The position numbers and the translations under genes were made by a program. The notes under the pieces were generated by a model. That model worked only from the letters and a program-made list of their open reading frames with translations. It was not told the DNA's origin and searched no databases. A stretch of 64,000 nt of DNA from assembly GCF_000585395.1 (NCBI RefSeq), contig NZ_KK073875.1:4450524-4514523 (forward strand), given 5' to 3'. Origin of the DNA: Saccharibacillus sacchari DSM 19268 (GTDB taxonomy: Bacteria; Bacillota; Bacilli; Paenibacillales; Paenibacillaceae). Shown here piece by piece: positions 1-64,000 of this stretch (position 1 is the first letter of the stretch; each line of letters begins with the position of its first letter).

Positions 1-1392
1 GTCGGTTCCGGCTACGACGTCGGCCCACCAATCGACTACCGTTTTGTAATTGGCGGCCGTATTGGCATTGCTCCAATAGACTTGCGGGACGATATAGTCG
101 ACCCATTCTTTTTTGATCCAGGTACGCGCATCGGCATAGGTCGTATCATACGCGGTTACGCCTGCACGGGTGTTGGAGCCGAGCGAATCGGTCGAAGCAT
201 TGCGCCACACGCCGAATGGGCTGACCCCGTAGCTGACCGCAGGTTTGGCGGCATGGATATTTTGTCCGAGTTTTTGCACGAAGTCGTTGATGTTTCCGCG
301 ACGCCAGTCCCCTTTGTTGGAAAAAGCAGCCGTGTTGTATTGTTTGTAGGTGTTGTCGTCATTGAATTTCTTCGAAGACGATTCTCCGTACGGATAGAAA
401 TAATCATCCAGATGCACGCCGTCGATGTCGTATTTATTAACGACTTCCATGACTTCGTCAATGACGGATTGGCGAGCGTCCGGGATTCCCGGGTTGATGT
501 ACAATTTGCTATCAAAATTCACGATCCAGTCCGGATGGGCTTTAGCTACATGGTTGGAAGCCAGGCCTGCCGTGGAAGAGCCCGTACTGGCGCGGAACGG
601 GTTGAACCAAGCATGGAACTCCATACCCCGCTTATGCGATTCCTCGATCATGAAAGCAAGCGGATCGTAACCCGGATTTTTGCCCTGCGTTCCGGTCAGT
701 ACGTTCGACCAGGGCACCAGCGCAGACGGGTAGAGCGCATCCGCGCTTGGACGCACCTGCACGAATACGGCATTGATGCCGGTTTCCTGGAGCTGGTCCA
801 GCATGGACGCGAACTGCGCTTTCTGTTTGGTCGCGTCTTTCGAAGACGGCCAATCCAGACTGGACACGGTTGCGACCCATGCGCCTCGAAGCGCCGTCAG
901 ATTGCCTTGGTTATCCGGTACGCCCGGCGTCGGAACGCCGATCGGACCGTCCGGCGTGGTCAGCGTAATGGTCTGGGCAGCCTGGCTCCAATTGACGTTA
1001 AGGCCCAGTCCTTGACCGACAAACCGCAGCGGAACCATGATCCGTCCGTTCAAACTCGTGACCGAAGCTTCAAGTTCCACGGCATTGCCGTTGACATAGG
1101 CCGTTTTCGAACCGAGCGGAATCGAGAGCAGCGTGCCTCCCTGATTGATTTTCACGACTTTGTCGCTTTGCGACCATTCGATCTGAGCGCCCAGGCTCGT
1201 ACTTACCAGTCGCATCGGCACAAGCGTTGTATTGGATACGATGTAAGGGTCCGCATCGCCCTGAATCCGTTGTCCGTCCAGTATGATTTGAATAACCGAT
1301 GCCGCATTCGCTTTCGTTGTTCCAAGCCCGCTCCATGCCGGTAACAGCAGCAGGACAGCCAGGAACACCATGATTCCTTGACGCCATTTCAT
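1..1392 (-). CDS. Secreted family-10-like glycosyl hydrolase (GHL10) with copper amine oxidase N-like domain, 3' end missing
   Basis: 464 codons are visible and the gene runs off the left edge. The ATG at 1392 follows GAGGGA about 10 nt upstream. The N-terminus has a signal peptide (MKWRQG, a hydrophobic run to LLLLPAWSG, cleavage near NAA). Residues ~30-145 match the copper amine oxidase N-like module (ADPYIVSNTTLVPMRL, then GRIMVPLRFVGQGLGLNV), a common wall module in Paenibacillaceae without amine oxidase activity. From ~165 the sequence is GHL10/DUF187-like: ALRGAWVATVSSLDWPS, INAVFVQVRPSADALYPS, FHAWFNPFR, DGVHLDDYFYPYG, SYGVSPFGVW, DYIVPQVYWS. The family acts on extracellular glycans, probably peptidoglycan or polysaccharide; the substrate cannot be read here. 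It is transcribed away from mntR and looks monocistronic. Confidence 0.85.
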   Translation of the reverse strand, partial: MKWRQGIMVFLAVLLLLPAWSGLGTTKANAASVIQIILDGQRIQGDADPYIVSNTTLVPMRLVSTSLGAQIEWSQSDKVVKINQGGTLLSIPLGSKTAYVNGNAVELEASVTSLNGRIMVPLRFVGQGLGLNVNWSQAAQTITLTTPDGPIGVPTPGVPDNQGNLTALRGAWVATVSSLDWPSSKDATKQKAQFASMLDQLQETGINAVFVQVRPSADALYPSALVPWSNVLTGTQGKNPGYDPLAFMIEESHKRGMEFHAWFNPFRASTGSSTAGLASNHVAKAHPDWIVNFDSKLYINPGIPDARQSVIDEVMEVVNKYDIDGVHLDDYFYPYGESSSKKFNDDNTYKQYNTAAFSNKGDWRRGNINDFVQKLGQNIHAAKPAVSYGVSPFGVWRNASTDSLGSNTRAGVTAYDTTYADARTWIKKEWVDYIVPQVYWSNANTAANYKTVVDWWADVVAGTD

Positions 1393-1525
1393 TTTTCCAA
1401 GTCCCTCGTTTCGTATTGGTTTCGTTTCGCACCTCTCAAAAAGGCCTTAATCGTTATACGCAAACTGCTTGCTGATTGTAGCGGTAAACGGACGAGAAAA
1501 CTTTTCCGCAAGCAAAATCGCAAAC

Positions 1526-1563
1526 AAAAAGGCATCTGTGCCCAATGGCCACAGACGCCTTTT
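1526..1563 (-). terminator. Intrinsic terminator after mntR
   Basis: A 10-bp stem (GGCATCTGTG with CACAGACGCC, one mismatch) is followed on the minus strand by TTTTTG. It starts immediately after the mntR stop codon and separates mntR from the glycosyl hydrolase gene. Confidence 0.85.
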
Positions 1564-1989
1564 CTAATTTTCGGTCGTTGTGTCGTTCTGGATTGCTCTA
1601 AGCTCTTCCACCCGCTTCGGATCGCCATTGAAATATTCCACCAGCGATTCGATCTGCGTGATTGAATTCCAGCTCAGATGGTGCTCAATGCCTTCCACAT
1701 CCGTATAGATATGGCTCTCCTCCACCCCGATCAGACGCAAAAATTCTTCCAACAGCTGATGGCGGTCCACCAGTCTTTTGCCGATCTTTTTGCCTTTGCT
1801 CGTAAGGATCAACCCTCGGTATTTCTCATACACCAGGTACTCGTCCTTATCGAGCTTCTGAATCATCTTGGTGACTGAAGAAGGATGAACTTCCAGCCCT
1901 TCGGCAATATCCGATACCCGGGCGTAGCCCTTTTCCTCAATCAGCAGGTAGATACGCTCCAAATAATCTTCCATACTGGGCGTTGGCAT
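1564..1989 (-). CDS. mntR: Manganese-responsive DtxR-family regulator MntR
   Basis: 141 aa, the usual MntR length. The N-terminal winged HTH (residues ~5-60, [20 protein letters not shown]) is followed by the dimerisation and metal-binding domain. All six metal ligands known from Bacillus subtilis MntR are at the same numbers: D8, E11, H77, E99, E102, H103. D8, where DtxR has Met10, points to Mn selectivity rather than iron. MntR represses Mn uptake when Mn is plentiful and activates efflux. It lies downstream of the zinc transporter genes but has its own terminator and a candidate promoter, so it is probably a separate unit. Its target operon is not visible here. Confidence 0.93.
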
Positions 1990-2158
1990 CCGCTTCCCTC
2001 TTTTCCTTGACTTGAGGCCGCGTCTTGCGCGACTCTCTCGATAATGACGCCGATGAACACAGATCCCGCCGTGTCGAAGATCGCACCGCTTCGAGACCTG
2101 TCTTCATGAGGCGTCAGCCTTGCATATTCATCATGCCAGCAAAAAAACGGCTCTTACT

Positions 2159-2188
2159 ATGATACCTTTATTCGAAGCCTATTGGCAA
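2159..2188 (-). promoter_or_regulatory. Candidate mntR promoter
   Basis: On the minus strand TTGCCA (2188-2183), an 18-nt spacer and TATCAT (2164-2159) form a sigma-A-like promoter about 170 nt upstream of the mntR ATG, just beyond the znuB terminator. Confidence 0.45.
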
Positions 2189-2199
2189 GTTCATGTCAT

Positions 2200-2236
2200 A
2201 AAAAAAGAGGATACCGTCAGACGGTATACCCTCTTC
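2200..2236 (-). terminator. Terminator of the znuACB operon, overlapping the znuB stop
   Basis: AGAGGATACCGT (2206-2217) pairs with ACGGTATACCCTCT (2221-2234, one bulge), followed on the minus strand by an uninterrupted T run. The last znuB codons (RRGYTV and the TGA at 2219-2217) lie inside the stem, so coding end and terminator share the same bases. Confidence 0.88.
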
Positions 2237-3020
2237 GCGCCACCAGCGTCAGCAGCAGCATCAAAATAAGCAAAAGGACAATCGTAGCCCCCGGCGCAAA
2301 ATTCCAAATGCCCGCAACGATCAAGCCTACAATCACGGCAATCTCTGCTACGGCCACCGACAATATGATCGACATGCGGAAGCTTTTAGCCAAGAACAGA
2401 CTGCACGCGACCGGAATCGTCAATAGTGCCGATACCAGCAGCGCACCCACGATCTTGATGGCTGTACTGATCACAAGCGCTGCCAGCACCGTAATCAACA
2501 TATTCAGCAGTTTAACCGGAAGTCCGCTCACCGCAGCCGCATCCTCTTCGAACGTAAGCAGGAACAATTCCTTATAGAAAAAGACTACGACAGCCACAAC
2601 AACCACCGTAACGCCGCCTACCAGATACAAATCGGTCCGACCTAACGTATAGATACTGCCGAACAGATAACTCGTTACGTCGGTATTATAACCTTGTCCC
2701 AACGTAAACAGGAACGAGGCCATCGCCACACCGCCCGACATAATCACCGCGATCGACAGCTCGGCATACCCTTTGTACGCACGGCGCAGCTTTTCTATTG
2801 CGAAGGATGAAATGACCGCAAACACCAAGCCCACCACGAGCGGATAGACATTAATCAAAAAACCGAGCGCCACCCCTGCAATCGTCACGTGCGCGAGCGT
2901 GTCCCCGATCATCGACAGACGACGCAGCACAAGAAACATGCCGATCAGCGGTGCCGTCAATCCAATCAGCAGGCCGCCAAGTAAAGCACGCTGAAAAAAG
3001 TCACTGAACAAAATTTCCAA
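2217..3020 (-). CDS. znuB: Zinc ABC transporter permease
   Basis: 267 aa with about eight hydrophobic segments, matching the ABC-3 metal permease family (ZnuB/AdcB/MntB). The family signature region LVLRRLSMIGDTLAHVTIAG is at residues ~30-49. It should form the membrane channel with the ZnuC ATPase encoded 12 nt upstream and take zinc from the ZnuA lipoprotein. Zinc rather than Mn is inferred from the His-rich loop in ZnuA and the Zur-like operator ahead of the operon; sequence alone does not distinguish permeases of this family well. Confidence 0.9.
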   Translation of the reverse strand: MEILFSDFFQRALLGGLLIGLTAPLIGMFLVLRRLSMIGDTLAHVTIAGVALGFLINVYPLVVGLVFAVISSFAIEKLRRAYKGYAELSIAVIMSGGVAMASFLFTLGQGYNTDVTSYLFGSIYTLGRTDLYLVGGVTVVVVAVVVFFYKELFLLTFEEDAAAVSGLPVKLLNMLITVLAALVISTAIKIVGALLVSALLTIPVACSLFLAKSFRMSIILSVAVAEIAVIVGLIVAGIWNFAPGATIVLLLILMLLLTLVARRGYTV

Positions 3021-3032
3021 GTTACCGTCTCC

Positions 3033-3809
3033 TTACCCTTGCTCCGCCGACCCGACGAGCGGTATCGAATGCTGCAGATTCGTTTCGCCGCAGTCCAGAT
3101 CGTCGTGCGAATGACGCACGAAAAACTTGATTTTCCCGTTTTGCTGCCGCGGTTCTTTGCCCAAATAATCTTCCAGGCGATCGATATCGTGCGACACCAT
3201 CAAGAACGTGATATTGTGATGCTGATGCATGTGCCGAATCAATTCGAAAAAGCCGTCCTGCGTCTCCGCATCGATCCCTACCGTCGGCTCGTCGAGCACA
3301 AGCAGATCCGGTCGATTGATCATCGCGCGCGCCAAAAATACCCGCTGCTGCTGACCGCCGGATAGGCGTCCGATACGCTTGTCCGCAATGTCCTCGATCC
3401 GCATAACCTGAAGCGCGTCTTCAAGCTTCGCTTTAGCGTCTTTGCCCATGCGACGGAACAGGCTTTTGTTCGTGTACAGCCCCGAAGTCACCACTTCGCG
3501 CACCGTTGCCGGAAAAAGCATGTTCAGCGCGTTTTTCTGCGGGACATATCCGATGCGCTCCCAGTCGCGGAAGCTGCGGATCGACTCGCCGAACAAACGG
3601 ATCTCCCCGCTCGTCGGCGGCATCAATCCCACCAGCATTTTGAGCAGCGTCGTCTTGCCGGCTCCGTTGGAACCCACGATCCCGACGAAGTCCCGTTCTT
3701 TTACGCTGAAGTTCAGGTCTTTCATGACATGCTGATCTTTATAGGAAAAGGACACGTCGCGTAGCTCGATCATCGGCTGATGGCAATCCACAGTCGGAAA
3801 AGCGGACAT
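3033..3809 (-). CDS. znuC: Zinc ABC transporter ATP-binding protein
   Basis: 258 aa from the ATG at 3809, chosen because GGAGGG lies 6 nt upstream; a longer frame would start at 3839 but its codons contain that ribosome binding site. Walker A GSNGAGKT (46-53), signature LSGGQ (149-153), Walker B LLVLDEP (169-175) and H-loop SHD (206-208) are intact. The C-terminal tail is slightly His-rich (RHSHDDLDC), as in some Zn ATPases. Follows znuA after a 112-nt gap holding a hairpin; 12 nt before znuB. Confidence 0.92.
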   Translation of the reverse strand: MSAFPTVDCHQPMIELRDVSFSYKDQHVMKDLNFSVKERDFVGIVGSNGAGKTTLLKMLVGLMPPTSGEIRLFGESIRSFRDWERIGYVPQKNALNMLFPATVREVVTSGLYTNKSLFRRMGKDAKAKLEDALQVMRIEDIADKRIGRLSGGQQQRVFLARAMINRPDLLVLDEPTVGIDAETQDGFFELIRHMHQHHNITFLMVSHDIDRLEDYLGKEPRQQNGKIKFFVRHSHDDLDCGETNLQHSIPLVGSAEQG

Positions 3810-3841
3810 GGCATTCCCTCCTTTTTTATCTGCGTCCACTC

Positions 3842-3880
3842 AAACGCGCGGCCCGGCAGATTGCCGGAACCGCGCGTTTA
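3842..3880 (-). other. Intercistronic hairpin between znuA and znuC
   Basis: AAACGCGCGG pairs with CCGCGCGTTT with an inner CCGGCA/TGCCGG stem. There is no T run on the minus strand, so it is more likely a processing or stability hairpin, or a weak attenuator, giving more binding protein than ATPase and permease, as is usual for ABC uptake operons. Confidence 0.6.
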
Positions 3881-3921
3881 TCTATTGACCTTATCGAACG
3901 CGGTCAACATGCTTGTCTCTT

Positions 3922-4935
3922 CTATTGTAAGGCGAGAAGCAGATTTTGCAAATTCTTTTGCATCAAACTGAAGTAATCATCGCCGTCTTTGGCCTGCTGC
4001 TCCGTCAAACCCTCAACCGGATTCAAGACCAACGTCTCGACGCCGGCTTCGTCCGCCAATGTTTTGGCCAGTTTATCGGATACCAGTTCTTCGAAGAAAA
4101 TATAACGGATGCCTTCTTCCTTCACCAGCTTCGCCAGATTCAGCATATCCTGCGCACGCGGCTCGGCGTCCGGGGACAGACCCATGATGGCATGCTGCGA
4201 CAACCCGTAATCACGCGCCAAATACCCGAAGGCTTGGTGGGAAACCACAATTTCTTTATTCTTCAATGGAGAAAGCTTTTCCGTAAACTCGGCATCCAGT
4301 TGAGTCAGCTTGTCCGCCAACACTTCATAACGTTCATCGTAGCCTGCCTTGTGATCCGGATCGGCTTCAACGAGACTGTCGCGAATATTCCCTGCCATGA
4401 TCAGCGCCGACTTCGGACTAACCCAAGTATGGGGATCCGTATGTTTGGCATCGGCAGACTCTACGGCATGTTCGTCCTCCGAATGTTCTTCGCCTTCATG
4501 GTCGTGATCTTCTTCCGCGGCTCCGTGATTGTGCCCGTCGTCTTCGGTTGTCAGAATCAGATCGACACCCTGACTGACCTCCACGGCTTTGACTTCGGAA
4601 TCGGAATCCAGCCCCTTCAGAAAGTCCGGCACCCATCCTTCAAGCCCGGCTCCATTGTAGAAAAACAGTTGAGCTTTCGAGGTGTTTACGATGTCCTGAC
4701 CGCGCGGCGTCCAATCATGCGGTTCTACGCCGGTCGGCAGCAGGTTGATCACGTTCGCATCGTCGCCTCCGATCGCGGAAGCAAATTCATAGATGGGATA
4801 AAAGGTTGTGACTACATTGACCTTGCCTTCCACAATAGTTCCTGCCGAGTTTCGACCGCACGCCGACAATACAAGCAATGCCGCCAAGGCTATGACTAGC
4901 GCCAAGCGCCCTGCATATTTGTTGTTGCGCTGCAT
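3922..4935 (-). CDS. znuA: Zinc-binding lipoprotein ZnuA/AdcA-like
   Basis: 337 aa from the ATG at 4935, which has GGAG at good spacing; an upstream in-frame ATG at 4947 sits only 3 nt from that site. Signal peptide with lipobox LSAC, lipidated Cys26. It is a cluster A-I substrate-binding protein: H73 in EPHDW, H169 in DPHTW and H233 in SHQAF are in family metal-ligand positions. Between ~131 and 169 lies an acidic His-rich loop (GHNHG, DHDHEG, HSEDEH) typical of zinc rather than manganese binders. First gene of the operon, with a consensus promoter and Zur-like box upstream. The protein captures Zn outside the membrane and passes it to ZnuB. Confidence 0.93.
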   Translation of the reverse strand: MQRNNKYAGRLALVIALAALLVLSACGRNSAGTIVEGKVNVVTTFYPIYEFASAIGGDDANVINLLPTGVEPHDWTPRGQDIVNTSKAQLFFYNGAGLEGWVPDFLKGLDSDSEVKAVEVSQGVDLILTTEDDGHNHGAAEEDHDHEGEEHSEDEHAVESADAKHTDPHTWVSPKSALIMAGNIRDSLVEADPDHKAGYDERYEVLADKLTQLDAEFTEKLSPLKNKEIVVSHQAFGYLARDYGLSQHAIMGLSPDAEPRAQDMLNLAKLVKEEGIRYIFFEELVSDKLAKTLADEAGVETLVLNPVEGLTEQQAKDGDDYFSLMQKNLQNLLLALQ

Positions 4936-4988
4936 ATTTACATACACTCCGTTTCATGTAAAAAATCCGATTCCGAGCAAACACGCCC

Positions 4989-5009
4989 TAATCGTAACCT
5001 TACCGATTA
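4989..5009 (-). promoter_or_regulatory. Candidate Zur operator of znuA
   Basis: TAATCGTAA (4989-4997) and TTACCGATTA (5000-5009) form an inverted repeat close to the Bacillus Zur consensus TCGTAATnATTACGA. It overlaps the -10 element by four bases, a position that would block RNA polymerase when Zur is zinc-loaded. The zur gene is at 7917-8381. Confidence 0.7.
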
Positions 5010-5034
5010 TAGGATTCTGTTTGAACATTGTCAA
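5006..5034 (-). promoter_or_regulatory. Consensus sigma-A promoter of znuACB
   Basis: On the minus strand TTGACA (5034-5029), a 17-nt spacer and TATAAT (5011-5006): perfect consensus, so the operon should be strong unless repressed. The start point falls near 4999, inside the Zur-like palindrome. Confidence 0.85.
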
Positions 5035-5069
5035 CCTTTTTCGATACATTTACGGTTAATTTCAATAGC

Positions 5070-5105
5070 AAAAAACCGGACTTCTCCGCAGCGGGAGAAA
5101 TCCGG
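5070..5105 (-). terminator. Intrinsic terminator of metG
   Basis: CCGGACTTCTCC (5076-5087) pairs with GGGAGAAATCCGG (5092-5104, one bulge); on the minus strand it is followed by TTTTTTG. It begins 13 nt after the metG stop. Confidence 0.88.
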
Positions 5106-5117
5106 TACAATCTGTTC

Positions 5118-7500
<2,383 letters not shown>

Positions 7501-7550
7501 GGACTTCAGTATGAATCGCATAATGCAACATCATGATAATGATACACCAA

Positions 7551-7580
7551 AATATACCGAAGAAAAGCCCGAGGTGTCAA
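7551..7580 (-). promoter_or_regulatory. Candidate metG promoter
   Basis: Minus-strand TTGACA (7580-7575), an 18-nt spacer and TATATT (7556-7551). This gives a leader of about 400 nt, typical for a T-box transcript. Confidence 0.65.
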
Positions 7581-7609
7581 GTATAGTCTTGAAACTCACT
7601 ACCTGCGCA

Positions 7610-7654
7610 TACAAAAAAGTCCACGTCCCCCATTAGATATGGGTTCCGTGAACT
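7610..7654 (-). terminator. Terminator of zur-yidD, overlapping the yidD stop
   Basis: AGTCCACGTCCCCCAT (7618-7633) pairs with ATGGGTTCCGTGAACT (7639-7654), followed on the minus strand by TTTTTTG. The yidD stop TAA (7635-7633) lies in the loop and stem. Confidence 0.85.
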
Positions 7655-7920
7655 CCTCCATGCCCTTCGCGATCGTCCGGTTTTGGCTTGCGGGCAACAC
7701 GCGGCGGCACGGGATCATAGCCGCCGGCATGCAACGGATGACATTTCGCGATTCTTTTCGCGGCCAGCCAACTTCCTTTGGCAGCCCCGTGAACTTCAAT
7801 CGCTTCAAGCGCATACGCCGAACAAGTCGGCACGAACCGACAGCTCGGCGGCGTAAGCGGGGAAATAAACTTCCGGTAAAAGCGGATCGGACCCTGGACC
7901 GTCCGGCGTGCGATTTTCAT
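7633..7920 (-). CDS. yidD: Membrane protein insertion efficiency factor YidD
   Basis: 95 aa, small basic protein with the family core [20 protein letters not shown] followed by [10 protein letters not shown] and [14 protein letters not shown], including the conserved Cys residues. YidD is thought to assist YidC-dependent insertion of membrane proteins at the inner face of the membrane. The ATG overlaps the zur TGA (ATGA), so the two are co-translated. Usual partners rpmH, rnpA and yidC are absent here, so this is an ectopic or second copy arrangement. Confidence 0.92.
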
Positions 7921-8381
7921 CGCGCCTCACGCTTCCCGGCAGCCGCTTTAACCGGCTCCTGCGCCGCTTCTTCGCGGCAGTCCTTGCAGTACCCAAAGAC
8001 TTCGAACTTATGCTTCACGACTTGGAAATCGTCCGGCGACTCCGTCAACTGCATCGGGCAAAACGTGATCGGATACGTTTTTTCGCATTGCAGGCAAATC
8101 ATATGATGATGGTGATGATCCTCGCTGCAATGCAGCTTAAACTTCACGCCTTCTTCGAATACGATCTGCTCCAACACGCCGAGTTCCTGCATGACGCGCA
8201 AATTACGATAAACCGTGTCGAAGCTGAGTCCTTTGTATTTTTGTCCCATATAGTCATAAACATCCTTGGCAGACAGATAACCGGGTGCTTCGGCAAATAA
8301 TCGTGCCAGCGTCTTGCGCTGATCCGTGATCCGCAACCCCTGTTCAGCCATGATCTCGATAATGCGTTCCATCGAAAGCAT
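7917..8381 (-). CDS. zur: Zinc uptake regulator Zur (Fur family)
   Basis: 154 aa. N-terminal winged HTH ([40 protein letters not shown]), then the dimerisation domain with the regulatory-site run HHHHH (89-93) and two CxxC pairs (C96/C99 and C132/C135) that make the structural zinc site. The segment [14 protein letters not shown] followed by FCPM closely follows B. subtilis Zur rather than Fur or PerR. In the presence of Zn it should repress zinc uptake genes, here most likely znuACB at 2.2-5.0 kb. ATG 8381 has GAGG 7 nt upstream. The C-terminal tail (~20 residues, Ala/Lys/Arg-rich) is longer than usual. Confidence 0.9.
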
Positions 8382-8505
8382 CGGTAATCCTCGCCTCCCG
8401 GCCGTCTCCGGCTTAGTCCTGGAGCGCCTTTATTCGTAACGCCCTTCATTAATAATGCCCCAAATCAGCCGCGGAGTCAATCAGCCGCATTCCCGCGGAC
8501 ACGCG

Positions 8506-8543
8506 AAAAATCCGGCTCCGCATCAAGCGGAGCCGGATTTTCG
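8506..8543 (-). terminator. Terminator after the large PKD-domain protein
   Basis: Perfect stem AAAATCCGGCTCCGC / GCGGAGCCGGATTTT with an ATCAA loop. Symmetrical, so it may work in both directions; it lies 100 nt past the stop of the minus-strand gene. Confidence 0.8.
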
Positions 8544-8645
8544 GTTAACCTTCGATTCATCGGAGCACGCACGGCCTCGAAATATCCCGGACCTGCCGAA
8601 GCCATGCCTAACCGTGATGTCCTGTCGCTTGTACTCTCGTTAAAA

Positions 8646-11069
8646 TTATTGCTTGAGTGAAGGCATTTGGCTGAAGATCAGATTGACCGACAGGTTGCTG
8701 CCGGGTGCCGGCGTGAACTCCAAATCTACGCTCTCCGTGTTATTGCCCGTACGGTAGACTACGCCTGCTTCGCTGGATGTATTCAAAGCGGAACCGACAA
8801 GTCCCATGCTTTGCGCGGACAACTCAACAAGTTGACCATTTACAACGATCCAGCCTGCATATTTGCCGCCGCGTCCGTTAAAGGTAATGAGCGTATTCGG
8901 GGCAACCTTGTCGAGGTGGATCTTGTACAACACGCCGAAGTTGCCCAGATTTGATTCTGGCAGGTTATTCGGGGCATCCACGCCAGTCAAGTTCAGGTCG
9001 TCTTTGTTATCGCCGATAATGAGCTTCGTTGGCGTTGGGCCGCCTACCGGCTCGAATACATCGATGATTTTAGTCGCGAGCGGATACGTGCCGCGGTTGT
9101 GAACGCCGTCGCGCGGAGCTGTCGTCAATGTTTTTGCCGCTTCGATCGGATCGACATCGGTATCGACCATCAACGTGCTGTACGTGATTGGCTGGGAAGC
9201 ATCGACGTCGGCAATCAGCGAGATCACCGTCTTGTCTGCCATCGGAACTTTATTCAGATCCGTCAAAATGATTTTGCTTTCTCCCGGCTGCAACGTGATC
9301 GTCGTACGTTGTTTACCATCGATCACCGATTGATGGTAACGCTGTACGGAGACTTTACCTGCTGCCGTAGCGAAAGGACTCGGGCCGCCGAAGCCGCTAT
9401 CCAAAGTTTGAATCGTTGCCGGCGTCGCATTGTTATTGGTCGCGACAACGTACATGGTTACGCGTTTTTTCGTGTAGTTCGCATGGTGAACCATGAAACG
9501 AACTTTGCCGTTGATTGTATCTTCGTACAGTTTTCCTGTGCCGAATACCGATTCCGGACTGTTGCTGCGATACAGGGTCACGTCACCGAGCGTATCGTAA
9601 CGAGCTACTTTTTGCATAGCCGGAACGCTGCCGCCATCAAACAAGAATTTGCTTCCGATCGGTACGAACAGCGCATTATATTCATCTTGCGTGTACAGAA
9701 CTTCGTCTGTAACCGTGATCGTTTTGGTGAAGGTATCGGTTGCGCCGTCTTCATCCGTAACAGTCAGGGTAATGTTCTGAGGACCCGAAACGAAATAAGC
9801 TCCCTTCTGGTTTTCCCATAAACGGCTGTTAGCTTCCGGCAAGTTACCGTCCGGGTCGTAACTTTGGTCCGTATAATTGACGGGTTCACCCATACGGTAG
9901 ACTTCTTTATCGGTTGTAAATTGTGCTACCGGTGGCTGGTTTGGCGCTTCAACCGTAACGGTTTGGCTGTATGGAGCACTCCATTGTCCCTTGGAATCTT
10001 GTACGGAATAAGTGATTGTATAGGTTCCGGGATCAGTGAAGACGTCCTGACGTCCTTCCCAACGCTCATCAACGATATCGTAGCCGCTAGGCGATTCGGA
10101 TTTCGTTGCATAAGTTACCATGGTTTCACCGGCGATGATTTTTTCAGGTGACACGGTAAAGGATGCTGTCGGCTTCGAAGAGATCGTCAACGTGATCGTT
10201 TTGGCTTTGTAGTCGATCTTATAAGGAATACCCAGTGCTTGCGTGATCGAAGTCAGCGGCACCATGAAGGTACTTTTCTCTTGATAAGAAGTTCCTTTCA
10301 TTTTGGTAGGCACCCCGTTTACCGTATAGGTGTCGGTTCCCAATTTGAAGCGCAATTCATCTGCACCTTTTGTAATGACGGTTTCTTTCGTTTTTGCATC
10401 GTATGTAAGTTTGAGGCCTACACGATTAACAAACGAACGAACAGCAATATACGACACGCCGTCTTTAGCAGCCATCGGCTGAGCAGCGGTATAAGTTTGC
10501 CCGTCCTGATACATTTTGTCGCCGTTGATCATCAGAACAAGCTTATCCGTTCCCAGTGTCGTCGATGCGTCGAATGTCGGCACGGTAGGCGTCGTTGCAT
10601 TCGGAGTCTTCGTTGGCGTTCCGGTGCTTGGCGTAGTCGGTGTCGGTGCCGGATTCTGCGTAGCCGGTACGGTTTCTTCGTCTGTTGGAGGTTCCGTTGT
10701 CTCCGTTCCGTCGACAGGGGTTGCCGAGGAATCGTCAGGCGTTTGCGTATCGGTAGGCACGCTGCCTTCAGTTCCCGTCGGGTCCGTCGAAGGTTGTTCG
10801 TTTGGCGAAGGCTGTACATTTGTAGATGCTGCCGGATCGGCAACAGAGTTTGTATCTGGGTTAGTTGTTGCATTCGGTGCAACTTGCGGTTGTGCGGCAA
10901 GCTTCTCCGTATAGTTTTTTGCTGTTCCGTCTTGTTGTACGACTTCTCCCTGTACAACAACTGGCGTATTACCCGATGTCGCTGCTGCTTGGGCCGATGC
11001 CGGAGGCAGCACGGCTGCCGCCTGCACGACAACGAGCAGAGCGATGATCGTGATTTTCTTCAGATTCAT
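8646..11069 (-). CDS. Large secreted protein with copper amine oxidase N-like and PKD domains
   Basis: 807 aa from the ATG at 11069 (GGGAG 6 nt upstream); the frame is open 16 codons further but without a site. Order: signal peptide (LKKITIIALLVVVQAAAVLP, cleavage near AQA); Pro/Thr/Ser-rich low-complexity linker ~65-160; one copper amine oxidase N-like module (~170-295, SYIAVRSFVNRVGLKLTYDA, STFMVPLTSITQALGIPY); two PKD/Ig-like repeats (~297-380 with ERWEGRQDVFTDPGTYTITY, ~383-465 with DQSYDPDGN and NITLTVTDEDGATDTF); and a ~340-residue C-terminal region I do not recognise (ESVFGTGKLYEDTINGK, GPSPFATAAGKVSVQRYH). No LPXTG or SLH repeat. Probably an exported cell-surface or matrix protein; no enzyme function is visible. 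Confidence 0.82.
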   Translation of the reverse strand: MNLKKITIIALLVVVQAAAVLPPASAQAAATSGNTPVVVQGEVVQQDGTAKNYTEKLAAQPQVAPNATTNPDTNSVADPAASTNVQPSPNEQPSTDPTGTEGSVPTDTQTPDDSSATPVDGTETTEPPTDEETVPATQNPAPTPTTPSTGTPTKTPNATTPTVPTFDASTTLGTDKLVLMINGDKMYQDGQTYTAAQPMAAKDGVSYIAVRSFVNRVGLKLTYDAKTKETVITKGADELRFKLGTDTYTVNGVPTKMKGTSYQEKSTFMVPLTSITQALGIPYKIDYKAKTITLTISSKPTASFTVSPEKIIAGETMVTYATKSESPSGYDIVDERWEGRQDVFTDPGTYTITYSVQDSKGQWSAPYSQTVTVEAPNQPPVAQFTTDKEVYRMGEPVNYTDQSYDPDGNLPEANSRLWENQKGAYFVSGPQNITLTVTDEDGATDTFTKTITVTDEVLYTQDEYNALFVPIGSKFLFDGGSVPAMQKVARYDTLGDVTLYRSNSPESVFGTGKLYEDTINGKVRFMVHHANYTKKRVTMYVVATNNNATPATIQTLDSGFGGPSPFATAAGKVSVQRYHQSVIDGKQRTTITLQPGESKIILTDLNKVPMADKTVISLIADVDASQPITYSTLMVDTDVDPIEAAKTLTTAPRDGVHNRGTYPLATKIIDVFEPVGGPTPTKLIIGDNKDDLNLTGVDAPNNLPESNLGNFGVLYKIHLDKVAPNTLITFNGRGGKYAGWIVVNGQLVELSAQSMGLVGSALNTSSEAGVVYRTGNNTESVDLEFTPAPGSNLSVNLIFSQMPSLKQ

Positions 11070-11161
11070 TTTACGACTCCCTTTATAGCTGAATTTGGTC
11101 CTTCTCTCGCTAAGCACATAGACTTAGACGCGCCAATCGGTTAAAAGTTTCTGTGAAACAA

Positions 11162-11201
11162 TAAAAAAAGCGCCCTTCCTGTAAAAGGAAAGGTCGCTTT
11201 C
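11162..11201 (-). terminator. Terminator after pflA
   Basis: AAAGCG-CCTTCCT pairs with AGGAAAGG-CGCTTT, with a TTTTTTTA run on the minus strand, about 100 nt past the pflA stop. Confidence 0.8.
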
Positions 11202-11295
11202 TGTAAACGTTATGCAAGCATTTACACAATTATCAACCTGTTAATATTTAAAAAGATAATTTCTTGAATTTTAGGTATTACAGCAACAAAATCAT

Positions 11296-12033
11296 TTATG
11301 CCATTTGCATGTTGCGTCCTTCTTCAATTAATCTGTACGCTCGTTGAACTTGCTCGTCCGTCGGAGAATCTACGCCTTCCAGCGGGTATTCCCGACCGAG
11401 TTCTTTCCATTTATAAATGCCCATTTGATGATAAGGAAGAATTTCGAATTTCTCGACGCCGTTCAACGTTCCGATAAACTTCCCAAGATCTCGCAGGTTA
11501 TTTTCATCGTCATGAATGCCAGGTACGAATACATGGCGAATCCACATTTTTTTGCCATGATCAGATAGCCATTGTGCAGTACGCAGCGTTTGTTCATTGC
11601 TAACGCCAGTCAATACTTTATGCTTGTCGTTATCGATATGCTTGATATCCAGCAGAACAAGATCCGTTACATCCATCAGATATTGCAGTTTGTCCGCATT
11701 ATTGAAGCCGTTGCTGTCCAGTGTCGTATGCAGTCCCCAACGTGCCTTAACTTCGCGGAAGACTTCAGCTACAAATGCAGCTTGCAGTGTGGGTTCGCCG
11801 CCCGAGATGGTTAATCCGCCACCGGAAGAACGATAGTAATTGAGGTAAGGCTGTATTTCGGATAGTACTTCTTCAACGGTTACTTCTCTGCCCCCGTCAA
11901 AATTCCAGGTATCGGGGTTGTGGCAGTATTGGCATTTCATCAAGCATCCTTGCATAAATAGTACGAAGCGAATTCCCGGGCCGTCTACCGTCCCGAATGT
12001 TTCCAGTGAGTGTATGCGTCCTTTGTGACTCAT
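11296..12033 (-). CDS. pflA: Pyruvate formate-lyase activating enzyme
   Basis: 245 aa radical-SAM enzyme. The [4Fe-4S] motif is C30-x3-C34-x2-C37 (GCLMKCQYCHNP), the SAM site GGEP follows (LTISGGEPTLQ), and the C-terminus matches PflA (KFEILPYHQMGIYKW). It makes the glycyl radical on PflB by hydrogen abstraction, strictly under anaerobic conditions. It lies 108 nt after pflB, separated by a hairpin without a strong T run, so it is probably transcribed with pflB at a lower level. Confidence 0.96.
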   Translation of the reverse strand: MSHKGRIHSLETFGTVDGPGIRFVLFMQGCLMKCQYCHNPDTWNFDGGREVTVEEVLSEIQPYLNYYRSSGGGLTISGGEPTLQAAFVAEVFREVKARWGLHTTLDSNGFNNADKLQYLMDVTDLVLLDIKHIDNDKHKVLTGVSNEQTLRTAQWLSDHGKKMWIRHVFVPGIHDDENNLRDLGKFIGTLNGVEKFEILPYHQMGIYKWKELGREYPLEGVDSPTDEQVQRAYRLIEEGRNMQMA

Positions 12034-12056
12034 TCGTCGTCACCCTTTCAATAATA

Positions 12057-12083
12057 ACGGCGCTCACATCCCGCGAGCGCCGT
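12057..12083 (-). other. Hairpin between pflB and pflA
   Basis: ACGGCGCTC pairs with GAGCGCCGT around a 9-nt loop. The minus-strand continuation TTATTATT is only weakly U-rich, so this is a likely partial terminator or RNA stabiliser that lowers pflA relative to pflB. Confidence 0.6.
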
Positions 12084-12141
12084 ATAGTTGATGTTGAATG
12101 AACAGGTAGCCAGTCCGAAGTGATCGCTTCGGCTTGCTTAC

Positions 12142-14406
12142 TTACATATTAGAGTGGAACGTACGGTTGATAACGTCCATTTGTTGTTCGCGAGTCAGCT
12201 TGATGAAGTTAACGGCATAACCCGATACGCGAATCGTCAATTGCGGGTAGTTTTCCGGGTGCTCCATCGCGTCCATCAGTTGTTCGCGATCGAACACGTT
12301 AACGTTCAAGTGGTGAGCGTTGCTGCCGAAGTATCCGTCCAGCATAGCGACCAGGTTCGACTTACGAGTTTCTTCTTCTTTACCCAGTGCTTTAGGCACG
12401 ATCGAGAATGTGTTCGAAATGCCGTCAAGGCTTTCTTCATAAGGCAGTTTGGCAACGGAACTCAGGGAAGCCAATGCGCCTTTTTTATCGCGGCCGTGCA
12501 TTGGGTTAGCGCCTGGTGCGAATGGTTCGCCAGCTTTGCGTCCATCCGGTGTTGTACCTGTTTTCTTGCCGTATACCACGTTCGAAGTGATCGTCAGTAC
12601 GGATTGAGTAGGCAGCGAATCACGGTATGTTTTGTGTTTGCGAATCATACGCATGAATTTCTCGACCAATTGTACGGCAATTTGGTCGACACGATCGTCG
12701 TTGTTGCCGTAGCAAGGATATTCGCCTTCGATTTCGAAGTCGATCGCGATTCCTTGTTCATTGCGGATTGGTTTAACTTTTGCGTATTTAATTGCGCTCA
12801 GGGAGTCAGCCGCTACGGACAGACCCGCGATACCGCAAGCCATTGTACGCAGGATGTCACGGTCGTGCAGCGCCATTTCGATACGTTCGTAGCTGTATTT
12901 GTCGTGCATATAGTGAATGATGTTCAGGGCGTTCAAGTATACTTTGGACAGCCATTCCATCATCGGTTCATAGCGTTTCATCACTTCGTCATATTCGAGG
13001 TATTCGGAAGTAATCGCCGGGAATTCCGGTCCAACTTGTTCGCCCGATTTTTCGTCTTTACCGCCGTTGATTGCGTACAGCAGCGTTTTTGCCAGGTTGG
13101 CACGAGCGCCGAAGAATTGCATTTGTTTACCGATGCGCATTGCGGATACGCAGCATGCAATACCGTAGTCATCACCATAGATCGGACGCATCAGGTCATC
13201 ATTTTCGTACTGGATCGAGCTTGTTTCGATCGAGACTTTTGCGCAGTATTTTTTGAACGCATCAGGCATTTGTTCCGACCACAGTACGGTCAAGTTCGGT
13301 TCCGGCGCAGGGCCCAGATTGTACAGGGTATGCAGGAAGCGGAAGCTGCTCTTCGTTACGCGAGTCGTGCCGTCTACAGCCATGCCGCCGATTGATTCGG
13401 TTACCCAAGTCGGGTCGCCGCTGAACAGTTCGTTGTAGTCAGGCGTGCGCAGGAATTTCACGATACGCAGTTTCATAACGAAATGGTCAACCAGTTCTTG
13501 AGCCGTTTCTTCAGTCAAAGTGCCTTCGGCCAGATCGCGCTGCACGTAGATGTCCAGGAAAGACGATACGCGTCCCAGCGACATTGCCGCACCGTTTTGT
13601 TCTTTGACTGCTGCAAGGTAACCGAAGTACACCCATTGGAACGCTTCTTTAGCATTGGTTGCCGGCTTGGAGATGTCCATACCGTGCAGTTTAGCCATTT
13701 GTTTCAGCTCGCCCAATGCGCGGTATTGTTCGGAGATTTCTTCGCGCAGACGAATCGTGTTTTCATCCATGCCGTCTCCGACCGTTTCGTTGTGCTCTTG
13801 TTGTTTTTGTTTCATCAGGAAGTCTACGCCGTACAGAGCAACGCGACGGTAGTCGCCGATGATGCGACCGCGACCGTAAGCATCCGGCAGACCCGTTACG
13901 ATACCGGATTTACGTGCAGCACGAATTTCGGGTGTATAAGCATCAAATACGCCTTGGTTATGCGTTTTACGAATATTAGTGAAGGTATCCACGATCGATT
14001 GCGGAACTTCGAAGCCGTAAGCTTTACAAGCGTCGATAACCATTCGGATCCCGCCGTAAGGCTGAATCGCGCGTCTGAAAGGTGCATCCGTTTGTACGCC
14101 TACGATTTGTTCTTTTTCTTTATCCAAGTACCCCGCGCCGTGCGAAGTGATCGATCCCGGAGTGTTGACGTCTACGTCCCACACGCCGCCTCTTTCTCTT
14201 TCTTCTTTCGACAACTGGGAAACGATTTTCCAGAGATCATTCGTATTTTGCGTAGGACCGGCCAAGAATTCTTCGTTGCCCGTGTAAGGAGCGATATTCT
14301 CGTCGATGAAGTTTTTCGTATCGACGTGGTTTGTCCACTTACCTGCTTTAAAATTTCTCCATGCTTCCGAATTTGCGCCTGTGATTTCTTTTTCGATAAC
14401 CGACAT
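12142..14406 (-). CDS. pflB: Formate C-acetyltransferase (pyruvate formate-lyase)
   Basis: 754 aa from the ATG at 14406 (GGAGG 7 nt upstream). Active-site Cys pair C418-C419 (GIACCVSAM) and the glycyl-radical loop RVSGYAV with G729 are intact; length and numbering match the classical PFL. It splits pyruvate with CoA into acetyl-CoA and formate without redox cofactor. Next to pflA and adhE it gives the mixed-acid route to formate, acetate and ethanol. Three FNR-type palindromes lie upstream, two at about -41.5 and -71.5 from a predicted start. Confidence 0.97.
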
Positions 14407-14504
14407 GTGATTACCTCCATTTATATGTTTAGCTGAGATCACGGCCTAGAGAGGCTTTCCGCGTCTCGCTTCAGATCCCTAGCTGCTGACGATCCCACCA
14501 ACAA

Positions 14505-14520
14505 GGTGAAAAATATCACA
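14505..14520 (-). promoter_or_regulatory. FNR-like box downstream of the pflB start point
   Basis: GGTGAAAAATATCACA differs by one base from TGTGA-N6-TCACA. It falls about 65 bp downstream of the predicted transcription start, in the pflB leader, so it could act as a roadblock or be incidental. Confidence 0.45.
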
Positions 14521-14583
14521 TTCATCAACAGAGCTTAAGACTTTCTTTTTTCTCTCAATGTCTTGGGGACCTTTCATGCCTTT

Positions 14584-14589
14584 ATTATG
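14584..14589 (-). promoter_or_regulatory. Predicted pflB -10 element
   Basis: CATAAT on the minus strand with no good -35 hexamer, as expected for an activator-dependent promoter. The FNR box at 14611-14626 is centred 41.5 bp upstream of the inferred start (14577). Confidence 0.55.
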
Positions 14590-14610
14590 CCCTTCTTCAT
14601 CCCAAGATGA

Positions 14611-14626
14611 TGTGATTTTTATCACA
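14611..14626 (-). promoter_or_regulatory. FNR box of pflB, class II position
   Basis: TGTGATTTTTATCACA is an exact TGTGA-N6-TCACA palindrome. Fnr is encoded 3.5 kb away (18154-18873). Position about -41.5 is that of class II Crp/Fnr activation. Confidence 0.82.
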
Positions 14627-14640
14627 ATCATTCACTTTTT

Positions 14641-14656
14641 TATGATTTTTATCACT
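14641..14656 (-). promoter_or_regulatory. Second, weaker FNR box of pflB
   Basis: TATGATTTTTATCACT keeps the inner bases of the FNR palindrome and is spaced exactly 30 bp (three helical turns) from the first box, centre about -71.5. Confidence 0.55.
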
Positions 14657-14748
14657 TTTAAGCCCGCTTTCTGAATAACACATCATTTCATGACTGTTTT
14701 TCAATTTTCATGATAACTAACTTTCTTCCTGATTTTATATTGTGCAAG

Positions 14749-14786
14749 AAAAAAGCGGCGCTGCTCACCAATGTGAGTGCGCCGCA
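14749..14786 (-). terminator. Terminator of adhE
   Basis: GCGGCG-CTCAC pairs with GTGAG-CGCCGC, followed on the minus strand by TTTTTTC; it starts about 80 nt past the adhE stop. Confidence 0.85.
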
Positions 14787-14864
14787 TCATAGTACGAGAG
14801 TTTGTGTTGCTTAAAGGGCGTCGGAAGCCCGAGCGGGTCGGATACAGTGTCAGAGCTAAAAGTA

Positions 14865-17480
14865 TCAGTCTTCGAATCTGCCGTAGAACGCGTCGCGGTA
14901 TACGTCAGCCAGTTCAGTCACAAGCGGCAGCTTAGGGTTAGCCGTTGTGCATTGGTCTTCGAACGCACGGTCAGCCAGGTAATCAACGCGCGATTCAAAC
15001 TGTTTCGCATCGAAGCCCAGTTCCTGGAATGTAGCCGGGATGCCCAGTTTATCATTCAGCTCACGGATGGCCTTAATCAAGCTTTTCACGCCTTCTTCGG
15101 TTGTTCTCGCCGGCAATCCCAGAATGCGCGCAATTTCAGCGTAACGCTCGTCAGCGATAAAGTGCGAATATTTAGGGAACGAAGCGAACTTCGACGGTTT
15201 TTTCGCATTGTAACGGATGACGTGAGGCATCAAGATCGCATTGGTGCGACCGTGAGCCGTGTGGTACTCCCCGCCCCATTTGTGCGCCAAGCTGTGGTTG
15301 ATGCCGAGGAAGGCATTCGCGAACGCCATGCCGGCAAGCGTCGAAGCATTGTGCATTTTTTCACGGGCTACTTTATCGGCAGTCAGTGCTGATTTTTCCA
15401 GGTTAGCGAAGACGAGTTGGATTGCTTTGATTGCCAAGCCGTCGCTGTAGTCGCTTGCCATAACCGATACATAAGCTTCGATCGCGTGGGTCAGCACGTC
15501 CATGCCCGTGTCGGCAACCGCGACTTTAGGCAGCGAGTATACGAATACCGGATCGACGATCGCTACGTCCGGAGTCAGCTCATAGTCGGCCAATGGATAT
15601 TTCGTATTGCCTTTTTCCTTATCGGTGATGACCGCGAACGAAGTCACTTCCGAACCTGTGCCCGAAGTCGTAGGAATCGCCACGAATTTTGCTTTGCGAC
15701 CCAGACGAGGGTATTTGTAAATCCGTTTGCGGATATCCATGAATTTTTGTTTCAGGTTGTCGAACTCGGTATCCGGATATTCATAGAACAACCACATGCC
15801 TTTTGCAGCATCCATCGGCGAACCGCCGCCCAGCGCGATAATGCAGTCCGGTTGGAAACGTTCCATCATGGCACGTCCGCGCTCGACCGTCGTGGTCGAC
15901 GGATCGGGTTCGACTTCCGAGAAGACTTCGATCGCAACCGGAGTTTGACGTTGACGCAGATAATGTTGAACGCGTTCCACGTAGCCAAGCTGTACCATCA
16001 TCGGGTCCGTTACGATTGCCACACGCGTGATGTCCGGCATTTTAGCCAGATATTGGGTTGCGTTCTTTTCAAAATAGATTTTATCCGGTACTTTGAACCA
16101 TTGCATATTCACGGTACGACGCGCCACCCTTTTCACGTTAATCAGGTTCACTGCGGTTACGTTCGACGATGTCGAGTTACGGCCGTAAGATCCGCAGCCC
16201 AGCGTCAGCGATGGCAGGTTCGTATTGTAGATGTCGCCGATCGCGCCGTGCGTCGAAGGCGAGTTTACGATGATACGACCGGTTTGCAGGCGGTTCGCGA
16301 AGCGTTGAATCACCGCATCGTCGTTCGAGTGGATCGCCGACGAGTGACCCATGCCGCCGAACTCGACGACTTCTGCGGCGCGAGCGATACCTTCATCGGC
16401 CGTTTTTACTTTATAGCAAGCCAGAACCGGGCTCAGCTTTTCAGCCGACAGCGGATACTTCGTGCCTACGCCTTCGATCTCGGCAACCAGGATTTTCGTT
16501 GTTGCCGGAACTGTGATGCCTGCCATTTCCGCGATTTTCACCGCCGATTGGCCGACGATCGCCGGGTTAACTGCGCATTTTTCCACGTTCATGGCGCTTG
16601 GCGTCAATTTGGCGATTTCATCTTTATTCAGGAAGTAGCAGCCGTTTGCAATCATTTTCTTTTTAACTCGATCAAAAATCGGTTCTTCGATGATAACCGC
16701 TTGTTCGGATGCGCAGATCATGCCGTTATCGAACGATTTCGACAGAATCAGGTCGGTTACGGCCTGGTCGATATCCGCCGTTTTTTCGATGAAGGCCGGA
16801 ACGTTACCGGGACCTACGCCGAGAGCAGGTTTGCCGCAGCTGTAAGCTGCACGAACCATTGCTCCGCCGCCGGTAGCCAGAATCAATGCTACATCGTTGT
16901 GGTTCATCAGAATGTTCGTTTTATCCATCGAAGGCTTGTCAATCCATTGGATACATCCTTCTGGCGCGCCTGCTTTAACCGCTGCTTCATGCAGGATTCG
17001 AGCGGCTTCCGAACTACAGTATTGCGCAGATGGGTGGAATCCGAATATAATAGGGTTACGTGTCTTAATCGAAATCAGCGCTTTGAACATGGTTGTGGAA
17101 GTCGGGTTGGTTACAGGCGTGATCCCCATCACGATGCCTACCGGTTCCGCAATTTTCTGGAAGCTGTCATACTCATTGTCCTCAATAACGCCTACCGTCT
17201 TATCATTTTTAATGCTGTGATAGATGTATTCCGTTGCGAAGAGATTTTTTGTGATCTTGTCTTCGTACACGCCGCGTTTCGTTTCTTCAATGGCGATCTT
17301 GGCGAGATACATGTGCTTGTCCAGGCCGGCCAGGGCCATCGCTTGCACGACGGTATCGATTTGTTGTTGGTCCATTTGCATGAACGCTTCCTGTGCTTTT
17401 TTCGCGTTATCAATCAGTTTTTGAATGTCCTGTTCAGCGGTTGGTTCAACAGTACGGGCGGCTTCATTTTTCACTGCCAT
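14865..17480 (-). CDS. adhE: Bifunctional acetaldehyde-CoA / alcohol dehydrogenase
   Basis: 871 aa from the ATG at 17480; AGGAGG ends 9 nt upstream, while an in-frame ATG and a TTG lie within or against that site. Residues ~1-440 form the CoA-acylating aldehyde dehydrogenase with catalytic C256 (GMICASEQ). Residues ~450-871 form the iron-dependent alcohol dehydrogenase ([39 protein letters not shown] with metal-binding His). It reduces acetyl-CoA to ethanol using two NADH, restoring redox balance during PFL-based fermentation, and forms spirosome filaments in relatives. An FNR/Rex-like palindrome sits near -42 of its predicted promoter. Confidence 0.97.
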
Positions 17481-17528
17481 TTCCCTCATCCTCCTCAAGA
17501 TGTTTGCGTTGTTTTCTCTACGTCACAA

Positions 17529-17534
17529 ATCATA
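17529..17534 (-). promoter_or_regulatory. Predicted extended -10 of adhE
   Basis: TGCTATGAT on the minus strand gives TATGAT with an upstream TGn extension. The inferred start near 17522 puts the palindrome at 17557-17572 about 42 bp upstream. Confidence 0.6.
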
Positions 17535-17556
17535 GCACACGCGTTTTAGTTTGGGA

Positions 17557-17572
17557 AGTGAAAAATTTCACA
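17557..17572 (-). promoter_or_regulatory. FNR- and Rex-like palindrome upstream of adhE
   Basis: AGTGAAAAATTTCACA fits TGTGA-N6-TCACA with one mismatch. Read on the minus strand and extended, TTGTGAAATTTTTCACTT also matches 12 of 14 fixed bases of the Rex operator TTGTGAAnnnnTTCACAA. Either an oxygen sensor (Fnr) or an NADH sensor (Rex) could act here; the -42 position favours activation by Fnr. Confidence 0.7.
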
Positions 17573-18153
17573 AAATAATTTCGAGCCGTATTCCTCTCCT
17601 TTTCCCGAAGCATTCCTTGCACTTCCTTTCATTAATGCCTTCGAATACCCTCGGCTTACTCTTTCAAAAAAAAGTTAAAACAATTCTCTTTTTTTGCATT
17701 TACTTTCGTTTGAAATAGCTAAAGTACTACCATTTCCCCCAAAATAAAAATATAAAAATTTATACAAAAATTTGCGTAATAAGAATTGACAAAATCGCAG
17801 ATATCCCTCATGATAAAGACATAAAGTGAAAAAAGTCACAATGTTTGATATTTTGCCACTATTTTTCGCTCCATTGACTCCAAAAACTTGAAATTTTCAG
17901 TTATAATTAATTTAAAATTTGATTAACGAAAAAGCGTTAGGCTTGTACGGAAACTTTGAAGGAAGCAGATTGGCCTGAATTTTCGCTCTGTGCAAGGACC
18001 GGTTTCGAAGGCGTGGCCGGGGCAAGTCAAGAAATCGTGACGCGACAGAGAGTGAAAAGGCAGGGAAAGATGCACTTCAGTAAGTTTTCGTACACGCCCT
18101 AGTAAATGCTCGGCCGACAATTCGAAGTGTGCGCTTGCGCAAAGGAGATGTTA
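17573..18153. other. AT-rich divergent control region between adhE and fnr
   Basis: About 580 bp without a gene. It holds an FNR-type box at 17825-17840, a TTGACA at 17786-17791 and a TATAAT at 17902-17907 on the plus strand, but these do not pair at ideal spacing. The stretch 17640-17920 is markedly more AT-rich than its surroundings. No hairpin with a T run is seen. Confidence 0.6.
17825..17840 (+). promoter_or_regulatory. FNR-like box upstream of fnr
   Basis: AGTGAAAAAAGTCACA matches TGTGA-N6-TCACA with one mismatch. It is centred about 81 bp upstream of the start implied by TATAAT at 17902, or about 40 bp upstream of one implied by TATTTT at 17860; both are workable activator positions, so fnr is probably autoregulated. 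Confidence 0.6.
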
Positions 18154-18873
18154 ATGATGACCCTGTATCACCATGCCACCGATCATCGAGGCAATACCGG
18201 ATGTTTTTCGGATCAAAATATGAAGCGTCTGGAAGTCGTTATGAAGGACCGCCATATCCCGGAAGGATCGCATTTGTTTTGGGAGGGAGACCTCGCCGAT
18301 AAGCTTTATTACATCAAAAGAGGCCGTGTCAAGCTGACCAAATCGACCGATGAAGGCAAGGAACTCATCCTTTACATGTACCAAACCGACGACATGGTCG
18401 GGCAAGCGGACCCTTTCTTCAGCAGCAAGCATAGCTTTACGGCTGAAGTTATCGAGGATACTGAAGTCGGCGTTATCGAACATAAAGACCTGGAAGTTCT
18501 GATCTGCCAACACTGTGACTTTGCGATCGATTTCATGAAATGGATGGGTATCCACCACCGTTTGACGCAAACCAAATTCCGCGATCTGATGATGTACGGC
18601 AAGCCGGGCGCACTCTGCTCGACGCTGATTCGCCTGGGCAATACGTATGGCGAAAAGCACGGCGAAGGCACGCTGATCAATAAAAAAATTACGCATACCG
18701 ATCTGTCGAACATGATCGGAGCTACGCGCGAGAGCGTGAACCGGATGCTTAGCGATCTGCGTAAAAAAGGTGCTGTCGAGTATGAAAACGGCATGATCGT
18801 CATTACAGACCTTGCCATGCTTCAAGAAGTCTGCCACTGCGAACTTTGTCCAAACGAAATATGCCGGATCTAG
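18154..18873 (+). CDS. fnr: Oxygen-sensing Crp/Fnr-family regulator Fnr
   Basis: 239 aa from the ATG at 18154 (AAGGAG 6 nt upstream; other in-frame ATGs at 18148 and 18157). cNMP-like sensor domain 20-140, winged HTH ~175-205 (THTDLSNMIGATRESVNRML). The C-terminus EVCHCELCPNEICRI carries C227, C229, C232 and C237; the C-x2-C-x4-C spacing is that of the C-terminal [4Fe-4S] ligands of Bacillus Fnr, unlike the N-terminal cluster of E. coli FNR. It should bind TGTGA-N6-TCACA without oxygen and activate pflB and adhE here. Confidence 0.93.
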   Translation: MMTLYHHATDHRGNTGCFSDQNMKRLEVVMKDRHIPEGSHLFWEGDLADKLYYIKRGRVKLTKSTDEGKELILYMYQTDDMVGQADPFFSSKHSFTAEVIEDTEVGVIEHKDLEVLICQHCDFAIDFMKWMGIHHRLTQTKFRDLMMYGKPGALCSTLIRLGNTYGEKHGEGTLINKKITHTDLSNMIGATRESVNRMLSDLRKKGAVEYENGMIVITDLAMLQEVCHCELCPNEICRI

Positions 18874-18900
18874 TACCCTTTCAACTCTTAATCATAGGTT

Positions 18901-18949
18901 TACGCTCCCCTGAAACGCACACGCTTCAGGTGCGATTCAGGGGAGCGTA
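18901..18949. terminator. Large hairpin between convergent fnr and DUF4430-like genes
   Basis: Perfect 14-bp stem TACGCTCCCCTGAA / TTCAGGGGAGCGTA with an inner CGCAC/GTGCG stem. T runs are poor on both strands, but it lies between two convergent 3' ends and probably ends both transcripts. Confidence 0.65.
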
Positions 18950-19024
18950 TTCCTACCTTTAGTGTTGACAAGGTACTAAGCGATCCGGCTTTTTTGTGCG
19001 TTTTTATTCCGATTAAGGCGCATC

Positions 19025-19771
19025 TCAAAATCTCTCCAGTGTCAGCTCGACATAATCTCCCGGCTGTAACGGCATATCAAACCCCCGATCAGGATTGAGT
19101 TCTTTCCCGTTCACCTTGAGCACCCATGTCTCCCGAGGTTTGGTCATATACCCTTCTTGCGTATCCGGATTAGCTTTGACCAGTCGAATATTGCGATCAT
19201 TCTCGGACATGGTCACGAGTCCGCTAGCTTTAAGAACGTCGCGAACCAATGTGCCTTCCGCATACGGATGCGCGTAAGAACCGCCCAATGACGGGTTCAA
19301 CTCTCCCCCGCTGATTAATAAGGTGTTAACCGGTGCTCCGTCGTTGCCCGGCGCTTCGATATATAGCAGAATTTCGTCGCCGGCTTGCACGCGTGCGCTG
19401 AAATCATCACCGGGGATCTCCTTGCCGTTCTGCTTGACCGACCATACCAATTCGGAATGAAGCTCCGTGTCATCGACTGAAGCAATGCGTCCTTCATTAT
19501 CGAACCGGACGATACCGCTTCGTTCCAGGGCATCGCGGATCGTGTCTTCGGCTCGGTAAGAACTGATCAGCGAGCGATTCTCATTGGGCATATAAATGCC
19601 TCCGTCAACGACCAGTCTGAAGTTTTCACCGCTGCTTGCTTCCGCTTCGGCCGTTGTGTCCGCTGAAGGCTGTCGAAGCAAAACGGCTGTCGCGGCTACC
19701 GCTATAACAAGCAGGACGGCAAGCACGAACAATAGGACACGTTGATCGGGCAGCTTGATTTTTGTCCGCAT
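19025..19771 (-). CDS. Membrane-anchored protein with two DUF4430-like repeats
   Basis: 248 aa. One N-terminal transmembrane anchor (residues ~12-32) is followed by an extracellular part with an internal duplication. Repeat 1 (~50-145) has TIRDALERSGIV and ELVWSVKQNGKEIP, then QAGDEILLYIE. Repeat 2 (~160-245) has LVRDVLKASGLV and ETWVLKVNGKELN, then QPGDYVELTLE. The W-x-V-x-NGKE plus GD-x-(I/V)-x-L pattern resembles DUF4430, a cobalamin-carrier-like fold found in surface proteins, but I cannot confirm the family by eye. No partner gene; convergent with fnr. Confidence 0.7.
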   Translation of the reverse strand: MRTKIKLPDQRVLLFVLAVLLVIAVAATAVLLRQPSADTTAEAEASSGENFRLVVDGGIYMPNENRSLISSYRAEDTIRDALERSGIVRFDNEGRIASVDDTELHSELVWSVKQNGKEIPGDDFSARVQAGDEILLYIEAPGNDGAPVNTLLISGGELNPSLGGSYAHPYAEGTLVRDVLKASGLVTMSENDRNIRLVKANPDTQEGYMTKPRETWVLKVNGKELNPDRGFDMPLQPGDYVELTLERF

Positions 19772-19872
19772 GGGTCCCCGTTCCCTTCCTCCCGAAGTGT
19801 AACCGATTGCCTCGGCTCATATCTTTTATTGTAACAAAAGCAGCAGGCGTTTCTCAAATGCATACGTCACGA

Positions 19873-19911
19873 AATAAAAAAAGAACCCCTTCGTCTCCAA
19901 AGAGGTTCTTT
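19873..19911 (-). terminator. Terminator of the HxlR-type regulator
   Basis: AAAGAACC pairs with GGTTCTTT (19880-19911) with further CTT/AAG pairing, followed on the minus strand by TTTTTTTATTT. Confidence 0.82.
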
Positions 19912-19923
19912 GCGTTTCCCGGA

Positions 19924-20253
19924 TTAATCGACCCAAGATTCCGCCCACATCTGAATCTGCTGCATAACCGGCTGAAGTGCCCGGCCTTTTTCCGTCAATT
20001 CGTATTCGATCCGTACAGGAGTTTCGGGATATACATGACGCACCAGAATACCTTCACCTTCCAGATCCTTCATCCGTTCGGACAACATTTTGTCGCTCAT
20101 CATCGGAATTTGGTTGGAAATGTCCTTAAATCGCTTCGGACCGCTCATCAATGTCTGAATGATCAGACCGTTCCAGCGCTTGCCCAAAAACGAAAAAGCC
20201 GTCTCGAATCTTGGACAAAGCTGCATTGACACTTCATGTTTTTGCTCTATCAT
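19924..20253 (-). CDS. HxlR-family transcriptional regulator
   Basis: 109 aa, a single winged-HTH domain. The N-terminal Cys in MQLCPRFETAF, then FLGKRWNGLIIQTLMSGPKR, DKMLSERMKDLEGEGILVR and EYELTEKGRALQPV are characteristic of HxlR/YodB-like proteins. In this family an N-terminal Cys often senses electrophiles or redox stress (YodB, HypR); C13 is in a comparable place, but a sensing role is inference. ATG 20253 follows AGAGGTGATC. Its target is not evident; neighbours are not divergent. Confidence 0.9.
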   Translation of the reverse strand: MIEQKHEVSMQLCPRFETAFSFLGKRWNGLIIQTLMSGPKRFKDISNQIPMMSDKMLSERMKDLEGEGILVRHVYPETPVRIEYELTEKGRALQPVMQQIQMWAESWVD

Positions 20254-20348
20254 AGATGATCACCTCTTAGAAGATTCCCTCTGAAGAGAAACTTACGATT
20301 TGTTAGTTTATTTCATATTAACACATTTCCAAGAAAAAGAAAATGCCT

Positions 20349-21032
20349 TCACGAATTATTTTTTACCGCTAAAAAATGTTTAAGTGCCTTCAGATCGCGA
20401 TCAATCACTTCTTCGAGCGATCGATTGTATATGACGGCAGCCGGATGATACAGCGGAAAAATCGAATAGGAACGTTCGCCGAAAACGTAGCCGGAAACAG
20501 GGTCGTTCATATCTTCGAGTTGCAGCACGGGACCTTCGATCACTTTGCCGTGAAGCGAGGAAATCGTTTCATGACTGCCGATCAGACGATGCAAACCGAC
20601 ATTCCCCATCGGCACGATCACCTGCGGCTGAACATGCTCGATCTCAAAATCCAGAATCGGCGCATGAGCCAACACTTCGTTTTTGGTCGGCGTACGATTG
20701 GAACGACTGATCCGCGGAAGGGTACCCACGGGTGCTCCTGCCACAACCTTGTCTTTAAAAGGACGACTGCGTACGGCACTGGAAATGTAAATGTCCTGAC
20801 GCGTGAGTCCTAGCTTCTCCAGATACTGTTCTAACACCTTCCCTGCCTGACCTGTAAACGGACGACCTTCCACAATTTCCGTCGCGCCTGGCGCTTCTCC
20901 AACAAACATAATCTTTGCCGGAATGGCCCCTTGACCGAGCAAAAAGCCTTCAAGGTCATAGCCTTCGGATCTGCGCAAGCATGCCTTTACAATCTCTTCC
21001 GTTACGGGCGCGCTGCCAAATTCCACGTTCAT
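20349..21032 (-). CDS. Uracil-DNA glycosylase family protein
   Basis: 227 aa from the ATG at 21032 (GGGGG 6 nt upstream). The active-site motif GEAPGATE and catalytic loop context GRPFTGQAGKVLEQYLEKLG are those of family 4/5-type UDGs, with IYISSAVRSRPFKDK and the C-terminal YHPAAVIYN loop also in place. The four Cys ligands of the [4Fe-4S] cluster seen in thermophilic family 4 enzymes are not visible, so it belongs to the cluster-less Firmicute branch. Role: removal of uracil from DNA. Stands alone. Confidence 0.87.
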   Translation of the reverse strand: MNVEFGSAPVTEEIVKACLRRSEGYDLEGFLLGQGAIPAKIMFVGEAPGATEIVEGRPFTGQAGKVLEQYLEKLGLTRQDIYISSAVRSRPFKDKVVAGAPVGTLPRISRSNRTPTKNEVLAHAPILDFEIEHVQPQVIVPMGNVGLHRLIGSHETISSLHGKVIEGPVLQLEDMNDPVSGYVFGERSYSIFPLYHPAAVIYNRSLEEVIDRDLKALKHFLAVKNNS

Positions 21033-21166
21033 AGCCATCCCCCTTTCTTCACTCGCCTCTTCATTATTTACCGGTATTGTTCCTATTTTACCCCAAATCG
21101 GATATTGCGCCAACCTCGACAAAGCCCTTCTTTATAATTTTGTTAACGCTTTCTTCATTATAAACA

Positions 21167-21224
21167 GAAAAGCCGTCCTCCCGCGTTAAGCGAAAGGACG
21201 GCCGTGCAGCAGCAATTGCTGCAC
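21167..21224 (-). terminator. Double hairpin terminator after thuA
   Basis: GTGCAGCA / TGCTGCAC (21204-21224) is followed on the minus strand by GCCGTCCT / AGGACGGC (21172-21202) and TTTTC. The second hairpin is a fair intrinsic terminator. Confidence 0.7.
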
Positions 21225-21287
21225 GCCTTCGATATTCATGTTTCCCCTAAAGTCGGAATTCGTTTGTTTAACGTCGGCAGAGATGTT

Positions 21288-22019
21288 TTAAACGAGTTCC
21301 GGAGCGTGCAATGGACGTACCGGCTGCGAATGCCCATACACCGGTTTAGCCGCAGTCGTCGGATAAGCCCAACGAATCGAATTGGAAATTACGCGGATGA
21401 TATCCTTGTTGTAATACGTCGGGTACGTCTCGTGTCCCGGGCGGAAGTAGAAGATCTTGCCGGAACCGCGGCGGAACGTGCAGCCGCTGCGGAAGACTTC
21501 GCCGCCGGAGAAATTGCTGATAAAGACGATCTCGTCCGGAGTCGGAATATCGAAGAACTCGCCGTACATTTCTTCATGCTCCAGAATGATGTTTTCACCG
21601 ATGCCTTCCGCGATTGGGTGGGAAGGATTAACCGCCCACAGAATCTCTTGCTCACCGGCTTCACGCCATTTCAGATCGCAGCCCGTTCCCATCAGTTTCT
21701 TGAAAGGCTTGGAAAAATGGCCGGAGTGCAATACGATCAGGCCCATGCCTTCGCGCACGCGTTGCGCAACGGCTTCCGCGATCGAGTCGTCAACCAGCTC
21801 GTGCGCCATGTGGCCCCACCAGATCATGACGTCCGTCGAGTCCAACACTTCTCTTGTCAAGCCGTGATCGTCCTCTTCCAGCGTACACGTGCGAATTGCG
21901 AACCCTTCCGGTGTCAGGGCGCGCTCCAGTTGTTTGTGAATACCGTCCGGATATACGGCTTTAACTTCTTCATCTCTGCGTTCGTGCACGAATTCGTTCC
22001 AGATGGTTACATTGATCAT
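21288..22019 (-). CDS. thuA: ThuA-domain protein (trehalose utilization type)
   Basis: 243 aa with a class-I glutamine-amidotransferase-like fold: VTIWNEFVHERRDEEVKAVY at the start, STDVMIWWGHMAHELVDD, GLIVLHSGHFSKPFKKLMGT, EEMYGEFFDIPTPDEIVFI and the closing FRPGHETYPTYY. In rhizobia ThuA acts with the Gfo/Idh protein ThuB on 3-ketotrehalose. Here it sits with Gfo/Idh and TIM-barrel isomerase genes, the same combination, so 3-keto-glycoside breakdown is a reasonable guess. ATG 22019 has AAGGAG; 44 nt after the preceding isomerase gene, so one operon. Confidence 0.88.
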   Translation of the reverse strand: MINVTIWNEFVHERRDEEVKAVYPDGIHKQLERALTPEGFAIRTCTLEEDDHGLTREVLDSTDVMIWWGHMAHELVDDSIAEAVAQRVREGMGLIVLHSGHFSKPFKKLMGTGCDLKWREAGEQEILWAVNPSHPIAEGIGENIILEHEEMYGEFFDIPTPDEIVFISNFSGGEVFRSGCTFRRGSGKIFYFRPGHETYPTYYNKDIIRVISNSIRWAYPTTAAKPVYGHSQPVRPLHAPELV

Positions 22020-22063
22020 CGTCGGTATCTCCTTAGTTATGACTGTAATTTGAGTGCCTTATA

Positions 22064-23032
22064 TTAAACCCACCACATCTCTCCAGCAGGCTCTTCAATG
22101 AGTACCTGTTGAAGATTGCGCACGGCTTTACCGAAGCCTTCATCGACGGACATCAGCCCGTCTTCGTGCTCAATACTAACAACGTAATCGTAGTTTTGCA
22201 ACCGCAGCTCGCTCATCATGTCGGACCACACTTTCAGGTCGTGGCCGTAGCCTACGCTGCGGAAGTTCCATGCCCGATCCTGCATCAACGTGTAGGACTG
22301 CATGTCCGTCAGGCCGTGCATGTTGACGTTGTTTTGATCGATCGTGATATCTTTGGCATGGAAATGGTGAATGGCTCCGGCGCGTCCAAGGATACGGATC
22401 GCTTGAACCGGATCGATGCCTTGCCACCACATATGGCTAGGGTCGAGGTTGGCGCCGATCGCTTCGCTGGTAGCTTCGCGCAAACGCAGCATGGTTGCCG
22501 GCGAATGCACCGAGAAACCGCCGTGCAGTTCGAGTCCTACTTTGACGCCGTGGTCCTGCGCGAACTTCCCTGCATCTTTCCAGTAAGGAATGACTTTGGT
22601 TTCCCACTGCCACTTCAGGATGTCCTGATAATCGTTCGGCCACGGTGCGACCGGCCAGTTCGGATATTTCGCATCCTCATGGTCGCCCGGACAGCCGGAG
22701 AAGGTATTGACAACTTGCACGTCCAAACGCTGCGCCAATTCGATGCTCTTCATAAAGGCATCGTGATCGGCTTTAGCTAATGCTTTTTGCGGGTGGAGCG
22801 GATTGCCGTGGCAGCTTAGCGCACTGATGATCAATCCGCGCGATTCAACCGCTTTTTTGAACGCATCCAGTTTCGACTTGTCGGCCAGCAGTTCTTCCGG
22901 GTTGCAATGTACGTTGCCCGGATGCCCGCCTGTAGGGATTTCTACTGCTTTGAGTCCTTTTTCCGCGATGTAATCGAGCGACTCTTCAAATCCCCGTTCG
23001 TTGAACATTACCATGAATACTCCAAGCTTCAC
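22064..23032 (-). CDS. Sugar phosphate isomerase/epimerase-like TIM barrel
   Basis: 322 aa, AP-endonuclease-2 / xylose-isomerase-like fold. Metal-ligand segments are visible: VGLELHGGFSVHSP (Glu), GANLDPSHMWWQGIDP (Asp, His), HFHAKDI and VVSIEHEDG. GTG start at 23032 with AAGGAGG 7 nt upstream. Proteins of this type next to Gfo/Idh dehydrogenases isomerise or cleave keto-sugar intermediates; the substrate is unknown. Separated from the upstream cluster by 574 bp containing a structured element, so it may have its own promoter. Confidence 0.88.
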   Translation of the reverse strand: MKLGVFMVMFNERGFEESLDYIAEKGLKAVEIPTGGHPGNVHCNPEELLADKSKLDAFKKAVESRGLIISALSCHGNPLHPQKALAKADHDAFMKSIELAQRLDVQVVNTFSGCPGDHEDAKYPNWPVAPWPNDYQDILKWQWETKVIPYWKDAGKFAQDHGVKVGLELHGGFSVHSPATMLRLREATSEAIGANLDPSHMWWQGIDPVQAIRILGRAGAIHHFHAKDITIDQNNVNMHGLTDMQSYTLMQDRAWNFRSVGYGHDLKVWSDMMSELRLQNYDYVVSIEHEDGLMSVDEGFGKAVRNLQQVLIEEPAGEMWWV

Positions 23033-23177
23033 AACCGAACCTCCTTAATTATTATATCCGTATTTTGAGGTGAATCTGAATAGGAAAGAGGTGCGAAAAA
23101 GCCCCTTTTTCCGACATTCGATCGACCAGCGAAATGTACCAGTAATGATGTGGGGCGTGAAGTTCCCATGCGGGTTG

Positions 23178-23322
23178 GAAGCGGGGGGCTACGGGGAAAA
23201 GTCCGTTTCGGTCGCTGTTGAACTCAGAAAATTGGATTGGAATTAATAATGGGATTTTCCGAGTTCAAAGGCGATCACTTGCGTTCCTGCACTGGACTTC
23301 TCCCCTTCGCCGTATAGCTTCG
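23178..23322 (+). repeat. Structured element copy C, sense strand plus
   Basis: Member of the family described in the findings. Inner stem GAACTCAGAAAA (23220-23231) / TTTTCCGAGTTC (23255-23266), one mismatch; outer stem GGGGAAAAGTCC (23193-23204) / GGACTTCTCCCC (23294-23305), one mismatch. Conserved words TCGCTGT, GGATTGGA and TTCAAAGGCG are in the family order. Unlike the others it does not follow a same-strand gene, so it may be a free-standing RNA or a relic. Confidence 0.75.
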
Positions 23323-23436
23323 CAAAAGCAAAGGAACTTCATTTTTCGAAAAAGTAAATAAAAACATAAAAGATACAGATAAGGGCTAAGTGAGCGAGAT
23401 GAGGATTCGCTCGCTGGCGCCGGTGATTAAAAGCGA

Positions 23437-23463
23437 AGCGGGAGCTGGGCACCCGCTTTTTTT
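23437..23463 (+). terminator. Plus-strand terminator downstream of element C
   Basis: AGCGGG pairs with CCCGCT around an AGCTGGGCA loop, followed by seven T on the plus strand. No plus-strand gene precedes it, which suggests that it ends a non-coding transcript containing element C. Confidence 0.6.
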
Positions 23464-23511
23464 AAATCCTTACACTTATGGAACGCAGAAAGCGTTTGAA
23501 CAGATCACTTT

Positions 23512-23552
23512 TCGGCAGAACTTTTGGGTGCAACTGGAAAGTTTCTGCCGGA
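23512..23552 (-). other. Hairpin downstream of the Gfo/Idh operon
   Basis: TCGGCAGAACTTT pairs with AAAGTTTCTGCCGGA with one bulge, 55 nt past the stop of the minus-strand dehydrogenase gene. No T run follows; probably a transcript-end or stability structure. Confidence 0.5.
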
Positions 23553-23606
23553 AGGGATTTGGATCAGAGTCCGCTTATGCCGGCGTTCTTCAGCGCATAA
23601 GGAATC

Positions 23607-24689
23607 TTAGTTGAAGTATACGGCTTTGCCGGTTTTGGCGGACTCGTAGAGGGCTTCGAGAATTTGGGTCACCACGAGGGCTTGTTCCGGTTTAACGACC
23701 GGATCTTTGTCTTCGAGGATCGCTTCGAGCCATTGGCGAGCTTCGCGGTCTTCGGCGTTTTCGGAGCCGCCGTCATAGAAAGCTACGCCGCCGGAGCCGA
23801 AGTCGACTTTGGTTTCGACAAGGCGGCTGCGGTTTTCGCCGTTGATATGCAGGCCGTCAGCCATGTCTGCGCCGCCTTCGGTGCCGCAAAGCAGCGTTTG
23901 GGCTTCGCCGAATTTGCGCACGTTGAGCGCCCAACTGGATTCGAGCACGATCGTTGCGCCGTTCTCCATTTTGATGAAGCCGAACGCGGAATCTTCGACT
24001 TTGAATTGTTCCGGATCCCACGGTCCGAAAGCGTTGGCTGCATTTTCGCGGCTGCCGAGCTTATGGAAGGTCGAGCCCATGACGCTTTGCGGCTTGTAGT
24101 TGTCCATCAGCCAGAGAGTCAGGTCAAGCGCATGCGTGCCGATATCGATCAACGGACCTCCGCCTTGTTTTTCTTCGTCGAGGAACACGCCCCAAGTCGG
24201 AACGGCGCGGCGGCGCAGTGCGATCGCTTTGCCGAAGTAGATATCGCCGAGCTCGCCTTTTTCGCACATGTCTTTCAAGTGCAGGCTGTCGTCGCGGAAG
24301 CGGTTTTGGTAAGCGATCGAAAGTTTTTTGCCCGTACGCTCTGCCGCTTCGATCATGCTGCGCGCTTCTTCCGTCGTTTTGGCCATCGGTTTTTCGCACA
24401 GGACATGCTTGCCGGCTTCAAGTGCCGCAATCGTGATTTCCGCGTGGGAATCGTTCGGCGTGCAGACGTGAACGACTTCGATGCTTGCATCTTTCAGCAA
24501 TTCCGTATAATCCGTATAGACTTTGGCACCTTCGGCGCCGTATTTGTCGGCAGCTTCTTGAGCACGGGATTCGACGAGGTCGCAAAAAGCGACGAGTACG
24601 GCTTTATCTTGTCTGGACAGAGCCGGAAGGTGCTTGCCGTTGGCAATGCCTCCACAACCGATTACGGCGACGTTAAGCGTTTTAGACAT
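23607..24689 (-). CDS. Gfo/Idh/MocA-family oxidoreductase 1
   Basis: 360 aa. Rossmann nucleotide-binding start NVAVIGCGGIANGKHLPALS, the family EKP motif (HVLCEKPMAKTTEEARSMIE) and GGGPLIDIGTHALDLTLWLM with the catalytic Asp/His. NAD(P)-dependent oxidation or reduction of a sugar or polyol. The start overlaps the preceding isomerase gene by 8 bp and its AAGGAG lies in that gene's last codons, so translation is coupled and the pair is a functional unit. Substrate unknown. Confidence 0.92.
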   Translation of the reverse strand: MSKTLNVAVIGCGGIANGKHLPALSRQDKAVLVAFCDLVESRAQEAADKYGAEGAKVYTDYTELLKDASIEVVHVCTPNDSHAEITIAALEAGKHVLCEKPMAKTTEEARSMIEAAERTGKKLSIAYQNRFRDDSLHLKDMCEKGELGDIYFGKAIALRRRAVPTWGVFLDEEKQGGGPLIDIGTHALDLTLWLMDNYKPQSVMGSTFHKLGSRENAANAFGPWDPEQFKVEDSAFGFIKMENGATIVLESSWALNVRKFGEAQTLLCGTEGGADMADGLHINGENRSRLVETKVDFGSGGVAFYDGGSENAEDREARQWLEAILEDKDPVVKPEQALVVTQILEALYESAKTGKAVYFN

Positions 24690-25452
24690 TCAATTTTGCT
24701 CCTTCTGCTGCGTATTTTTTAACCCATTCCATGCTTGTAGCAATACTTTCGAGCGGTTGGCCGCCTGCACAGTAGTCCTGTTCGACAACGATCCACTTCA
24801 CTCCTGCTTCGATTGCGGCATCCGCGATGGCTGCAAGATTGACTTCGCCTACGCCCAGTTCAGCCGTAATGGCTTTTCCGTCGGCATCGCGCGTCATGTC
24901 TTTCAAGTGAATGATCGGCAGGCGTCCTTTGTAGCGATTGATGTATTCGACCGGATCGTAACCGCCGTAGTGTACCCAACACGTATCCATCTCGACTTGC
25001 AGGTCTTCGGCCGGAACGGCATCGTACATGGCGTCGAACACCGGCTTGCCGTCGACTTCTTCCGTCATTTCGAAGTCGTGGTTATGATAAGCCAGCACGG
25101 CGCCCTGCTTGCGGGTACGCTCGCCGAGGTCTTTCAGATTCGCGAAGACTTTGTCCCACTGGCGATCTTCTTCCACCAGGTAAGGGACGATCAGCGTATT
25201 GTTGCCGATTTGTTTGTTATACGCGATTTCCGCGTCGAGATGCTCAAGCAGTTGGGCGTACGCCGTATGCGTGCCGAGCGCCGTCAATCCAAGCTCGTCG
25301 AGAATCGACTTTACTTCTTCTGCGCCGCGGCCGAAGAACGTATGGAATTCCACGCCTTTGTAACCCAGGGCGGCTACCTTCTCAAGCGTTCCGCGGAAAT
25401 CTTTTTCCATTTCTTCGCGTACGGTGTACAACTGCAATCCTACTTGCGTCAT
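24682..25452 (-). CDS. Sugar phosphate isomerase/epimerase-like TIM barrel 2
   Basis: 256 aa from the ATG at 25452 (GGTGGAG 6 nt upstream; a GTG further up overlaps that site). AP-endonuclease-2 fold with VGLQLYTVREEMEKDF, AYHNHDFEM (Glu/His region), QVEMDTCWVHYGGYDP and IIHLKDM. Resembles IolE-like or YcjR-like isomerases that work with Gfo/Idh dehydrogenases on 3-keto sugars; YcjR-type 3-keto epimerisation is one option. Sits between two Gfo/Idh genes in an operon. Confidence 0.88.
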   Translation of the reverse strand: MTQVGLQLYTVREEMEKDFRGTLEKVAALGYKGVEFHTFFGRGAEEVKSILDELGLTALGTHTAYAQLLEHLDAEIAYNKQIGNNTLIVPYLVEEDRQWDKVFANLKDLGERTRKQGAVLAYHNHDFEMTEEVDGKPVFDAMYDAVPAEDLQVEMDTCWVHYGGYDPVEYINRYKGRLPIIHLKDMTRDADGKAITAELGVGEVNLAAIADAAIEAGVKWIVVEQDYCAGGQPLESIATSMEWVKKYAAEGAKLNV

Positions 25453-25476
25453 TGTGTACTCCACCTTTTCATCAAA

Positions 25477-26568
25477 TTATAATTTGAGCGAATCGTGTCT
25501 TGCGGCGGGAACTTTGTACGAGCTGTCGAGCGTGACATGACGGCTCTCCGCGGATGAGTGCATAAAAGCATGCATTGCTTCCAGCACGTGATAAGCCAGC
25601 TCTCCGCTTGCCCGATGACGACGGTTTTCCCGAATGCTTTTGACCATGTCTTCGACGCCCAGCCCCCGCTCGTTGCGGGCACTCTCGAATATAGGCTGAA
25701 GAATCTCCCAATTTTCCGATCCGGCGCGGCGCAATCTGACATCCCCGCCGAAAAAGTTCGGATCAGGAAGCGACAGCGTCCCTGCCGTGCCGTAGATTTC
25801 CATCCGCGGCAATTCGGTAGCTCCCCGCACGTCGAAACTCATAATCATCGTCACGATCGGTCCGCCCGCGAAATCCAGCGTCCCTGCCAAATGGGTCGGG
25901 GTCTGAACCGTGATCGGAGTTCCCGCTTTCGGCCCTGAGCCGATTACGCGATCGGGAATCTGGATGCCGGTCGATGAGCTGATCCGCTGAATCGGGCCCA
26001 GAAGATTGACCAATGCCGACAAGTAGTAAGGTCCCATATCGAACATCGGACCTCCGCCGTAGGCATAAAAGAACTCGGGGTCCGTATGCCAACCTTCCGG
26101 ACCTCCGCCAAGCATGAAAGCCGTTCCCGCAACCGGTCGACCGATCAATCCTTCCTCGATCGCGCGGCGGGCCGTGCTGAGCCCCGCGCCCAAAAAAGTA
26201 TCCGGCGCGCAGCCTACAGCGAGGTTCCGCTTGGCGGCCTCGTCGAGAATCAGGCGGGCATCCTCCAATGAGACGGCAAGCGGCTTTTCTCCATAAACGT
26301 GTTTGCCGGCCTCAATAGCAGCCAGATGTACAGAAGCGTGACTGGCAGGAATCGTCAGGTTGATGACCAACTGTATCGATTCGTTTTCCATTAACTCTTC
26401 CACTGTGCAAGCGGTTGCAATGCCGAATTCGGCAGCACGTTCTTCCGCCTTTTCGAGTACACGGTCGGCGAGCGCAACCACTTCGATCCATTCGCTCGCG
26501 GCTAGATTTTGCAAGTATATCGCGCTGATGTTGCCGCAGCCGACAATTCCGGTCTTCATGCGTGTCAA
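25477..26568 (-). CDS. Gfo/Idh/MocA-family oxidoreductase 2
   Basis: 363 aa from a TTG at 26568 that has AAGGAG about 10 nt upstream; an ATG at 26559 (MKTGIVGCGN) fits the family start better but is further from the site. Rossmann motif GIVGCGNISAIYLQNL, EKP motif (HVYGEKPLAVSLEDARLILD), GGGPMFDMGPYYLSAL. Only distantly like the other dehydrogenase here, so they are not recent duplicates. First gene of the operon, divergent from an AraC regulator. Confidence 0.9.
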   Translation of the reverse strand: MTRMKTGIVGCGNISAIYLQNLAASEWIEVVALADRVLEKAEERAAEFGIATACTVEELMENESIQLVINLTIPASHASVHLAAIEAGKHVYGEKPLAVSLEDARLILDEAAKRNLAVGCAPDTFLGAGLSTARRAIEEGLIGRPVAGTAFMLGGGPEGWHTDPEFFYAYGGGPMFDMGPYYLSALVNLLGPIQRISSSTGIQIPDRVIGSGPKAGTPITVQTPTHLAGTLDFAGGPIVTMIMSFDVRGATELPRMEIYGTAGTLSLPDPNFFGGDVRLRRAGSENWEILQPIFESARNERGLGVEDMVKSIRENRRHRASGELAYHVLEAMHAFMHSSAESRHVTLDSSYKVPAARHDSLKL

Positions 26569-26752
26569 AAGAACACCACTCCTTCGTGTCGATTACCAAG
26601 TTGCTCGATCGCCGAAATATTCTCGGTTTCTTTTGTTCGTGGTTGGTTCGCTTTCATGGTATTGCATATCGATTTGTATTAAAATGAAGAATATAATCGA
26701 AACATGAACAATCTGGTCATTATTTTATTTTCTTTTTCAAGGAGTAGCTGAT

Positions 26753-27577
26753 ATGCAGACGACTGACCTCCCTTGCCAAGTATTTACCGCAGGATTTTCC
26801 TTCCACCGTACTCCTTTTCACGTTCACCGAACGGAAGGCCTTGGCAGTTATCTGCTTCGCCTTCAGACGGACGGCACTTCCGAAGCTCTCGTTGATGGAA
26901 AAATGCAACGGATTGAAGCCGGAGACCTGCTGCTCTACGGGCCGGACGAGACGTATGAACTCAAAATTTTCCCTCCTTCGCCTACGGATAACCGCGAGCG
27001 GCCGATGGAAAGCGGGGATTACCACATCTTTTTTGGCGGCGAATGGATCGATCGTTGGTGGAACGAACGCAAGCGCCCAACCAAGATCAACATTCCGCTC
27101 AGCGAAGGACTGCTCGGTTTGTTCCGGCAGATCGTGATCGAGCAGCGCCGCATTTCCAATCCGGACCCGCGCATTTCGGATTATTATTTGCGCATTTTAT
27201 GCCTGGAGACGGATCGTTTGCTGAATGAACAGCCGATTTCGTCAGGCAAAACCTTTCTGGCTTATCGCATCAAACAGTATATCGAAGAAAACGCCTCTTC
27301 CCTGTTCAAACTCGAAGACGTCTCTTCTTATGTGGACATCAGCGTCTCCCGCTGCGTTCATCTGTTCAAGGATACGTTCGGGATCAGCATCATGCAGTAT
27401 GCCCTCGAAGTGCGGCTCGATATGGCAAAAGAACGAATCGTGTTCAGTCCGATGCCGCTCGAACAAGTCGCCGAGACATCAGGGTTTGCCAACTATACGT
27501 ATTTTCACCGGGTATTCCGCAGCAAATTCGGCATGTCGCCGAAAGAGTTCCGGCATACGCGGCAGGAGAAGATGTAA
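26753..27577 (+). CDS. AraC-family regulator, probable activator of the sugar cluster
   Basis: 274 aa. N-terminal cupin-like sensing domain (~1-165, DGKMQRIEAGDLLLYGPDET) and two C-terminal HTH motifs (~185-270: LFKLEDVSSYVDISVSRCVH and SPMPLEQVAETSGFANYTYF, closing FRSKFGMSPKEFRH). ATG 26753 has AAGGAG. A TATAAT at 26692-26697 lies 56 bp upstream without a good -35. Divergent from the dehydrogenase-isomerase operon, the usual place for a sugar-responsive regulator of that operon. Confidence 0.92.
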   Translation: MQTTDLPCQVFTAGFSFHRTPFHVHRTEGLGSYLLRLQTDGTSEALVDGKMQRIEAGDLLLYGPDETYELKIFPPSPTDNRERPMESGDYHIFFGGEWIDRWWNERKRPTKINIPLSEGLLGLFRQIVIEQRRISNPDPRISDYYLRILCLETDRLLNEQPISSGKTFLAYRIKQYIEENASSLFKLEDVSSYVDISVSRCVHLFKDTFGISIMQYALEVRLDMAKERIVFSPMPLEQVAETSGFANYTYFHRVFRSKFGMSPKEFRHTRQEKM

Positions 27578-27582
27578 CGCGT

Positions 27583-27626
27583 GAAAAATCCCGTTCGAAC
27601 GCTTCAGGCGCTTGAACGGGATTTTC
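27583..27626. terminator. Bidirectional terminator after araC-type gene
   Basis: AAAATCCCGTTCGAACGC pairs with GCGCTTGAACGGGATTTT. It lies between two convergent genes and has A and T tracts on both sides of the stem. Confidence 0.85.
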
Positions 27627-27647
27627 ATTGTGGCAGGAGGATTCCCT

Positions 27648-28034
27648 CTAACCATTCGATTCGCGTTTCTTTTTCTTCATTTGCTCGATCTCTTCAGCCA
27701 CGACCATACCCAGATCTTCATTGCCGAACATCGTGAGAACGCCGAGCAGCGTATCGTTGGTGATATCGCCGGCTTCCTCCTTGGAAACGGTCAGCTCCAG
27801 TCCGCGCGCCAAGCGTTCGTTCGCCTGCTGCTCCGGATAGGCTCTGGAATAGAGTTCCACCGGATCGAGGCCGTTGTTGATACACCACTGCGCATAAACG
27901 AGAATCATCATGTCTTCCTCTTGGCGGTAGACCTCCACGATTTTCTCCTGCGTTTCCTTTTCCAGCTCGCGCCGTCCTTCCGTACTTTCGTAGCGCTCAT
28001 AATCGACGTCCCGGTTCTCGTCGTAATCGTTCAT
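27648..28034 (-). CDS. Conserved-looking hypothetical acidic protein
   Basis: 128 aa, highly charged, predicted soluble and largely helical; no signal peptide or membrane segment. Segment EEDMMILVYAQWCINNGLDP at ~38-58 and ERLARGLELTVSKEEAGDIT at ~72-92; a Lys-rich end (MKKKKRESNG). Clear AGGAGG site before the ATG. I do not recognise the family. Convergent with the AraC gene, divergent from msrAB. Confidence 0.75.
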   Translation of the reverse strand: MNDYDENRDVDYERYESTEGRRELEKETQEKIVEVYRQEEDMMILVYAQWCINNGLDPVELYSRAYPEQQANERLARGLELTVSKEEAGDITNDTLLGVLTMFGNEDLGMVVAEEIEQMKKKKRESNG

Positions 28035-28346
28035 TTTTCGTCCAACCTCCTTTCATTTAAAATAGATTTTGCCTTTTTCCATGAACAAGGCGCGTTGCAA
28101 TGTCTCGGCAGGAGTCATGCAGCAGCTTCCTTTTCGAGTATACGCGCCCGACGCTGGATTGGCAAAGCAATAACCATCATGCGCAACCCGTTGATTCGTC
28201 AACCGCCGGAACGTTTATCTAGGCTTGTGTGCGTAAAGAAGCGCCGGCACTTGCGCAAGCTTCAAAAACGTTTATAATTTAAAATATAACTTCTAATTAA
28301 TTGCGCATCAAACAATTGATTCAAATAAAAATACGGAGGGATTTAC
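28035..28346. other. 312-bp intergenic region upstream of msrAB
   Basis: Contains a TATAAT at 28273-28278 on the plus strand with a weak ACTTGC -35 at 17 nt spacing, a candidate msrAB promoter with a ~65-nt leader. Nothing else recognised. Confidence 0.5.
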
Positions 28347-29321
28347 ATGGCCGATTATCCATCTTCTATGATCGAAAAAGCAACGTTCGCGGGAGGCTGC
28401 TTCTGGTGCATGGTCACCCCGTTCGAAGATTTGCCGGGCATCGTGAAAGTCGTCTCCGGCTATACCGGCGGACACACGGAAAACCCAACTTATAAAGAAG
28501 TATGTTCGGAAACGACGGGACACGTCGAAGCGGTTCAAATCACGTATAACCCTGAACTGTTCCCGTACGAAAAATTGTTGGAACTGTTCTGGCAGCAAAT
28601 CGATCCTACTGACGGCGGCGGACAATTCCACGACCGCGGTTCCTCTTACGGTACGGCAATCTTTACCCATACGGACGAACAGCGCATCAAAGCCGAAGCT
28701 TCCAAAAAAGCCCTCGGCGAAAGCGGACGCTTTGACAAGCCGATCGTAACGCCGATCCGTCCGGCCGAAACGTTCTACGAAGCGGAAGAGTACCATCAAG
28801 ACTACCATAAGAAAAACCCGGGCCACTATAAACGCTACAAAAAAGCCTCCGGCCGCGAAGCGTTTATCGAGGATCATTGGAAAACAACCGTCAACAAAGA
28901 CGATCTCAAACAGCGTTTAAGCGAAATACAGTATAACGTGACGCAAAAAAACGGCACCGAGCCTGCTTTCCATAACGAGTTCTGGGATCATCACGGCGAA
29001 GGCATCTACGTCGACATCGTCTCGGGCGAGCCGCTGTTCAGCTCACGCGACAAATACGACTCGGGCTGCGGATGGCCAAGCTTCACCCGTCCGATCCGCG
29101 ATTATCACGTGAAGGAAAAAGTCGACCTGACGCATTTCATGATTCGCACCGAAGTGCGCAGCAAAGAAGCCGACTCCCATCTGGGCCACGTATTCGACGA
29201 CGGTCCGGGTCCGGACGGTCTGCGCTATTGCATCAACTCCGCCGCGCTGCGGTTCGTGCCTGCGGAAAAGCTCGATGAAGAAGGCTACGGCGAATATCGC
29301 GCGTTGTTTGCTCAATCCTGA
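28347..29321 (+). CDS. msrAB: Bifunctional peptide methionine sulfoxide reductase MsrA/MsrB
   Basis: 324 aa fusion. MsrA part ~1-165 with catalytic C18 in GGCFWC; MsrB part ~180-315 with [18 protein letters not shown], a resolving Cys in SGCGWPSF and catalytic C295 in [10 protein letters not shown]. The CxxC zinc pairs of many MsrB proteins are absent, as in Bacillus MsrB. Together the two domains reduce both S- and R-methionine sulfoxide in oxidised proteins. ATG 28347 follows GGAGGG. Confidence 0.96.
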
Positions 29322-29361
29322 AGCCAACTTTGCCCGACAGCAGAATCAATCTCGGCATGAC

Positions 29362-29398
29362 AAAAACGGATTCCGTCATCAGACGGAATCCGTTTTTG
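29362..29398. terminator. Bidirectional terminator after msrAB
   Basis: AAAAACGGATTCCGTC / GACGGAATCCGTTTTT with an ATCA loop, between convergent msrAB and the FMN reductase gene. Confidence 0.88.
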
Positions 29399-29418
29399 TG
29401 TCAGCCTATAAAAGAATC

Positions 29419-29952
29419 TTAAGCGTGAATACGACGAATCAGGTGCACGAAAGTATCGACCGCTTTGCGGATACGCAGCTCGGTTGCCTGATCGGCAGGA
29501 TCGCCGTTCTCGTCGAATTTGCGTTGATCGCTGCCGATCGAGATCCATTCCGGGCAGTTCAGGCCGTGCAGGTTACGAACGATAGCCTGCAACGCGCCGA
29601 GAGAAGATACCCCTACCGATCCGCCTGCCGAGCTGGCAGACAGCACCGGCTTGCCTTCAAAGTATTCGCTGTTCAGGAAGTCCAGCGCATTTTTCAGGAC
29701 GCCGGAGATCGAAGAATGATATTCCGGCGTCGACAATACGACAGCCTGGGCCGACTTGACGGCTTGCGACAGCTTGAGCACTTCCTCGTGTCCGTAAGCT
29801 TCTCCCGGACCGTAAAGAGGCAACTGGTGCTCGTACAGGCTAAATACTTCAGCTTCGAACCCCTGCTCCTCCAGCAATTTGGCGATGTAACGAATCAATA
29901 ATGTACTGCTAGCTTGCTCGCGGTTACTGCCCGCGATTAATGTCACTTTCAT
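29419..29952 (-). CDS. NADPH-dependent FMN reductase
   Basis: 177 aa from the ATG at 29952 (GGAAGGAG 7 nt upstream). Flavodoxin-like fold with the phosphate loop LIAGSNREQASSTLLIRYI and the family signature STPEYHSSISGVLKNALDFL. Members reduce FMN, quinones or azo compounds (compare AzoR/YieF/Azr). Flanked by msrAB, it may belong to oxidative-stress defence, but that is context only. Confidence 0.9.
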   Translation of the reverse strand: MKVTLIAGSNREQASSTLLIRYIAKLLEEQGFEAEVFSLYEHQLPLYGPGEAYGHEEVLKLSQAVKSAQAVVLSTPEYHSSISGVLKNALDFLNSEYFEGKPVLSASSAGGSVGVSSLGALQAIVRNLHGLNCPEWISIGSDQRKFDENGDPADQATELRIRKAVDTFVHLIRRIHA

Positions 29953-30204
29953 CGTCAATCTCCTTCCGTCTTTCTTTTTATCTAATGATCTTATCCGCAT
30001 CGGCAGCTTTTATGAAGAGCTGTCGCGGGACCCTATTTTTTATCATAGCAGGAAGTTTTAAATTTGAACATTCTTTGTCTATTGCTTGCTTCATGCTTTT
30101 TAACATTCAAACTGACCGCTGTGATTAGTCACGAATGCCGACGGGTAGGTAAAGAACGTAGACATGGGAGCACACTTCACTACATCCGGAGAGGAGAATT
30201 CATC

Positions 30205-30387
30205 ATGCCGTGGAGCAAAAATGATTACCCGCAATCCATGAAAAACCTGGACGAGCGTGTCCGTAACAAAGCCGTTGAGATCGCCAATGCCCTGCTGGAC
30301 GAAGGTTATGAAGAAGGTCGAGCCATTGCGATCGCCACAGCCAAAGCGGAAGAATGGGACGAGAATCATCCTGCTCGCAAAAAGTAA
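30205..30387 (+). CDS. Small YdaT-like protein (DUF2188 type)
   Basis: 60 aa from the ATG at 30205, which has GAGGAG 8 nt upstream; the frame is open earlier without a site. Sequence MPWSKNDYPQSMKNLDERVR, then KAVEIANALLDEGYEEGRAI and ATAKAEEWDENH, closely resembles the N-terminal part of B. subtilis YdaT from memory; function unknown. It appears complete but lacks the longer C-terminal part of YdaT. Followed by a strong terminator. Confidence 0.85.
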   Translation: MPWSKNDYPQSMKNLDERVRNKAVEIANALLDEGYEEGRAIAIATAKAEEWDENHPARKK

Positions 30388-30407
30388 AACCTTACGGCAG
30401 GCAGCTA

Positions 30408-30462
30408 CAAAAAAACCGTTTCGGCTTTCTCCATCGCGGGAGAAAATCGGAACGGTTTTTTT
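30408..30462. terminator. Bidirectional terminator between ydaT-like and yitT-like genes
   Basis: AAAAAAACCGTT and TTTCTCC arms pair with GGGAGAAA and AACGGTTTTTTT; T runs on both strands. Confidence 0.88.
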
Positions 30463-30518
30463 ACAAAATCAAACGGGGACGTTTGCGGCTCCGGGCCTTC
30501 CCCTGCGGCCCTATATGC

Positions 30519-31220
30519 TTACACTCGATTCAAACCTTTCACTTCCGGTGCAGCTTGCGGCACATGACGCTTCGACGATGTGAACAGACGCATGATCGAA
30601 GTCAGACCTTGACGCAAAATTTGCGGTTCCACGGTCCATGTGATGACTTTGCCTCCGATGCAAACGGCGGCTACCGTGTACAACGTCTCGGCCAGCGGCA
30701 GATACAGCAGCGACAGCAGCAGTACCGACGCATCCATCAAAATGAATACCGTACCGATCTTGAGTCCCGTTTTTTCGTGCAGCCAGATGGCCGCGCAATC
30801 GTCTCCGCCCGTTGCTCCGCCGGAGCGAAGAACCAGACCTCCGCCGATCCCGGTCAGTATGCCCGACAACAATGCGGCAAGCCACAATTGTCCGTGCAGA
30901 TCGAAGTTCAGCGTGGAGAAGTGCTCGATGCCGGCATAGAACGCAGTGAACGAGCCCGCGGCAAGCACGGCCGGTCCCATGTTCCTCCACCCTTTTTTCA
31001 GGGCGAATAACAGCATGAACGGAATATCGAGAATCAGAATCGTCAACGCGGGCGACAGCCCGAATGCGTATTCGCCGAGCAATGAAAGCCCCACAAATCC
31101 GCCTTCCGAAAGATGGTTTTGAAAATTAATGTGATAAAACGCGAATGCCATAACGAACGTGCCTGTTAAGATCGCGGCCGCCTGCGCGGACCGCTTCATC
31201 CTTTTCCCTTTTGCCTTCAT
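30519..31220 (-). CDS. YitT-family membrane protein
   Basis: 233 aa with about five or six hydrophobic segments and the family motif SGGATGGDDCAAIWL (typical GGSTGGTD form). The C-terminal DUF2179 domain of many YitT proteins is missing; the tail here is short and basic (RLFTSSKRHVPQ). Inner-membrane protein of unknown function. ATG 31220 follows GAGGAG. Preceded by a long leader with a direct repeat, and possibly read from the upstream regulator genes. Confidence 0.87.
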   Translation of the reverse strand: MKAKGKRMKRSAQAAAILTGTFVMAFAFYHINFQNHLSEGGFVGLSLLGEYAFGLSPALTILILDIPFMLLFALKKGWRNMGPAVLAAGSFTAFYAGIEHFSTLNFDLHGQLWLAALLSGILTGIGGGLVLRSGGATGGDDCAAIWLHEKTGLKIGTVFILMDASVLLLSLLYLPLAETLYTVAAVCIGGKVITWTVEPQILRQGLTSIMRLFTSSKRHVPQAAPEVKGLNRV

Positions 31221-31609
31221 ACGATGATCTCCTCATTTTCGCAGTATTTGTCAAGTCGACAATGCGCTGCGAGCCAGAGGGGAAAACCGTAAGGCATTCA
31301 TCCTTCGCATGGATGTCCCTTCCCTTCGCAGTGTTTGTCAACAACGATGATCCGACAAACTTTCTACGAGGGACGCTAAGTATAGGAGAGATCGTAACGT
31401 TTCCAGATTGTCCTTTGGGGAATACTCCTTCGGGGACTCATGGTATCCTGATCCTTTCTGTGTTTGGATGTGAAGTCTGAGCATTATATACCCAGCGCTG
31501 TCACCTTTCTAAACCATTTTACCACAAAGCCATTTGGGAAGCGACAGAATGAATATGGTTTTTTGTCATTTTCATGTAAAAGAAGATGGTTTTCTTTGTA
31601 AAAAACCAC
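31221..31609 (-). other. 389-bp region with a long leader for the YitT gene
   Basis: A perfect minus-strand TATAAT lies at 31488-31483, giving a leader of about 255 nt. The leader contains a 17-bp direct repeat, TTGACAAAyACTGCGAA, at 31341-31325 and 31254-31238, 87 bp apart, and several GC-rich short complementary blocks. I could not match it to a known riboswitch. Confidence 0.5.
31238..31341 (-). repeat. Direct repeat pair in the YitT leader
   Basis: TTCGCAGTATTTGTCAA (31238-31254) and TTCGCAGTGTTTGTCAA (31325-31341), 16 of 17 identical. The copy nearest the gene ends 6 nt before the ribosome binding site. Confidence 0.65.
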
Positions 31610-32110
31610 CTATTTCGCCGCTCGAAGCAAGCGATTCACCGTTTCCCGACGCAAACCGATCAACTGCCCGATTTCCTCCTGCGTAAGCAGATCCGTCAGC
31701 GGCTGTCCGTATGTGTAGGTCTCCATCCAGCGCTGCAACAGTTCAAGCCGTTCTCCCGGTGTACCCGCCGTCAAATGATCGATGCGCTGCTGCATGAACC
31801 GGACCTTTTCCTGAAGCAGCAAGGCGATTTCCAATGCTTTCTTCGGATCTTCTTCCAGGCTTCGATACCAATCGGCGGCAAGGATCGGCTCGACTTCGCT
31901 GCGTACAAGAGCTATTGCGGTGCCGTGCGTTTCTTTCGGGCTGATCAGCGAGTGATGAGGGACGACCTCCCCTGCGTAAAAAACATTGAACAAAATAATA
32001 TTCCCGTTCTCGTGGAGACGCGTGACTTTGAACAATCCGCTATGTACGCGATACAGGTACTTCCCGTCGTCTCCCTGGCGGAACAATATTTCTCCCTTGT
32101 GCAAAATCAT
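31610..32110 (-). CDS. Short Crp/Fnr-family regulator without Fe-S ligands
   Basis: 166 aa, shorter than the usual ~220-240. The sensor beta-roll starts abruptly (MILHKGEILFRQGDDGKYLY), so the first strands are absent. The C-terminal HTH (LTQEEIGQLIGLRRETVNRL) is complete. No cysteine cluster, so it is not an oxygen sensor like Fnr at 18.2 kb. ATG 32110 has AGAGGGGG, so this start is likely true. Follows the WYL regulator by 18 nt, in one operon. Confidence 0.85.
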   Translation of the reverse strand: MILHKGEILFRQGDDGKYLYRVHSGLFKVTRLHENGNIILFNVFYAGEVVPHHSLISPKETHGTAIALVRSEVEPILAADWYRSLEEDPKKALEIALLLQEKVRFMQQRIDHLTAGTPGERLELLQRWMETYTYGQPLTDLLTQEEIGQLIGLRRETVNRLLRAAK

Positions 32111-32128
32111 GTTTTCCCCCTCTTTCCT

Positions 32129-33106
32129 TCATGAATCCGGATCTGCCCGGTACATCTGTCTTATCTTCTCGGATTCGGCGGCTACCGCTTCAGCAAATAT
32201 CGACGGCCGGATGACACGAACCGACGCGCCGAAACCAAGCACCAGACGCAAAGCAAACTCCGGTGTCGCCAAATCCGCATCGACCTCATACTGCCCGTTA
32301 TCCATCGGCTCTGCGCGCAAGACGCGAGCATATCGTTCTTCCCGAAAAGCCTGCAGCACCTCTGCTGTCATGACCAGGCTCACCTCATAATGAGGCAGTC
32401 GGTCCGGAAATGCGCGCAGCGAATCTTGCCAATAAACCGCCAAATCAAAATCTTCGGGATACGCGAACGACTTCTCCAGCAAGCGAATGTTTAGCATGTT
32501 GGACACCCGGAAGGTCTTGATCGTATCCCGGTCTTGCGCAGCCAAGTACCAAACTCCCCGTTTGACGATCAAGCCCAGCGGCTCGACCAGACGATTCGGG
32601 CCTTTCGACGCGGTCGGGTTTGCTTTTGCATAATCAAACGCCAACAAGCGCTCTTCCCACACGGCTTCCTGGCAGAGCGCCAAGGCTTCAGGAGCTGCTG
32701 CCGAACCCGTATGCCAACTGCTCTCATCAATCAACAAGCGGCGTCTTAAAAATTCAGCTTCCTGCCGCTCAGGCTCGGGATAAGCGGCTCTAAGTTTTTG
32801 CAAAGCCGTCTCGTAATGTCCGCCCAGTCCCACGTCGCTCAATGGACCGGACGAAGCGCGCAGCAGCAGCGCAGCAGCCTCGTCGGGCGTCATTCCGGTT
32901 AGGCCGCTGCGATACCCTTCCATCAGGCTCCAACCGCCGAAACGGCCCCGATGCGCTACGATCGGAATACCCGATTGTCCGATCGCTTCCAAGTCCCGGC
33001 TGACCGTACGCGTCGTCACTTCCAATTCATCGGCCAATTCCCGCGTAGACATTCGTCCCCGGCTTTGCAGCAGCAGCACGATTTTCATCAGTCGGTCACC
33101 TCTCAC
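32129..33106 (-). CDS. YafY-type transcriptional regulator with WYL domain
   Basis: 325 aa from the GTG at 33106, which has AAAGGAGG 7 nt upstream. N-terminal DeoR-like HTH (MSTRELADELEVTTRTVSRD, then AHRGRFGGWSL), central helical part and WYL domain (~165-235, ERLLAFDYAKA, GLIVKRGVWYLAAQDRD, KTFRVSNMLNIRLL), C-terminal WCX-like extension. WYL domains bind ligands or nucleic acid. Divergent from an SDR gene, with a GACAA-AGG-TTGTC palindrome between them. Confidence 0.9.
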   Translation of the reverse strand: MRGDRLMKIVLLLQSRGRMSTRELADELEVTTRTVSRDLEAIGQSGIPIVAHRGRFGGWSLMEGYRSGLTGMTPDEAAALLLRASSGPLSDVGLGGHYETALQKLRAAYPEPERQEAEFLRRRLLIDESSWHTGSAAAPEALALCQEAVWEERLLAFDYAKANPTASKGPNRLVEPLGLIVKRGVWYLAAQDRDTIKTFRVSNMLNIRLLEKSFAYPEDFDLAVYWQDSLRAFPDRLPHYEVSLVMTAEVLQAFREERYARVLRAEPMDNGQYEVDADLATPEFALRLVLGFGASVRVIRPSIFAEAVAAESEKIRQMYRADPDS

Positions 33107-33157
33107 GGAAGGACCTCCTTTGTATTTCGTTTGTTTTTCTTCTCGATCCTTATATAA

Positions 33158-33170
33158 GACAAAGGTTGTC
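33158..33170. promoter_or_regulatory. Candidate operator between the WYL regulator and SDR genes
   Basis: GACAAAGGTTGTC is a perfect GACAA/TTGTC inverted repeat around AGG, in the 158-bp divergent intergenic space. Autoregulation and control of the SDR gene is a reasonable guess. Confidence 0.45.
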
Positions 33171-33264
33171 ATCTATTATCGCTTATATTGAGAATGCGGG
33201 CAATGTGCAATCCGGCCGGAACATTCATTTCCCGACGACGAAGATGACAGGAGAGATGGCACTC

Positions 33265-34143
33265 ATGCCTACGAATAACAGACCGTTGACCGGAAAAATA
33301 GCCTTGGTCGCGGGCGCGACAAGAGGAGCGGGACGAGGCATCGCGCTTGAACTGGGAGCACTCGGCGCGCATGTCTACGTAACCGGGCGCACCACAAGGC
33401 AGCAGGCATCGGATATGAACAGAAGCGAGACGATTGACGATACGGCAGAAATGATCGAAGCCCGCGGAGGAACCGCCACTGCGGTACGAACGGATCATTC
33501 CGACCCCGAGCAAGTAAAAAGGCTGGCGGAACGTATCAAGACCGAACAAGGCGGACTGGACATTCTGGTCAATGACATCTGGGGCGGCGACGATCTGACC
33601 AAATGGGATCAAAAGCTTTGGGAGCACTCGCTGGCAGACGGTCTGCTGATCCAGCAGCGCGCCGTTCACACGCATCTGATTACCTCTCATTATCTGCTCC
33701 CTCTCATGCTGGAACGACCGGGCGGCCTTGTACTCGAGATCACGGACGGCGTAGACGATCGGTTCCGGGGGAACGTCTACTATAGTCTGGCCAAAGTGTC
33801 GGTGATACATCTGGCCAAAGCGATGGCCGAAGAACTTCGCCCGTATCAGATTGCCGCTATTGCTTTAACGCCCGGATTTCTGCGTTCCGAGGCGATGTTG
33901 GATCTGTTCGGCGTGACGGAAGAAAACTGGCGGGACGGGGCAAAAGCAGAGCCGCACTTCGTCGCCTCGGAGACGCCGGCTTTCGTCGGACAAGCCGCCG
34001 CGCAATTGGCTGCCGATCCCGAAGTCATGACGTTTACGGGGCAAGCGCTGAGTTCATGGGGACTCTCGGATCGATACGGGTTTGTCGATGCGGACGGCGG
34101 GCGCCCGCATTGGGGGCGCTACGCGGAGGAACACGGCCTTTAG
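33265..34143 (+). CDS. Short-chain dehydrogenase/reductase
   Basis: 292 aa from the ATG at 33265 (AGGAGAG 9 nt upstream; another ATG at 33256 abuts the site). Cofactor motif AGATRGAGRGIALELG, then active-site YYSLAKVSV (YxxxK) after a Ser/Thr-containing strand (LEITDGVDD). Resembles the SDR group with a C-terminal YGFVDADG/HWGRYAEE tail. Substrate unknown. Divergent from a WYL regulator that probably controls it. A diverged structured element follows 9 nt after the stop. Confidence 0.9.
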   Translation: MPTNNRPLTGKIALVAGATRGAGRGIALELGALGAHVYVTGRTTRQQASDMNRSETIDDTAEMIEARGGTATAVRTDHSDPEQVKRLAERIKTEQGGLDILVNDIWGGDDLTKWDQKLWEHSLADGLLIQQRAVHTHLITSHYLLPLMLERPGGLVLEITDGVDDRFRGNVYYSLAKVSVIHLAKAMAEELRPYQIAAIALTPGFLRSEAMLDLFGVTEENWRDGAKAEPHFVASETPAFVGQAAAQLAADPEVMTFTGQALSSWGLSDRYGFVDADGGRPHWGRYAEEHGL

Positions 34144-34152
34144 TTTTCTGTT

Positions 34153-34285
34153 GCGAGGCTTGGGTCGGTCGGCTGCGGGGGAGGTCGTTTCGGTCGCGTG
34201 TTGCTTTAGAGCATACGCTTCCGAAGTGCCTTTTCTTCGAAAAGCCTTTACTACATGACCTCCCCTCCGCCTCCCTTAGGCCTCG
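34153..34285 (+). repeat. Structured element E, diverged, sense plus
   Basis: Outer arms GCGAGGC (34153-34159) / GCCTCGC (34279-34285) and GGGGAGGTC (34178-34186) / GACCTCCCC (34257-34265) are perfect. It shares GTTTCGGTCGC with copy C and CGGCTGCGGGGGA with copy F, but the inner core is different. Starts 9 nt after the SDR stop. Confidence 0.55.
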
Positions 34286-34331
34286 CGGAAAAGCAAAAGG
34301 CCGAGGGTTGGGAAGTAAGAAAGAGCTATTT

Positions 34332-34370
34332 TAAAATTGTGAAAGAATTATTTATTCTTTCATAATTTTA
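34332..34370. terminator. AT-rich hairpin, possible terminator for the SDR gene
   Basis: TAAAATT-TGAAAGAAT pairs with ATTCTTTCA-AATTTTA. AT-only stem with no T run, so termination is uncertain. Confidence 0.45.
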
Positions 34371-34376
34371 AACATA

Positions 34377-34411
34377 CAAAAAGAAGCTGCGGCATATTGC
34401 CAGCAGCTTTT
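34377..34411 (-). terminator. Terminator downstream of element A
   Basis: AAGCTGC pairs with GCAGCTT with an inner GGCA/TGCC stem and an ATAT loop. Minus strand continues TTCTTTTTG; plus strand CTTTTAT. Its loop region resembles that of the hairpin next to element B. Confidence 0.75.
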
Positions 34412-34436
34412 ATCACTTCTTCTATTTTTTTAAATA

Positions 34437-34615
34437 TCGACAAACACTAACGTAGCTGGAAGCGAGAAGACAGAGAGAGAAATTCAGTGAAAGACGCCTT
34501 TGAACTCGGAAAACTTCAACTAAAAATTCCAATCGACTTTTCCGAGTGAGACAGCGACTTGAACGAATTTATCTCGCAGTCTTCTCGCTTCCCTCGCCAA
34601 AAGCTAGTTTTTCGA
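34437..34615 (-). repeat. Structured element copy A, sense minus
   Basis: Outer stem GGAAGCGAGAAGAC (34458-34471) / GTCTTCTCGCTTCC (34579-34592), 14 bp perfect; inner stem ACTCGGAAAA (34504-34513) / TTTTCCGAGT (34538-34547), 10 bp perfect. Conserved sense words TCGCTGTCTCA, GATTGGA, TTCAAAGGCG. The stop codon and last ~15 codons of the hydrolase gene lie inside the sense 5' arm. Confidence 0.85.
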
Positions 34616-36047
34616 CTTCAGCAGTCATCGCGTTAGTGTCCAGGCCGCCGTGGTTGCTGAGGAGGATGATGACCGTTCCGTCGTTTAGGCCCCGGCGAAT
34701 GCCGGTGGTGTAGCCGTCGCCGCCGCCGCTGTGGAAAGCGACGCGGTTTTGCCCTTCGCCGTCGACATGCCAGCCGAAACCGTAATTTTTGTACGGGCTC
34801 ACGGTGTACATGCGTTCCATCGTTTCTTCGGACAGCACTTTGCCTGCGCTCAGCGCTTGGGACCAGGTTAGCATGTCGTCGAGCGTGGAATAGAGACTGC
34901 CCGTGCCGGAAGGCGAGAAGTAGTAGTAATCGACGCTCTTCCATGCGCCTTCTTGCCAATCGTATTCGTAGCCGGTCGGAATCTTGGTTTGTCTCGTTGC
35001 GGTTCCGCTATGCTTCATGCCGAGCGGGTCGAGAATTTGAGATTGAACGAAGTCCGCATAACTCATGCCGGAAGTTTCTTCGATGATGTAAGCAAGCAGC
35101 ACGAAGCCGCTGTTGCTGTACATGTAATCGGTACCCGGGGCGAATTTGAGCGGACTTTGCTTGATTTCTTCGACCGTCTCCGATAACGGGATTCCTTCTT
35201 CGCGTTTAAAATTCAGCGCGATTCCGGATGTGTGCGAAAGCAGCATCGCCAACGTGATTTCGTCCCCGCTAGGATAGTCGGGGATGTGCTGCGACAATGT
35301 GTCGTCGATGCTCAGCTTGCCTTCTTCGCCCAGCTTCAAGATCGAAGCGGCGGTAAAAGCTTTGGTCAGGGAACCGAGCCGCATTTGATCCGTCGGCCGG
35401 ATCAACGTCGAACCCGAAGACAACCCGTACGACTTGCGCATCAGCGCTTCGCCGTCTTTGGCGATCAATACGCTGCCGGAGTAATTTTGGTCTTTGAGAT
35501 AATCGTTTACAGCCGACAGGCCGGTATCGTAATTCGTTTCCGTGTCTGTTTTAAGCGATAAATTCAATACGCCGCCGCTGGTCACCGGGCTTACTTTTGC
35601 CCGCAAAGGCTCGGTCAGCCCGCGCAGCGGTACGGTCAGAATACCGTCCACGTAACGCGTCGTGCCCGGCATTTGCAGTTCGTAGCCGTTGACGGATACG
35701 GTGGTGGAATCAGGGCGGTAAAGCAACTCGTCCCCATTCAGCGTTACGATTGCCGCACGCTGGGCTTTGTCCCACTTCACCTTCGCCCCCAGCGAAACTG
35801 CTCCTTCCCGCACCGGCACGTAGGTCAAGGAACGATACGTGTAGACGCTGCTCCCCCACTGCGCAGGCTGACCGTCGATCTCGGCAACGATCGAAGAGAT
35901 CCCGGCTGATACCGTTGCCGGAGAAAGTCTTGCCGATATCGCTTCTTCCGCGTAAGCGGGCAGCGTGCTCGAAGCTACTGCAAACGCCAATCCGGCGCTA
36001 AGCGCCATTTTGCTCCAGGCAGAGCTTTTTTTTCCGTAAAACTTCAT
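34569..36047 (-). CDS. Secreted serine hydrolase (beta-lactamase/DD-peptidase fold) with copper amine oxidase N-like module
   Basis: 492 aa from the ATG at 36047 (GGAGG upstream). Signal peptide with cleavage near AYA-EE (33); copper amine oxidase N-like module ~50-165 (TYRSLTYVPVREGAVSLGAK, LTVPLRGLTEPL); class-C beta-lactamase-like domain ~175-480 with S226-L-T-K229, Y310-S-N312 and HSGGGDGY. These are the three catalytic motifs of the family; esterases, DD-peptidases and beta-lactamases share them, so antibiotic resistance must not be assumed. The C-terminal codons (GEGSEKTAR) are encoded inside structured element A. Confidence 0.9.
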   Translation of the reverse strand: MKFYGKKSSAWSKMALSAGLAFAVASSTLPAYAEEAISARLSPATVSAGISSIVAEIDGQPAQWGSSVYTYRSLTYVPVREGAVSLGAKVKWDKAQRAAIVTLNGDELLYRPDSTTVSVNGYELQMPGTTRYVDGILTVPLRGLTEPLRAKVSPVTSGGVLNLSLKTDTETNYDTGLSAVNDYLKDQNYSGSVLIAKDGEALMRKSYGLSSGSTLIRPTDQMRLGSLTKAFTAASILKLGEEGKLSIDDTLSQHIPDYPSGDEITLAMLLSHTSGIALNFKREEGIPLSETVEEIKQSPLKFAPGTDYMYSNSGFVLLAYIIEETSGMSYADFVQSQILDPLGMKHSGTATRQTKIPTGYEYDWQEGAWKSVDYYYFSPSGTGSLYSTLDDMLTWSQALSAGKVLSEETMERMYTVSPYKNYGFGWHVDGEGQNRVAFHSGGGDGYTTGIRRGLNDGTVIILLSNHGGLDTNAMTAEVEKLAFGEGSEKTAR

Positions 36048-36215
36048 GTTTGTACATCCTCCTGTCATTCATAGCGCGCATTCCTGCACGTATTCTTCGC
36101 TTTCCCTCTACATTATGTATACCGAACTTCGGCTTATTAGTTGTGTGCATTAACAATTTAGAACAGCGATTATTGAATCCGAATAATCACTATACTTTAT
36201 ATAGCTAGTATTTTT

Positions 36216-36244
36216 TTGATTATTATTTACGATTATGATATGAT
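36216..36244 (+). promoter_or_regulatory. Promoter of the LLM oxidoreductase gene
   Basis: TTGATT (36216-36221), a 17-nt spacer and TATGAT (36239-36244), in an AT-rich intergenic stretch; leader about 83 nt. Confidence 0.65.
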
Positions 36245-36333
36245 AATTGAGCGAAAAAGAATACGAACCGTTTACAATCATCATTCATATCCGCGTCATT
36301 TGCGAAATGATGCTTTGAGAGGGGAACATAGAT

Positions 36334-37374
36334 ATGCTTAAACTCGGTATTCTCGACCAATCGACCATTACGGAAGGAAGCGGCCCCAGAGAGGCGCTTC
36401 AGACGACTACGCGCTTGGCTGTCGAAGCCGACCGTTTGGGATACAACCGTTTTTGGGTATCGGAGCACCACAGCTCGAAAGCACTGGCACACTCCAGCCC
36501 CGAAGTGCTGATTGCTCATCTCGGTGCTAATACGTCCCGAATCCGGCTCGGCTCCGGCGGTATCATGCTGCCTCATTACAGCGCGTATAAAGTAGCGGAA
36601 AACTTCCGTCTGCTCGAAGCCTTGTATCCGGGGCGGATCGACCTTGGCGTCGGACGCGCTCCGGGCGGGCGTCCGCTTTCGACAAGAGCGTTGCAGGAAG
36701 GCCATTATAACAGCGCAGACCCTTATCCGCAGCAAATCGTGGATCTGATCGCTTATTTGAACGATGCCGTACCGGCCGATCACCGATTCGCGGGCTTGAG
36801 CGTATCGCCTTCGGTGGATACGGTACCCGAGCTATGGTTGCTCGGATCCAGCGGCGGCACGGCGCGTCTGGCCGCGCAAACGGGCGCTTCCTACGCTTTC
36901 GCGCAGTTCTTCGGCACGCCGGGCGGATCCGAGGCAACAGCCTTTTACCATGATAATTTCGAGCCTTCGCTCATGTCGCCGAACTCCAAGTCGCTCGCGG
37001 CAATCACGGTCGTTTGCGCCGATACGCAGGAAGAAGCAGAGCAGCTGGCTTCCAGTTCCGATCTGTTCTTCCTCGCGATGTACAAAGGCATGGAACTTCC
37101 TTATCTGCCGTCCGTGAAGACCGCTACCGAATATCCGTACACGCCTTATGACCGAGAGCAAATTGCCGCAACCCGCGCTTACCGCGTGGTCGGAACACCG
37201 CAGCAGGTCAAAGCGCGTCTGCTTGAACTGGCTGAAGAATACAAGACCGACGAATTGATGATTGTCTCGTCGATTCATGATTTGGATGCCCGTCTGAAAT
37301 CGGTGCGCCTTGTTGCCGAAGCGTTTGGACTTGGCAACGAACAAACAGAGGCCGCAGAAGAAGTTCAAGCTTAA
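36334..37374 (+). CDS. LLM-class flavin-dependent oxidoreductase (luciferase-like)
   Basis: 346 aa TIM-barrel flavoprotein. LKLGILDQSTITEGSGP at the start, GYNRFWVSEHHSSKALAHSS, RIRLGSGGIMLPHYS and RIDLGVGRAPGG are typical of the YceB/YwcH-like MsnO8 subgroup. Acts with reduced FMN from a flavin reductase; an FMN reductase is encoded at 29.4 kb, but linkage is not close. Substrate unknown. Two terminator hairpins follow. Confidence 0.92.
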   Translation: MLKLGILDQSTITEGSGPREALQTTTRLAVEADRLGYNRFWVSEHHSSKALAHSSPEVLIAHLGANTSRIRLGSGGIMLPHYSAYKVAENFRLLEALYPGRIDLGVGRAPGGRPLSTRALQEGHYNSADPYPQQIVDLIAYLNDAVPADHRFAGLSVSPSVDTVPELWLLGSSGGTARLAAQTGASYAFAQFFGTPGGSEATAFYHDNFEPSLMSPNSKSLAAITVVCADTQEEAEQLASSSDLFFLAMYKGMELPYLPSVKTATEYPYTPYDREQIAATRAYRVVGTPQQVKARLLELAEEYKTDELMIVSSIHDLDARLKSVRLVAEAFGLGNEQTEAAEEVQA

Positions 37375-37393
37375 GCGAAAATATAATATTCGA

Positions 37394-37427
37394 AAAAGCC
37401 GTACGGCGTTGCCGTGCGGCCTTTTTG
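37394..37427 (+). terminator. Terminator 1 after LLM gene
   Basis: AAGCCGTACGGC / GCCGTGCGGCCTT with TTTTTG following on the plus strand. Confidence 0.85.
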
Positions 37428-37461
37428 TTCTGCGAAACCTTGAAACCTTCAAAACTCATAC

Positions 37462-37513
37462 GAAAGCCGTTTCCGCCACTCCTGAAAGAGCGCCGGAAAC
37501 GGCCCGTTTTTTT
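37462..37513 (+). terminator. Terminator 2 after LLM gene, facing aspA
   Basis: GCCGTTTCCG (37466-37475) pairs with CGGAAACGGC (37494-37503), then seven T on the plus strand. On the minus strand the T tract is weak, so for aspA it is a poor terminator. Confidence 0.75.
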
Positions 37514-37529
37514 CCGAAATTCGAACCAA

Positions 37530-38954
37530 CTATTCCCGCGTCAATTGCGACGAACCCGCAATGCCCGGCTTCGTCATCTCGAACGGATTCAAGATGATAT
37601 CCAGCTCTTCTTCGCTGAGCACGTTGTGCATCAGGCACAGATCACGTACGGAGCGGCCGGTCGTCATGGCTTCACGAGCGATACGGGCACAAATTTCGTA
37701 ACCCAGATACGGGCTGAGCGCCGTAATCACGCCGACGCTGCGTTCCACATATTCGGCGCAGTTCGCTTCGTTGGCTTCGATGCCGTCGATGCAGTGCGTA
37801 CGGAACACGGTCAACGCCTGATTCATGATGCTGATCGACTGAAGCAGGTTGAATACCAATACCGGCTCCATCACGTTCAGTTCCAGTTGTCCGGCTTCGG
37901 ATGCGAGCGAGATGGTGTGATCGTTACCGATTACCTGGAACGCCGTTTGGTTCACCACTTCGCACATCACCGGATTGACTTTGCCCGGCATGATCGACGA
38001 TCCCGGTTGACGCTCGGGCAGCTTCAGCTCGGCGAGACCCGCGCGCGGGCCGGAAGCCAACAGACGGATATCGTTGGCGACCTTCGACAGATTGATCATG
38101 CAGATCTTAAGCGCGCCGGACAATTCCGTGTAGGCATCCGTATTCTGCGTCGCATCGACCAGATCTTCCGCGTGACGCAGCGGCATGCCGCTGATTTCAG
38201 CCAGCTTGACCACGACCGCGTCCATATATTTGACGTCCGCGTTCAGGCCCGTACCGATTGCCGTAGCACCCATGTTGATCTCGTGTAGCAGTTCTTTCGA
38301 GCGGCGCACGCGGTGCAGGTCGCGGCCCAGAACGCGTGCGTAAGCAGCGAATTCCTGACCCAGACGGATCGGAACGGCATCCTGAAGATGGGTACGGCCC
38401 ATTTTAATAATATGATCGAATTCGCGCGCTTTATTCTCGAACGAACGCTGCAAGCGCTCCATCGTATCTTCAAGCATCTCGACCAGCGAGAGTGCCGCAA
38501 TATGAATCGCCGTCGGGAACACGTCATTGGTGGACTGCGCCATATTGACGTGCACGTTCGGATTCAGATGGAAATAGTCCCCTTTTGCTTTGCCCATCAG
38601 TTCAAGCGCGCGGTTGGCAATCACTTCGTTCGCGTTCATGTTGATCGACGTGCCGGCGCCTCCTTGAATCGGATCGACGATGAATTGCGTATCCCATACG
38701 CCGTCCATCACTTCGCCCGCAGCTTCAACAATCGGTGCCCCCAGATGTCCCTGCAGTCTTCCCACTTCCATGTTTGCAAGAGCCGCTGCCTTTTTCACGA
38801 TCCCGAGTGCGCGAACCATTGATTCATGAATCCGGTAGCCGGTAATCGGGAAGTTCTCGATCGCTCTCATCGTTTGTACGCCGTAGTAGGCGTCTGCAGG
38901 AACCTGTTTGGCTCCCAGGAAGTCTTTTTCTATCCGAAACTGCGGTTGCATCAT
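37530..38954 (-). CDS. aspA: Aspartate ammonia-lyase
   Basis: 474 aa from the ATG at 38954 (GAGAGGA upstream). Fumarase/aspartase superfamily with the signature loop GSSIMPGKVNPV, plus GGAGTSINMNANEVIANRAL and HVNMAQSTNDVFPTAIH. The length and FRIEKDFLGAKQVPADAYYG start favour aspartase over class II fumarase. Releases ammonia from aspartate to give fumarate; during anaerobic growth it can supply fumarate. Followed in reverse by osmC-ald genes in the same orientation upstream. Confidence 0.93.
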   Translation of the reverse strand: MMQPQFRIEKDFLGAKQVPADAYYGVQTMRAIENFPITGYRIHESMVRALGIVKKAAALANMEVGRLQGHLGAPIVEAAGEVMDGVWDTQFIVDPIQGGAGTSINMNANEVIANRALELMGKAKGDYFHLNPNVHVNMAQSTNDVFPTAIHIAALSLVEMLEDTMERLQRSFENKAREFDHIIKMGRTHLQDAVPIRLGQEFAAYARVLGRDLHRVRRSKELLHEINMGATAIGTGLNADVKYMDAVVVKLAEISGMPLRHAEDLVDATQNTDAYTELSGALKICMINLSKVANDIRLLASGPRAGLAELKLPERQPGSSIMPGKVNPVMCEVVNQTAFQVIGNDHTISLASEAGQLELNVMEPVLVFNLLQSISIMNQALTVFRTHCIDGIEANEANCAEYVERSVGVITALSPYLGYEICARIAREAMTTGRSVRDLCLMHNVLSEEELDIILNPFEMTKPGIAGSSQLTRE

Positions 38955-39111
38955 ATTCCGTCCTCTCAGCGCTGTCTGGGGTATGCCCGTATCCGTCCGG
39001 CATACCGCGAGCTGTGTATTTGGTGTGAATGTAAAGGTTGAATCGTTCTTTCTCGTATATCGGCTATTTGCCAGCAAGGATTTAGTCGCTTGCCTTGCGC
39101 GGCAAACCTTC

Positions 39112-39567
39112 TTAATCCGCCTGTTCAGCTACAACAATGGTCGGCTCTGCCGATACTTCGACGTTTCCTTGAAGCGCGCGCGTAATCATGCAGGAACTTT
39201 CCGCTTTGTGCGCCAGACGCTCCGCCTTCACGCGAACCTCTTCATCTTGGCCTGGGGCCAATACGAGCAGCGGACGATGCGTAATCGTTTTGTACGTAAA
39301 TACATTATTCGTAACGTCCACAATCCCGTCGGATTCCAGCGTCAGACTTTGCACGGCAATTGCCGAACGCTCCAGCATCGCCGCAAGCGTAATAATATAA
39401 CAGGTAGATGCCGCTCCGAGCAGCATCTCATCCGGATTCGTGCCGATTCCCGGTCCGCCCATCGGTTCGGGAATGGAGATTGCGGTCTTCAGCTCGCCGC
39501 TTTCGATGGTGCCGGAGCTGTTGCGCCCTCCGTCCCACTGCGCCGTGAGCCGAAATACATGGTTCAT
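39112..39567 (-). CDS. OsmC/Ohr-family peroxiredoxin-like protein
   Basis: 151 aa with [38 protein letters not shown] and [16 protein letters not shown]. The two conserved Cys of the family are present (in STCYI and SSCMI), so it probably reduces organic hydroperoxides in the cytoplasm. It is of the YhfA/SACOL1771 subgroup rather than Ohr proper. Its start overlaps the ald stop (ATGA), so it is co-translated with ald. Confidence 0.9.
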
Positions 39568-40700
39568 GCGATCGTCTCTCCCTTTTCACTTAAAATTGCT
39601 TCTATCTCAGTATACGCCAAACCGTGCGCTTCCGCGACCGCCTTATACGTAACCCGTCCTCCGCAGGTGTTAATGCCTTTGCCGATTGACGGATTATCCA
39701 GCGCAGCCTGACGGAAGCCCTTGCGCGCAATTTGCAATCCGTACGGAGTAGTGACCATGGTCAGCGCCAGCGTAGAGGTTCGCGCGACGGCTCCCGGCAT
39801 GTTGGCTACGGCATAATGCAGCACCCCATGCTTCTCGTAAACAGGGTTATCGTGCGTGGTGATCCGGTCGATCGTCTCGATGGAACCGCCCTGATCGATC
39901 GCGACATCCACAATGACCGAACCCGCTCCCATCGTCTTCACCATTTCTTCGGTCACAAGCTTTGGCGCACGCGCCCCCGGAATCAATACTGCGCCCACAA
40001 GCAGGTCCGCACGCTCCACAGCGACTTCCAGATTATGCTTGTCCGACATGAGCGTCTTCAAGCGTCCGCCGAATTGGTCGTCGAGTTGCCGCAAACGATC
40101 CGCGCTGATATCAAGCAGCGTCACGTCGGCACCGAGCCCGATCGCCATTTTGGCCGCGTTCGCGCCGACGATACCGCCGCCAACGATCGTGACTTTGCCG
40201 GGTTCCACGCCTGGCACGCCGCCGAGCAACACGCCTTTGCCGCCGAACGGCTTTTCGAGAAAATGAGCCCCGATCTGGATCGACATGCGGCCGGCTACTT
40301 CGCTCATCGGCGTCAGAAGCGGCAGGCTGCCGTTGCTCAGTTGAATCGTTTCATACGCGATGCCGGTAACTCCCTGATCAACCAAAGCTCGGGTCAATGC
40401 GGCTTCAGGGGCAAGATGCAGGTAGGTGTACAGAATCAGCCCGGCGCGGAAAAATCCGTATTCGGATTCCAGCGGTTCTTTGATTTTGACAACCATCTCA
40501 GCAGTCCAAGCTTCAGCAGCACTGGCTACGACTGTCACTCCTGCCCCCGCATAATCTTCGTCCGAAAATCCGATTCCGAGTCCCGCACCGGATTCCACCC
40601 AGACTTGATGCCCTTCAGCGATATACGCTCTTGCGGCCGCCGGCGTCATTCCGACGCGGTTCTCGTTGTTTTTGATCTCTTTCGGTACTCCGATAATCAT
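39564..40700 (-). CDS. ald: Alanine dehydrogenase
   Basis: 378 aa from the ATG at 40700 (GGGGG 6 nt upstream), the usual length. [20 protein letters not shown] at the start, [14 protein letters not shown], the Rossmann motif [20 protein letters not shown] and [14 protein letters not shown] are typical. Catalyses NAD-dependent interconversion of alanine with pyruvate and ammonia; in spore-formers it serves alanine catabolism and germination. Overlaps osmC-like gene by 4 bp. Confidence 0.96.
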
Positions 40701-40849
40701 GTTGATCCCCCGCATTCTGGTCCCCAAAAGACGATATTCGCCCCGCCGGGACAGTTTGGTTAAAGTTCCCAATTCTATTCTAACATGGGCGGCGAAAAAA
40801 GAAATCGGCCTTTTTCTTGCGTTTTTTTTACTGAAAAAGCTTTCACGTC

Positions 40850-40879
40850 TTGCTATGTATACGCCAACCGGATTAGAAT
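40850..40879 (+). promoter_or_regulatory. Candidate aroA promoter
   Basis: TTGCTA (40850-40855), an 18-nt spacer and TAGAAT (40874-40879) on the plus strand, about 120 nt upstream of the start codon. Confidence 0.4.
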
Positions 40880-41002
40880 GGGAGAAATACGCTTTTTAAT
40901 CCTGTTCCGAAACAACGCGGTGAAGCGGAATGAGTATTGACGCTCTTTCGTATTCGTGTCAGCGAAGGAACAAGGTAACAGCTCAAAGGAGACTATGCAG
41001 AC

Positions 41003-42082
41003 ATGAATGAAACATTGGAACAGCTGCGGGCCAGCGTTGACGGAATCGACTCCCAGCTGCTGGAACTGCTCAGCAAACGCGCGGAATTGGTACACCAAAT
41101 CGGACAAGTGAAAGAAAACCAAGGCGTACCCAAGTTTGAGCCGGAGCGCGAAAAGGAAATCCTTGACCGCGTAACGGGCCTGAACAAAGGACCTTTCTCG
41201 GACAGCACGCTGAAGCATCTGTTCAAAGAAATCTTCAAGGCGTCGCTGAACATTCAGCAAGAAGATCACAAGCGCCAGCTGCTGGTTAGCCGTAAAAAGC
41301 GTCCGGAAGACACCATCGTCAAATTTAACGGCGTTGAAGTCGGCGGCCCAAGCCCGATCCTCGTAGCAGGTCCTTGCTCGATCGAATCGCGCGACCAACT
41401 GCGTACCGTTGCCAAAGCCCTCAAAGAATCGGGCATCACGGTTATGCGCGGCGGTGCCTTCAAACCAAGAACGTCCCCTTACGACTTCCAAGGTCTGGGT
41501 CTGGACGGCCTGAAATTGCTGAAAGAAGTTGCGGACGAGTTCGGCCTGGCAACAATCAGCGAAATCGTACACCCTTCGCATATCGAGATCGCTGCCGATT
41601 ACATCGACGTGATCCAGATCGGCGCGCGCAACATGCACAACTTCGAGCTGCTGAAAGAAGTAGGCGGCGCGAAAATTCCGGTTCTGCTCAAACGAGGCCT
41701 GTCCGCGACGCTGGACGAGTTCATCCACGCGGCCGAGTACATCATGGTTAGCGGCAACGAGCAAATCATGCTGATCGAACGCGGGATCCGCACTTACGAG
41801 ACAGCAACGCGCAACACGCTCGACATCTCGGCGGTTCCACTGCTCAAACAAGAAACTCACCTGCCGGTTATGGTTGACGTGACTCACTCGACCGGACGCA
41901 AAGACATCATGCTTCCTTGCGCAAAAGCCGCTCTGGCAGCCGGCGCAGACGGCATCATGGTCGAAGTTCACCCGGATCCGCAAACGGCATTGTCGGACGC
42001 GGCTCAACAGTTCGACATCCCGCAATTCGGCAACTTCTGGAACGGCCTGAAAAACTCCGGCCTATTCGGACCGCGCTCGTAA
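41003..42082 (+). CDS. aroA: Bifunctional chorismate mutase / DAHP synthase
   Basis: 359 aa, named aroA in Bacillus. Chorismate mutase domain ~1-85 ([20 protein letters not shown], with the AroQ Arg/Lys/Glu residues) fused to a type I-beta DAHP synthase ~100-355 ([57 protein letters not shown]). First step of the shikimate pathway, condensing PEP with erythrose 4-phosphate, feedback-regulated through the mutase domain by chorismate or prephenate. AroC, the last shikimate enzyme, is encoded convergently 460 bp away. Structured element D begins 18 nt after the stop. Confidence 0.96.
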
Positions 42083-42100
42083 GATTACACCCTAAGTGCG

Positions 42101-42236
42101 GGAAAGGCCTGGGGGAGGCGGCGGGAATTCGCTCAGTTCGCTGTCTCAATCGGGAAGCTGGATGGATTGGATGAAGGAAGCTTCCCGATTTCAAAGGCGA
42201 ACTTCACGATCTCCTTCTGCCTCCTACGGCCTTTCC
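42101..42236 (+). repeat. Structured element copy D, sense plus
   Basis: Inner stem AATCGGGAAGCT (42148-42159) / AGCTTCCCGATT (42179-42190), 12 bp perfect; outer arms GGAAAGGCC (42101-42109) / GGCCTTTCC (42228-42236) and GGAGGC / GCCTCC. Sense words TCGCTGTCTCA, GGATTGGA, TTTCAAAGGCG conserved; the stem bases differ from copies A and B on both arms. Confidence 0.85.
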
Positions 42237-42273
42237 AGGGCCGGCTTTTCAAGCGGCATTTTCATAAAAAGAA

Positions 42274-42308
42274 AAAGCAGCTCTGCGTATATTGCGCAGA
42301 GCTGCTTT
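42274..42308 (-). terminator. Hairpin H1, terminator on the aroC strand
   Basis: AAAGCAGCTCTGCG (42274-42287) / CGCAGAGCTGCTTT (42295-42308), 14 bp perfect, then TTCTTTTTATG on the minus strand. Nearly the same sequence recurs as H2 224 bp away. Confidence 0.8.
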
Positions 42309-42312
42309 ACTG

Positions 42313-42492
42313 TGTCGAGAAAGGCTAACGTAGCTGGAAGACAGAAGGCGGAGAGAGAAATTCAGTGAAAGACGCCTTTGAACTCGGAAAACTCCTTATT
42401 TAAATCCAATCCTTTTTCCGAGTGAGACAGCGCCTTGAACGAATTTCTCTCGCAGCCTTCTGTCTTCCCGCGCATACGTAACTTTTTCGACA
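42313..42492 (-). repeat. Structured element copy B, sense minus
   Basis: Outermost TGTCGA (42313-42318) / TCGACA (42487-42492); outer stem GGAAGACAGAAGGC (42336-42349) / GCCTTCTGTCTTCC (42455-42468), 14 bp perfect; inner stem ACTCGGAAAA (42382-42391) / TTTTCCGAGT (42414-42423). Same core as copy A, but four outer-stem positions changed together on both arms. Confidence 0.87.
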
Positions 42493-42497
42493 GAGCG

Positions 42498-42531
42498 AAG
42501 CAGCTCTATGACATATCGCAGAGCTGCTTTT
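42498..42531 (+). terminator. Hairpin H2, terminator on the aroA strand
   Basis: AAGCAGCTCT (42498-42507) / AGAGCTGCTT (42520-42529) followed by TTTC on the plus strand; lies 13 nt from the aroC stop. Confidence 0.75.
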
Positions 42532-42543
42532 TCGCGTACAACT

Positions 42544-43599
42544 TTAGTTTAATAGGGCGGCTTGGCGTTTGAAGTGGTCTTCGACAACCAGGCAGACCAT
42601 GCTTTCGACGACGGGAATGATTCTCGGGCAGATGCAAGGGTCATGTCTGCCGACGGTAGAGATTTCCGTTTCGGTTCCGTCAACGGTCACCGTCTGTTGC
42701 GGCTTGGAGATCGACGAAGTGGGTTTGACGACGACTCGGAAGACAATGTCCGCTCCGTTGCTGATGCCGCCGATGATTCCGCCGCTGTTATTCGTCAAAA
42801 AGCCGTCGCTGTTCATTTGGTCATTATGCTCGCTGCCCAACATTTTCGCCGCCGCGAAGCCCGCGCCGAACTCGATCCCTTTGATCGCTCCGATCGACAA
42901 CATGGCTTTGGCCAAGTCCGCATCCAATTTATCGAAAGCCGGTTCTCCGAGGCCGGGAGCTACTCCCCGTACGACGCATTCCACGATCCCCCCGCAGCTA
43001 TCGCCTTCTATAGCCAACGATTCGATAAGCTTGACCATTTTCTCTGCCGCTACCGGATCGCAGGCTCTGACGGGGTTTTGCTCGATGAACGATTCGACAA
43101 ACTGCTCGCATTGAATGCCGCCGATCTCCGACGTATACGCAACAACGGAGACGCCTCTTTTTTCAAGCAATTTTCGGGCTACGGCTCCAGCAGCGACACG
43201 CGCGGCCGTTTCTCTGCCGGAAGCTCGCCCGCTCCCCCGATGATCCCGGATTCCGTATTTTTTATGGTACGTAAAATCGGCGTGACCGGGTCGGAACGAA
43301 TCTTTGATATCGCTGTAAGCGCTCGGCTGCATATCATGGTTAAACAACATGATGCAGATCGGCGTACCGGTCGTTTTGCCTTCGAAAACGCCGGACACGA
43401 TTTTGATTTTATCGTATTCTTTGCGCGGCGACGTGACCGACGATTGACCCGGCTTTCTGCGGTCCATCTGAATTTGGATATAGGATTCTTCCAACTCCAC
43501 GCCCGGAGTCGCTCCGTCTATAATCACGCCTACCGCTTCCCCGTGAGATTCTCCGAAAGTCGATATTTTCAGTCGTTCTCCAAATACATTGCCTGGCAT
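42544..43599 (-). CDS. aroC: Chorismate synthase
   Basis: 351 aa. MPGNVFGERLKISTFGESHG start, HADFTYHKKYGIRDHRGSGR with the FMN-binding RGSGRASGRETAARVAAGAV, and FLTNNSGGIIGGISNGADI are hallmark motifs. Converts EPSP to chorismate with reduced FMN. The usual aroC-aroB-aroH cluster is not present; it stands alone, divergent from a LysR-type regulator. ATG 43599 follows AAGGATG. Confidence 0.96.
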   Translation of the reverse strand: MPGNVFGERLKISTFGESHGEAVGVIIDGATPGVELEESYIQIQMDRRKPGQSSVTSPRKEYDKIKIVSGVFEGKTTGTPICIMLFNHDMQPSAYSDIKDSFRPGHADFTYHKKYGIRDHRGSGRASGRETAARVAAGAVARKLLEKRGVSVVAYTSEIGGIQCEQFVESFIEQNPVRACDPVAAEKMVKLIESLAIEGDSCGGIVECVVRGVAPGLGEPAFDKLDADLAKAMLSIGAIKGIEFGAGFAAAKMLGSEHNDQMNSDGFLTNNSGGIIGGISNGADIVFRVVVKPTSSISKPQQTVTVDGTETEISTVGRHDPCICPRIIPVVESMVCLVVEDHFKRQAALLN

Positions 43600-43636
43600 G
43601 GCTACACATCCTTCTCGTTTTTCTGCTTACAAAAAG

Positions 43637-43652
43637 TATAGCGTAGTCTATA
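43637..43652. promoter_or_regulatory. Palindrome 1 in the aroC-lysR divergent region
   Basis: TATAGCGTAGTCTATA has TATAG/CTATA half sites around six bases, fitting a LysR-type T-N11-A box. Confidence 0.5.
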
Positions 43653-43666
43653 CTATTAATGAAATT

Positions 43667-43681
43667 GATAACATTGTTATC
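43667..43681. promoter_or_regulatory. Palindrome 2 in the aroC-lysR divergent region
   Basis: GATAACATTGTTATC is a perfect 15-bp inverted repeat, 26 bp before the LysR start codon, also in T-N11-A form. Likely recall site for autoregulation. Confidence 0.55.
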
Positions 43682-43707
43682 TGCCATAGAGAGGGATGAT
43701 AGCATAA

Positions 43708-44598
43708 ATGCAAGTCAACTTGGAGTTCTATAAAGTTTTTTTGAAAGCGGCCGAGACCGGAAACTTGACCCAAGCGGCGGTCGAACTTCATATGACCCAA
43801 CCTTCGGTCAGCTACGCGATCGGACAATTGGAGAAAAGCACGAATCTTGTTTTATTCCAACGTCTGTCCAAAGGAGTCAGGCTTACATCGGAAGGTCAAT
43901 TGTTATATGAATCGCTCTCCAAAGCTTTTCAATACTTGGAGTTAGCCGAACAACAAATCCAATCGCTTAACGAACACAAAATCGGATCGATCCGGATCGG
44001 TTCGACCGGGGGAATCATCAAAAACATGCTGATGCCCGGACTGGATAAATTCCGCCACCAGTATCCCGGCATTCGCATCAAACTTCTGCAAGCCAAAACA
44101 AGCGAAATTTTAACCCAGGTCGAACAAAACAAATTGGACATCGGTTTTGTTTATTTGCCGATCAAAGCTCCGAATCTCATCATGAGACCTTTGAAATCGA
44201 TGGAAAACGGCTTTGTGGTCGGAGAAAAGTTCAAATCTTTGTCCGAAATGCCTTTAACGACCGAACAATTGTTGGAGATTCCTTTGCTGCTGCTGTCGTC
44301 CGGAAGCACGACCCGAATTTTTTTGGAACGATGGTTTGCGGATCACGGACATCCAATATCCGCCGATATCGAGTTGAACAGCATCGATCGGCTGGTCGAT
44401 TTCGCGAAACTCGGGTATGGAGCGGCTTTTGTCGGCACGTCTTTTGTCGAGAAAGAACTGGAACGCGGCGAGTTATTCGTACTGCATACCCGGGATCGGA
44501 TACCGGCTCAAGAACTCGGCATGATTACGAGAAAAAATCAAACGCCGCTGATCCTCAGCTTTACCGAAACGTTATCCGCGCTGTTCAAGTCGCCTTGA
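43708..44598 (+). CDS. LysR-family regulator divergent from aroC
   Basis: 296 aa. N-terminal HTH (NLTQAAVELHMTQPSVSYAI, GQLEKSTNLVLFQRLSKGVR, LTSEG) and a periplasmic-binding-like effector domain from ~90. CysL/CynR-like in length; effector unknown. By the usual logic of divergent LysR genes it may control aroC, but aromatic synthesis is not a common LysR target in Firmicutes, so the link is only positional. Convergent with the serpin operon with 39 bp between stops. Confidence 0.92.
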   Translation: MQVNLEFYKVFLKAAETGNLTQAAVELHMTQPSVSYAIGQLEKSTNLVLFQRLSKGVRLTSEGQLLYESLSKAFQYLELAEQQIQSLNEHKIGSIRIGSTGGIIKNMLMPGLDKFRHQYPGIRIKLLQAKTSEILTQVEQNKLDIGFVYLPIKAPNLIMRPLKSMENGFVVGEKFKSLSEMPLTTEQLLEIPLLLLSSGSTTRIFLERWFADHGHPISADIELNSIDRLVDFAKLGYGAAFVGTSFVEKELERGELFVLHTRDRIPAQELGMITRKNQTPLILSFTETLSALFKSP

Positions 44599-44637
44599 TT
44601 TTGACTTGAACTCCGGACATACACGGACGCCTTCTTT

Positions 44638-45990
44638 TCAATCTTCCGCCGGGTTGCCGACCTCGCCCATGAACACGATCGCTCCCGTCGTACGGTCGGT
44701 AATGGCGAAAAAGAACGGACGATTGAACTTGAGGTCAAACGGCGTTTGCGGAGCGGGGGCCGATGTGGTCTCGGCTCCGATCACGGTCACGGCAGCCGCT
44801 TCCGTGCCTTCTTCGTTCACTTCGATAAAGGTATCGTGCGTGACGAAGCTCACGAAAATATCACCGGGCTGTGCGCCGCCTGCCGCGAGGCCGCCGAGCT
44901 CGGCCTTCTGGTCACTGAAGGCGTCGACCATGCCGAGCGCGGACAACGTCGCGTTCAGCTTCAATTTGTCCTGAAGTTTGAAGCGCGGGAGTTCGAGGCT
45001 GCCTTCGTTGTCGGACAGTTCTTGGCTCCATGCGTTGAATTTAGGCAATTGCCGTTGTTTGAACTCATCCAGCGAACTGCTCTCGTCAGGCAAAGCAAGA
45101 ATCATGCCGAAGTTCTTGGTTTCGCCATACGGTAAACGAACAGCTTCGAATCCTTCTCCGTCCAGATAAGCATACTCGCCGCTTTGGCGCATCGTCGGAA
45201 TCTTCACTTCCTCGCCGCCTTCCGGATAAAAAGGCAGGTCTTCAGTTTGTCCTTTTTTGAACGGTTCGCTCCAATCGCCTTTAAAGTACATCGCGTTCAT
45301 GAGCAGCAAAACAAGGTCCGGGCTGAGCGGCGCCTCGACGACTTCAGGAATCTTTCCGGCCGTGTTATCGGATGCCCATTGATTAATAGTGCTCGCGGCT
45401 TGATCGGAGGTAAAATCGATCGCTTGAACTTGCGCGCCGTAGCTTTTTTCCATCCGCTCCGCGTAATTTTTATTTACTTCAAAGCCTTGACGGCTCCATA
45501 ATGAATTGGCAATATCCATCTTTACGGCAGGATCCGAGCCTCGCAGCAGGTCGCTCAGGATCATTTGGCTTTCGGCCAGCACTTCGGGCGACATCCCGTT
45601 CAGACGGAGCATGTCGTCCATTTGCTGAGCCGTCTTCCCTTCCGCTCCGTCTTTTAACATGGATAGCGCAATGCTGATTCCCGCGGGCGAGACCATTCGA
45701 TTAGGCCCCGGATCCGCTTCGCCGGGCTCTTCTTCAAGCTCGGCATACAGATCCAAAGCAAACTTGTTCATCGCAGCGGCAAGTTCCGGGTTCGCGTCTT
45801 CGGCCTTATACGCGGAGACGTAGTTCGGCTCGGACGTTCCGTTCGAACATCCGGTTACCGCAATGACGGCCAGCAAGGAGCATAACGTCAGTCTTTTAAA
45901 AGCTTTTCCTGCTTTAAACTTCCCCGCGTTGCTTTGGCCCCGTTCTGTATCCAATCTCTTTTCCGAATTTGTCTGGTTTGAATTACGCAT
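44638..45990 (-). CDS. Serpin 1, lipoprotein
   Basis: 450 aa. A 33-residue polar N-terminus precedes a hydrophobic run with lipobox VTGC (C48), so it should be anchored outside the membrane. Full serpin fold: ISIALSMLKDGAEGKTAQQM, ALYFKG-type NAMYFKGDWSEPF, FNRPFFFAITDRTTGAIVFM and MGEVGNP. Inhibitory-type hinge EEGTEAAAVTV (P17-P7, small residues at P12-P9). Counting from the hinge, P4-P1' reads A-E-T-T/S, suggesting an elastase- or subtilisin-like target rather than trypsin. Last gene of the three-serpin operon. Confidence 0.93.
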   Translation of the reverse strand: MRNSNQTNSEKRLDTERGQSNAGKFKAGKAFKRLTLCSLLAVIAVTGCSNGTSEPNYVSAYKAEDANPELAAAMNKFALDLYAELEEEPGEADPGPNRMVSPAGISIALSMLKDGAEGKTAQQMDDMLRLNGMSPEVLAESQMILSDLLRGSDPAVKMDIANSLWSRQGFEVNKNYAERMEKSYGAQVQAIDFTSDQAASTINQWASDNTAGKIPEVVEAPLSPDLVLLLMNAMYFKGDWSEPFKKGQTEDLPFYPEGGEEVKIPTMRQSGEYAYLDGEGFEAVRLPYGETKNFGMILALPDESSSLDEFKQRQLPKFNAWSQELSDNEGSLELPRFKLQDKLKLNATLSALGMVDAFSDQKAELGGLAAGGAQPGDIFVSFVTHDTFIEVNEEGTEAAAVTVIGAETTSAPAPQTPFDLKFNRPFFFAITDRTTGAIVFMGEVGNPAED

Positions 45991-46038
45991 CTTCGATAGA
46001 CCCCCTTTTTTGTCGGTCGCGCGCGTTTTTGTAAAAAA

Positions 46039-47214
46039 TCAGAATTCCAACGGATTGCCGACTTCGCCCATGAATACGATCAGTCCTGTTGTTCGATCGG
46101 TGATGGCGAAGAAAAACGGACGGTTGAGCTTCAATTCGAACGGTTCTTCCGGCGGAAAGGCTGCGCCTGCGCGAGCGATGCCCGTTACCGCTGCCGCTTC
46201 CGTGCCTTCCTCGTCCACTTCGATAAACGTCTTATGCGCAATCGCCCCGATCGGTTGTCCGTTTCCTTGTCCCATGCCGCCGAAATCGAATTCAAGCGGA
46301 TCGAAAGCCTTTTGGATGCCCAGACCCATTAATGCTTCGTTTAACCGCAGCGACGTCTCCAGTTTGAACTTCGGCAGTTCGACCGTTCCTCGCGCCGATG
46401 CAAATCGCTCATTCCATTCCGTCCATCTTGGCAGCTGCTCGGCATGGAAGTCTTGAAGCGTCCGTCCCGAATCGGGAAGCGCCAGCAGCATATCGAATGC
46501 CCGAGCTTCGCCATAAGGCAAACGAACAGCGCGGAACCCTTCCGCATCCAGATACGCGTAACGGCCGCTTTGCTTCATTGTCGGTACATCAACGCTTTTT
46601 CCACCCTCGGACTCCGAACTGAAAAATGGGCGATCGGTTGTCTGCGAGGGGTTAAACGGTTCCGACCACATTCCTTTGAAATAAACGGCATTCGCCAAGT
46701 AGCTGCTTAACCCCGACAACGTTCCCCCATCCACCAACTGATCGATTTTCCCATGCGTCGAATCGGATACCCACCGATTGATGATGTCTGCCGCCGCCGG
46801 TTCTCTAAAATTAATCTCCCGACTTTCCGCCCCGTAATGAACGCGCAGCGCTTCTTGATAAGTTTCGGACACTGGATGCCCCACCTGACTCCATAACGCA
46901 TTGGCAATCTCCAACTGCACCGAAGGGTCCGCCGACGACAACCGTTCCCGCAAGTTTTGTTGAAGACTGCCAAGCGAAGCATTCTCATCAAGCACCGAAC
47001 CCAATACCCCATCCATTTCAACGGCCGTCTCATCCAAAGCGCCTTCGCGCAGCATCGATAACGCAAATCCGATACTCGCAGGCGAGATCATCCGATTACG
47101 CAGGCTTGAGGATTCCGGCTCGTCTTGGGACGCGTTCAGTTTACCGAACAACCCGATTCCCAGCGCGTTCACCGATTGCACGAGCGATTCCAGCGGATTT
47201 GTTTGTTGCTTCAT
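46039..47214 (-). CDS. Serpin 2, no signal peptide
   Basis: 391 aa. Begins MKQQTNPLESLVQSVNALGI with no export signal, so cytoplasmic as read. Body motifs as in serpin 1 (SIGFALSMLREGALDETAVE, NAVYFKGMWSEPF, FNRP-type LNRPFFFAITDRTTGLIVFM). Hinge EEGTEAAAVTG is inhibitory-type; P4-P1' by hinge counting is R-A-G-A/A. A Gly at P7 and shorter loop differ from the neighbours. Good AAGGAGG site 12 nt before ATG 47214. Middle gene; 48-51 bp gaps on both sides. Confidence 0.92.
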   Translation of the reverse strand: MKQQTNPLESLVQSVNALGIGLFGKLNASQDEPESSSLRNRMISPASIGFALSMLREGALDETAVEMDGVLGSVLDENASLGSLQQNLRERLSSADPSVQLEIANALWSQVGHPVSETYQEALRVHYGAESREINFREPAAADIINRWVSDSTHGKIDQLVDGGTLSGLSSYLANAVYFKGMWSEPFNPSQTTDRPFFSSESEGGKSVDVPTMKQSGRYAYLDAEGFRAVRLPYGEARAFDMLLALPDSGRTLQDFHAEQLPRWTEWNERFASARGTVELPKFKLETSLRLNEALMGLGIQKAFDPLEFDFGGMGQGNGQPIGAIAHKTFIEVDEEGTEAAAVTGIARAGAAFPPEEPFELKLNRPFFFAITDRTTGLIVFMGEVGNPLEF

Positions 47215-47265
47215 TGATTGATTGTCCTCCTTTTCCCTCTATCGCTTGCTATCGTTTCTATTCAC

Positions 47266-48555
47266 CTATGACTCTGCCGGATTCCCGACTTCGCCCATGA
47301 ATAAGATCAAGCCCGTCGTACGATCCATAATGGCAAAAAAGAACGGGCGGTTCAGCTGCATTTCGAACGGTCGGTCGGACAGTGAAGCGGATTCGTTCAA
47401 TGCTACTACCGTTACGGCCGCGGCCTCCGTGCCTTCTTCATTAACTTCGATAAAAGTATCTTGCGTCACCTCGCTCACGAAAAGTCCGGCAGCTTCCTTG
47501 GCAATCCCGCCAAACTGAGCCTCATAGGGATCAAAAGCCGATTCCATGCCCAACGATTTAAGAACGTCATTCAAACTCATGGAGTCCTCAAGCTTGAACT
47601 TGGGCAGTTCCACCTGACCTTCTTGTTCCGCCAGTCGGGCGCTCCATACCGGAAATTCGGCAAGATGCTTCTTTTTAAAAGAGTCCAACGTCGCGTCTTC
47701 ATGAGGAACTGCCGCGATCATGGCGAAGTTCCCGGATGTCCCGTAGGGCAACCGAATCGCCTGAAAATCTCCCTCGTCCGCGTAAGCGTAGCACCCGGTT
47801 TGCGACATTGTCGGAACTCGAACCCTTTCACCTTCATCTGTCGTAAACGGCTTCTCCTTCGTCAATGCCGGATCGAACGGTGTCATCCAACTGCCTTTGA
47901 AATAGAGCGCGTTCATCAGAAAAAGAACCGTGTTCGGATCGATCGGAGGGTCAATGACCTGCTCAATCTTGCCGTTCGTGTGCAGCGATGCCCATTCGTT
48001 CATGGTGTCGGCAGCCGTTTCCGAATTAAAATCCAATGCACGCGCTTGCGCTTCGTAACTTTGCTCAAGACGTTCGACAAAGCTCGGCTTCAACTGAAAC
48101 CCCTCACGCGCCCACAAGGAATTGGCGATCTCCGTCCGCACTGAAGGATCGGCGGCCAGCAGAAGCTCGCGCAAAACCTGTTGCCCTTCACCAAGCTGCT
48201 CGGCATCGGCCTTCAACCCCAATACCCGATCCATCTCTTCAGCGGTTCGTCCTTCGGCTCCCGCTCTCAGCATGGATAAAGCCATACTCAGTCCCGCAGG
48301 CGAAAGCATCACGTTAGACTGCACGATTTCCTGTGAAGCAGCCCACTCCGCATACAAATCCAGCCCAAAACGATTCATGGCATGCGTCAGATCGCGATCG
48401 ACATCATTCTCCCGATAAGCCGTAGTTCGAGCAGCAGACGTTTGACCAGTATCTATTTGCCTACTCCCGCTCTCTACGCAGCCAGCCAGAAGTCCCGTCG
48501 CAAGCAACGCGCTTATTCCCGCCCGTCCCCATCCTGCAAAGCCTGACCGTCTCAC
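47266..48555 (-). CDS. Serpin 3, lipoprotein
   Basis: 429 aa from the GTG at 48555, which has AGGAGG 7 nt upstream (an earlier GTG overlaps that site). Signal peptide RRSGFAGWGRAGISALLATG and lipobox LAGC with C26. Serpin body complete (LSMALSMLRAGAEGRTAEEM, NALYFKGSWMTPF, LNRPFFFAIMDRTTGLILFM). Hinge EEGTEAAAVTV; P4-P1' by hinge counting is L-N-E-S/A. First gene of the operon; promoter not clear, with a TATAAG-like -10 about 50 nt upstream. Confidence 0.92.
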   Translation of the reverse strand: MRRSGFAGWGRAGISALLATGLLAGCVESGSRQIDTGQTSAARTTAYRENDVDRDLTHAMNRFGLDLYAEWAASQEIVQSNVMLSPAGLSMALSMLRAGAEGRTAEEMDRVLGLKADAEQLGEGQQVLRELLLAADPSVRTEIANSLWAREGFQLKPSFVERLEQSYEAQARALDFNSETAADTMNEWASLHTNGKIEQVIDPPIDPNTVLFLMNALYFKGSWMTPFDPALTKEKPFTTDEGERVRVPTMSQTGCYAYADEGDFQAIRLPYGTSGNFAMIAAVPHEDATLDSFKKKHLAEFPVWSARLAEQEGQVELPKFKLEDSMSLNDVLKSLGMESAFDPYEAQFGGIAKEAAGLFVSEVTQDTFIEVNEEGTEAAAVTVVALNESASLSDRPFEMQLNRPFFFAIMDRTTGLILFMGEVGNPAES

Positions 48556-48663
48556 CTGTTCACCTCCTGACACCGCTGTTCAAAAAATCGCAGTCTTATA
48601 TGTTTACCAACGCCACGTCATACGGAAATGTTGCTTAAATTAGAAAAGAAAGTGCGGCACTCA

Positions 48664-48710
48664 TAAAAAAAGTCCCCTTTGCAAGCCTAAGCTCGCAATG
48701 AGGACTTCCC
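48664..48710 (-). terminator. Terminator of the hybrid kinase gene
   Basis: AAGTCC-AGC blocks pair with GCT-GGACTT (48670-48707), then TTTTTTTATG on the minus strand. It begins 18 nt past the kinase stop and insulates the serpin operon from it. Confidence 0.78.
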
Positions 48711-48727
48711 AAGCAACATGATATCCG

Positions 48728-51700
48728 CTAAAGCTTTTCCGAATGCGAATTTCCTTTCCCGAGTAGGCGCGTTCGGGCTATGTTCAGTACCCGTTCCACT
48801 TCGGACGCGGCCACGGGCTTGCTAATGAATTCATCCATCCCGCCGGAAAGACATCGTTCCACGTCCTCTTCCCGTACAAAAGAACTCACTCCCACGATCA
48901 ACGGCGTTCGATCCGGAGGCAGCTGCGTACGGATGCGCGAAGCCGCTTCAACGCCATCCGCGCCCGGCATCCGTACATCCATGAAGATCAAATCGTAATC
49001 GCCGGAGATCGCCCGTCTGATTGCGCGTTCCCCGTCCTCGACCGTATCCGCACGGCAGTCAAATCGGGCGAGCATAGCTTCAAGAACCTTGCGATTCACC
49101 GGAAGATCTTCGGCAATCAGAATGCGCAAATCCTGACGCGGCTCCGGAGCCGGCGGCGCCACGCTCGGCTTGATCGCCGGCTCGACCACTTCTTCGATAT
49201 CCGTGAGACCGATAAACGGCTTACCTTCCGTATCCGGAATCAAGAACCGAAGCAGGAAACGGAAGGTTGCGCCCTCCCCTTCTTCGCTCTCCACCGAAAT
49301 CATTCCGCCCATCAATTCAACCAATTTACGGCTAATCGACAAGCCGAGTCCGGTTCCCCCATACTTGCGGTTCAAGATCGGATGCAATTGGGAAAAAGGC
49401 TGGAACAGACGATGCTGCAACTCGCTTGCGATTCCGATTCCCGTATCCGTCACCGCAAATTCGATCCAGACTTCGCTAGGGGCACGGAACGCTCTGGGAG
49501 TCACGCGAAGCGTCACGCTTCCCTGCTCCGTGAACTTGATTGCATTCCCGACCAGGTTAATCAATATTTGACGCAAGCGCTCGCTATCGGCAATCACGAC
49601 CGAAGGCACGCGCTGAACCGATTCGTCGACGGCAAATTTCAAAGCCAGATTTTTCTCCGTCGCGCGCGGCAGGAAGAGTTGAATCACGCTGACCAGCACC
49701 TCGCGCAACTCCACGGGCCGAGGCTCGATCTCCATGCGCCCGGCCTCGATTTTGCTGATATCCAAAATCTCGTTCAAAATCTTCAACAACGCGTGGCTGC
49801 TCTCGGAAATGATATCGGCATACTGCCGCTGCTCCTGTTGAAGCTCCGTTTCGCGCAGCAAATCCGTCATTCCGATGATTCCGTTCATTGGCGTGCGCAA
49901 CTCGTGGCTGACGGTCGACAAAAATTCGGACTTCGCCTGATCCGCACGCTCTGCCGATTCTTTTGCCCGGATAATTTCTTTCTCTCCGGTCACGTCGCGA
50001 AATACGAGTACGGCTCCCCGACGTTCATTACGATCCAGAATCGGCGTAAACTGGTAGGAAACGAGGAAGCTTCCGCCGTCTTTTCTCCAGAACACCGCTT
50101 CAGGCTGCGCATGCGCAACGCCGGAATGAAGAGCATCCAGCAGCTCTGCTCCGCCAGCCTGATAAGCGCTCTCCTGAGTTTGCGCCTGTCGCATCATTTC
50201 CGAGTAGGAGCGACCGATCGCTTCTCCGCCCTCATAACCAAGCATGGCCGCGGCAGCCGGATTGGTGAACATCACGCGGCCCGTCGTATCAAAGCCGATG
50301 ATCCCTTCCGAGACTGTATTAAGCAGCAGCGAATGCTGGTAGCTGAGCGCTTCGATCTGTGCCGTATATTGCTTGCGTTCCGTGATATCGGTAATGATCG
50401 CATACACGCCGGACTGATCTTTTTTCGACCCGATCGGAACGTAAGCGACGCTGACGTCGCGCATTCGTCCATCGCGGCGATGGAACGTCGTTTCGAAAAC
50501 GCGGGACTCCCCGTTGCGCGCAGCCTCGAAATGGTTGCGCGAAAGACCGGCGTATTTTTTGGGCTGAAGCATGCCGATTCGAAGACGCTGCATCTGCTCG
50601 CGATTATAACCGCACATGGCTTCCATGGCCGGATTGACGCTCAAAATGCGTCCTTTCATATCCAGGGATATGATGCCCGAATTATGGTTCATGAAAAGCG
50701 AACGATACTGGCTCTCGCTGCTACGCAGCTTCTCCTCGATGCGCACGCGGGCGGTCACGTCCTGCACGATGCCGATCACCTGCAAAGGCTCGCCGGTCGT
50801 ACTGTCTTTGGACACTTCCCAAACGTCGTAAATCGTCTTTTCGGCCCCGTTGGGCAGTTTGATCCGATAAGTAATCTCTCCGTCGCGCCCGTTTTTCAAA
50901 ATCCCGGCCACCACGGTTTCGAAACGTTTCCGATCCTCGGGATGGATAAGACGAAGCAGCGATTCCGTTCCCGACTCGACCCCGTTCACCGCATAATCGA
51001 AAATTTCCCGCATTTCCCGGGAAAAAGTAAGGCGCATCTGCACCAGATCCCATTGCCAGGAACCGATGCTGGCAAGCTGCTGGGCTTTCGCCAACACGAC
51101 GTCGTTCATCTTCCGCTCGGTGATGTCGCGCGCAATAACCAAGATCCGGTTCACTTCGCCATTCGAGCCGCGAATAAGTCGAAACGAGGTATCCACCCAA
51201 CGAACGCTGCCGTTTTTGTGCAGCACGCGACGTTCGAAGGTTTCGTTTTCCGCGTACAGCGTCCCTTCGATCGTCATTTTCGTGGCATCGCCGGAATGGT
51301 AAAACGCAGTCCGATTCCGTCCCAGCATCTCCTTCGGCGTATAACCCAAAGTCCGCTCGACCGAAGGGGACACGTATAATAACGTGCCGTCCGGCTTGCT
51401 GAAAGAGATCATATCGGGCGTGTTTTGCGTAATCAATTTATAAATCTCCCGAGTGCGATCCCCCTGATCGCCTACAGTAAGGTTGCGTTCGGATACGTCA
51501 TCCATATAAACCAGGGCGAAAGGCGGTTCGCCGTCACCGGAAAGTTCGCACTCCACCTCAACCCATACGATATCTCCTCCGCTTCGCGCAAGACGGATCT
51601 CAATAGGTCCGAACGACCGTGGTTTCTTCTGCCATTCATCGAAGTAATCCAGAAGATCAAGCGCACTATCCGCCTCGGCGCGAAGCAATTGCAAATAACC

Positions 51701-51865
51701 GTCGCCCAGAAGTTCAGGAGCGGCTCGGCCAACGATCCGGCTTGCGGCCGGATTTGCACCGACGCATTTCCCTCCCAAATCGAGAATCAGGACACCGGTT
51801 GATATTTTGTTATATATGCGTGTATGCAGGGATGCGTTTGGAATATCGGACGAGGTCAAGTTCAT
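48728..51865 (-). CDS. Multi-PAS hybrid sensor histidine kinase
   Basis: 1045 aa, no membrane segment seen. Five PAS domains (~15-125, ~140-252, ~262-375, ~385-497, ~510-628), HisKA with H654 in SHELRTPMNG, HATPase_c with N box NLVGNAIKF (770), DTGIGI (807) and GGTGLGLS (836), then a linker and a C-terminal receiver with phospho-acceptor D963 (LIFMDVRMP) and K1016. Several PAS end in DITERK-like PAC motifs. A soluble hybrid kinase without a DNA-binding partner nearby; the signal must go to a separate HPt or regulator. Class typical of phosphorelays in spore-formers, but a sporulation role is only a guess. Confidence 0.92.
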   Translation of the reverse strand: MNLTSSDIPNASLHTRIYNKISTGVLILDLGGKCVGANPAASRIVGRAAPELLGDGYLQLLRAEADSALDLLDYFDEWQKKPRSFGPIEIRLARSGGDIVWVEVECELSGDGEPPFALVYMDDVSERNLTVGDQGDRTREIYKLITQNTPDMISFSKPDGTLLYVSPSVERTLGYTPKEMLGRNRTAFYHSGDATKMTIEGTLYAENETFERRVLHKNGSVRWVDTSFRLIRGSNGEVNRILVIARDITERKMNDVVLAKAQQLASIGSWQWDLVQMRLTFSREMREIFDYAVNGVESGTESLLRLIHPEDRKRFETVVAGILKNGRDGEITYRIKLPNGAEKTIYDVWEVSKDSTTGEPLQVIGIVQDVTARVRIEEKLRSSESQYRSLFMNHNSGIISLDMKGRILSVNPAMEAMCGYNREQMQRLRIGMLQPKKYAGLSRNHFEAARNGESRVFETTFHRRDGRMRDVSVAYVPIGSKKDQSGVYAIITDITERKQYTAQIEALSYQHSLLLNTVSEGIIGFDTTGRVMFTNPAAAAMLGYEGGEAIGRSYSEMMRQAQTQESAYQAGGAELLDALHSGVAHAQPEAVFWRKDGGSFLVSYQFTPILDRNERRGAVLVFRDVTGEKEIIRAKESAERADQAKSEFLSTVSHELRTPMNGIIGMTDLLRETELQQEQRQYADIISESSHALLKILNEILDISKIEAGRMEIEPRPVELREVLVSVIQLFLPRATEKNLALKFAVDESVQRVPSVVIADSERLRQILINLVGNAIKFTEQGSVTLRVTPRAFRAPSEVWIEFAVTDTGIGIASELQHRLFQPFSQLHPILNRKYGGTGLGLSISRKLVELMGGMISVESEEGEGATFRFLLRFLIPDTEGKPFIGLTDIEEVVEPAIKPSVAPPAPEPRQDLRILIAEDLPVNRKVLEAMLARFDCRADTVEDGERAIRRAISGDYDLIFMDVRMPGADGVEAASRIRTQLPPDRTPLIVGVSSFVREEDVERCLSGGMDEFISKPVAASEVERVLNIARTRLLGKGNSHSEKL

Positions 51866-52347
51866 TCTCCTTTAAAAGGCTCTTCAACAACATGCATGCA
51901 AGCGGCAAAACGTCCGGATCATTCGTAAATTCAGCAGGTCCGCTTCCTGAAGAAGCCAGCCTGATGAATTCACTCATACCCGGACAATATGCCGATTCGG
52001 CACGCTTATCAGCCTTACCGTTAAAAGTCTATTCTTATCTTTTACCCAAATCCGTAACCTTTATATCGAATTCGAGCCTCTATCCGTCAAATTTCGCGCT
52101 CAGTCGCTTTCTTGCAGCGCAATTTGTCAGGCCGGGTACGATTATAACATATACATCGTATCAAATAAGGGTTGGTATTTTAAAGATTGTTTTGGTGAAT
52201 CGCTATGTAGAAATTTGTCGAAACTTTTGTCAATTCGATGTAAAGCGACGTAAATTCGGCTATAGTTAAAAGAACTAAAAAATTCGGATGATTTCCTTTT
52301 AAATCGGCTCATGCCGAAATGAACCTTTCATCCTGAAGGAGGAACCC
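51866..52347. other. 482-bp divergent region between hybrid kinase and DUF2325 gene
   Basis: An extended -10 (TGTTATAAT on the minus strand, 52149-52141) is a candidate kinase promoter with a ~270-nt leader. On the plus strand TTGTCA (52227) and TATAGT (52261) are 28 nt apart, too far to be one promoter. No gene, hairpin or repeat recognised in the rest. Confidence 0.5.
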
Positions 52348-54642
52348 ATGAAACGAATCAAACCTTCTGCGGCGAAGACGTCCGTCTCATCCAATCGACC
52401 CCATAACGAACCGGATCTATCTTCTACATACACCTTAAGCGAAGAACGAGTTTCGGCAATGCCGATCCCTTTCCTATCGCCGCTCCTACGCGAATTAAAT
52501 GAAACTTCCAAACGCAAAATGGCGCAAGTTCTTGAATTCTCTTTTGCCCGTCGAGGTGCTTATAAATGGCCCCAAGTTTTATTTGCCAAGTCGATGCTTG
52601 ACCTATACTCCCAAGCTCGGGGCAGCCGGGAAATCAGACGCAAGCTGGCGGAGGCTGTGATTACAGCCATACGCCCCCTGCTCGATTCGACTGATCCGGC
52701 CTTTTCTCCGGAACAATTCGATGCGGATCCGGCAGATTGGACCCTGCATCATGGCAAGTGGCATTGTTATTGGGCGTTATATTTTTCCTCTTCGGCCGAT
52801 CCGTTCGAAGAAGCCGGACGTCTGCGGCTTGAACGATTGGCTGCCGAAACGACCGTCGCATCTCCCGCTGCGGAGTCTCTTGCAGAGGCGACGGTTGCGC
52901 TTGATCCTCTGCCTTCCGACCTTCGCAACGAAGCTGCCGAACAGCGTCGCATCGAAAAGCTTAATAAGCGTATCGAAGCATTGGAGGAGCGGGCGCGCCG
53001 GGAAGAAGAGCGAGCACGACGATCAGAAAAGGAAACTTCGGATGCCAAACGCGAAACGGCCAAACTGCGCGAACATTTGAACCGGAGCGAACTGGAACTG
53101 GAAGCCGAACGGCGGTTGACTCATCGATTGACCGAAGAACGGGAGTCTTTTGCAGGACGCCTTGCCGAATCGAAGCGTCAGCACAAGCAGGATCGGAGCC
53201 GCCTCGAAGAAGAACTGGCCGAAACGAAACGGATCGCGGAAGCGTTGGAAAGTCGAATTCGAACGATGCAGACTGAAGCTGAACAGGAAGCCTTTGCGGG
53301 TACGGAAACGGAAGACCGTGCGGCTAACGATCTTCACGAGGAGCGTCCTTTTTCGAACTCCGACCGACCGCAGCATCAAGGAATTGCATATGCAGACCGG
53401 GTATCTCCTAAATCCGCAGTCAACATGGACGATGCAGAGAGCACGATCCATCGATTCGACTCCCTTTTGCGACGCGATCTGCGCGAAGCGGGAACCTCGT
53501 TGCCGGGCGGGCACGAACCCGGAGATCCCGAGGCGCGAACGCATATGCGTCGCATACTCGACTTGCTGGATGCCGTGGATGCTTACGTCGCAGGCCGAAG
53601 ATTGGCGCGCGGCGTCGATGTATTGGCAGATATGCGTCAAATGCCACGGGATCCTTCGGTTCAATCCACGAGCAACCGCGGACAAGATTCGCTGGATCGC
53701 GAGGAACATCCAACTGTGCAAGAACTGCAAGCGGAAGCTGGTTCACGCGAAGATCGCGGCATGGCCGAAGCGCTGGAGCAATTCGAATCGAATGAACGTA
53801 CAGAGGAAAACGGACAGTCCGGTACCTTCTATCGCAGAGACCATGGCGGTTATATCGTGCTCGAAGAAGGGGAAAGCTTCAACATTACCGAGTCGATGGT
53901 GTACAAGCATCAGCTTCAACATGAAGCCGAAGTGTTGTGCATACCGAGACCTGACGGTCATGGCGGAACGCAGTATGAAATCTCGCTGCTGTTCCAGGGG
54001 GATGATACCTTCTCCCCGGTTCGTCAGTACAACGGATATGCGGAGCAGGATGAATACGGAACCTGGTATGCGGTAGATATGAACGATGCGGACCGCCGTT
54101 ATCCCATCCATACTCGGGATTTGGATATTCAGCGGCCCGTCGACGGCGCGCCTTGCATCTTCAACGTCGGCGAGGAAGAAACCGTTGCCCGTCTTGCACG
54201 GGTCTATCGAGACTTCTCTGCTCCGGATGCGCCGCAACGAAGAGAGTCTTCCGTATTGCGCTCTGCCTCCTCTTCTTCGTCTTCGAGCAAAACTAAACGC
54301 GAAGGCCGTAAAAATAAGCCTGAGCCGTTCTTGCAAGGCTGCACGGTCGTGGTCATGGGCGGGCAACGCAAATGGTTTGAAGATGTGGTCGTGGAAAGCG
54401 GCGCCGAATATGTTCATGAAAATGGTCTACGACCGGACCTCGTCGCCTCGGACTTGCGGCGGGCGCAGGCGCTGTTCCTGCTGATTACGTCGACGTCGCA
54501 CCGCGCGTCTTGGGAAAGCGTCGAGCTGGCGAAAGCGGCGGAGATTCCCTACTTTATTATTCAGGGGTCGAAGTCGAATTTGCGCAGTATGTTGTGGGAG
54601 AACCGGGACGCGATCATGGAGGCGAACCGAGGCGACTTGTAG
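52348..54642 (+). CDS. Large DUF2325-containing coiled-coil protein
   Basis: 764 aa. N-terminal ~35-190 globular (LSPLLRELNETSKRKMAQVL, KSMLDLYSQARGSREIRRKL); long coiled coil ~195-320 (Glu/Arg heptads); a loosely conserved acidic middle; a compact ~500-620 segment (DHGGYIVLEEGESFNITESM); a Ser run near 650; and a C-terminal DUF2325 domain (~675-764: CTVVVMGGQRKWFEDVVVES, LITSTSHRASWESVELAKAA). DUF2325 is a small Rossmann-like domain of unknown function with conserved Gly-Gly and Ser/Thr-x-x-x-H positions, kept here. ATG has GGAGG. Function unknown. Confidence 0.85.
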   Translation: MKRIKPSAAKTSVSSNRPHNEPDLSSTYTLSEERVSAMPIPFLSPLLRELNETSKRKMAQVLEFSFARRGAYKWPQVLFAKSMLDLYSQARGSREIRRKLAEAVITAIRPLLDSTDPAFSPEQFDADPADWTLHHGKWHCYWALYFSSSADPFEEAGRLRLERLAAETTVASPAAESLAEATVALDPLPSDLRNEAAEQRRIEKLNKRIEALEERARREEERARRSEKETSDAKRETAKLREHLNRSELELEAERRLTHRLTEERESFAGRLAESKRQHKQDRSRLEEELAETKRIAEALESRIRTMQTEAEQEAFAGTETEDRAANDLHEERPFSNSDRPQHQGIAYADRVSPKSAVNMDDAESTIHRFDSLLRRDLREAGTSLPGGHEPGDPEARTHMRRILDLLDAVDAYVAGRRLARGVDVLADMRQMPRDPSVQSTSNRGQDSLDREEHPTVQELQAEAGSREDRGMAEALEQFESNERTEENGQSGTFYRRDHGGYIVLEEGESFNITESMVYKHQLQHEAEVLCIPRPDGHGGTQYEISLLFQGDDTFSPVRQYNGYAEQDEYGTWYAVDMNDADRRYPIHTRDLDIQRPVDGAPCIFNVGEEETVARLARVYRDFSAPDAPQRRESSVLRSASSSSSSSKTKREGRKNKPEPFLQGCTVVVMGGQRKWFEDVVVESGAEYVHENGLRPDLVASDLRRAQALFLLITSTSHRASWESVELAKAAEIPYFIIQGSKSNLRSMLWENRDAIMEANRGDL

Positions 54643-54656
54643 TTGTCGCTAAGGCG

Positions 54657-54744
54657 GGTAAAGAAGTTCCTATTCGCTGGGGGGAAGCTGGGCGGCTGCG
54701 GGGGAAATTCGCCTATCGCTTCGCTGAATAGGAACGACTTTACC
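54657..54744 (+). repeat. Structured element F, partial copy, sense plus
   Basis: GGTAAAG-AGTTCCTATTC pairs with GAATAGGAAC-CTTTACC. Inside it keeps GGCGGCTGCGGGGGAAATTC (compare copies D and E) and a shortened AATTCGC to TTCGCTG stretch, but lacks the GATTGGA and AAAGGCG core. Starts 14 nt after the DUF2325 gene stop and is followed by a terminator. Confidence 0.55.
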
Positions 54745-54800
54745 GGACGCCGCAAAATAATGCCGCGTCGGTTAAAAGAGTAGGAAAAGAAAAAGAGAAA

Positions 54801-54850
54801 AACAACAAAAAGGATCAGGGTCGCTGCGGACCTGATCCTTTTTGTTGTTG
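54801..54850 (+). terminator. Terminator of the DUF2325 gene
   Basis: AACAACAAAAAGGATCAGG pairs perfectly with CCTGATCCTTTTTGTTGTT around an 11-nt loop. Confidence 0.82.
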
Positions 54851-54853
54851 CCT

Positions 54854-55039
54854 CAATCTTGCGTATCGGCAATAATCGGTTCTGGATTGGGGATTATCCT
54901 GCTTCATTGTTGCGAAAAAGCAAGAATTTATCGCGATATCGGCGAAATGAGTGATTGAGTGCCTAAATTGTTGCGTATACGCAGGAATGGGAGGCGAATC
55001 GACTTGTTTTGCCCGAAATTGTTGCTTTTATGCAACAAT
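54854..55039. repeat. Array of four ATTGTTGC-N6-GCAACAAT palindromes
   Basis: Copies at 54854-54876 (weakest), 54906-54927, 54967-54988 and 55018-55039 (perfect). Centres are about 51, 61 and 51 bp apart; the spacers also share GCGAnATCG-like and GCC-AAATTG words, so this is a degenerate tandem repeat of a ~51-61 bp unit. Confidence 0.75.
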
Positions 55040-55147
55040 GAAATACTCTCCTGAGCATCAGAAACAGCGAACAATTCAAAGCCGTCCATTATTCGGGGAT
55101 TTGAGGGGACGTATGTTGGAGCTCATCGAAATTCGGGTGGTCGTGGA

Positions 55148-55636
55148 TCAAGGACTCAGCATGCCGACTACGGCGTCCAGGCCGTCGTCTCGGCCTTCGG
55201 GCGGGAGGACTTCGACGCGGACGCGGGTGGGAACGCAGACGATTTGTTGGTACGGGCGGGAAATGAAGCCCATGTCGAGTGCAATGCGCTTGGGGGCGTC
55301 CGAGTAGGTCATTCGGATGCCTTTGTCGTAAGATTTTAGCGTATTGTGGCCGAATTCGGTTTGGATGTCGATCTCTCGTTCTTCTCCGGTTAACGGTACG
55401 CGTTCGTATTCTTCGCCGTTTACGGTGATGACGGCGACCAGGGTATCGGCGGAAGCAGCAGCGTCGGCTTCTCGCCATTTTTGCCAGATCAATACGGCTC
55501 CGGCCAGGATTAAAATGGCGGCGATCAGCACAAAGTCGCCGCGTTTGATTTTTAGCTTGGGCTTGGTCGGTTTGGATTGCGGTTGAGGCTCGTCTGTAGG
55601 TTTTCCGGGTTCGGTAAATCGTTCTCCGTTGTCCAT
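55148..55636 (-). CDS. NusG-domain-II-like membrane protein
   Basis: 162 aa. A Pro/Lys-rich cytoplasmic start, one transmembrane segment (~33-53, GDFVLIAAILILAGAVLIWQ) and an extracellular NusG_II-like domain: VITVNGEEYERVPLTGEERE, HNTLKSYDKGIRMTYSDAPK, FISRPYQQIVCVPTRVRVEV. Relatives usually have a Cys in the SDCP and NKxC positions; here these are Ala and absent, leaving one Cys (IVCVP), so disulphide or cofactor binding through that pair is lost. Function unknown. AAGGAG before ATG 55636. Confidence 0.8.
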   Translation of the reverse strand: MDNGERFTEPGKPTDEPQPQSKPTKPKLKIKRGDFVLIAAILILAGAVLIWQKWREADAAASADTLVAVITVNGEEYERVPLTGEEREIDIQTEFGHNTLKSYDKGIRMTYSDAPKRIALDMGFISRPYQQIVCVPTRVRVEVLPPEGRDDGLDAVVGMLSP

Positions 55637-55743
55637 CTTTGTGCTCCTTCAAAATTTCTGATGACCTATTTTCGATCATGGGATCATAGATACGTGCTGA
55701 ACGCTTATTGCTTGATTGCTATAACTTCCAGTTACCTACGCTT

Positions 55744-56568
55744 TTAAGAACGTGCCCCCACCGCCACCGGAGCCGGTGCGTATTCTTCGTAAGACAGGCC
55801 GATATGCGAGCCGTCCATCGGTTGCCGTTCGATAATCGCTTTGCGTTTGGCTTTGAGGACGATCTGCTCGATGTCGGCGAAGCTGCAACCGCCGAGCAGA
55901 CGGCACGCTTCGGCTTCCGCGCCTTCTTCGCAGCCGAATTCGCCGATCAGCAAACGGATATAATCGCGGCGATCTTTTTCATCCGGCAGTTGGTAAGTCA
56001 TTCGCGTATCGAAACGGCGCCAGATGGCCGGGTCCAACTCCGTCTCCAGATTCGTGGCGGCCATAAAAATGCTGCTGTCGCCGAATTCGTCCAGACATTG
56101 CAGCAGCGTATTGACGGCACGCGCCATCTCTTTCACTTCGTCGCCGCTTTCGCGCGTGCGGGCTACCGCATCAAATTCGTCCAGAAACAGCACGCACGGA
56201 ACGACGGACGCATAATCGAAAATTTTGCGGATATTGCTGCCTGTCTCCCCCAGATGGCTATGGATCAACGCATCCAACCGCACGACGATCAAAGGCAGAC
56301 CGAGCGATGCCGCAACGTGAAAAGCCGTCAGCGTTTTCCCCGTTCCCGGCGGTCCGTACATCACCACTTTGTTCGGAATCGGCACGCCGTGCTCGTTGAA
56401 TTCTTCTCTCCGTTCCAAAATGGTCATAAACTCTTGCACGATGCGTCGATTTCGTTCCGGCAGAACCAAATATTTGACTTTCCGCACGCAATCTTTTGCC
56501 TCATATATCGTAGCCATGTCCGTGCCTTTGGATTTTGGCAGGCGCGCGGCTGTAGATGATTTGCCCAT
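55744..56568 (-). CDS. Orphan AAA-family ATPase
   Basis: 274 aa, a single AAA module: Walker A GPPGTGKT (72-79), Walker B VLFLDEFDAVA (~126-136), sensor 1 AATN, arginine-finger region IWRRFDTR, and a small C-terminal helical lid. Resembles the ATPase core of FtsH/SpoVK/Cdc48-like proteins but has no membrane segment, protease or N-domain. Its substrate is unknown; such stand-alone modules often remodel a neighbouring complex. The NusG-II-like gene follows 107 bp downstream on the same strand. Confidence 0.87.
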   Translation of the reverse strand: MGKSSTAARLPKSKGTDMATIYEAKDCVRKVKYLVLPERNRRIVQEFMTILERREEFNEHGVPIPNKVVMYGPPGTGKTLTAFHVAASLGLPLIVVRLDALIHSHLGETGSNIRKIFDYASVVPCVLFLDEFDAVARTRESGDEVKEMARAVNTLLQCLDEFGDSSIFMAATNLETELDPAIWRRFDTRMTYQLPDEKDRRDYIRLLIGEFGCEEGAEAEACRLLGGCSFADIEQIVLKAKRKAIIERQPMDGSHIGLSYEEYAPAPVAVGARS

Positions 56569-56683
56569 TCTTTTCCTTGCTCCTCTCGACGCCTCTAAAT
56601 CCGAAGCTCATATCTGCATGTCAACTAATAGTAATCATTACTATTTAACTATGGAATACTCCCGTTGTCAAACGTTCTGTATC

Positions 56684-56730
56684 AAAAAAGCGCCTTTCAG
56701 GCGGATTCGAAATCCGACCAAAAAGCGCTT
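56684..56730 (-). terminator. Terminator downstream of the ABC remnant
   Basis: AAGCGCCTTT-CGGATT pairs with AATCCG-AAAAGCGCTT; minus strand ends in TTTTTTGATAC. It directly follows the broken ABC frame and lies upstream of the AAA gene. Confidence 0.78.
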
Positions 56731-56734
56731 AGTA

Positions 56735-56921
56735 TGAGAATGCCGACGCTTCGCATGTTGCGTCCGTCCAGACTGAAGGTCGGCTCATCGAGGATAAGAA
56801 TATCCGGTTGCCCCATCCCTCCGGCGGCAAAAGCCAGTCGCTGCTTTTACCCGCCCGAGAGTGCAGCCGGATAGCGATCGCGCAGTTCCCAAAGTTCCAG
56901 CTCACGCAGAAAGCGTTCAGC
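56735..56921 (-). pseudogene. Remnant of an ECF/CbiO-type ABC transporter ATPase
   Basis: In one minus-strand frame the translation reads AERFLRELELWELRDRYP, then AALSGG, a TAA stop (56849-56847), KQRLAFAAGGMGQPD, ILILDEPTFSLDGRNMRSVG. This is the ABC signature plus Walker B and D-loop of an energy-coupling-factor ATPase. The stop replaces the Gln or Glu of LSGG(Q/E)KQR; CAA to TAA is enough. Walker A and everything before it are missing, upstream frames are broken, and the end is cut at a terminator. Confidence 0.85.
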
Positions 56922-57025
56922 TTTCCGCGCTCAAAGGCGCGTCTCTCACCGAATTTCTTTCTCCGTTTCGCTTCTTTTCACACGTTTATTTTATCATTCT
57001 AGAAAAATGAAGTTCGCTGTTCGTG

Positions 57026-58216
57026 CTAACTCGCGGCGATCTGCGCGTTCATCTTTTTGCCGTTTAAGGCTGCGACGATAAAAGCGATTAGGGCCAGTAA
57101 GGTGCAGCAGGTGAATACGGTTGAGTAGGACCAGGTTTGGGCGATCCAGCCGAAAGCTAGGCCGCCGAGGGCGAAGCCCAGGTCGTAGGAAGACATGAAC
57201 AGACCCATCAGGGTGTAGCGGGCTTGGGTCGGCAGAGCGAAAGATAAATAAGTAGTCAAGGTCGGGTACAGGAAAGCGAGCGCCAGGCCGTTGAAGACGG
57301 CGGACAGGTACAAGAGGCTTCCAAGCATCTGCGGCACTGCAAGCATCTGTGTGCCGACGGCCGATGCTAGAAGGAGGCCCAAGATCAAGGCTGCGCTCCA
57401 GCGGCCGTCGGACGGGATTTTTTTGCGGAAAACAAAGCGGCAGACGACTACGGTTGCACCTTGCAAAGCCAAATAGATGCCGACGCTTCCGCTGTTTGTG
57501 GAGATGAGATATAGCGGTAAAAAGGTCGCGATAGCGCCGAATATACATGAGGTTAGCAGCATAATGAAGGTACTGATGCCGAGCGGGCGGCTGCGGCCGA
57601 TTTCGCCGAACGACTCGAGTAGTCCGCGCAGTGTGTAGGATTGTTGATTCGCTGAGGCTTTCGGTAGCGGCAGCGACAATCCGGCTGCAATCGCTGCCAA
57701 CGCCAACAGCAGCATCGCTCCGCCGAAAGCAGAGCTTCCTCCGCGTTCCCATAATTCAACGGCGAGCAGCGGACCGACCAGAGAAGGCAGCATGGTCGAG
57801 AGTGTGTACAAGGACAAGCCTTGACCGCGATCTTTATCTTCCAGTCGCTCCATGATTCCGGCCTGCATGGTCATGGAAAAGAATGCCGTCGCCGCGCCTT
57901 GCAGCGCTCGAAGCCAAATGTAACCTTCGACGCCGGATACGGCATAAAGCAGCAACGTTACCGCATGGACGACAAGCAAACCGCGCATGACCGCAAGCGG
58001 TCCGAATCGACCGATCCATTGACCGGCAAGCGGACGCAGCAGCATGCAGGTCAACATATAAGCGCCCATCATCAATCCGATGCCGCCTTGTTCGAGACCG
58101 GCATCGGCACTGCGCAAAGGCAGGGCGACGGTCAATACGGAATTAGCGAAAAAGAATAAAAAGGCAAGCGTATAGAGACGTATAAATCCCGCGGATGCGG
58201 GGCTGGTGCGATTCAA
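57026..58216 (-). CDS. MFS transporter
   Basis: 396 aa, about twelve membrane segments. MFS motif A-like loop in LLRPLAGQWIGRFGPLAVMR after helix 2, and a matching second half. The TTG start at 58216 has AAGGAGG 7 nt upstream. Resembles the small drug/metallophore exporter subfamily, but substrate cannot be deduced. Between an ABC remnant and an amidohydrolase gene on the same strand. Confidence 0.9.
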   Translation of the reverse strand: MNRTSPASAGFIRLYTLAFLFFFANSVLTVALPLRSADAGLEQGGIGLMMGAYMLTCMLLRPLAGQWIGRFGPLAVMRGLLVVHAVTLLLYAVSGVEGYIWLRALQGAATAFFSMTMQAGIMERLEDKDRGQGLSLYTLSTMLPSLVGPLLAVELWERGGSSAFGGAMLLLALAAIAAGLSLPLPKASANQQSYTLRGLLESFGEIGRSRPLGISTFIMLLTSCIFGAIATFLPLYLISTNSGSVGIYLALQGATVVVCRFVFRKKIPSDGRWSAALILGLLLASAVGTQMLAVPQMLGSLLYLSAVFNGLALAFLYPTLTTYLSFALPTQARYTLMGLFMSSYDLGFALGGLAFGWIAQTWSYSTVFTCCTLLALIAFIVAALNGKKMNAQIAAS

Positions 58217-58318
58217 TCCAAATCCTCCTTCAAACGGGGAGCGTACGCTCAGACTGCTATCGAAAGTTACGTTAGACGTTATCTACACATCGAACATACG
58301 ATTCCCTTTTCCCGATGA

Positions 58319-59941
58319 CTAAGCCCGATACGCTACTTGACCGTTCACGACGGTCATAAGCGCTTTGGCTTGCAGCAGCGAGGGTTCGCCTTCCGCGATA
58401 TCCCGATCCAGTAGGGTAAAGTCGGCGGCAAAGCCTTCACGCAGTTGACCGCGTTCCTTCTCCTCGGCCGCGGCCAGTGCGCTGCCTTCGGTGAACAGCC
58501 AAAGCGACTGTTCCAGGCTCAAGCGTTCCTGCGGCAGATACCCTTCGGCGGGTTCGGCCAGATCCGGGCGACGACGCGTCATCGCCGCATGGAAGCCGAG
58601 CAGCGGATTCAGCGGCTCGATCGGCGCGTCGCTTCCGCCTGCGCAGATCACGCCCGCGTCGATGATCTTTTTCCAAGCATACAGATAATCCGTCCGATCC
58701 GGCCCTACCCGATCCAGCACCCACGGAAAGTCGCTGGCGACGAAGCGCGGCTGAATATCGGCAATCAATTGCAGCTTGGTCATGCGGTGCAGCAGCTCGG
58801 CATCCAGCACCTGCGCATGGATAAAGCGGTCGGGTAAATTCGTGATGCCTGAACCTGCGAGCGGAAACTTTTCCATCGCGGCAAGCGTCAGATCCGCCGC
58901 TCCGTCTCCGATCGCATGCACGGCAATCGGGAAGCCGAGCGAACGGGCGCGGGCGGTGAGCCGATGCAGCCGTTCCGCCGAATGAATCGCCATGCCGCTT
59001 GTGTGCGGAGCATCATGATACGGTGCGTTCAGCAGCGCGGTTCGTCCTCCGATCGCGCCGTCGGAGAAAATCTTGACCGCGCCGATCCGCAGCCACTCGT
59101 CGCCGTCGCCCGCCGTCAGCCCCAAACGCTCGGCCTCGTCCAGATAATCATGGAAAACAAGCTGATGCGAGCGGAACAAAACGCCTTCCTCGCGCAGCTC
59201 GCGGTGGATGCGGCGCATGATATCGATCCCGCCCAGATACCGAAGATCTTCGGTATGCGCGGCAGTCAATCCCAGACTCAGCGCATATTCGCAGGCGGCG
59301 CGGATTGTCGATTTTTTGGCGGCGTAATCCGGTTCGGGCTGCACGGCGATTAGCAATTTGCAGGCTTCTTCGTAGATCCAGCCGTTTAGCCCACCCGACT
59401 CGTCCCGACCGAAAGCGCCGGACGGCGGATCGGGTGTCTCGTCGGTCACGCCTGCCCGGCGGAAGGCTTCGGTATTGGCCAGAAACGCATGGAAACAAGT
59501 TCGCGTGAGATACAGCGGATGCTGCCCTGCCTCCTCATTCAATTCGTCAAGACTCGGTGCGAGCGCAGGCGAAAACGCATTTTCATTCCAATTCAATCCG
59601 AAAATCCAATCGCCGTCCGGCGTCTGCCGCGCACGTTCGCGAATTTGCCGAAGCATCTGCTCTTTGGACGAAGTGTCGGAAAAATCGAGCGCCGACAGCT
59701 TCATCCCCTGCATCGACAAGTGCATATGCGAGTCGGTCAGGCCAGGGAGCACATAAGCGTCGTTCCAATCGACTGTTTTGTAATCGCGTCCTGACAATTG
59801 CAGCTCCAAATCGCGCGTTGTGCCAACGGCTCGGATAAGGCCATTTTCCGTATAAACGGCGTTCGGACCCTGCGGTAAGGCATGAAGGCCGATTCGGCCG
59901 TTTTTAAACAAGGTTCCCTGGGTTCGGGTCAAGAGATTCAT
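58319..59941 (-). CDS. YtcJ-like metal-dependent amidohydrolase
   Basis: 540 aa from the ATG at 59941, with AAGGGA closely upstream. Amidohydrolase-3 superfamily: first metal motif DSHMHLS after VLPGLTD, GLNWNENAF, GAVKIFSDGAIGGRTALL, IAVHAIGDGAADL, FIHAQVLD and CAGGSDAPIEPLNPLLG with the catalytic Asp. C-terminal GFAADFTLLDRD is typical. Hydrolyses an amide or related bond of an unknown small molecule in the cytoplasm. 102 bp upstream of the MFS gene and possibly co-transcribed with it. Confidence 0.9.
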   Translation of the reverse strand: MNLLTRTQGTLFKNGRIGLHALPQGPNAVYTENGLIRAVGTTRDLELQLSGRDYKTVDWNDAYVLPGLTDSHMHLSMQGMKLSALDFSDTSSKEQMLRQIRERARQTPDGDWIFGLNWNENAFSPALAPSLDELNEEAGQHPLYLTRTCFHAFLANTEAFRRAGVTDETPDPPSGAFGRDESGGLNGWIYEEACKLLIAVQPEPDYAAKKSTIRAACEYALSLGLTAAHTEDLRYLGGIDIMRRIHRELREEGVLFRSHQLVFHDYLDEAERLGLTAGDGDEWLRIGAVKIFSDGAIGGRTALLNAPYHDAPHTSGMAIHSAERLHRLTARARSLGFPIAVHAIGDGAADLTLAAMEKFPLAGSGITNLPDRFIHAQVLDAELLHRMTKLQLIADIQPRFVASDFPWVLDRVGPDRTDYLYAWKKIIDAGVICAGGSDAPIEPLNPLLGFHAAMTRRRPDLAEPAEGYLPQERLSLEQSLWLFTEGSALAAAEEKERGQLREGFAADFTLLDRDIAEGEPSLLQAKALMTVVNGQVAYRA

Positions 59942-60010
59942 TCCCTTCTCGGTTCTATTCAGACCTATCCTTGAGTGTACCATGTAACGATGCGATAAAT
60001 TCGATAAGCT

Positions 60011-60051
60011 TAAAAGCCGAACATCCGTTGAACGCGGTTGTCCGGCTTTTT
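60011..60051 (-). terminator. Terminator of the large coiled-coil gene
   Basis: AAAAGCCG-ACA-CCG pairs with CGG-TGT-CGGCTTTT; T tracts on both sides. Lies 40 nt past the minus-strand stop. Confidence 0.8.
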
Positions 60052-60089
60052 GGGCATGATTCTGAACAAAGACGGGAAGACGTTGAAGT

Positions 60090-62045
60090 TTATAAATCGG
60101 CCAGTCCGTAGATTTTTTTCTCCAGCTTCTTTTTGTCTTGTTCCAACGCTTTGCTCGTCTGTTCGGAACGCTTCAATTCTTCCCGGTATTCGGCTTGAAG
60201 CTTGCCTAACCGCGAAATTTCGGTATCCAAGAAGCCGATCCGTTCCCGTTCCGCGGCTACGACATAGCGCTCGCCTTGTCCCCATTCCCCGTCGCTATGC
60301 AGTGCTTCGTCGGCCATCCGCTCCAAAATGCGATCCTGCTTACGGCGAAGATCCATTAGCGTCACGCTGGATGCCGCATAATTCAGCGTGTATTTGACCA
60401 GCCCTGTAAAGCCTTGTCCGCGCTCTTGACGGGACGATTCAGCATCACTCATGCGACGGCGATTCTCCGCGTACTCCTCCAACAGTTGATCGAAGGAGGC
60501 CGAGATATGCGGAAGCTGCATGCTGCTAACCCGGAGTTTATCGACCAGCGAGGAACGAATCTCCGTAATTCGCTGCTCGGAACCCGCACGCTCGGTTTGC
60601 GCCGCTTCCAATTGCTCGGCGCAGCTGGCGGATTCGCGCGTGTAATAATCGATTCGTCCGTTTTCTTCGTCCAAGTCGGCTTTTAGCGTACCGTGTTCTT
60701 CGGCGTGGGAACGCCACAATGCCAGCAGCGGCTCATAATCGGCTTCCAGTTCGTCTTCCGAGACCAGTTCCGGCAGGAACAACTGCGTCAACAACAACGG
60801 CACGCGTCTGCGCTGGGGATTCAGATTGCGATACATCGAGAGCGGCGCGCTTTTGCCTCCGCCCGGAATCACTTGCAGAAACGAGGGGCTTGCGGATACC
60901 GTCAAAAAGTCGATCCGGCGCCCGTACAATTCCTCGTTTTGGCCGAGTCCCAGCAGCCCTTTTGCCGAAGCCAGCAGCGTCATGGCCGTCTCGTAATAAG
61001 CGAAACCCTGCTGTTGTTCGAGCGCGGCAAGCAGGATTTTCACACCGCTTGGACGCGGAGGCGGAGCCGGCTCGGGCTGTTCGTCGGGCGGCAGCGTCGA
61101 AGCTTCCCCAGCAACGTCACCTTCGGCGTACAAGGATTCGCTTGAGGAAATCCGTTCAGATCCGAAATCCGAATCGAATTCAGCGGAACGGATCGAGGAA
61201 TGGCTTGGAGCGTCGGACACTTCTTTGTCCAGCCGTACGCTGCCGATCGGCGCGTCCGCATCCAACGGCGAAGTCATCTCGATATCCGGCTTGAAACTTG
61301 GATCGAATCCGGGTACGTCCGATTGCTCCGCAGTCTGCGTAGAATCGACCGGCTCAGGTACAAAGTTCAACGGGTCCCGATCCCGATTCGCCGCTTCCGG
61401 CGATTCGGAAATTCCTTGCGTATTGGCTCCGATCCAATCTTCCAAATCGAAATCCGGTTCGGATGGCGATCCTTCCGCTTCCGCCGATGTCTGAAGGTCC
61501 GTATCGACTTGCGCCTCAGCCGTCTCCCAGAGTTCCGGAAGATCCGGCAGCAGCGAATCGACGCGCCGCATGTAAAGATCCCAATCCTCTTGAGACGCAG
61601 CGTCCAACAGCCGCCCCAAAACCTGCATCAACTGGACAATCTGATAATCGATCAAGGCTTCAAGTTCGCTCGCTTCAGGATGATCTTCCCGAAACGCCAG
61701 ATAAGCCCGATCTTCTTCAGCAACGCCGATCTCGATATGCTCGACGATTCCCCCGGCGAATTCTTCCAACTCCGCGGCCGTCGTGAGCGGCATGCCGACC
61801 AGCTTGGCACGCTTCGCAAGCTCCAGCAAAATACCGAGCCGCAGATCGTCGTCGCTCCATTCACGGTAAGCCATCGCTTTTTCCTCTAGTTTTCTGGCAA
61901 AACGTTCCGGCTCGCGCTTGATCCAATCGCGGATTTTGGATACGAGCAACTCTTGCACCGCCGTATCGCAGCAAAGCACGTACATCAGTCGTAATTCGTC
62001 GCCCCCCAGCTTGCAGAGTGCCTGCGCAAATGTATGTCCGTACAT
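60090..62045 (-). CDS. Large coiled-coil protein of unknown function
   Basis: 651 aa from the ATG at 62045 (AAAGGGG upstream). Three parts: a helical N-terminal domain ~1-165 (YGHTFAQALCKLGGDELRLM, VGMPLTTAAELEEFAGGIVE); an acidic Ser/Asp/Pro-rich stretch ~165-335, probably disordered; and a C-terminal domain ~340-651 (GVKILLAALEQQQGFAYYET, NPQRRRVPLLLTQLFLPELV) ending in a long Glu/Arg coiled coil. No signal peptide, no nucleotide-binding motif. I do not recognise the family. Divergent from thrS. Confidence 0.78.
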   Translation of the reverse strand: MYGHTFAQALCKLGGDELRLMYVLCCDTAVQELLVSKIRDWIKREPERFARKLEEKAMAYREWSDDDLRLGILLELAKRAKLVGMPLTTAAELEEFAGGIVEHIEIGVAEEDRAYLAFREDHPEASELEALIDYQIVQLMQVLGRLLDAASQEDWDLYMRRVDSLLPDLPELWETAEAQVDTDLQTSAEAEGSPSEPDFDLEDWIGANTQGISESPEAANRDRDPLNFVPEPVDSTQTAEQSDVPGFDPSFKPDIEMTSPLDADAPIGSVRLDKEVSDAPSHSSIRSAEFDSDFGSERISSSESLYAEGDVAGEASTLPPDEQPEPAPPPRPSGVKILLAALEQQQGFAYYETAMTLLASAKGLLGLGQNEELYGRRIDFLTVSASPSFLQVIPGGGKSAPLSMYRNLNPQRRRVPLLLTQLFLPELVSEDELEADYEPLLALWRSHAEEHGTLKADLDEENGRIDYYTRESASCAEQLEAAQTERAGSEQRITEIRSSLVDKLRVSSMQLPHISASFDQLLEEYAENRRRMSDAESSRQERGQGFTGLVKYTLNYAASSVTLMDLRRKQDRILERMADEALHSDGEWGQGERYVVAAERERIGFLDTEISRLGKLQAEYREELKRSEQTSKALEQDKKKLEKKIYGLADL

Positions 62046-62121
62046 GGTTACACCCCTTTTAGGCGAATATCTTCGTAGCTTCATTCTAACCGCTGTCGGG
62101 GGGTTCGTTCAAACTTTGTCC

Positions 62122-62150
62122 TTGACCTTTCTCAAATTGCCCTCTATAAT
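62122..62150 (+). promoter_or_regulatory. Promoter of thrS
   Basis: TTGACC (62122-62127), a 17-nt spacer and perfect TATAAT (62145-62150). Start near 62157 gives a ~375-nt leader that contains the T-box. Confidence 0.82.
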
Positions 62151-62156
62151 CCAGTA

Positions 62157-62480
62157 TCAATGAAACATTCGGCTTTGACCGAAGACAATATTCCCCGAGC
62201 GCACCGTCCAGAGAAAGAAGCGATTGCTGAGAGCTTCTTCGGAGAGCGGCCCGGAATTACCCCTTCGCAGCCGCGAAAGCGAACGCCATGTCCGTTGCCG
62301 ATCCTGAGTGGATCCGCACGATGGCCGGTAGCTTCCGCCGATTGATCCCCGTTACCGGATTCCAAGTAAGGGTCATGACGATTCATCGGAGCATCCGCTT
62401 CGAAAGTCATGGCTGAATGAGGGTGGAACCACGAGCCGAGCGCACTCGTCCCTTTCCGGGAGAGTGTGCTTTTTGCGTTT
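62157..62480 (+). ncRNA. Threonine-type T-box riboswitch upstream of thrS
   Basis: T-box motif GAGGGTGGAACCACGAG at 62419-62435. Candidate specifier ACC (62259-62261) in GGAATTACCCC, matching tRNA-Thr. Terminator at 62440-62475. The gene should be read through when tRNA-Thr is uncharged. Boundaries are approximate. Confidence 0.88.
62440..62475 (+). terminator. T-box regulated terminator of thrS
   Basis: GCGCACTC (62440-62447) pairs with GAGTGTGC with inner CCC/GGG pairing, then TTTTT. Confidence 0.85.
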
Positions 62481-62531
62481 TCCGGAAGATCGTCTGCGCT
62501 CGCCATCCCACAATACTTGGAGGAATGCAGC

Positions 62532-64000
62532 ATGTCTCAATTATCCAATCTTAACGTCAATTCCGGTTCGAACGATCGCGAACGAATTGACATCACTTTC
62601 CCTAACGGCGATGTACGCCAGGTCTTATCCGGCATTTCGATTCTCGATATCGCCCGGTCCGCAGGAACTTCACTCGGCAAAAACGCGGTAGCCGCCCGTT
62701 TGAACGGTCGTTTGGTCGATCTGTGCGAATCCGTGCAGGAGGACGCTTCGCTCAAAATTCTGCTTCCGGCAGATGAAGACAGTCTTCCGATCTATCGCCG
62801 CAGCGCCGCCAATCTGCTTGCTCAGGCCGTGAAACGGTTGTACGGCGGCAATGCCGTGGTTCGGCTGGGAGACAGTCAGGTTGCCAAAGACGGCTTTTAT
62901 TATGAATTCGAACTCCCTTCTGCGCTTTCCGCCGAAGACCTGCCCGCGATCGAACGCGAAATGCGGAAGATCGCCGAAGAGAATCTGCCGAGTCAGAGCC
63001 GGAAGATCAGCCGCGAGGAAGCGCTGGCTTTTTTCCGGGAGCGTAATGAATCTTACAAAGTCGAGCGGATCGAAGAATCCCAAGAGAGCTTGGAGTTTCG
63101 AATCTATGGGCAAGGCGAATTTGCGGACCTCTATCATGAACCGTTGCTTCCTTCCGCCGGACGGCTCAAAGCGTTCAAGCTGCTGAGCGTCGCCGGCGCT
63201 TATTGGAACGGCGACTCGGAGCGTCCGGTGCTTCAGCGGATTCAAGGTTCGGCCTTCCCGCGCAAAGAACAGCTCGACGAGCATCTGCTGCTGTTGGAAG
63301 AAGCCAAAAAGCGCGATCACCGCAAGCTGGGGCGCGAGTTGGAGCTGTTCATGTTTTCGGACGAAGCGCCGGGGATGCCTTTCTACTTGCCGAACGGGAT
63401 GTCGCTTCGTACAGAGCTTGAAAACTTCTCGCGGGGCGTGCAGCTTCGCAGCGGCTATGACGAGGTTCGCTCGCCGTTCATGATGAACCGCCGCCTGTGG
63501 GAAGAATCGGGGCACTGGGATCATTACAAAGACAATATGTATTTTTCCGAAGTGGATGACGAAGCCTTCGCGCTCAAGCCGATGAACTGTCCGGGACATA
63601 TGCTGATGTACAAAAACGAACTGCGTTCCTATCGCGATCTGCCGATCCGCATGATGGAGTTCGGTCAGGTGCATCGCCACGAATATTCCGGCGCGTTGAA
63701 CGGGCTGATGCGGGTGCGGACTTTTTGCCAGGATGATGCGCATTTGTTCGTACTGCCGAATCAGATCGAAGACGAGATCGGAAAAGTGATGGACCTGATC
63801 GACCGCATGTACCGCGTGTTCGGGTTCGACTACCGGATTGAATTGTCCACTCGTCCGGAGGATTCCATGGGTTCGGAAGAGCTGTGGGACGAAGCGGAAA
63901 ACGCGCTGCGACGCGTGCTGGAAGATCGCGGTGTCGACTATGTGCTGAATGAAGGCGACGGTGCCTTTTACGGGCCGAAGATCGATTACCATGTGTTGGA
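62532..64000 (+). CDS. thrS: Threonyl-tRNA synthetase with degenerate editing site, 3' end missing
   Basis: 489 codons are visible. TGS domain ~18-80, N2 editing-domain fold ~85-245, class II catalytic core from ~265 with C353 (KPMNCPGH), motif 2 region RHEYSGALNGLMRVRTFCQD and H404 (DDAH). The core looks active. The editing domain is not: E. coli H73, H77, C182 and H186 correspond to R90, N94, Y201 and L205 (RRSAANLL, DLYHEPLLP). It should charge threonine but not clear Ser-tRNA-Thr. Motif 2 also has Asn where most have His (SG-L-H/N-GL). Probably a second, T-box-induced paralogue like ThrZ. ATG 62532 follows GGAGG. Confidence 0.93.
   Translation, partial: MSQLSNLNVNSGSNDRERIDITFPNGDVRQVLSGISILDIARSAGTSLGKNAVAARLNGRLVDLCESVQEDASLKILLPADEDSLPIYRRSAANLLAQAVKRLYGGNAVVRLGDSQVAKDGFYYEFELPSALSAEDLPAIEREMRKIAEENLPSQSRKISREEALAFFRERNESYKVERIEESQESLEFRIYGQGEFADLYHEPLLPSAGRLKAFKLLSVAGAYWNGDSERPVLQRIQGSAFPRKEQLDEHLLLLEEAKKRDHRKLGRELELFMFSDEAPGMPFYLPNGMSLRTELENFSRGVQLRSGYDEVRSPFMMNRRLWEESGHWDHYKDNMYFSEVDDEAFALKPMNCPGHMLMYKNELRSYRDLPIRMMEFGQVHRHEYSGALNGLMRVRTFCQDDAHLFVLPNQIEDEIGKVMDLIDRMYRVFGFDYRIELSTRPEDSMGSEELWDEAENALRRVLEDRGVDYVLNEGDGAFYGPKIDYHVL

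Follow-up and report, generated by a model that had tools for sequence, protein, structure and literature searches.

REP and BIME sequences are intergenic hairpins of high copy number that occur as inverted pairs, and the recognition of bacterial MITEs usually depends on their ends. In the Bacillus cereus group, the repeats bcr1-bcr3 have been described as MITE-like and structured, often located in UTRs or operon spacers, and the presence of bcr3 within a transcript was associated with a longer half-life (PMC3446304). Insertion sequences (IS) of the IS1272/IS1182 family target stem-loops, often immediately downstream of genes; IS1272 is described as replacing its target stem-loop, and a stem-loop on both sides appears there only in a model pathway (PMC5678879). 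Families of intergenic repeats with a common predicted structure were described in 40 bacterial genomes (PMC2267715); the word Paenibacillus is absent from the main text of that work, and we recognised no matching family name in it.

We have analyzed a repeated hairpin element in a stretch of 64,000 nt of a Saccharibacillus genome (the window). It is like REP/BIME in copy number, intergenic site, hairpin structure and arrangement in inverted pairs, but no RAYT was found in its own genome and the elements are longer, modular and, in a subset, provided with terminal inverted repeats. Like bcr1-bcr3 it is interspersed, MITE-like and structured (a likeness of description); those repeats were reported in B. 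cereus, whereas the present core covaries across an order and is found with several types of ends (PMC3446304). With the IS1272/IS1182 family it shares the stem-loop targets, and PF13751 and PF05598 are found in IS with matching ends; in contrast to IS1272, here the stem-loop is seen on both sides and there is a structured MITE besides (PMC5678879). The intergenic location and shared predicted structure are also those of the stem-loop repeat families (PMC2267715).

Comparison with 4227 Rfam families gave no match at the window elements or at 14 related element loci, with scans at the gathering threshold and one at E up to 1. The few matches found, away from the elements, were a T-box and preQ1 riboswitches. 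The element is structured and covarying as Rfam families are, and the initial annotation, which knew of no named family with this pattern, was right as far as this comparison goes. A literature search, with most subscription journals outside its reach, found no description of the hairpin. It appears to be an undescribed large family of hairpin elements of Paenibacillus and related bacteria.

Copies of the element in the window

The four clear copies are long interrupted hairpins (Table 1), with folding z values against dinucleotide shuffles of -4.2 (A), -6.0 (D), -7.5 (B) and -8.9 (C). All of them follow the plan originally proposed, that is, outer stem, TCGCTGT(CTCA), inner stem, apical word, return stem and TTCAAAGGCG, and the differences on both stem arms between the copies at 34437 and 42313 are present in the sequence. 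There is a conserved apical word as well, but it is GATT-like and not GATTGGA. The gene before copy D codes for a product with chorismate mutase/DAHP synthase domains, and copy C is located downstream of the chorismate synthase gene 42544-43599 (-). The ends of copies C and B resemble those of IS1182-family IS in the own genome, which marks C as a complete MITE and B as one that is truncated where it faces the 34569-36068 (-) gene; the final codons and stop of this gene are within the element. In the sister genome G015, the site orthologous to that of copy A has an altered form of the element, and the orthologue of copy D an extra nested hairpin. The same comparison identified the two diverged copies as true relatives from which the core has been deleted. 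Both still fold (z -4.4 for 34153-34285 and -3.8 for 54657-54744, dinucleotide shuffles).

Table 1. Element copies and adjoining stem-loops in the window, and vertically inherited loci in Paenibacillus.
Feature	Position	Strand	Description
Copy A	23178..23322	+	core 23213-23273; paired TGAA/TTCA core form; without TGTCGAGAAA ends
Core-deleted copy	34153..34285	+	retains module GCTTCCGAAGTGC..TTCG; 58 nt including core lost relative to G015
Copy B	34437..34615	-	core 34495-34556; T1-type, outer stem GGAAGCGAGAAGAC; truncated
Copy D	42101..42236	+	core 42139-42199; CTCA-form; 3' of 41003-42082 (+) gene
Terminator-like stem-loop GCAGCTCTGCG..CGCAGAGCTGC	42277..42305	.	flanks copy C, one side
Copy C	42313..42492	-	complete 180-bp T1 MITE; core 42373-42432; TGTCGA-type inverted ends
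Second stem-loop, identical stem	42500..42527	.	flanks copy C, opposite side
Core-deleted copy	54657..54744	+	outer stem only; 99 nt including core lost relative to G015 (L118)
Vertical locus X			before QueF gene, after putative queE; run with QueC, preQ1 riboswitch at head
Vertical locus Y			between ABC permease and NlpA-type lipoprotein genes
Vertical locus W			between permease and binding-protein genes
Vertical locus Z			upstream of TldD/PmbA gene

A conserved core with covarying stems

The core can be written CGC-TGT-stem-loop-stem-AAG-GCG. Its 3-bp CGC/GCG helix is fixed, its TGT/AAG loop is 3x3 and the asymmetric internal loops are conserved, while the outer stem is variable and the inner stem varies freely yet covaries; in several genomes there is an apical CCGC..GCGG hairpin. 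The TTCA that had been taken as fixed is not so: it pairs with TGAA, it is unpaired in CTCA copies (the CTCA form, which unpairs three positions, is found in 101 of 112 own copies), and in other genomes the first stem pairs are replaced as pairs (TTGTC/GACAA, TTGTAG/CTACAA), the TGAA/TTCA start in the Paenibacillaceae set being a consequence of the search pattern chosen. Modules were observed on the left arm of 18 of the 112 own copies and on the right arm of 7. Among the 31 own copies that carry T1 repeats at either end (see below), 17 measure 179-183 bp, such as that at 42313-42492, and the longer ones hold modules.

The claim of compensatory change in the stems was borne out. An alignment (A2) of 81 cores contained 237 cells in which both sides had changed, while shuffled versions gave 67.9 (sd 5.8), with a covariation score of 0.482 against 0.125 in shuffles and at most 0.190 with slid partners. 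These 81 cores, from 275 candidates, are the four window copies and 77 that a script picked out for having distinct stems, a selection that favours variation and not pairing. In 77 further sequences from 18 genomes, hand-picked among the relaxed-pattern matches listed after setting aside near-duplicates and coding-like matches, 87% of the first nine variable pairs were Watson-Crick, compared with 44% when arms were exchanged between copies. The same could be followed between the two Saccharibacillus genomes, G000 and G015. Over 2126 predicted pairs of 35 orthologous copies in the same orientation, both members had changed in 65, of which 41 finished as Watson-Crick pairs, and a single member in 264; for sites that change independently, an arithmetic estimate gives some 18 double changes. 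Single pairs in which both bases were replaced and most of the loop was kept are visible, as are replacements of whole arms that are still paired; of 44 rows inspected here, several mis-registered on CGCTGCGGG were left out by eye. The sites of the Saccharibacillus elements diverge about as quickly as their flanks (394/4252 paired, 290/2075 unpaired and 1155/13206 flank sites).

Copy number and distribution

The strict core pattern, CGCTGTN{30,60}TTCAAAGGCG, had 173 matches in the own genome and its reversed version, used as control, had none; the repeats are indeed a family beyond chance, and a larger one than first noted. A covariance model (R1) matched all 150 sequences scored, out of 2801 candidates, with E <= 1.2e-9. 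The sister genome G015, about 92% identical in aligned stretches, had 143 strict matches, while the 14 other genomes of the genus that were searched had between 0 and 18 each. Over the family, the strict pattern was found in 149 of 394 genomes, a count that includes coding matches in part. A relaxed pattern gave 960 copies (10 for its reversed control), spread over 72 of the 119 genomes searched in the order and up to 77 per genome, and multi-copy genomes also belonged to families besides the Paenibacillaceae. In the own genome the relaxed pattern misses the CTCA form and so gave only 2 matches. Copies were often arranged as inverted pairs. Neighbouring genes had little in common: a single fixed partner gene was sought among the neighbour proteins of 61 copies and rejected, as no large cluster appeared and the largest had 5 members.

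Terminal repeats and mobility

The elements had been set apart from MITE copies at the outset, which does not hold for 31 of 111 own copies. These have both ends of the TGTCGAGAAAGT type (T1), resembling IS1182-family IS of the same genome, and so do 13 of 85 copies in G015; the reversed-motif control gave 0. A match to a mobile-element end had been named beforehand as evidence against the annotation, and it exists for this subset, the remaining copies being below the threshold. The own IS1182-family elements (L243, L245), with domains PF13751 and PF05598, carry TGTCGAGAAA ends, as do two in P. apiarius (L309, L313), and the remaining IS1182-like loci examined were without them; G015 has only a remnant with PF05598. 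Each of the four IS with such ends is flanked on either side by one and the same stem-loop, as is copy C. Similarly, the two flanks share a word of at least 8 nt in 12 of the 31 own and 7 of the 13 G015 T1 copies, against 4.5% and 9% of shuffled pairs. The T1 copies would have been moved in trans by an IS1182-family transposase.

Comparing G000 with G015, the presence of the element differs at L114, L089 and L099, and its orientation in place at L105/L087 and L114/L097. In the species that lacks the element, L089 and L099 each consist of one uninterrupted stem-loop, an unfilled site; the difference at L114 may be a deletion. Such filled and unfilled sites point to insertion or loss. A partner in the same orientation was found for 35 of 40 located G000 copies and 36 of 48 located G015 copies, and therefore most of the located insertions predate the split of the two genomes.

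The same core is found in MITEs with two further types of ends, T2 (TAGAAGTCCGGTGAA) and T3 (GAGGCCACTGAAAAA, with 8-bp duplications); this, with the 80 of 111 own copies that were without the pair of T1 ends at the threshold applied, led us to reject the idea that the whole family consists of IS1182-family MITEs. In one genome (G451), 9 of 10 core copies had T2 ends. Of 13 T2 MITEs, 12 were of 170-178 bp and one of 102, and no target duplication was seen in the 13. Another genome (G445) had T3 ends on 7 of 12 core copies and T1 on one. The 8-bp duplication was exact in 6 of 18 distinct T3 elements and in 8 allowing one mismatch (shuffles 0). Core words were recognised in 10 of the 13 T2 and 9 of the 18 T3 elements. 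T1 ends were present in 6/6 copies of G464 and 5/6 of G444, with shared stem-loop flank words in all 11. From a Paenibacillaceae set of at least 80 listed loci, 7 were dropped as coding matches. At the thresholds used, 7 of 75 named copies had T1 ends, 3 had T2 and 64 none of the three, and none of them was found in the 6 copies examined out of 77 in G288. Reversed-motif controls for the three types of ends gave no matches. Transposases for T2 and T3 were looked for and not found.

Genomic location and transcribed strand

With genes called by a codon-usage script, none of 95 own copies was within a gene and 6 were in divergent spacers, while the background (window and L041-L080) had 182 spacers of 150 bp or longer, 43 of them divergent. 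Outside the own genome, 3 of 127 copies were in divergent spacers. The stop codon of a co-oriented upstream gene was at a median of 65-72 nt from the core.

As the reference for wobble pairs we took 84 intrinsic terminators found by script in stretches of the own genome, with 40 G.U and 15 A.C mismatches. In the stems of 18 genomes outside Saccharibacillus there were 8 G.U and 29 A.C on the strand of the initial annotation, 12 of these 29 being at one pair position and possibly sharing descent; on the complement strand this becomes 29 G.U and 8 A.C (Fisher p 1.8e-6 in the comparison with the terminators). Orientation, based on the same gene calls, pointed to the same strand. Of 90 tandem contexts outside Saccharibacillus, 69 had the complement as mRNA strand (69 vs 21), or 55 vs 16 without the orthologous set (36:9 in the named loci and 19:7 in five further genomes). 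The RNA strand outside Saccharibacillus is therefore likely the complement. The original description as 3'-UTR-like stands for the location in spacers and at 3' ends, but not for a strict 3'UTR role in the orientation in which the elements were read.

Saccharibacillus behaves differently. Its orientation bias is weak (37:26 and 28:19), and scoring ten pairs gave 18 GU/12 AC in G000 and 11/9 in G015, with no strand preference (6 GU and 12 AC in other genomes). This overturned the strand-specific wobble suggested there by an initial smaller count (GU and AC: 6 and 10 in G000, 0 and 7 in G015, 2 and 14 in the named loci). Part of the pair compensation in Saccharibacillus may arise at the DNA level, since there is no RNA-type wobble signature and the divergence is flank-like.

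Four Paenibacillus spacers have inherited the element vertically (loci X, Y, W and Z, Table 1), with 3 to 7 genomes per locus (3, 5, 5 and 7 when put in increasing order). Outside the pattern words, 0.80-0.90 of the core is invariant, and in the outer spacer this falls to 0.0-0.5 on at least one side. The core was better conserved than the spacer beyond it in 4/4 vertical loci examined, which were found through recurring pattern matches, a procedure that favours conserved loci.

A proposed structured mRNA element carried by MITEs

The reading we favour, tentatively and at slightly under an even chance, is that of a structured mRNA element of 3'UTRs and intercistronic spacers carried as cargo by several MITE families. 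The conserved folded core is probably used in mRNA. The elements would be transcribed, outside Saccharibacillus usually as 5'-CGCCUUUG..stem..CAACAGCG-3', the complement of the strand first read, and, located 3' of genes or in intercistronic spacers, they would act as a stable structured module. The likeliest effect would be on the stability or processing of mRNA ends and cistron boundaries, with the module protecting the 3' end or uncoupling adjacent cistrons in their decay or processing, much like REP or bcr elements. Spread would take place as MITE cargo. For T1 the simplest route would be an IS1182-family transposase targeting terminator stem-loops, so that insertion would leave a terminator stem-loop at both sides, and the T2 and T3 ends would belong to other transposases.

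The main rival is that these are purely selfish MITEs, whose arms are kept complementary by intrastrand template switching and whose loops are needed by the transposase or a host factor; their position in spacers would come from terminator targeting and the purging of harmful insertions. We consider this rather unlikely, although the Saccharibacillus data alone would favour it: wobble intermediates are few and show no strand preference, divergence is like that of the flanks, and swapped whole arms remain paired. Amplified subfamilies specific to genomes, ends and target duplications also fit a selfish hairpin. The order-wide data do not favour it. One core is found with three types of ends, therefore no single transposase needs the core; it is conserved at vertical loci that have no T1, T2 or T3 ends; and outside Saccharibacillus there are both strand-specific wobble and an orientation bias.

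A device for transcription termination or antitermination, the hairpin acting as, insulating or overriding the adjacent terminators, seems improbable to us. The sites between stop codons and terminators, the convergent gene pairs and the stem-loops on both sides would suit it, but no U-run follows the element in the copies inspected, many have separate terminators, and the vertical copies internal to operons argue against plain termination. Still less probable is a regulatory RNA sensing a ligand or protein. It would explain the conserved internal loops with covarying helices, and locus X is within a que operon headed by a preQ1 riboswitch, but a single genome can hold as many as 173 copies, next to genes that are unrelated, and no large cluster was seen among the proteins encoded beside 61 copies. 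An origin as REP elements mobilised by a RAYT (Y1) transposase, suggested by high-copy intergenic hairpins frequently in inverted pairs, can be practically dismissed, as the inverted ends and target duplications are DDE-like, PF01797 was not found in the own genome (for which we reject this explanation at the sensitivity of the search) or in G015, and a search of 18 genomes gave a match in one.

Returning to the structured mRNA element, we put forward with more reserve that MITEs of unrelated transposase families, across the order, have time and again taken up one conserved mRNA module as cargo and would be distributing a device useful to the host. A conserved structured interior combined with differing ends makes it directly testable whether MITEs carry functional RNA. 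For IS1182-type elements, insertions flanked by a terminator stem-loop at either side are now seen at several sites in several genomes. If the proposed reading is true, transposons would supply many genes with one and the same RNA device, placed at their 3' ends or in operon spacers.

Gene ends and outer-arm words

In the window, a T1-type element (a copy with ends like those of IS1182-family insertion sequences) overlaps the 3' end of a gene and supplies its last codons and stop (34569-34615). In the orthologue of this gene in the close sister genome G015 the stop is located just ahead of the element. A second case of a T1-type element providing the final codons and stop of a gene was found at locus L007, near 1500-1561.

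In the core-deleted copy that retains only the outer stem, GAAGTTCCTATTC forms part of the outer arm (window 54663-54676). This word is identical to a yeast FRT half-site, a match that is probably a coincidence. Among the copies without the T1 outer stem, CCT[AG]TTCG was found upstream of 18 out of 66.

Arrays, a second hairpin family and insertion sequences

Two or three element copies appear in tandem, spaced by about 200-430 bp, at L135, L169 and in several of the family genomes searched with the strict core pattern. Another family of nested hairpins was found within or next to elements.

Nested hairpins associated with the elements
Feature	Locus	Sequence words
Nested hairpin	L100 (G015 orthologue of copy D, the window element at 42101-42236, +)	GTAACTTGTCTCA..TGAGACAAGTTAC
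Nested hairpin	L027	related to those of L100

IS1182-type insertion sequences of Saccharibacillus (L243, L245) and P. apiarius (L309, L313) are each flanked on both sides by the same terminator stem-loop. The transposase reading frame of L245 (514-1890) is divided between two frames, which may reflect programmed frameshifting or decay.
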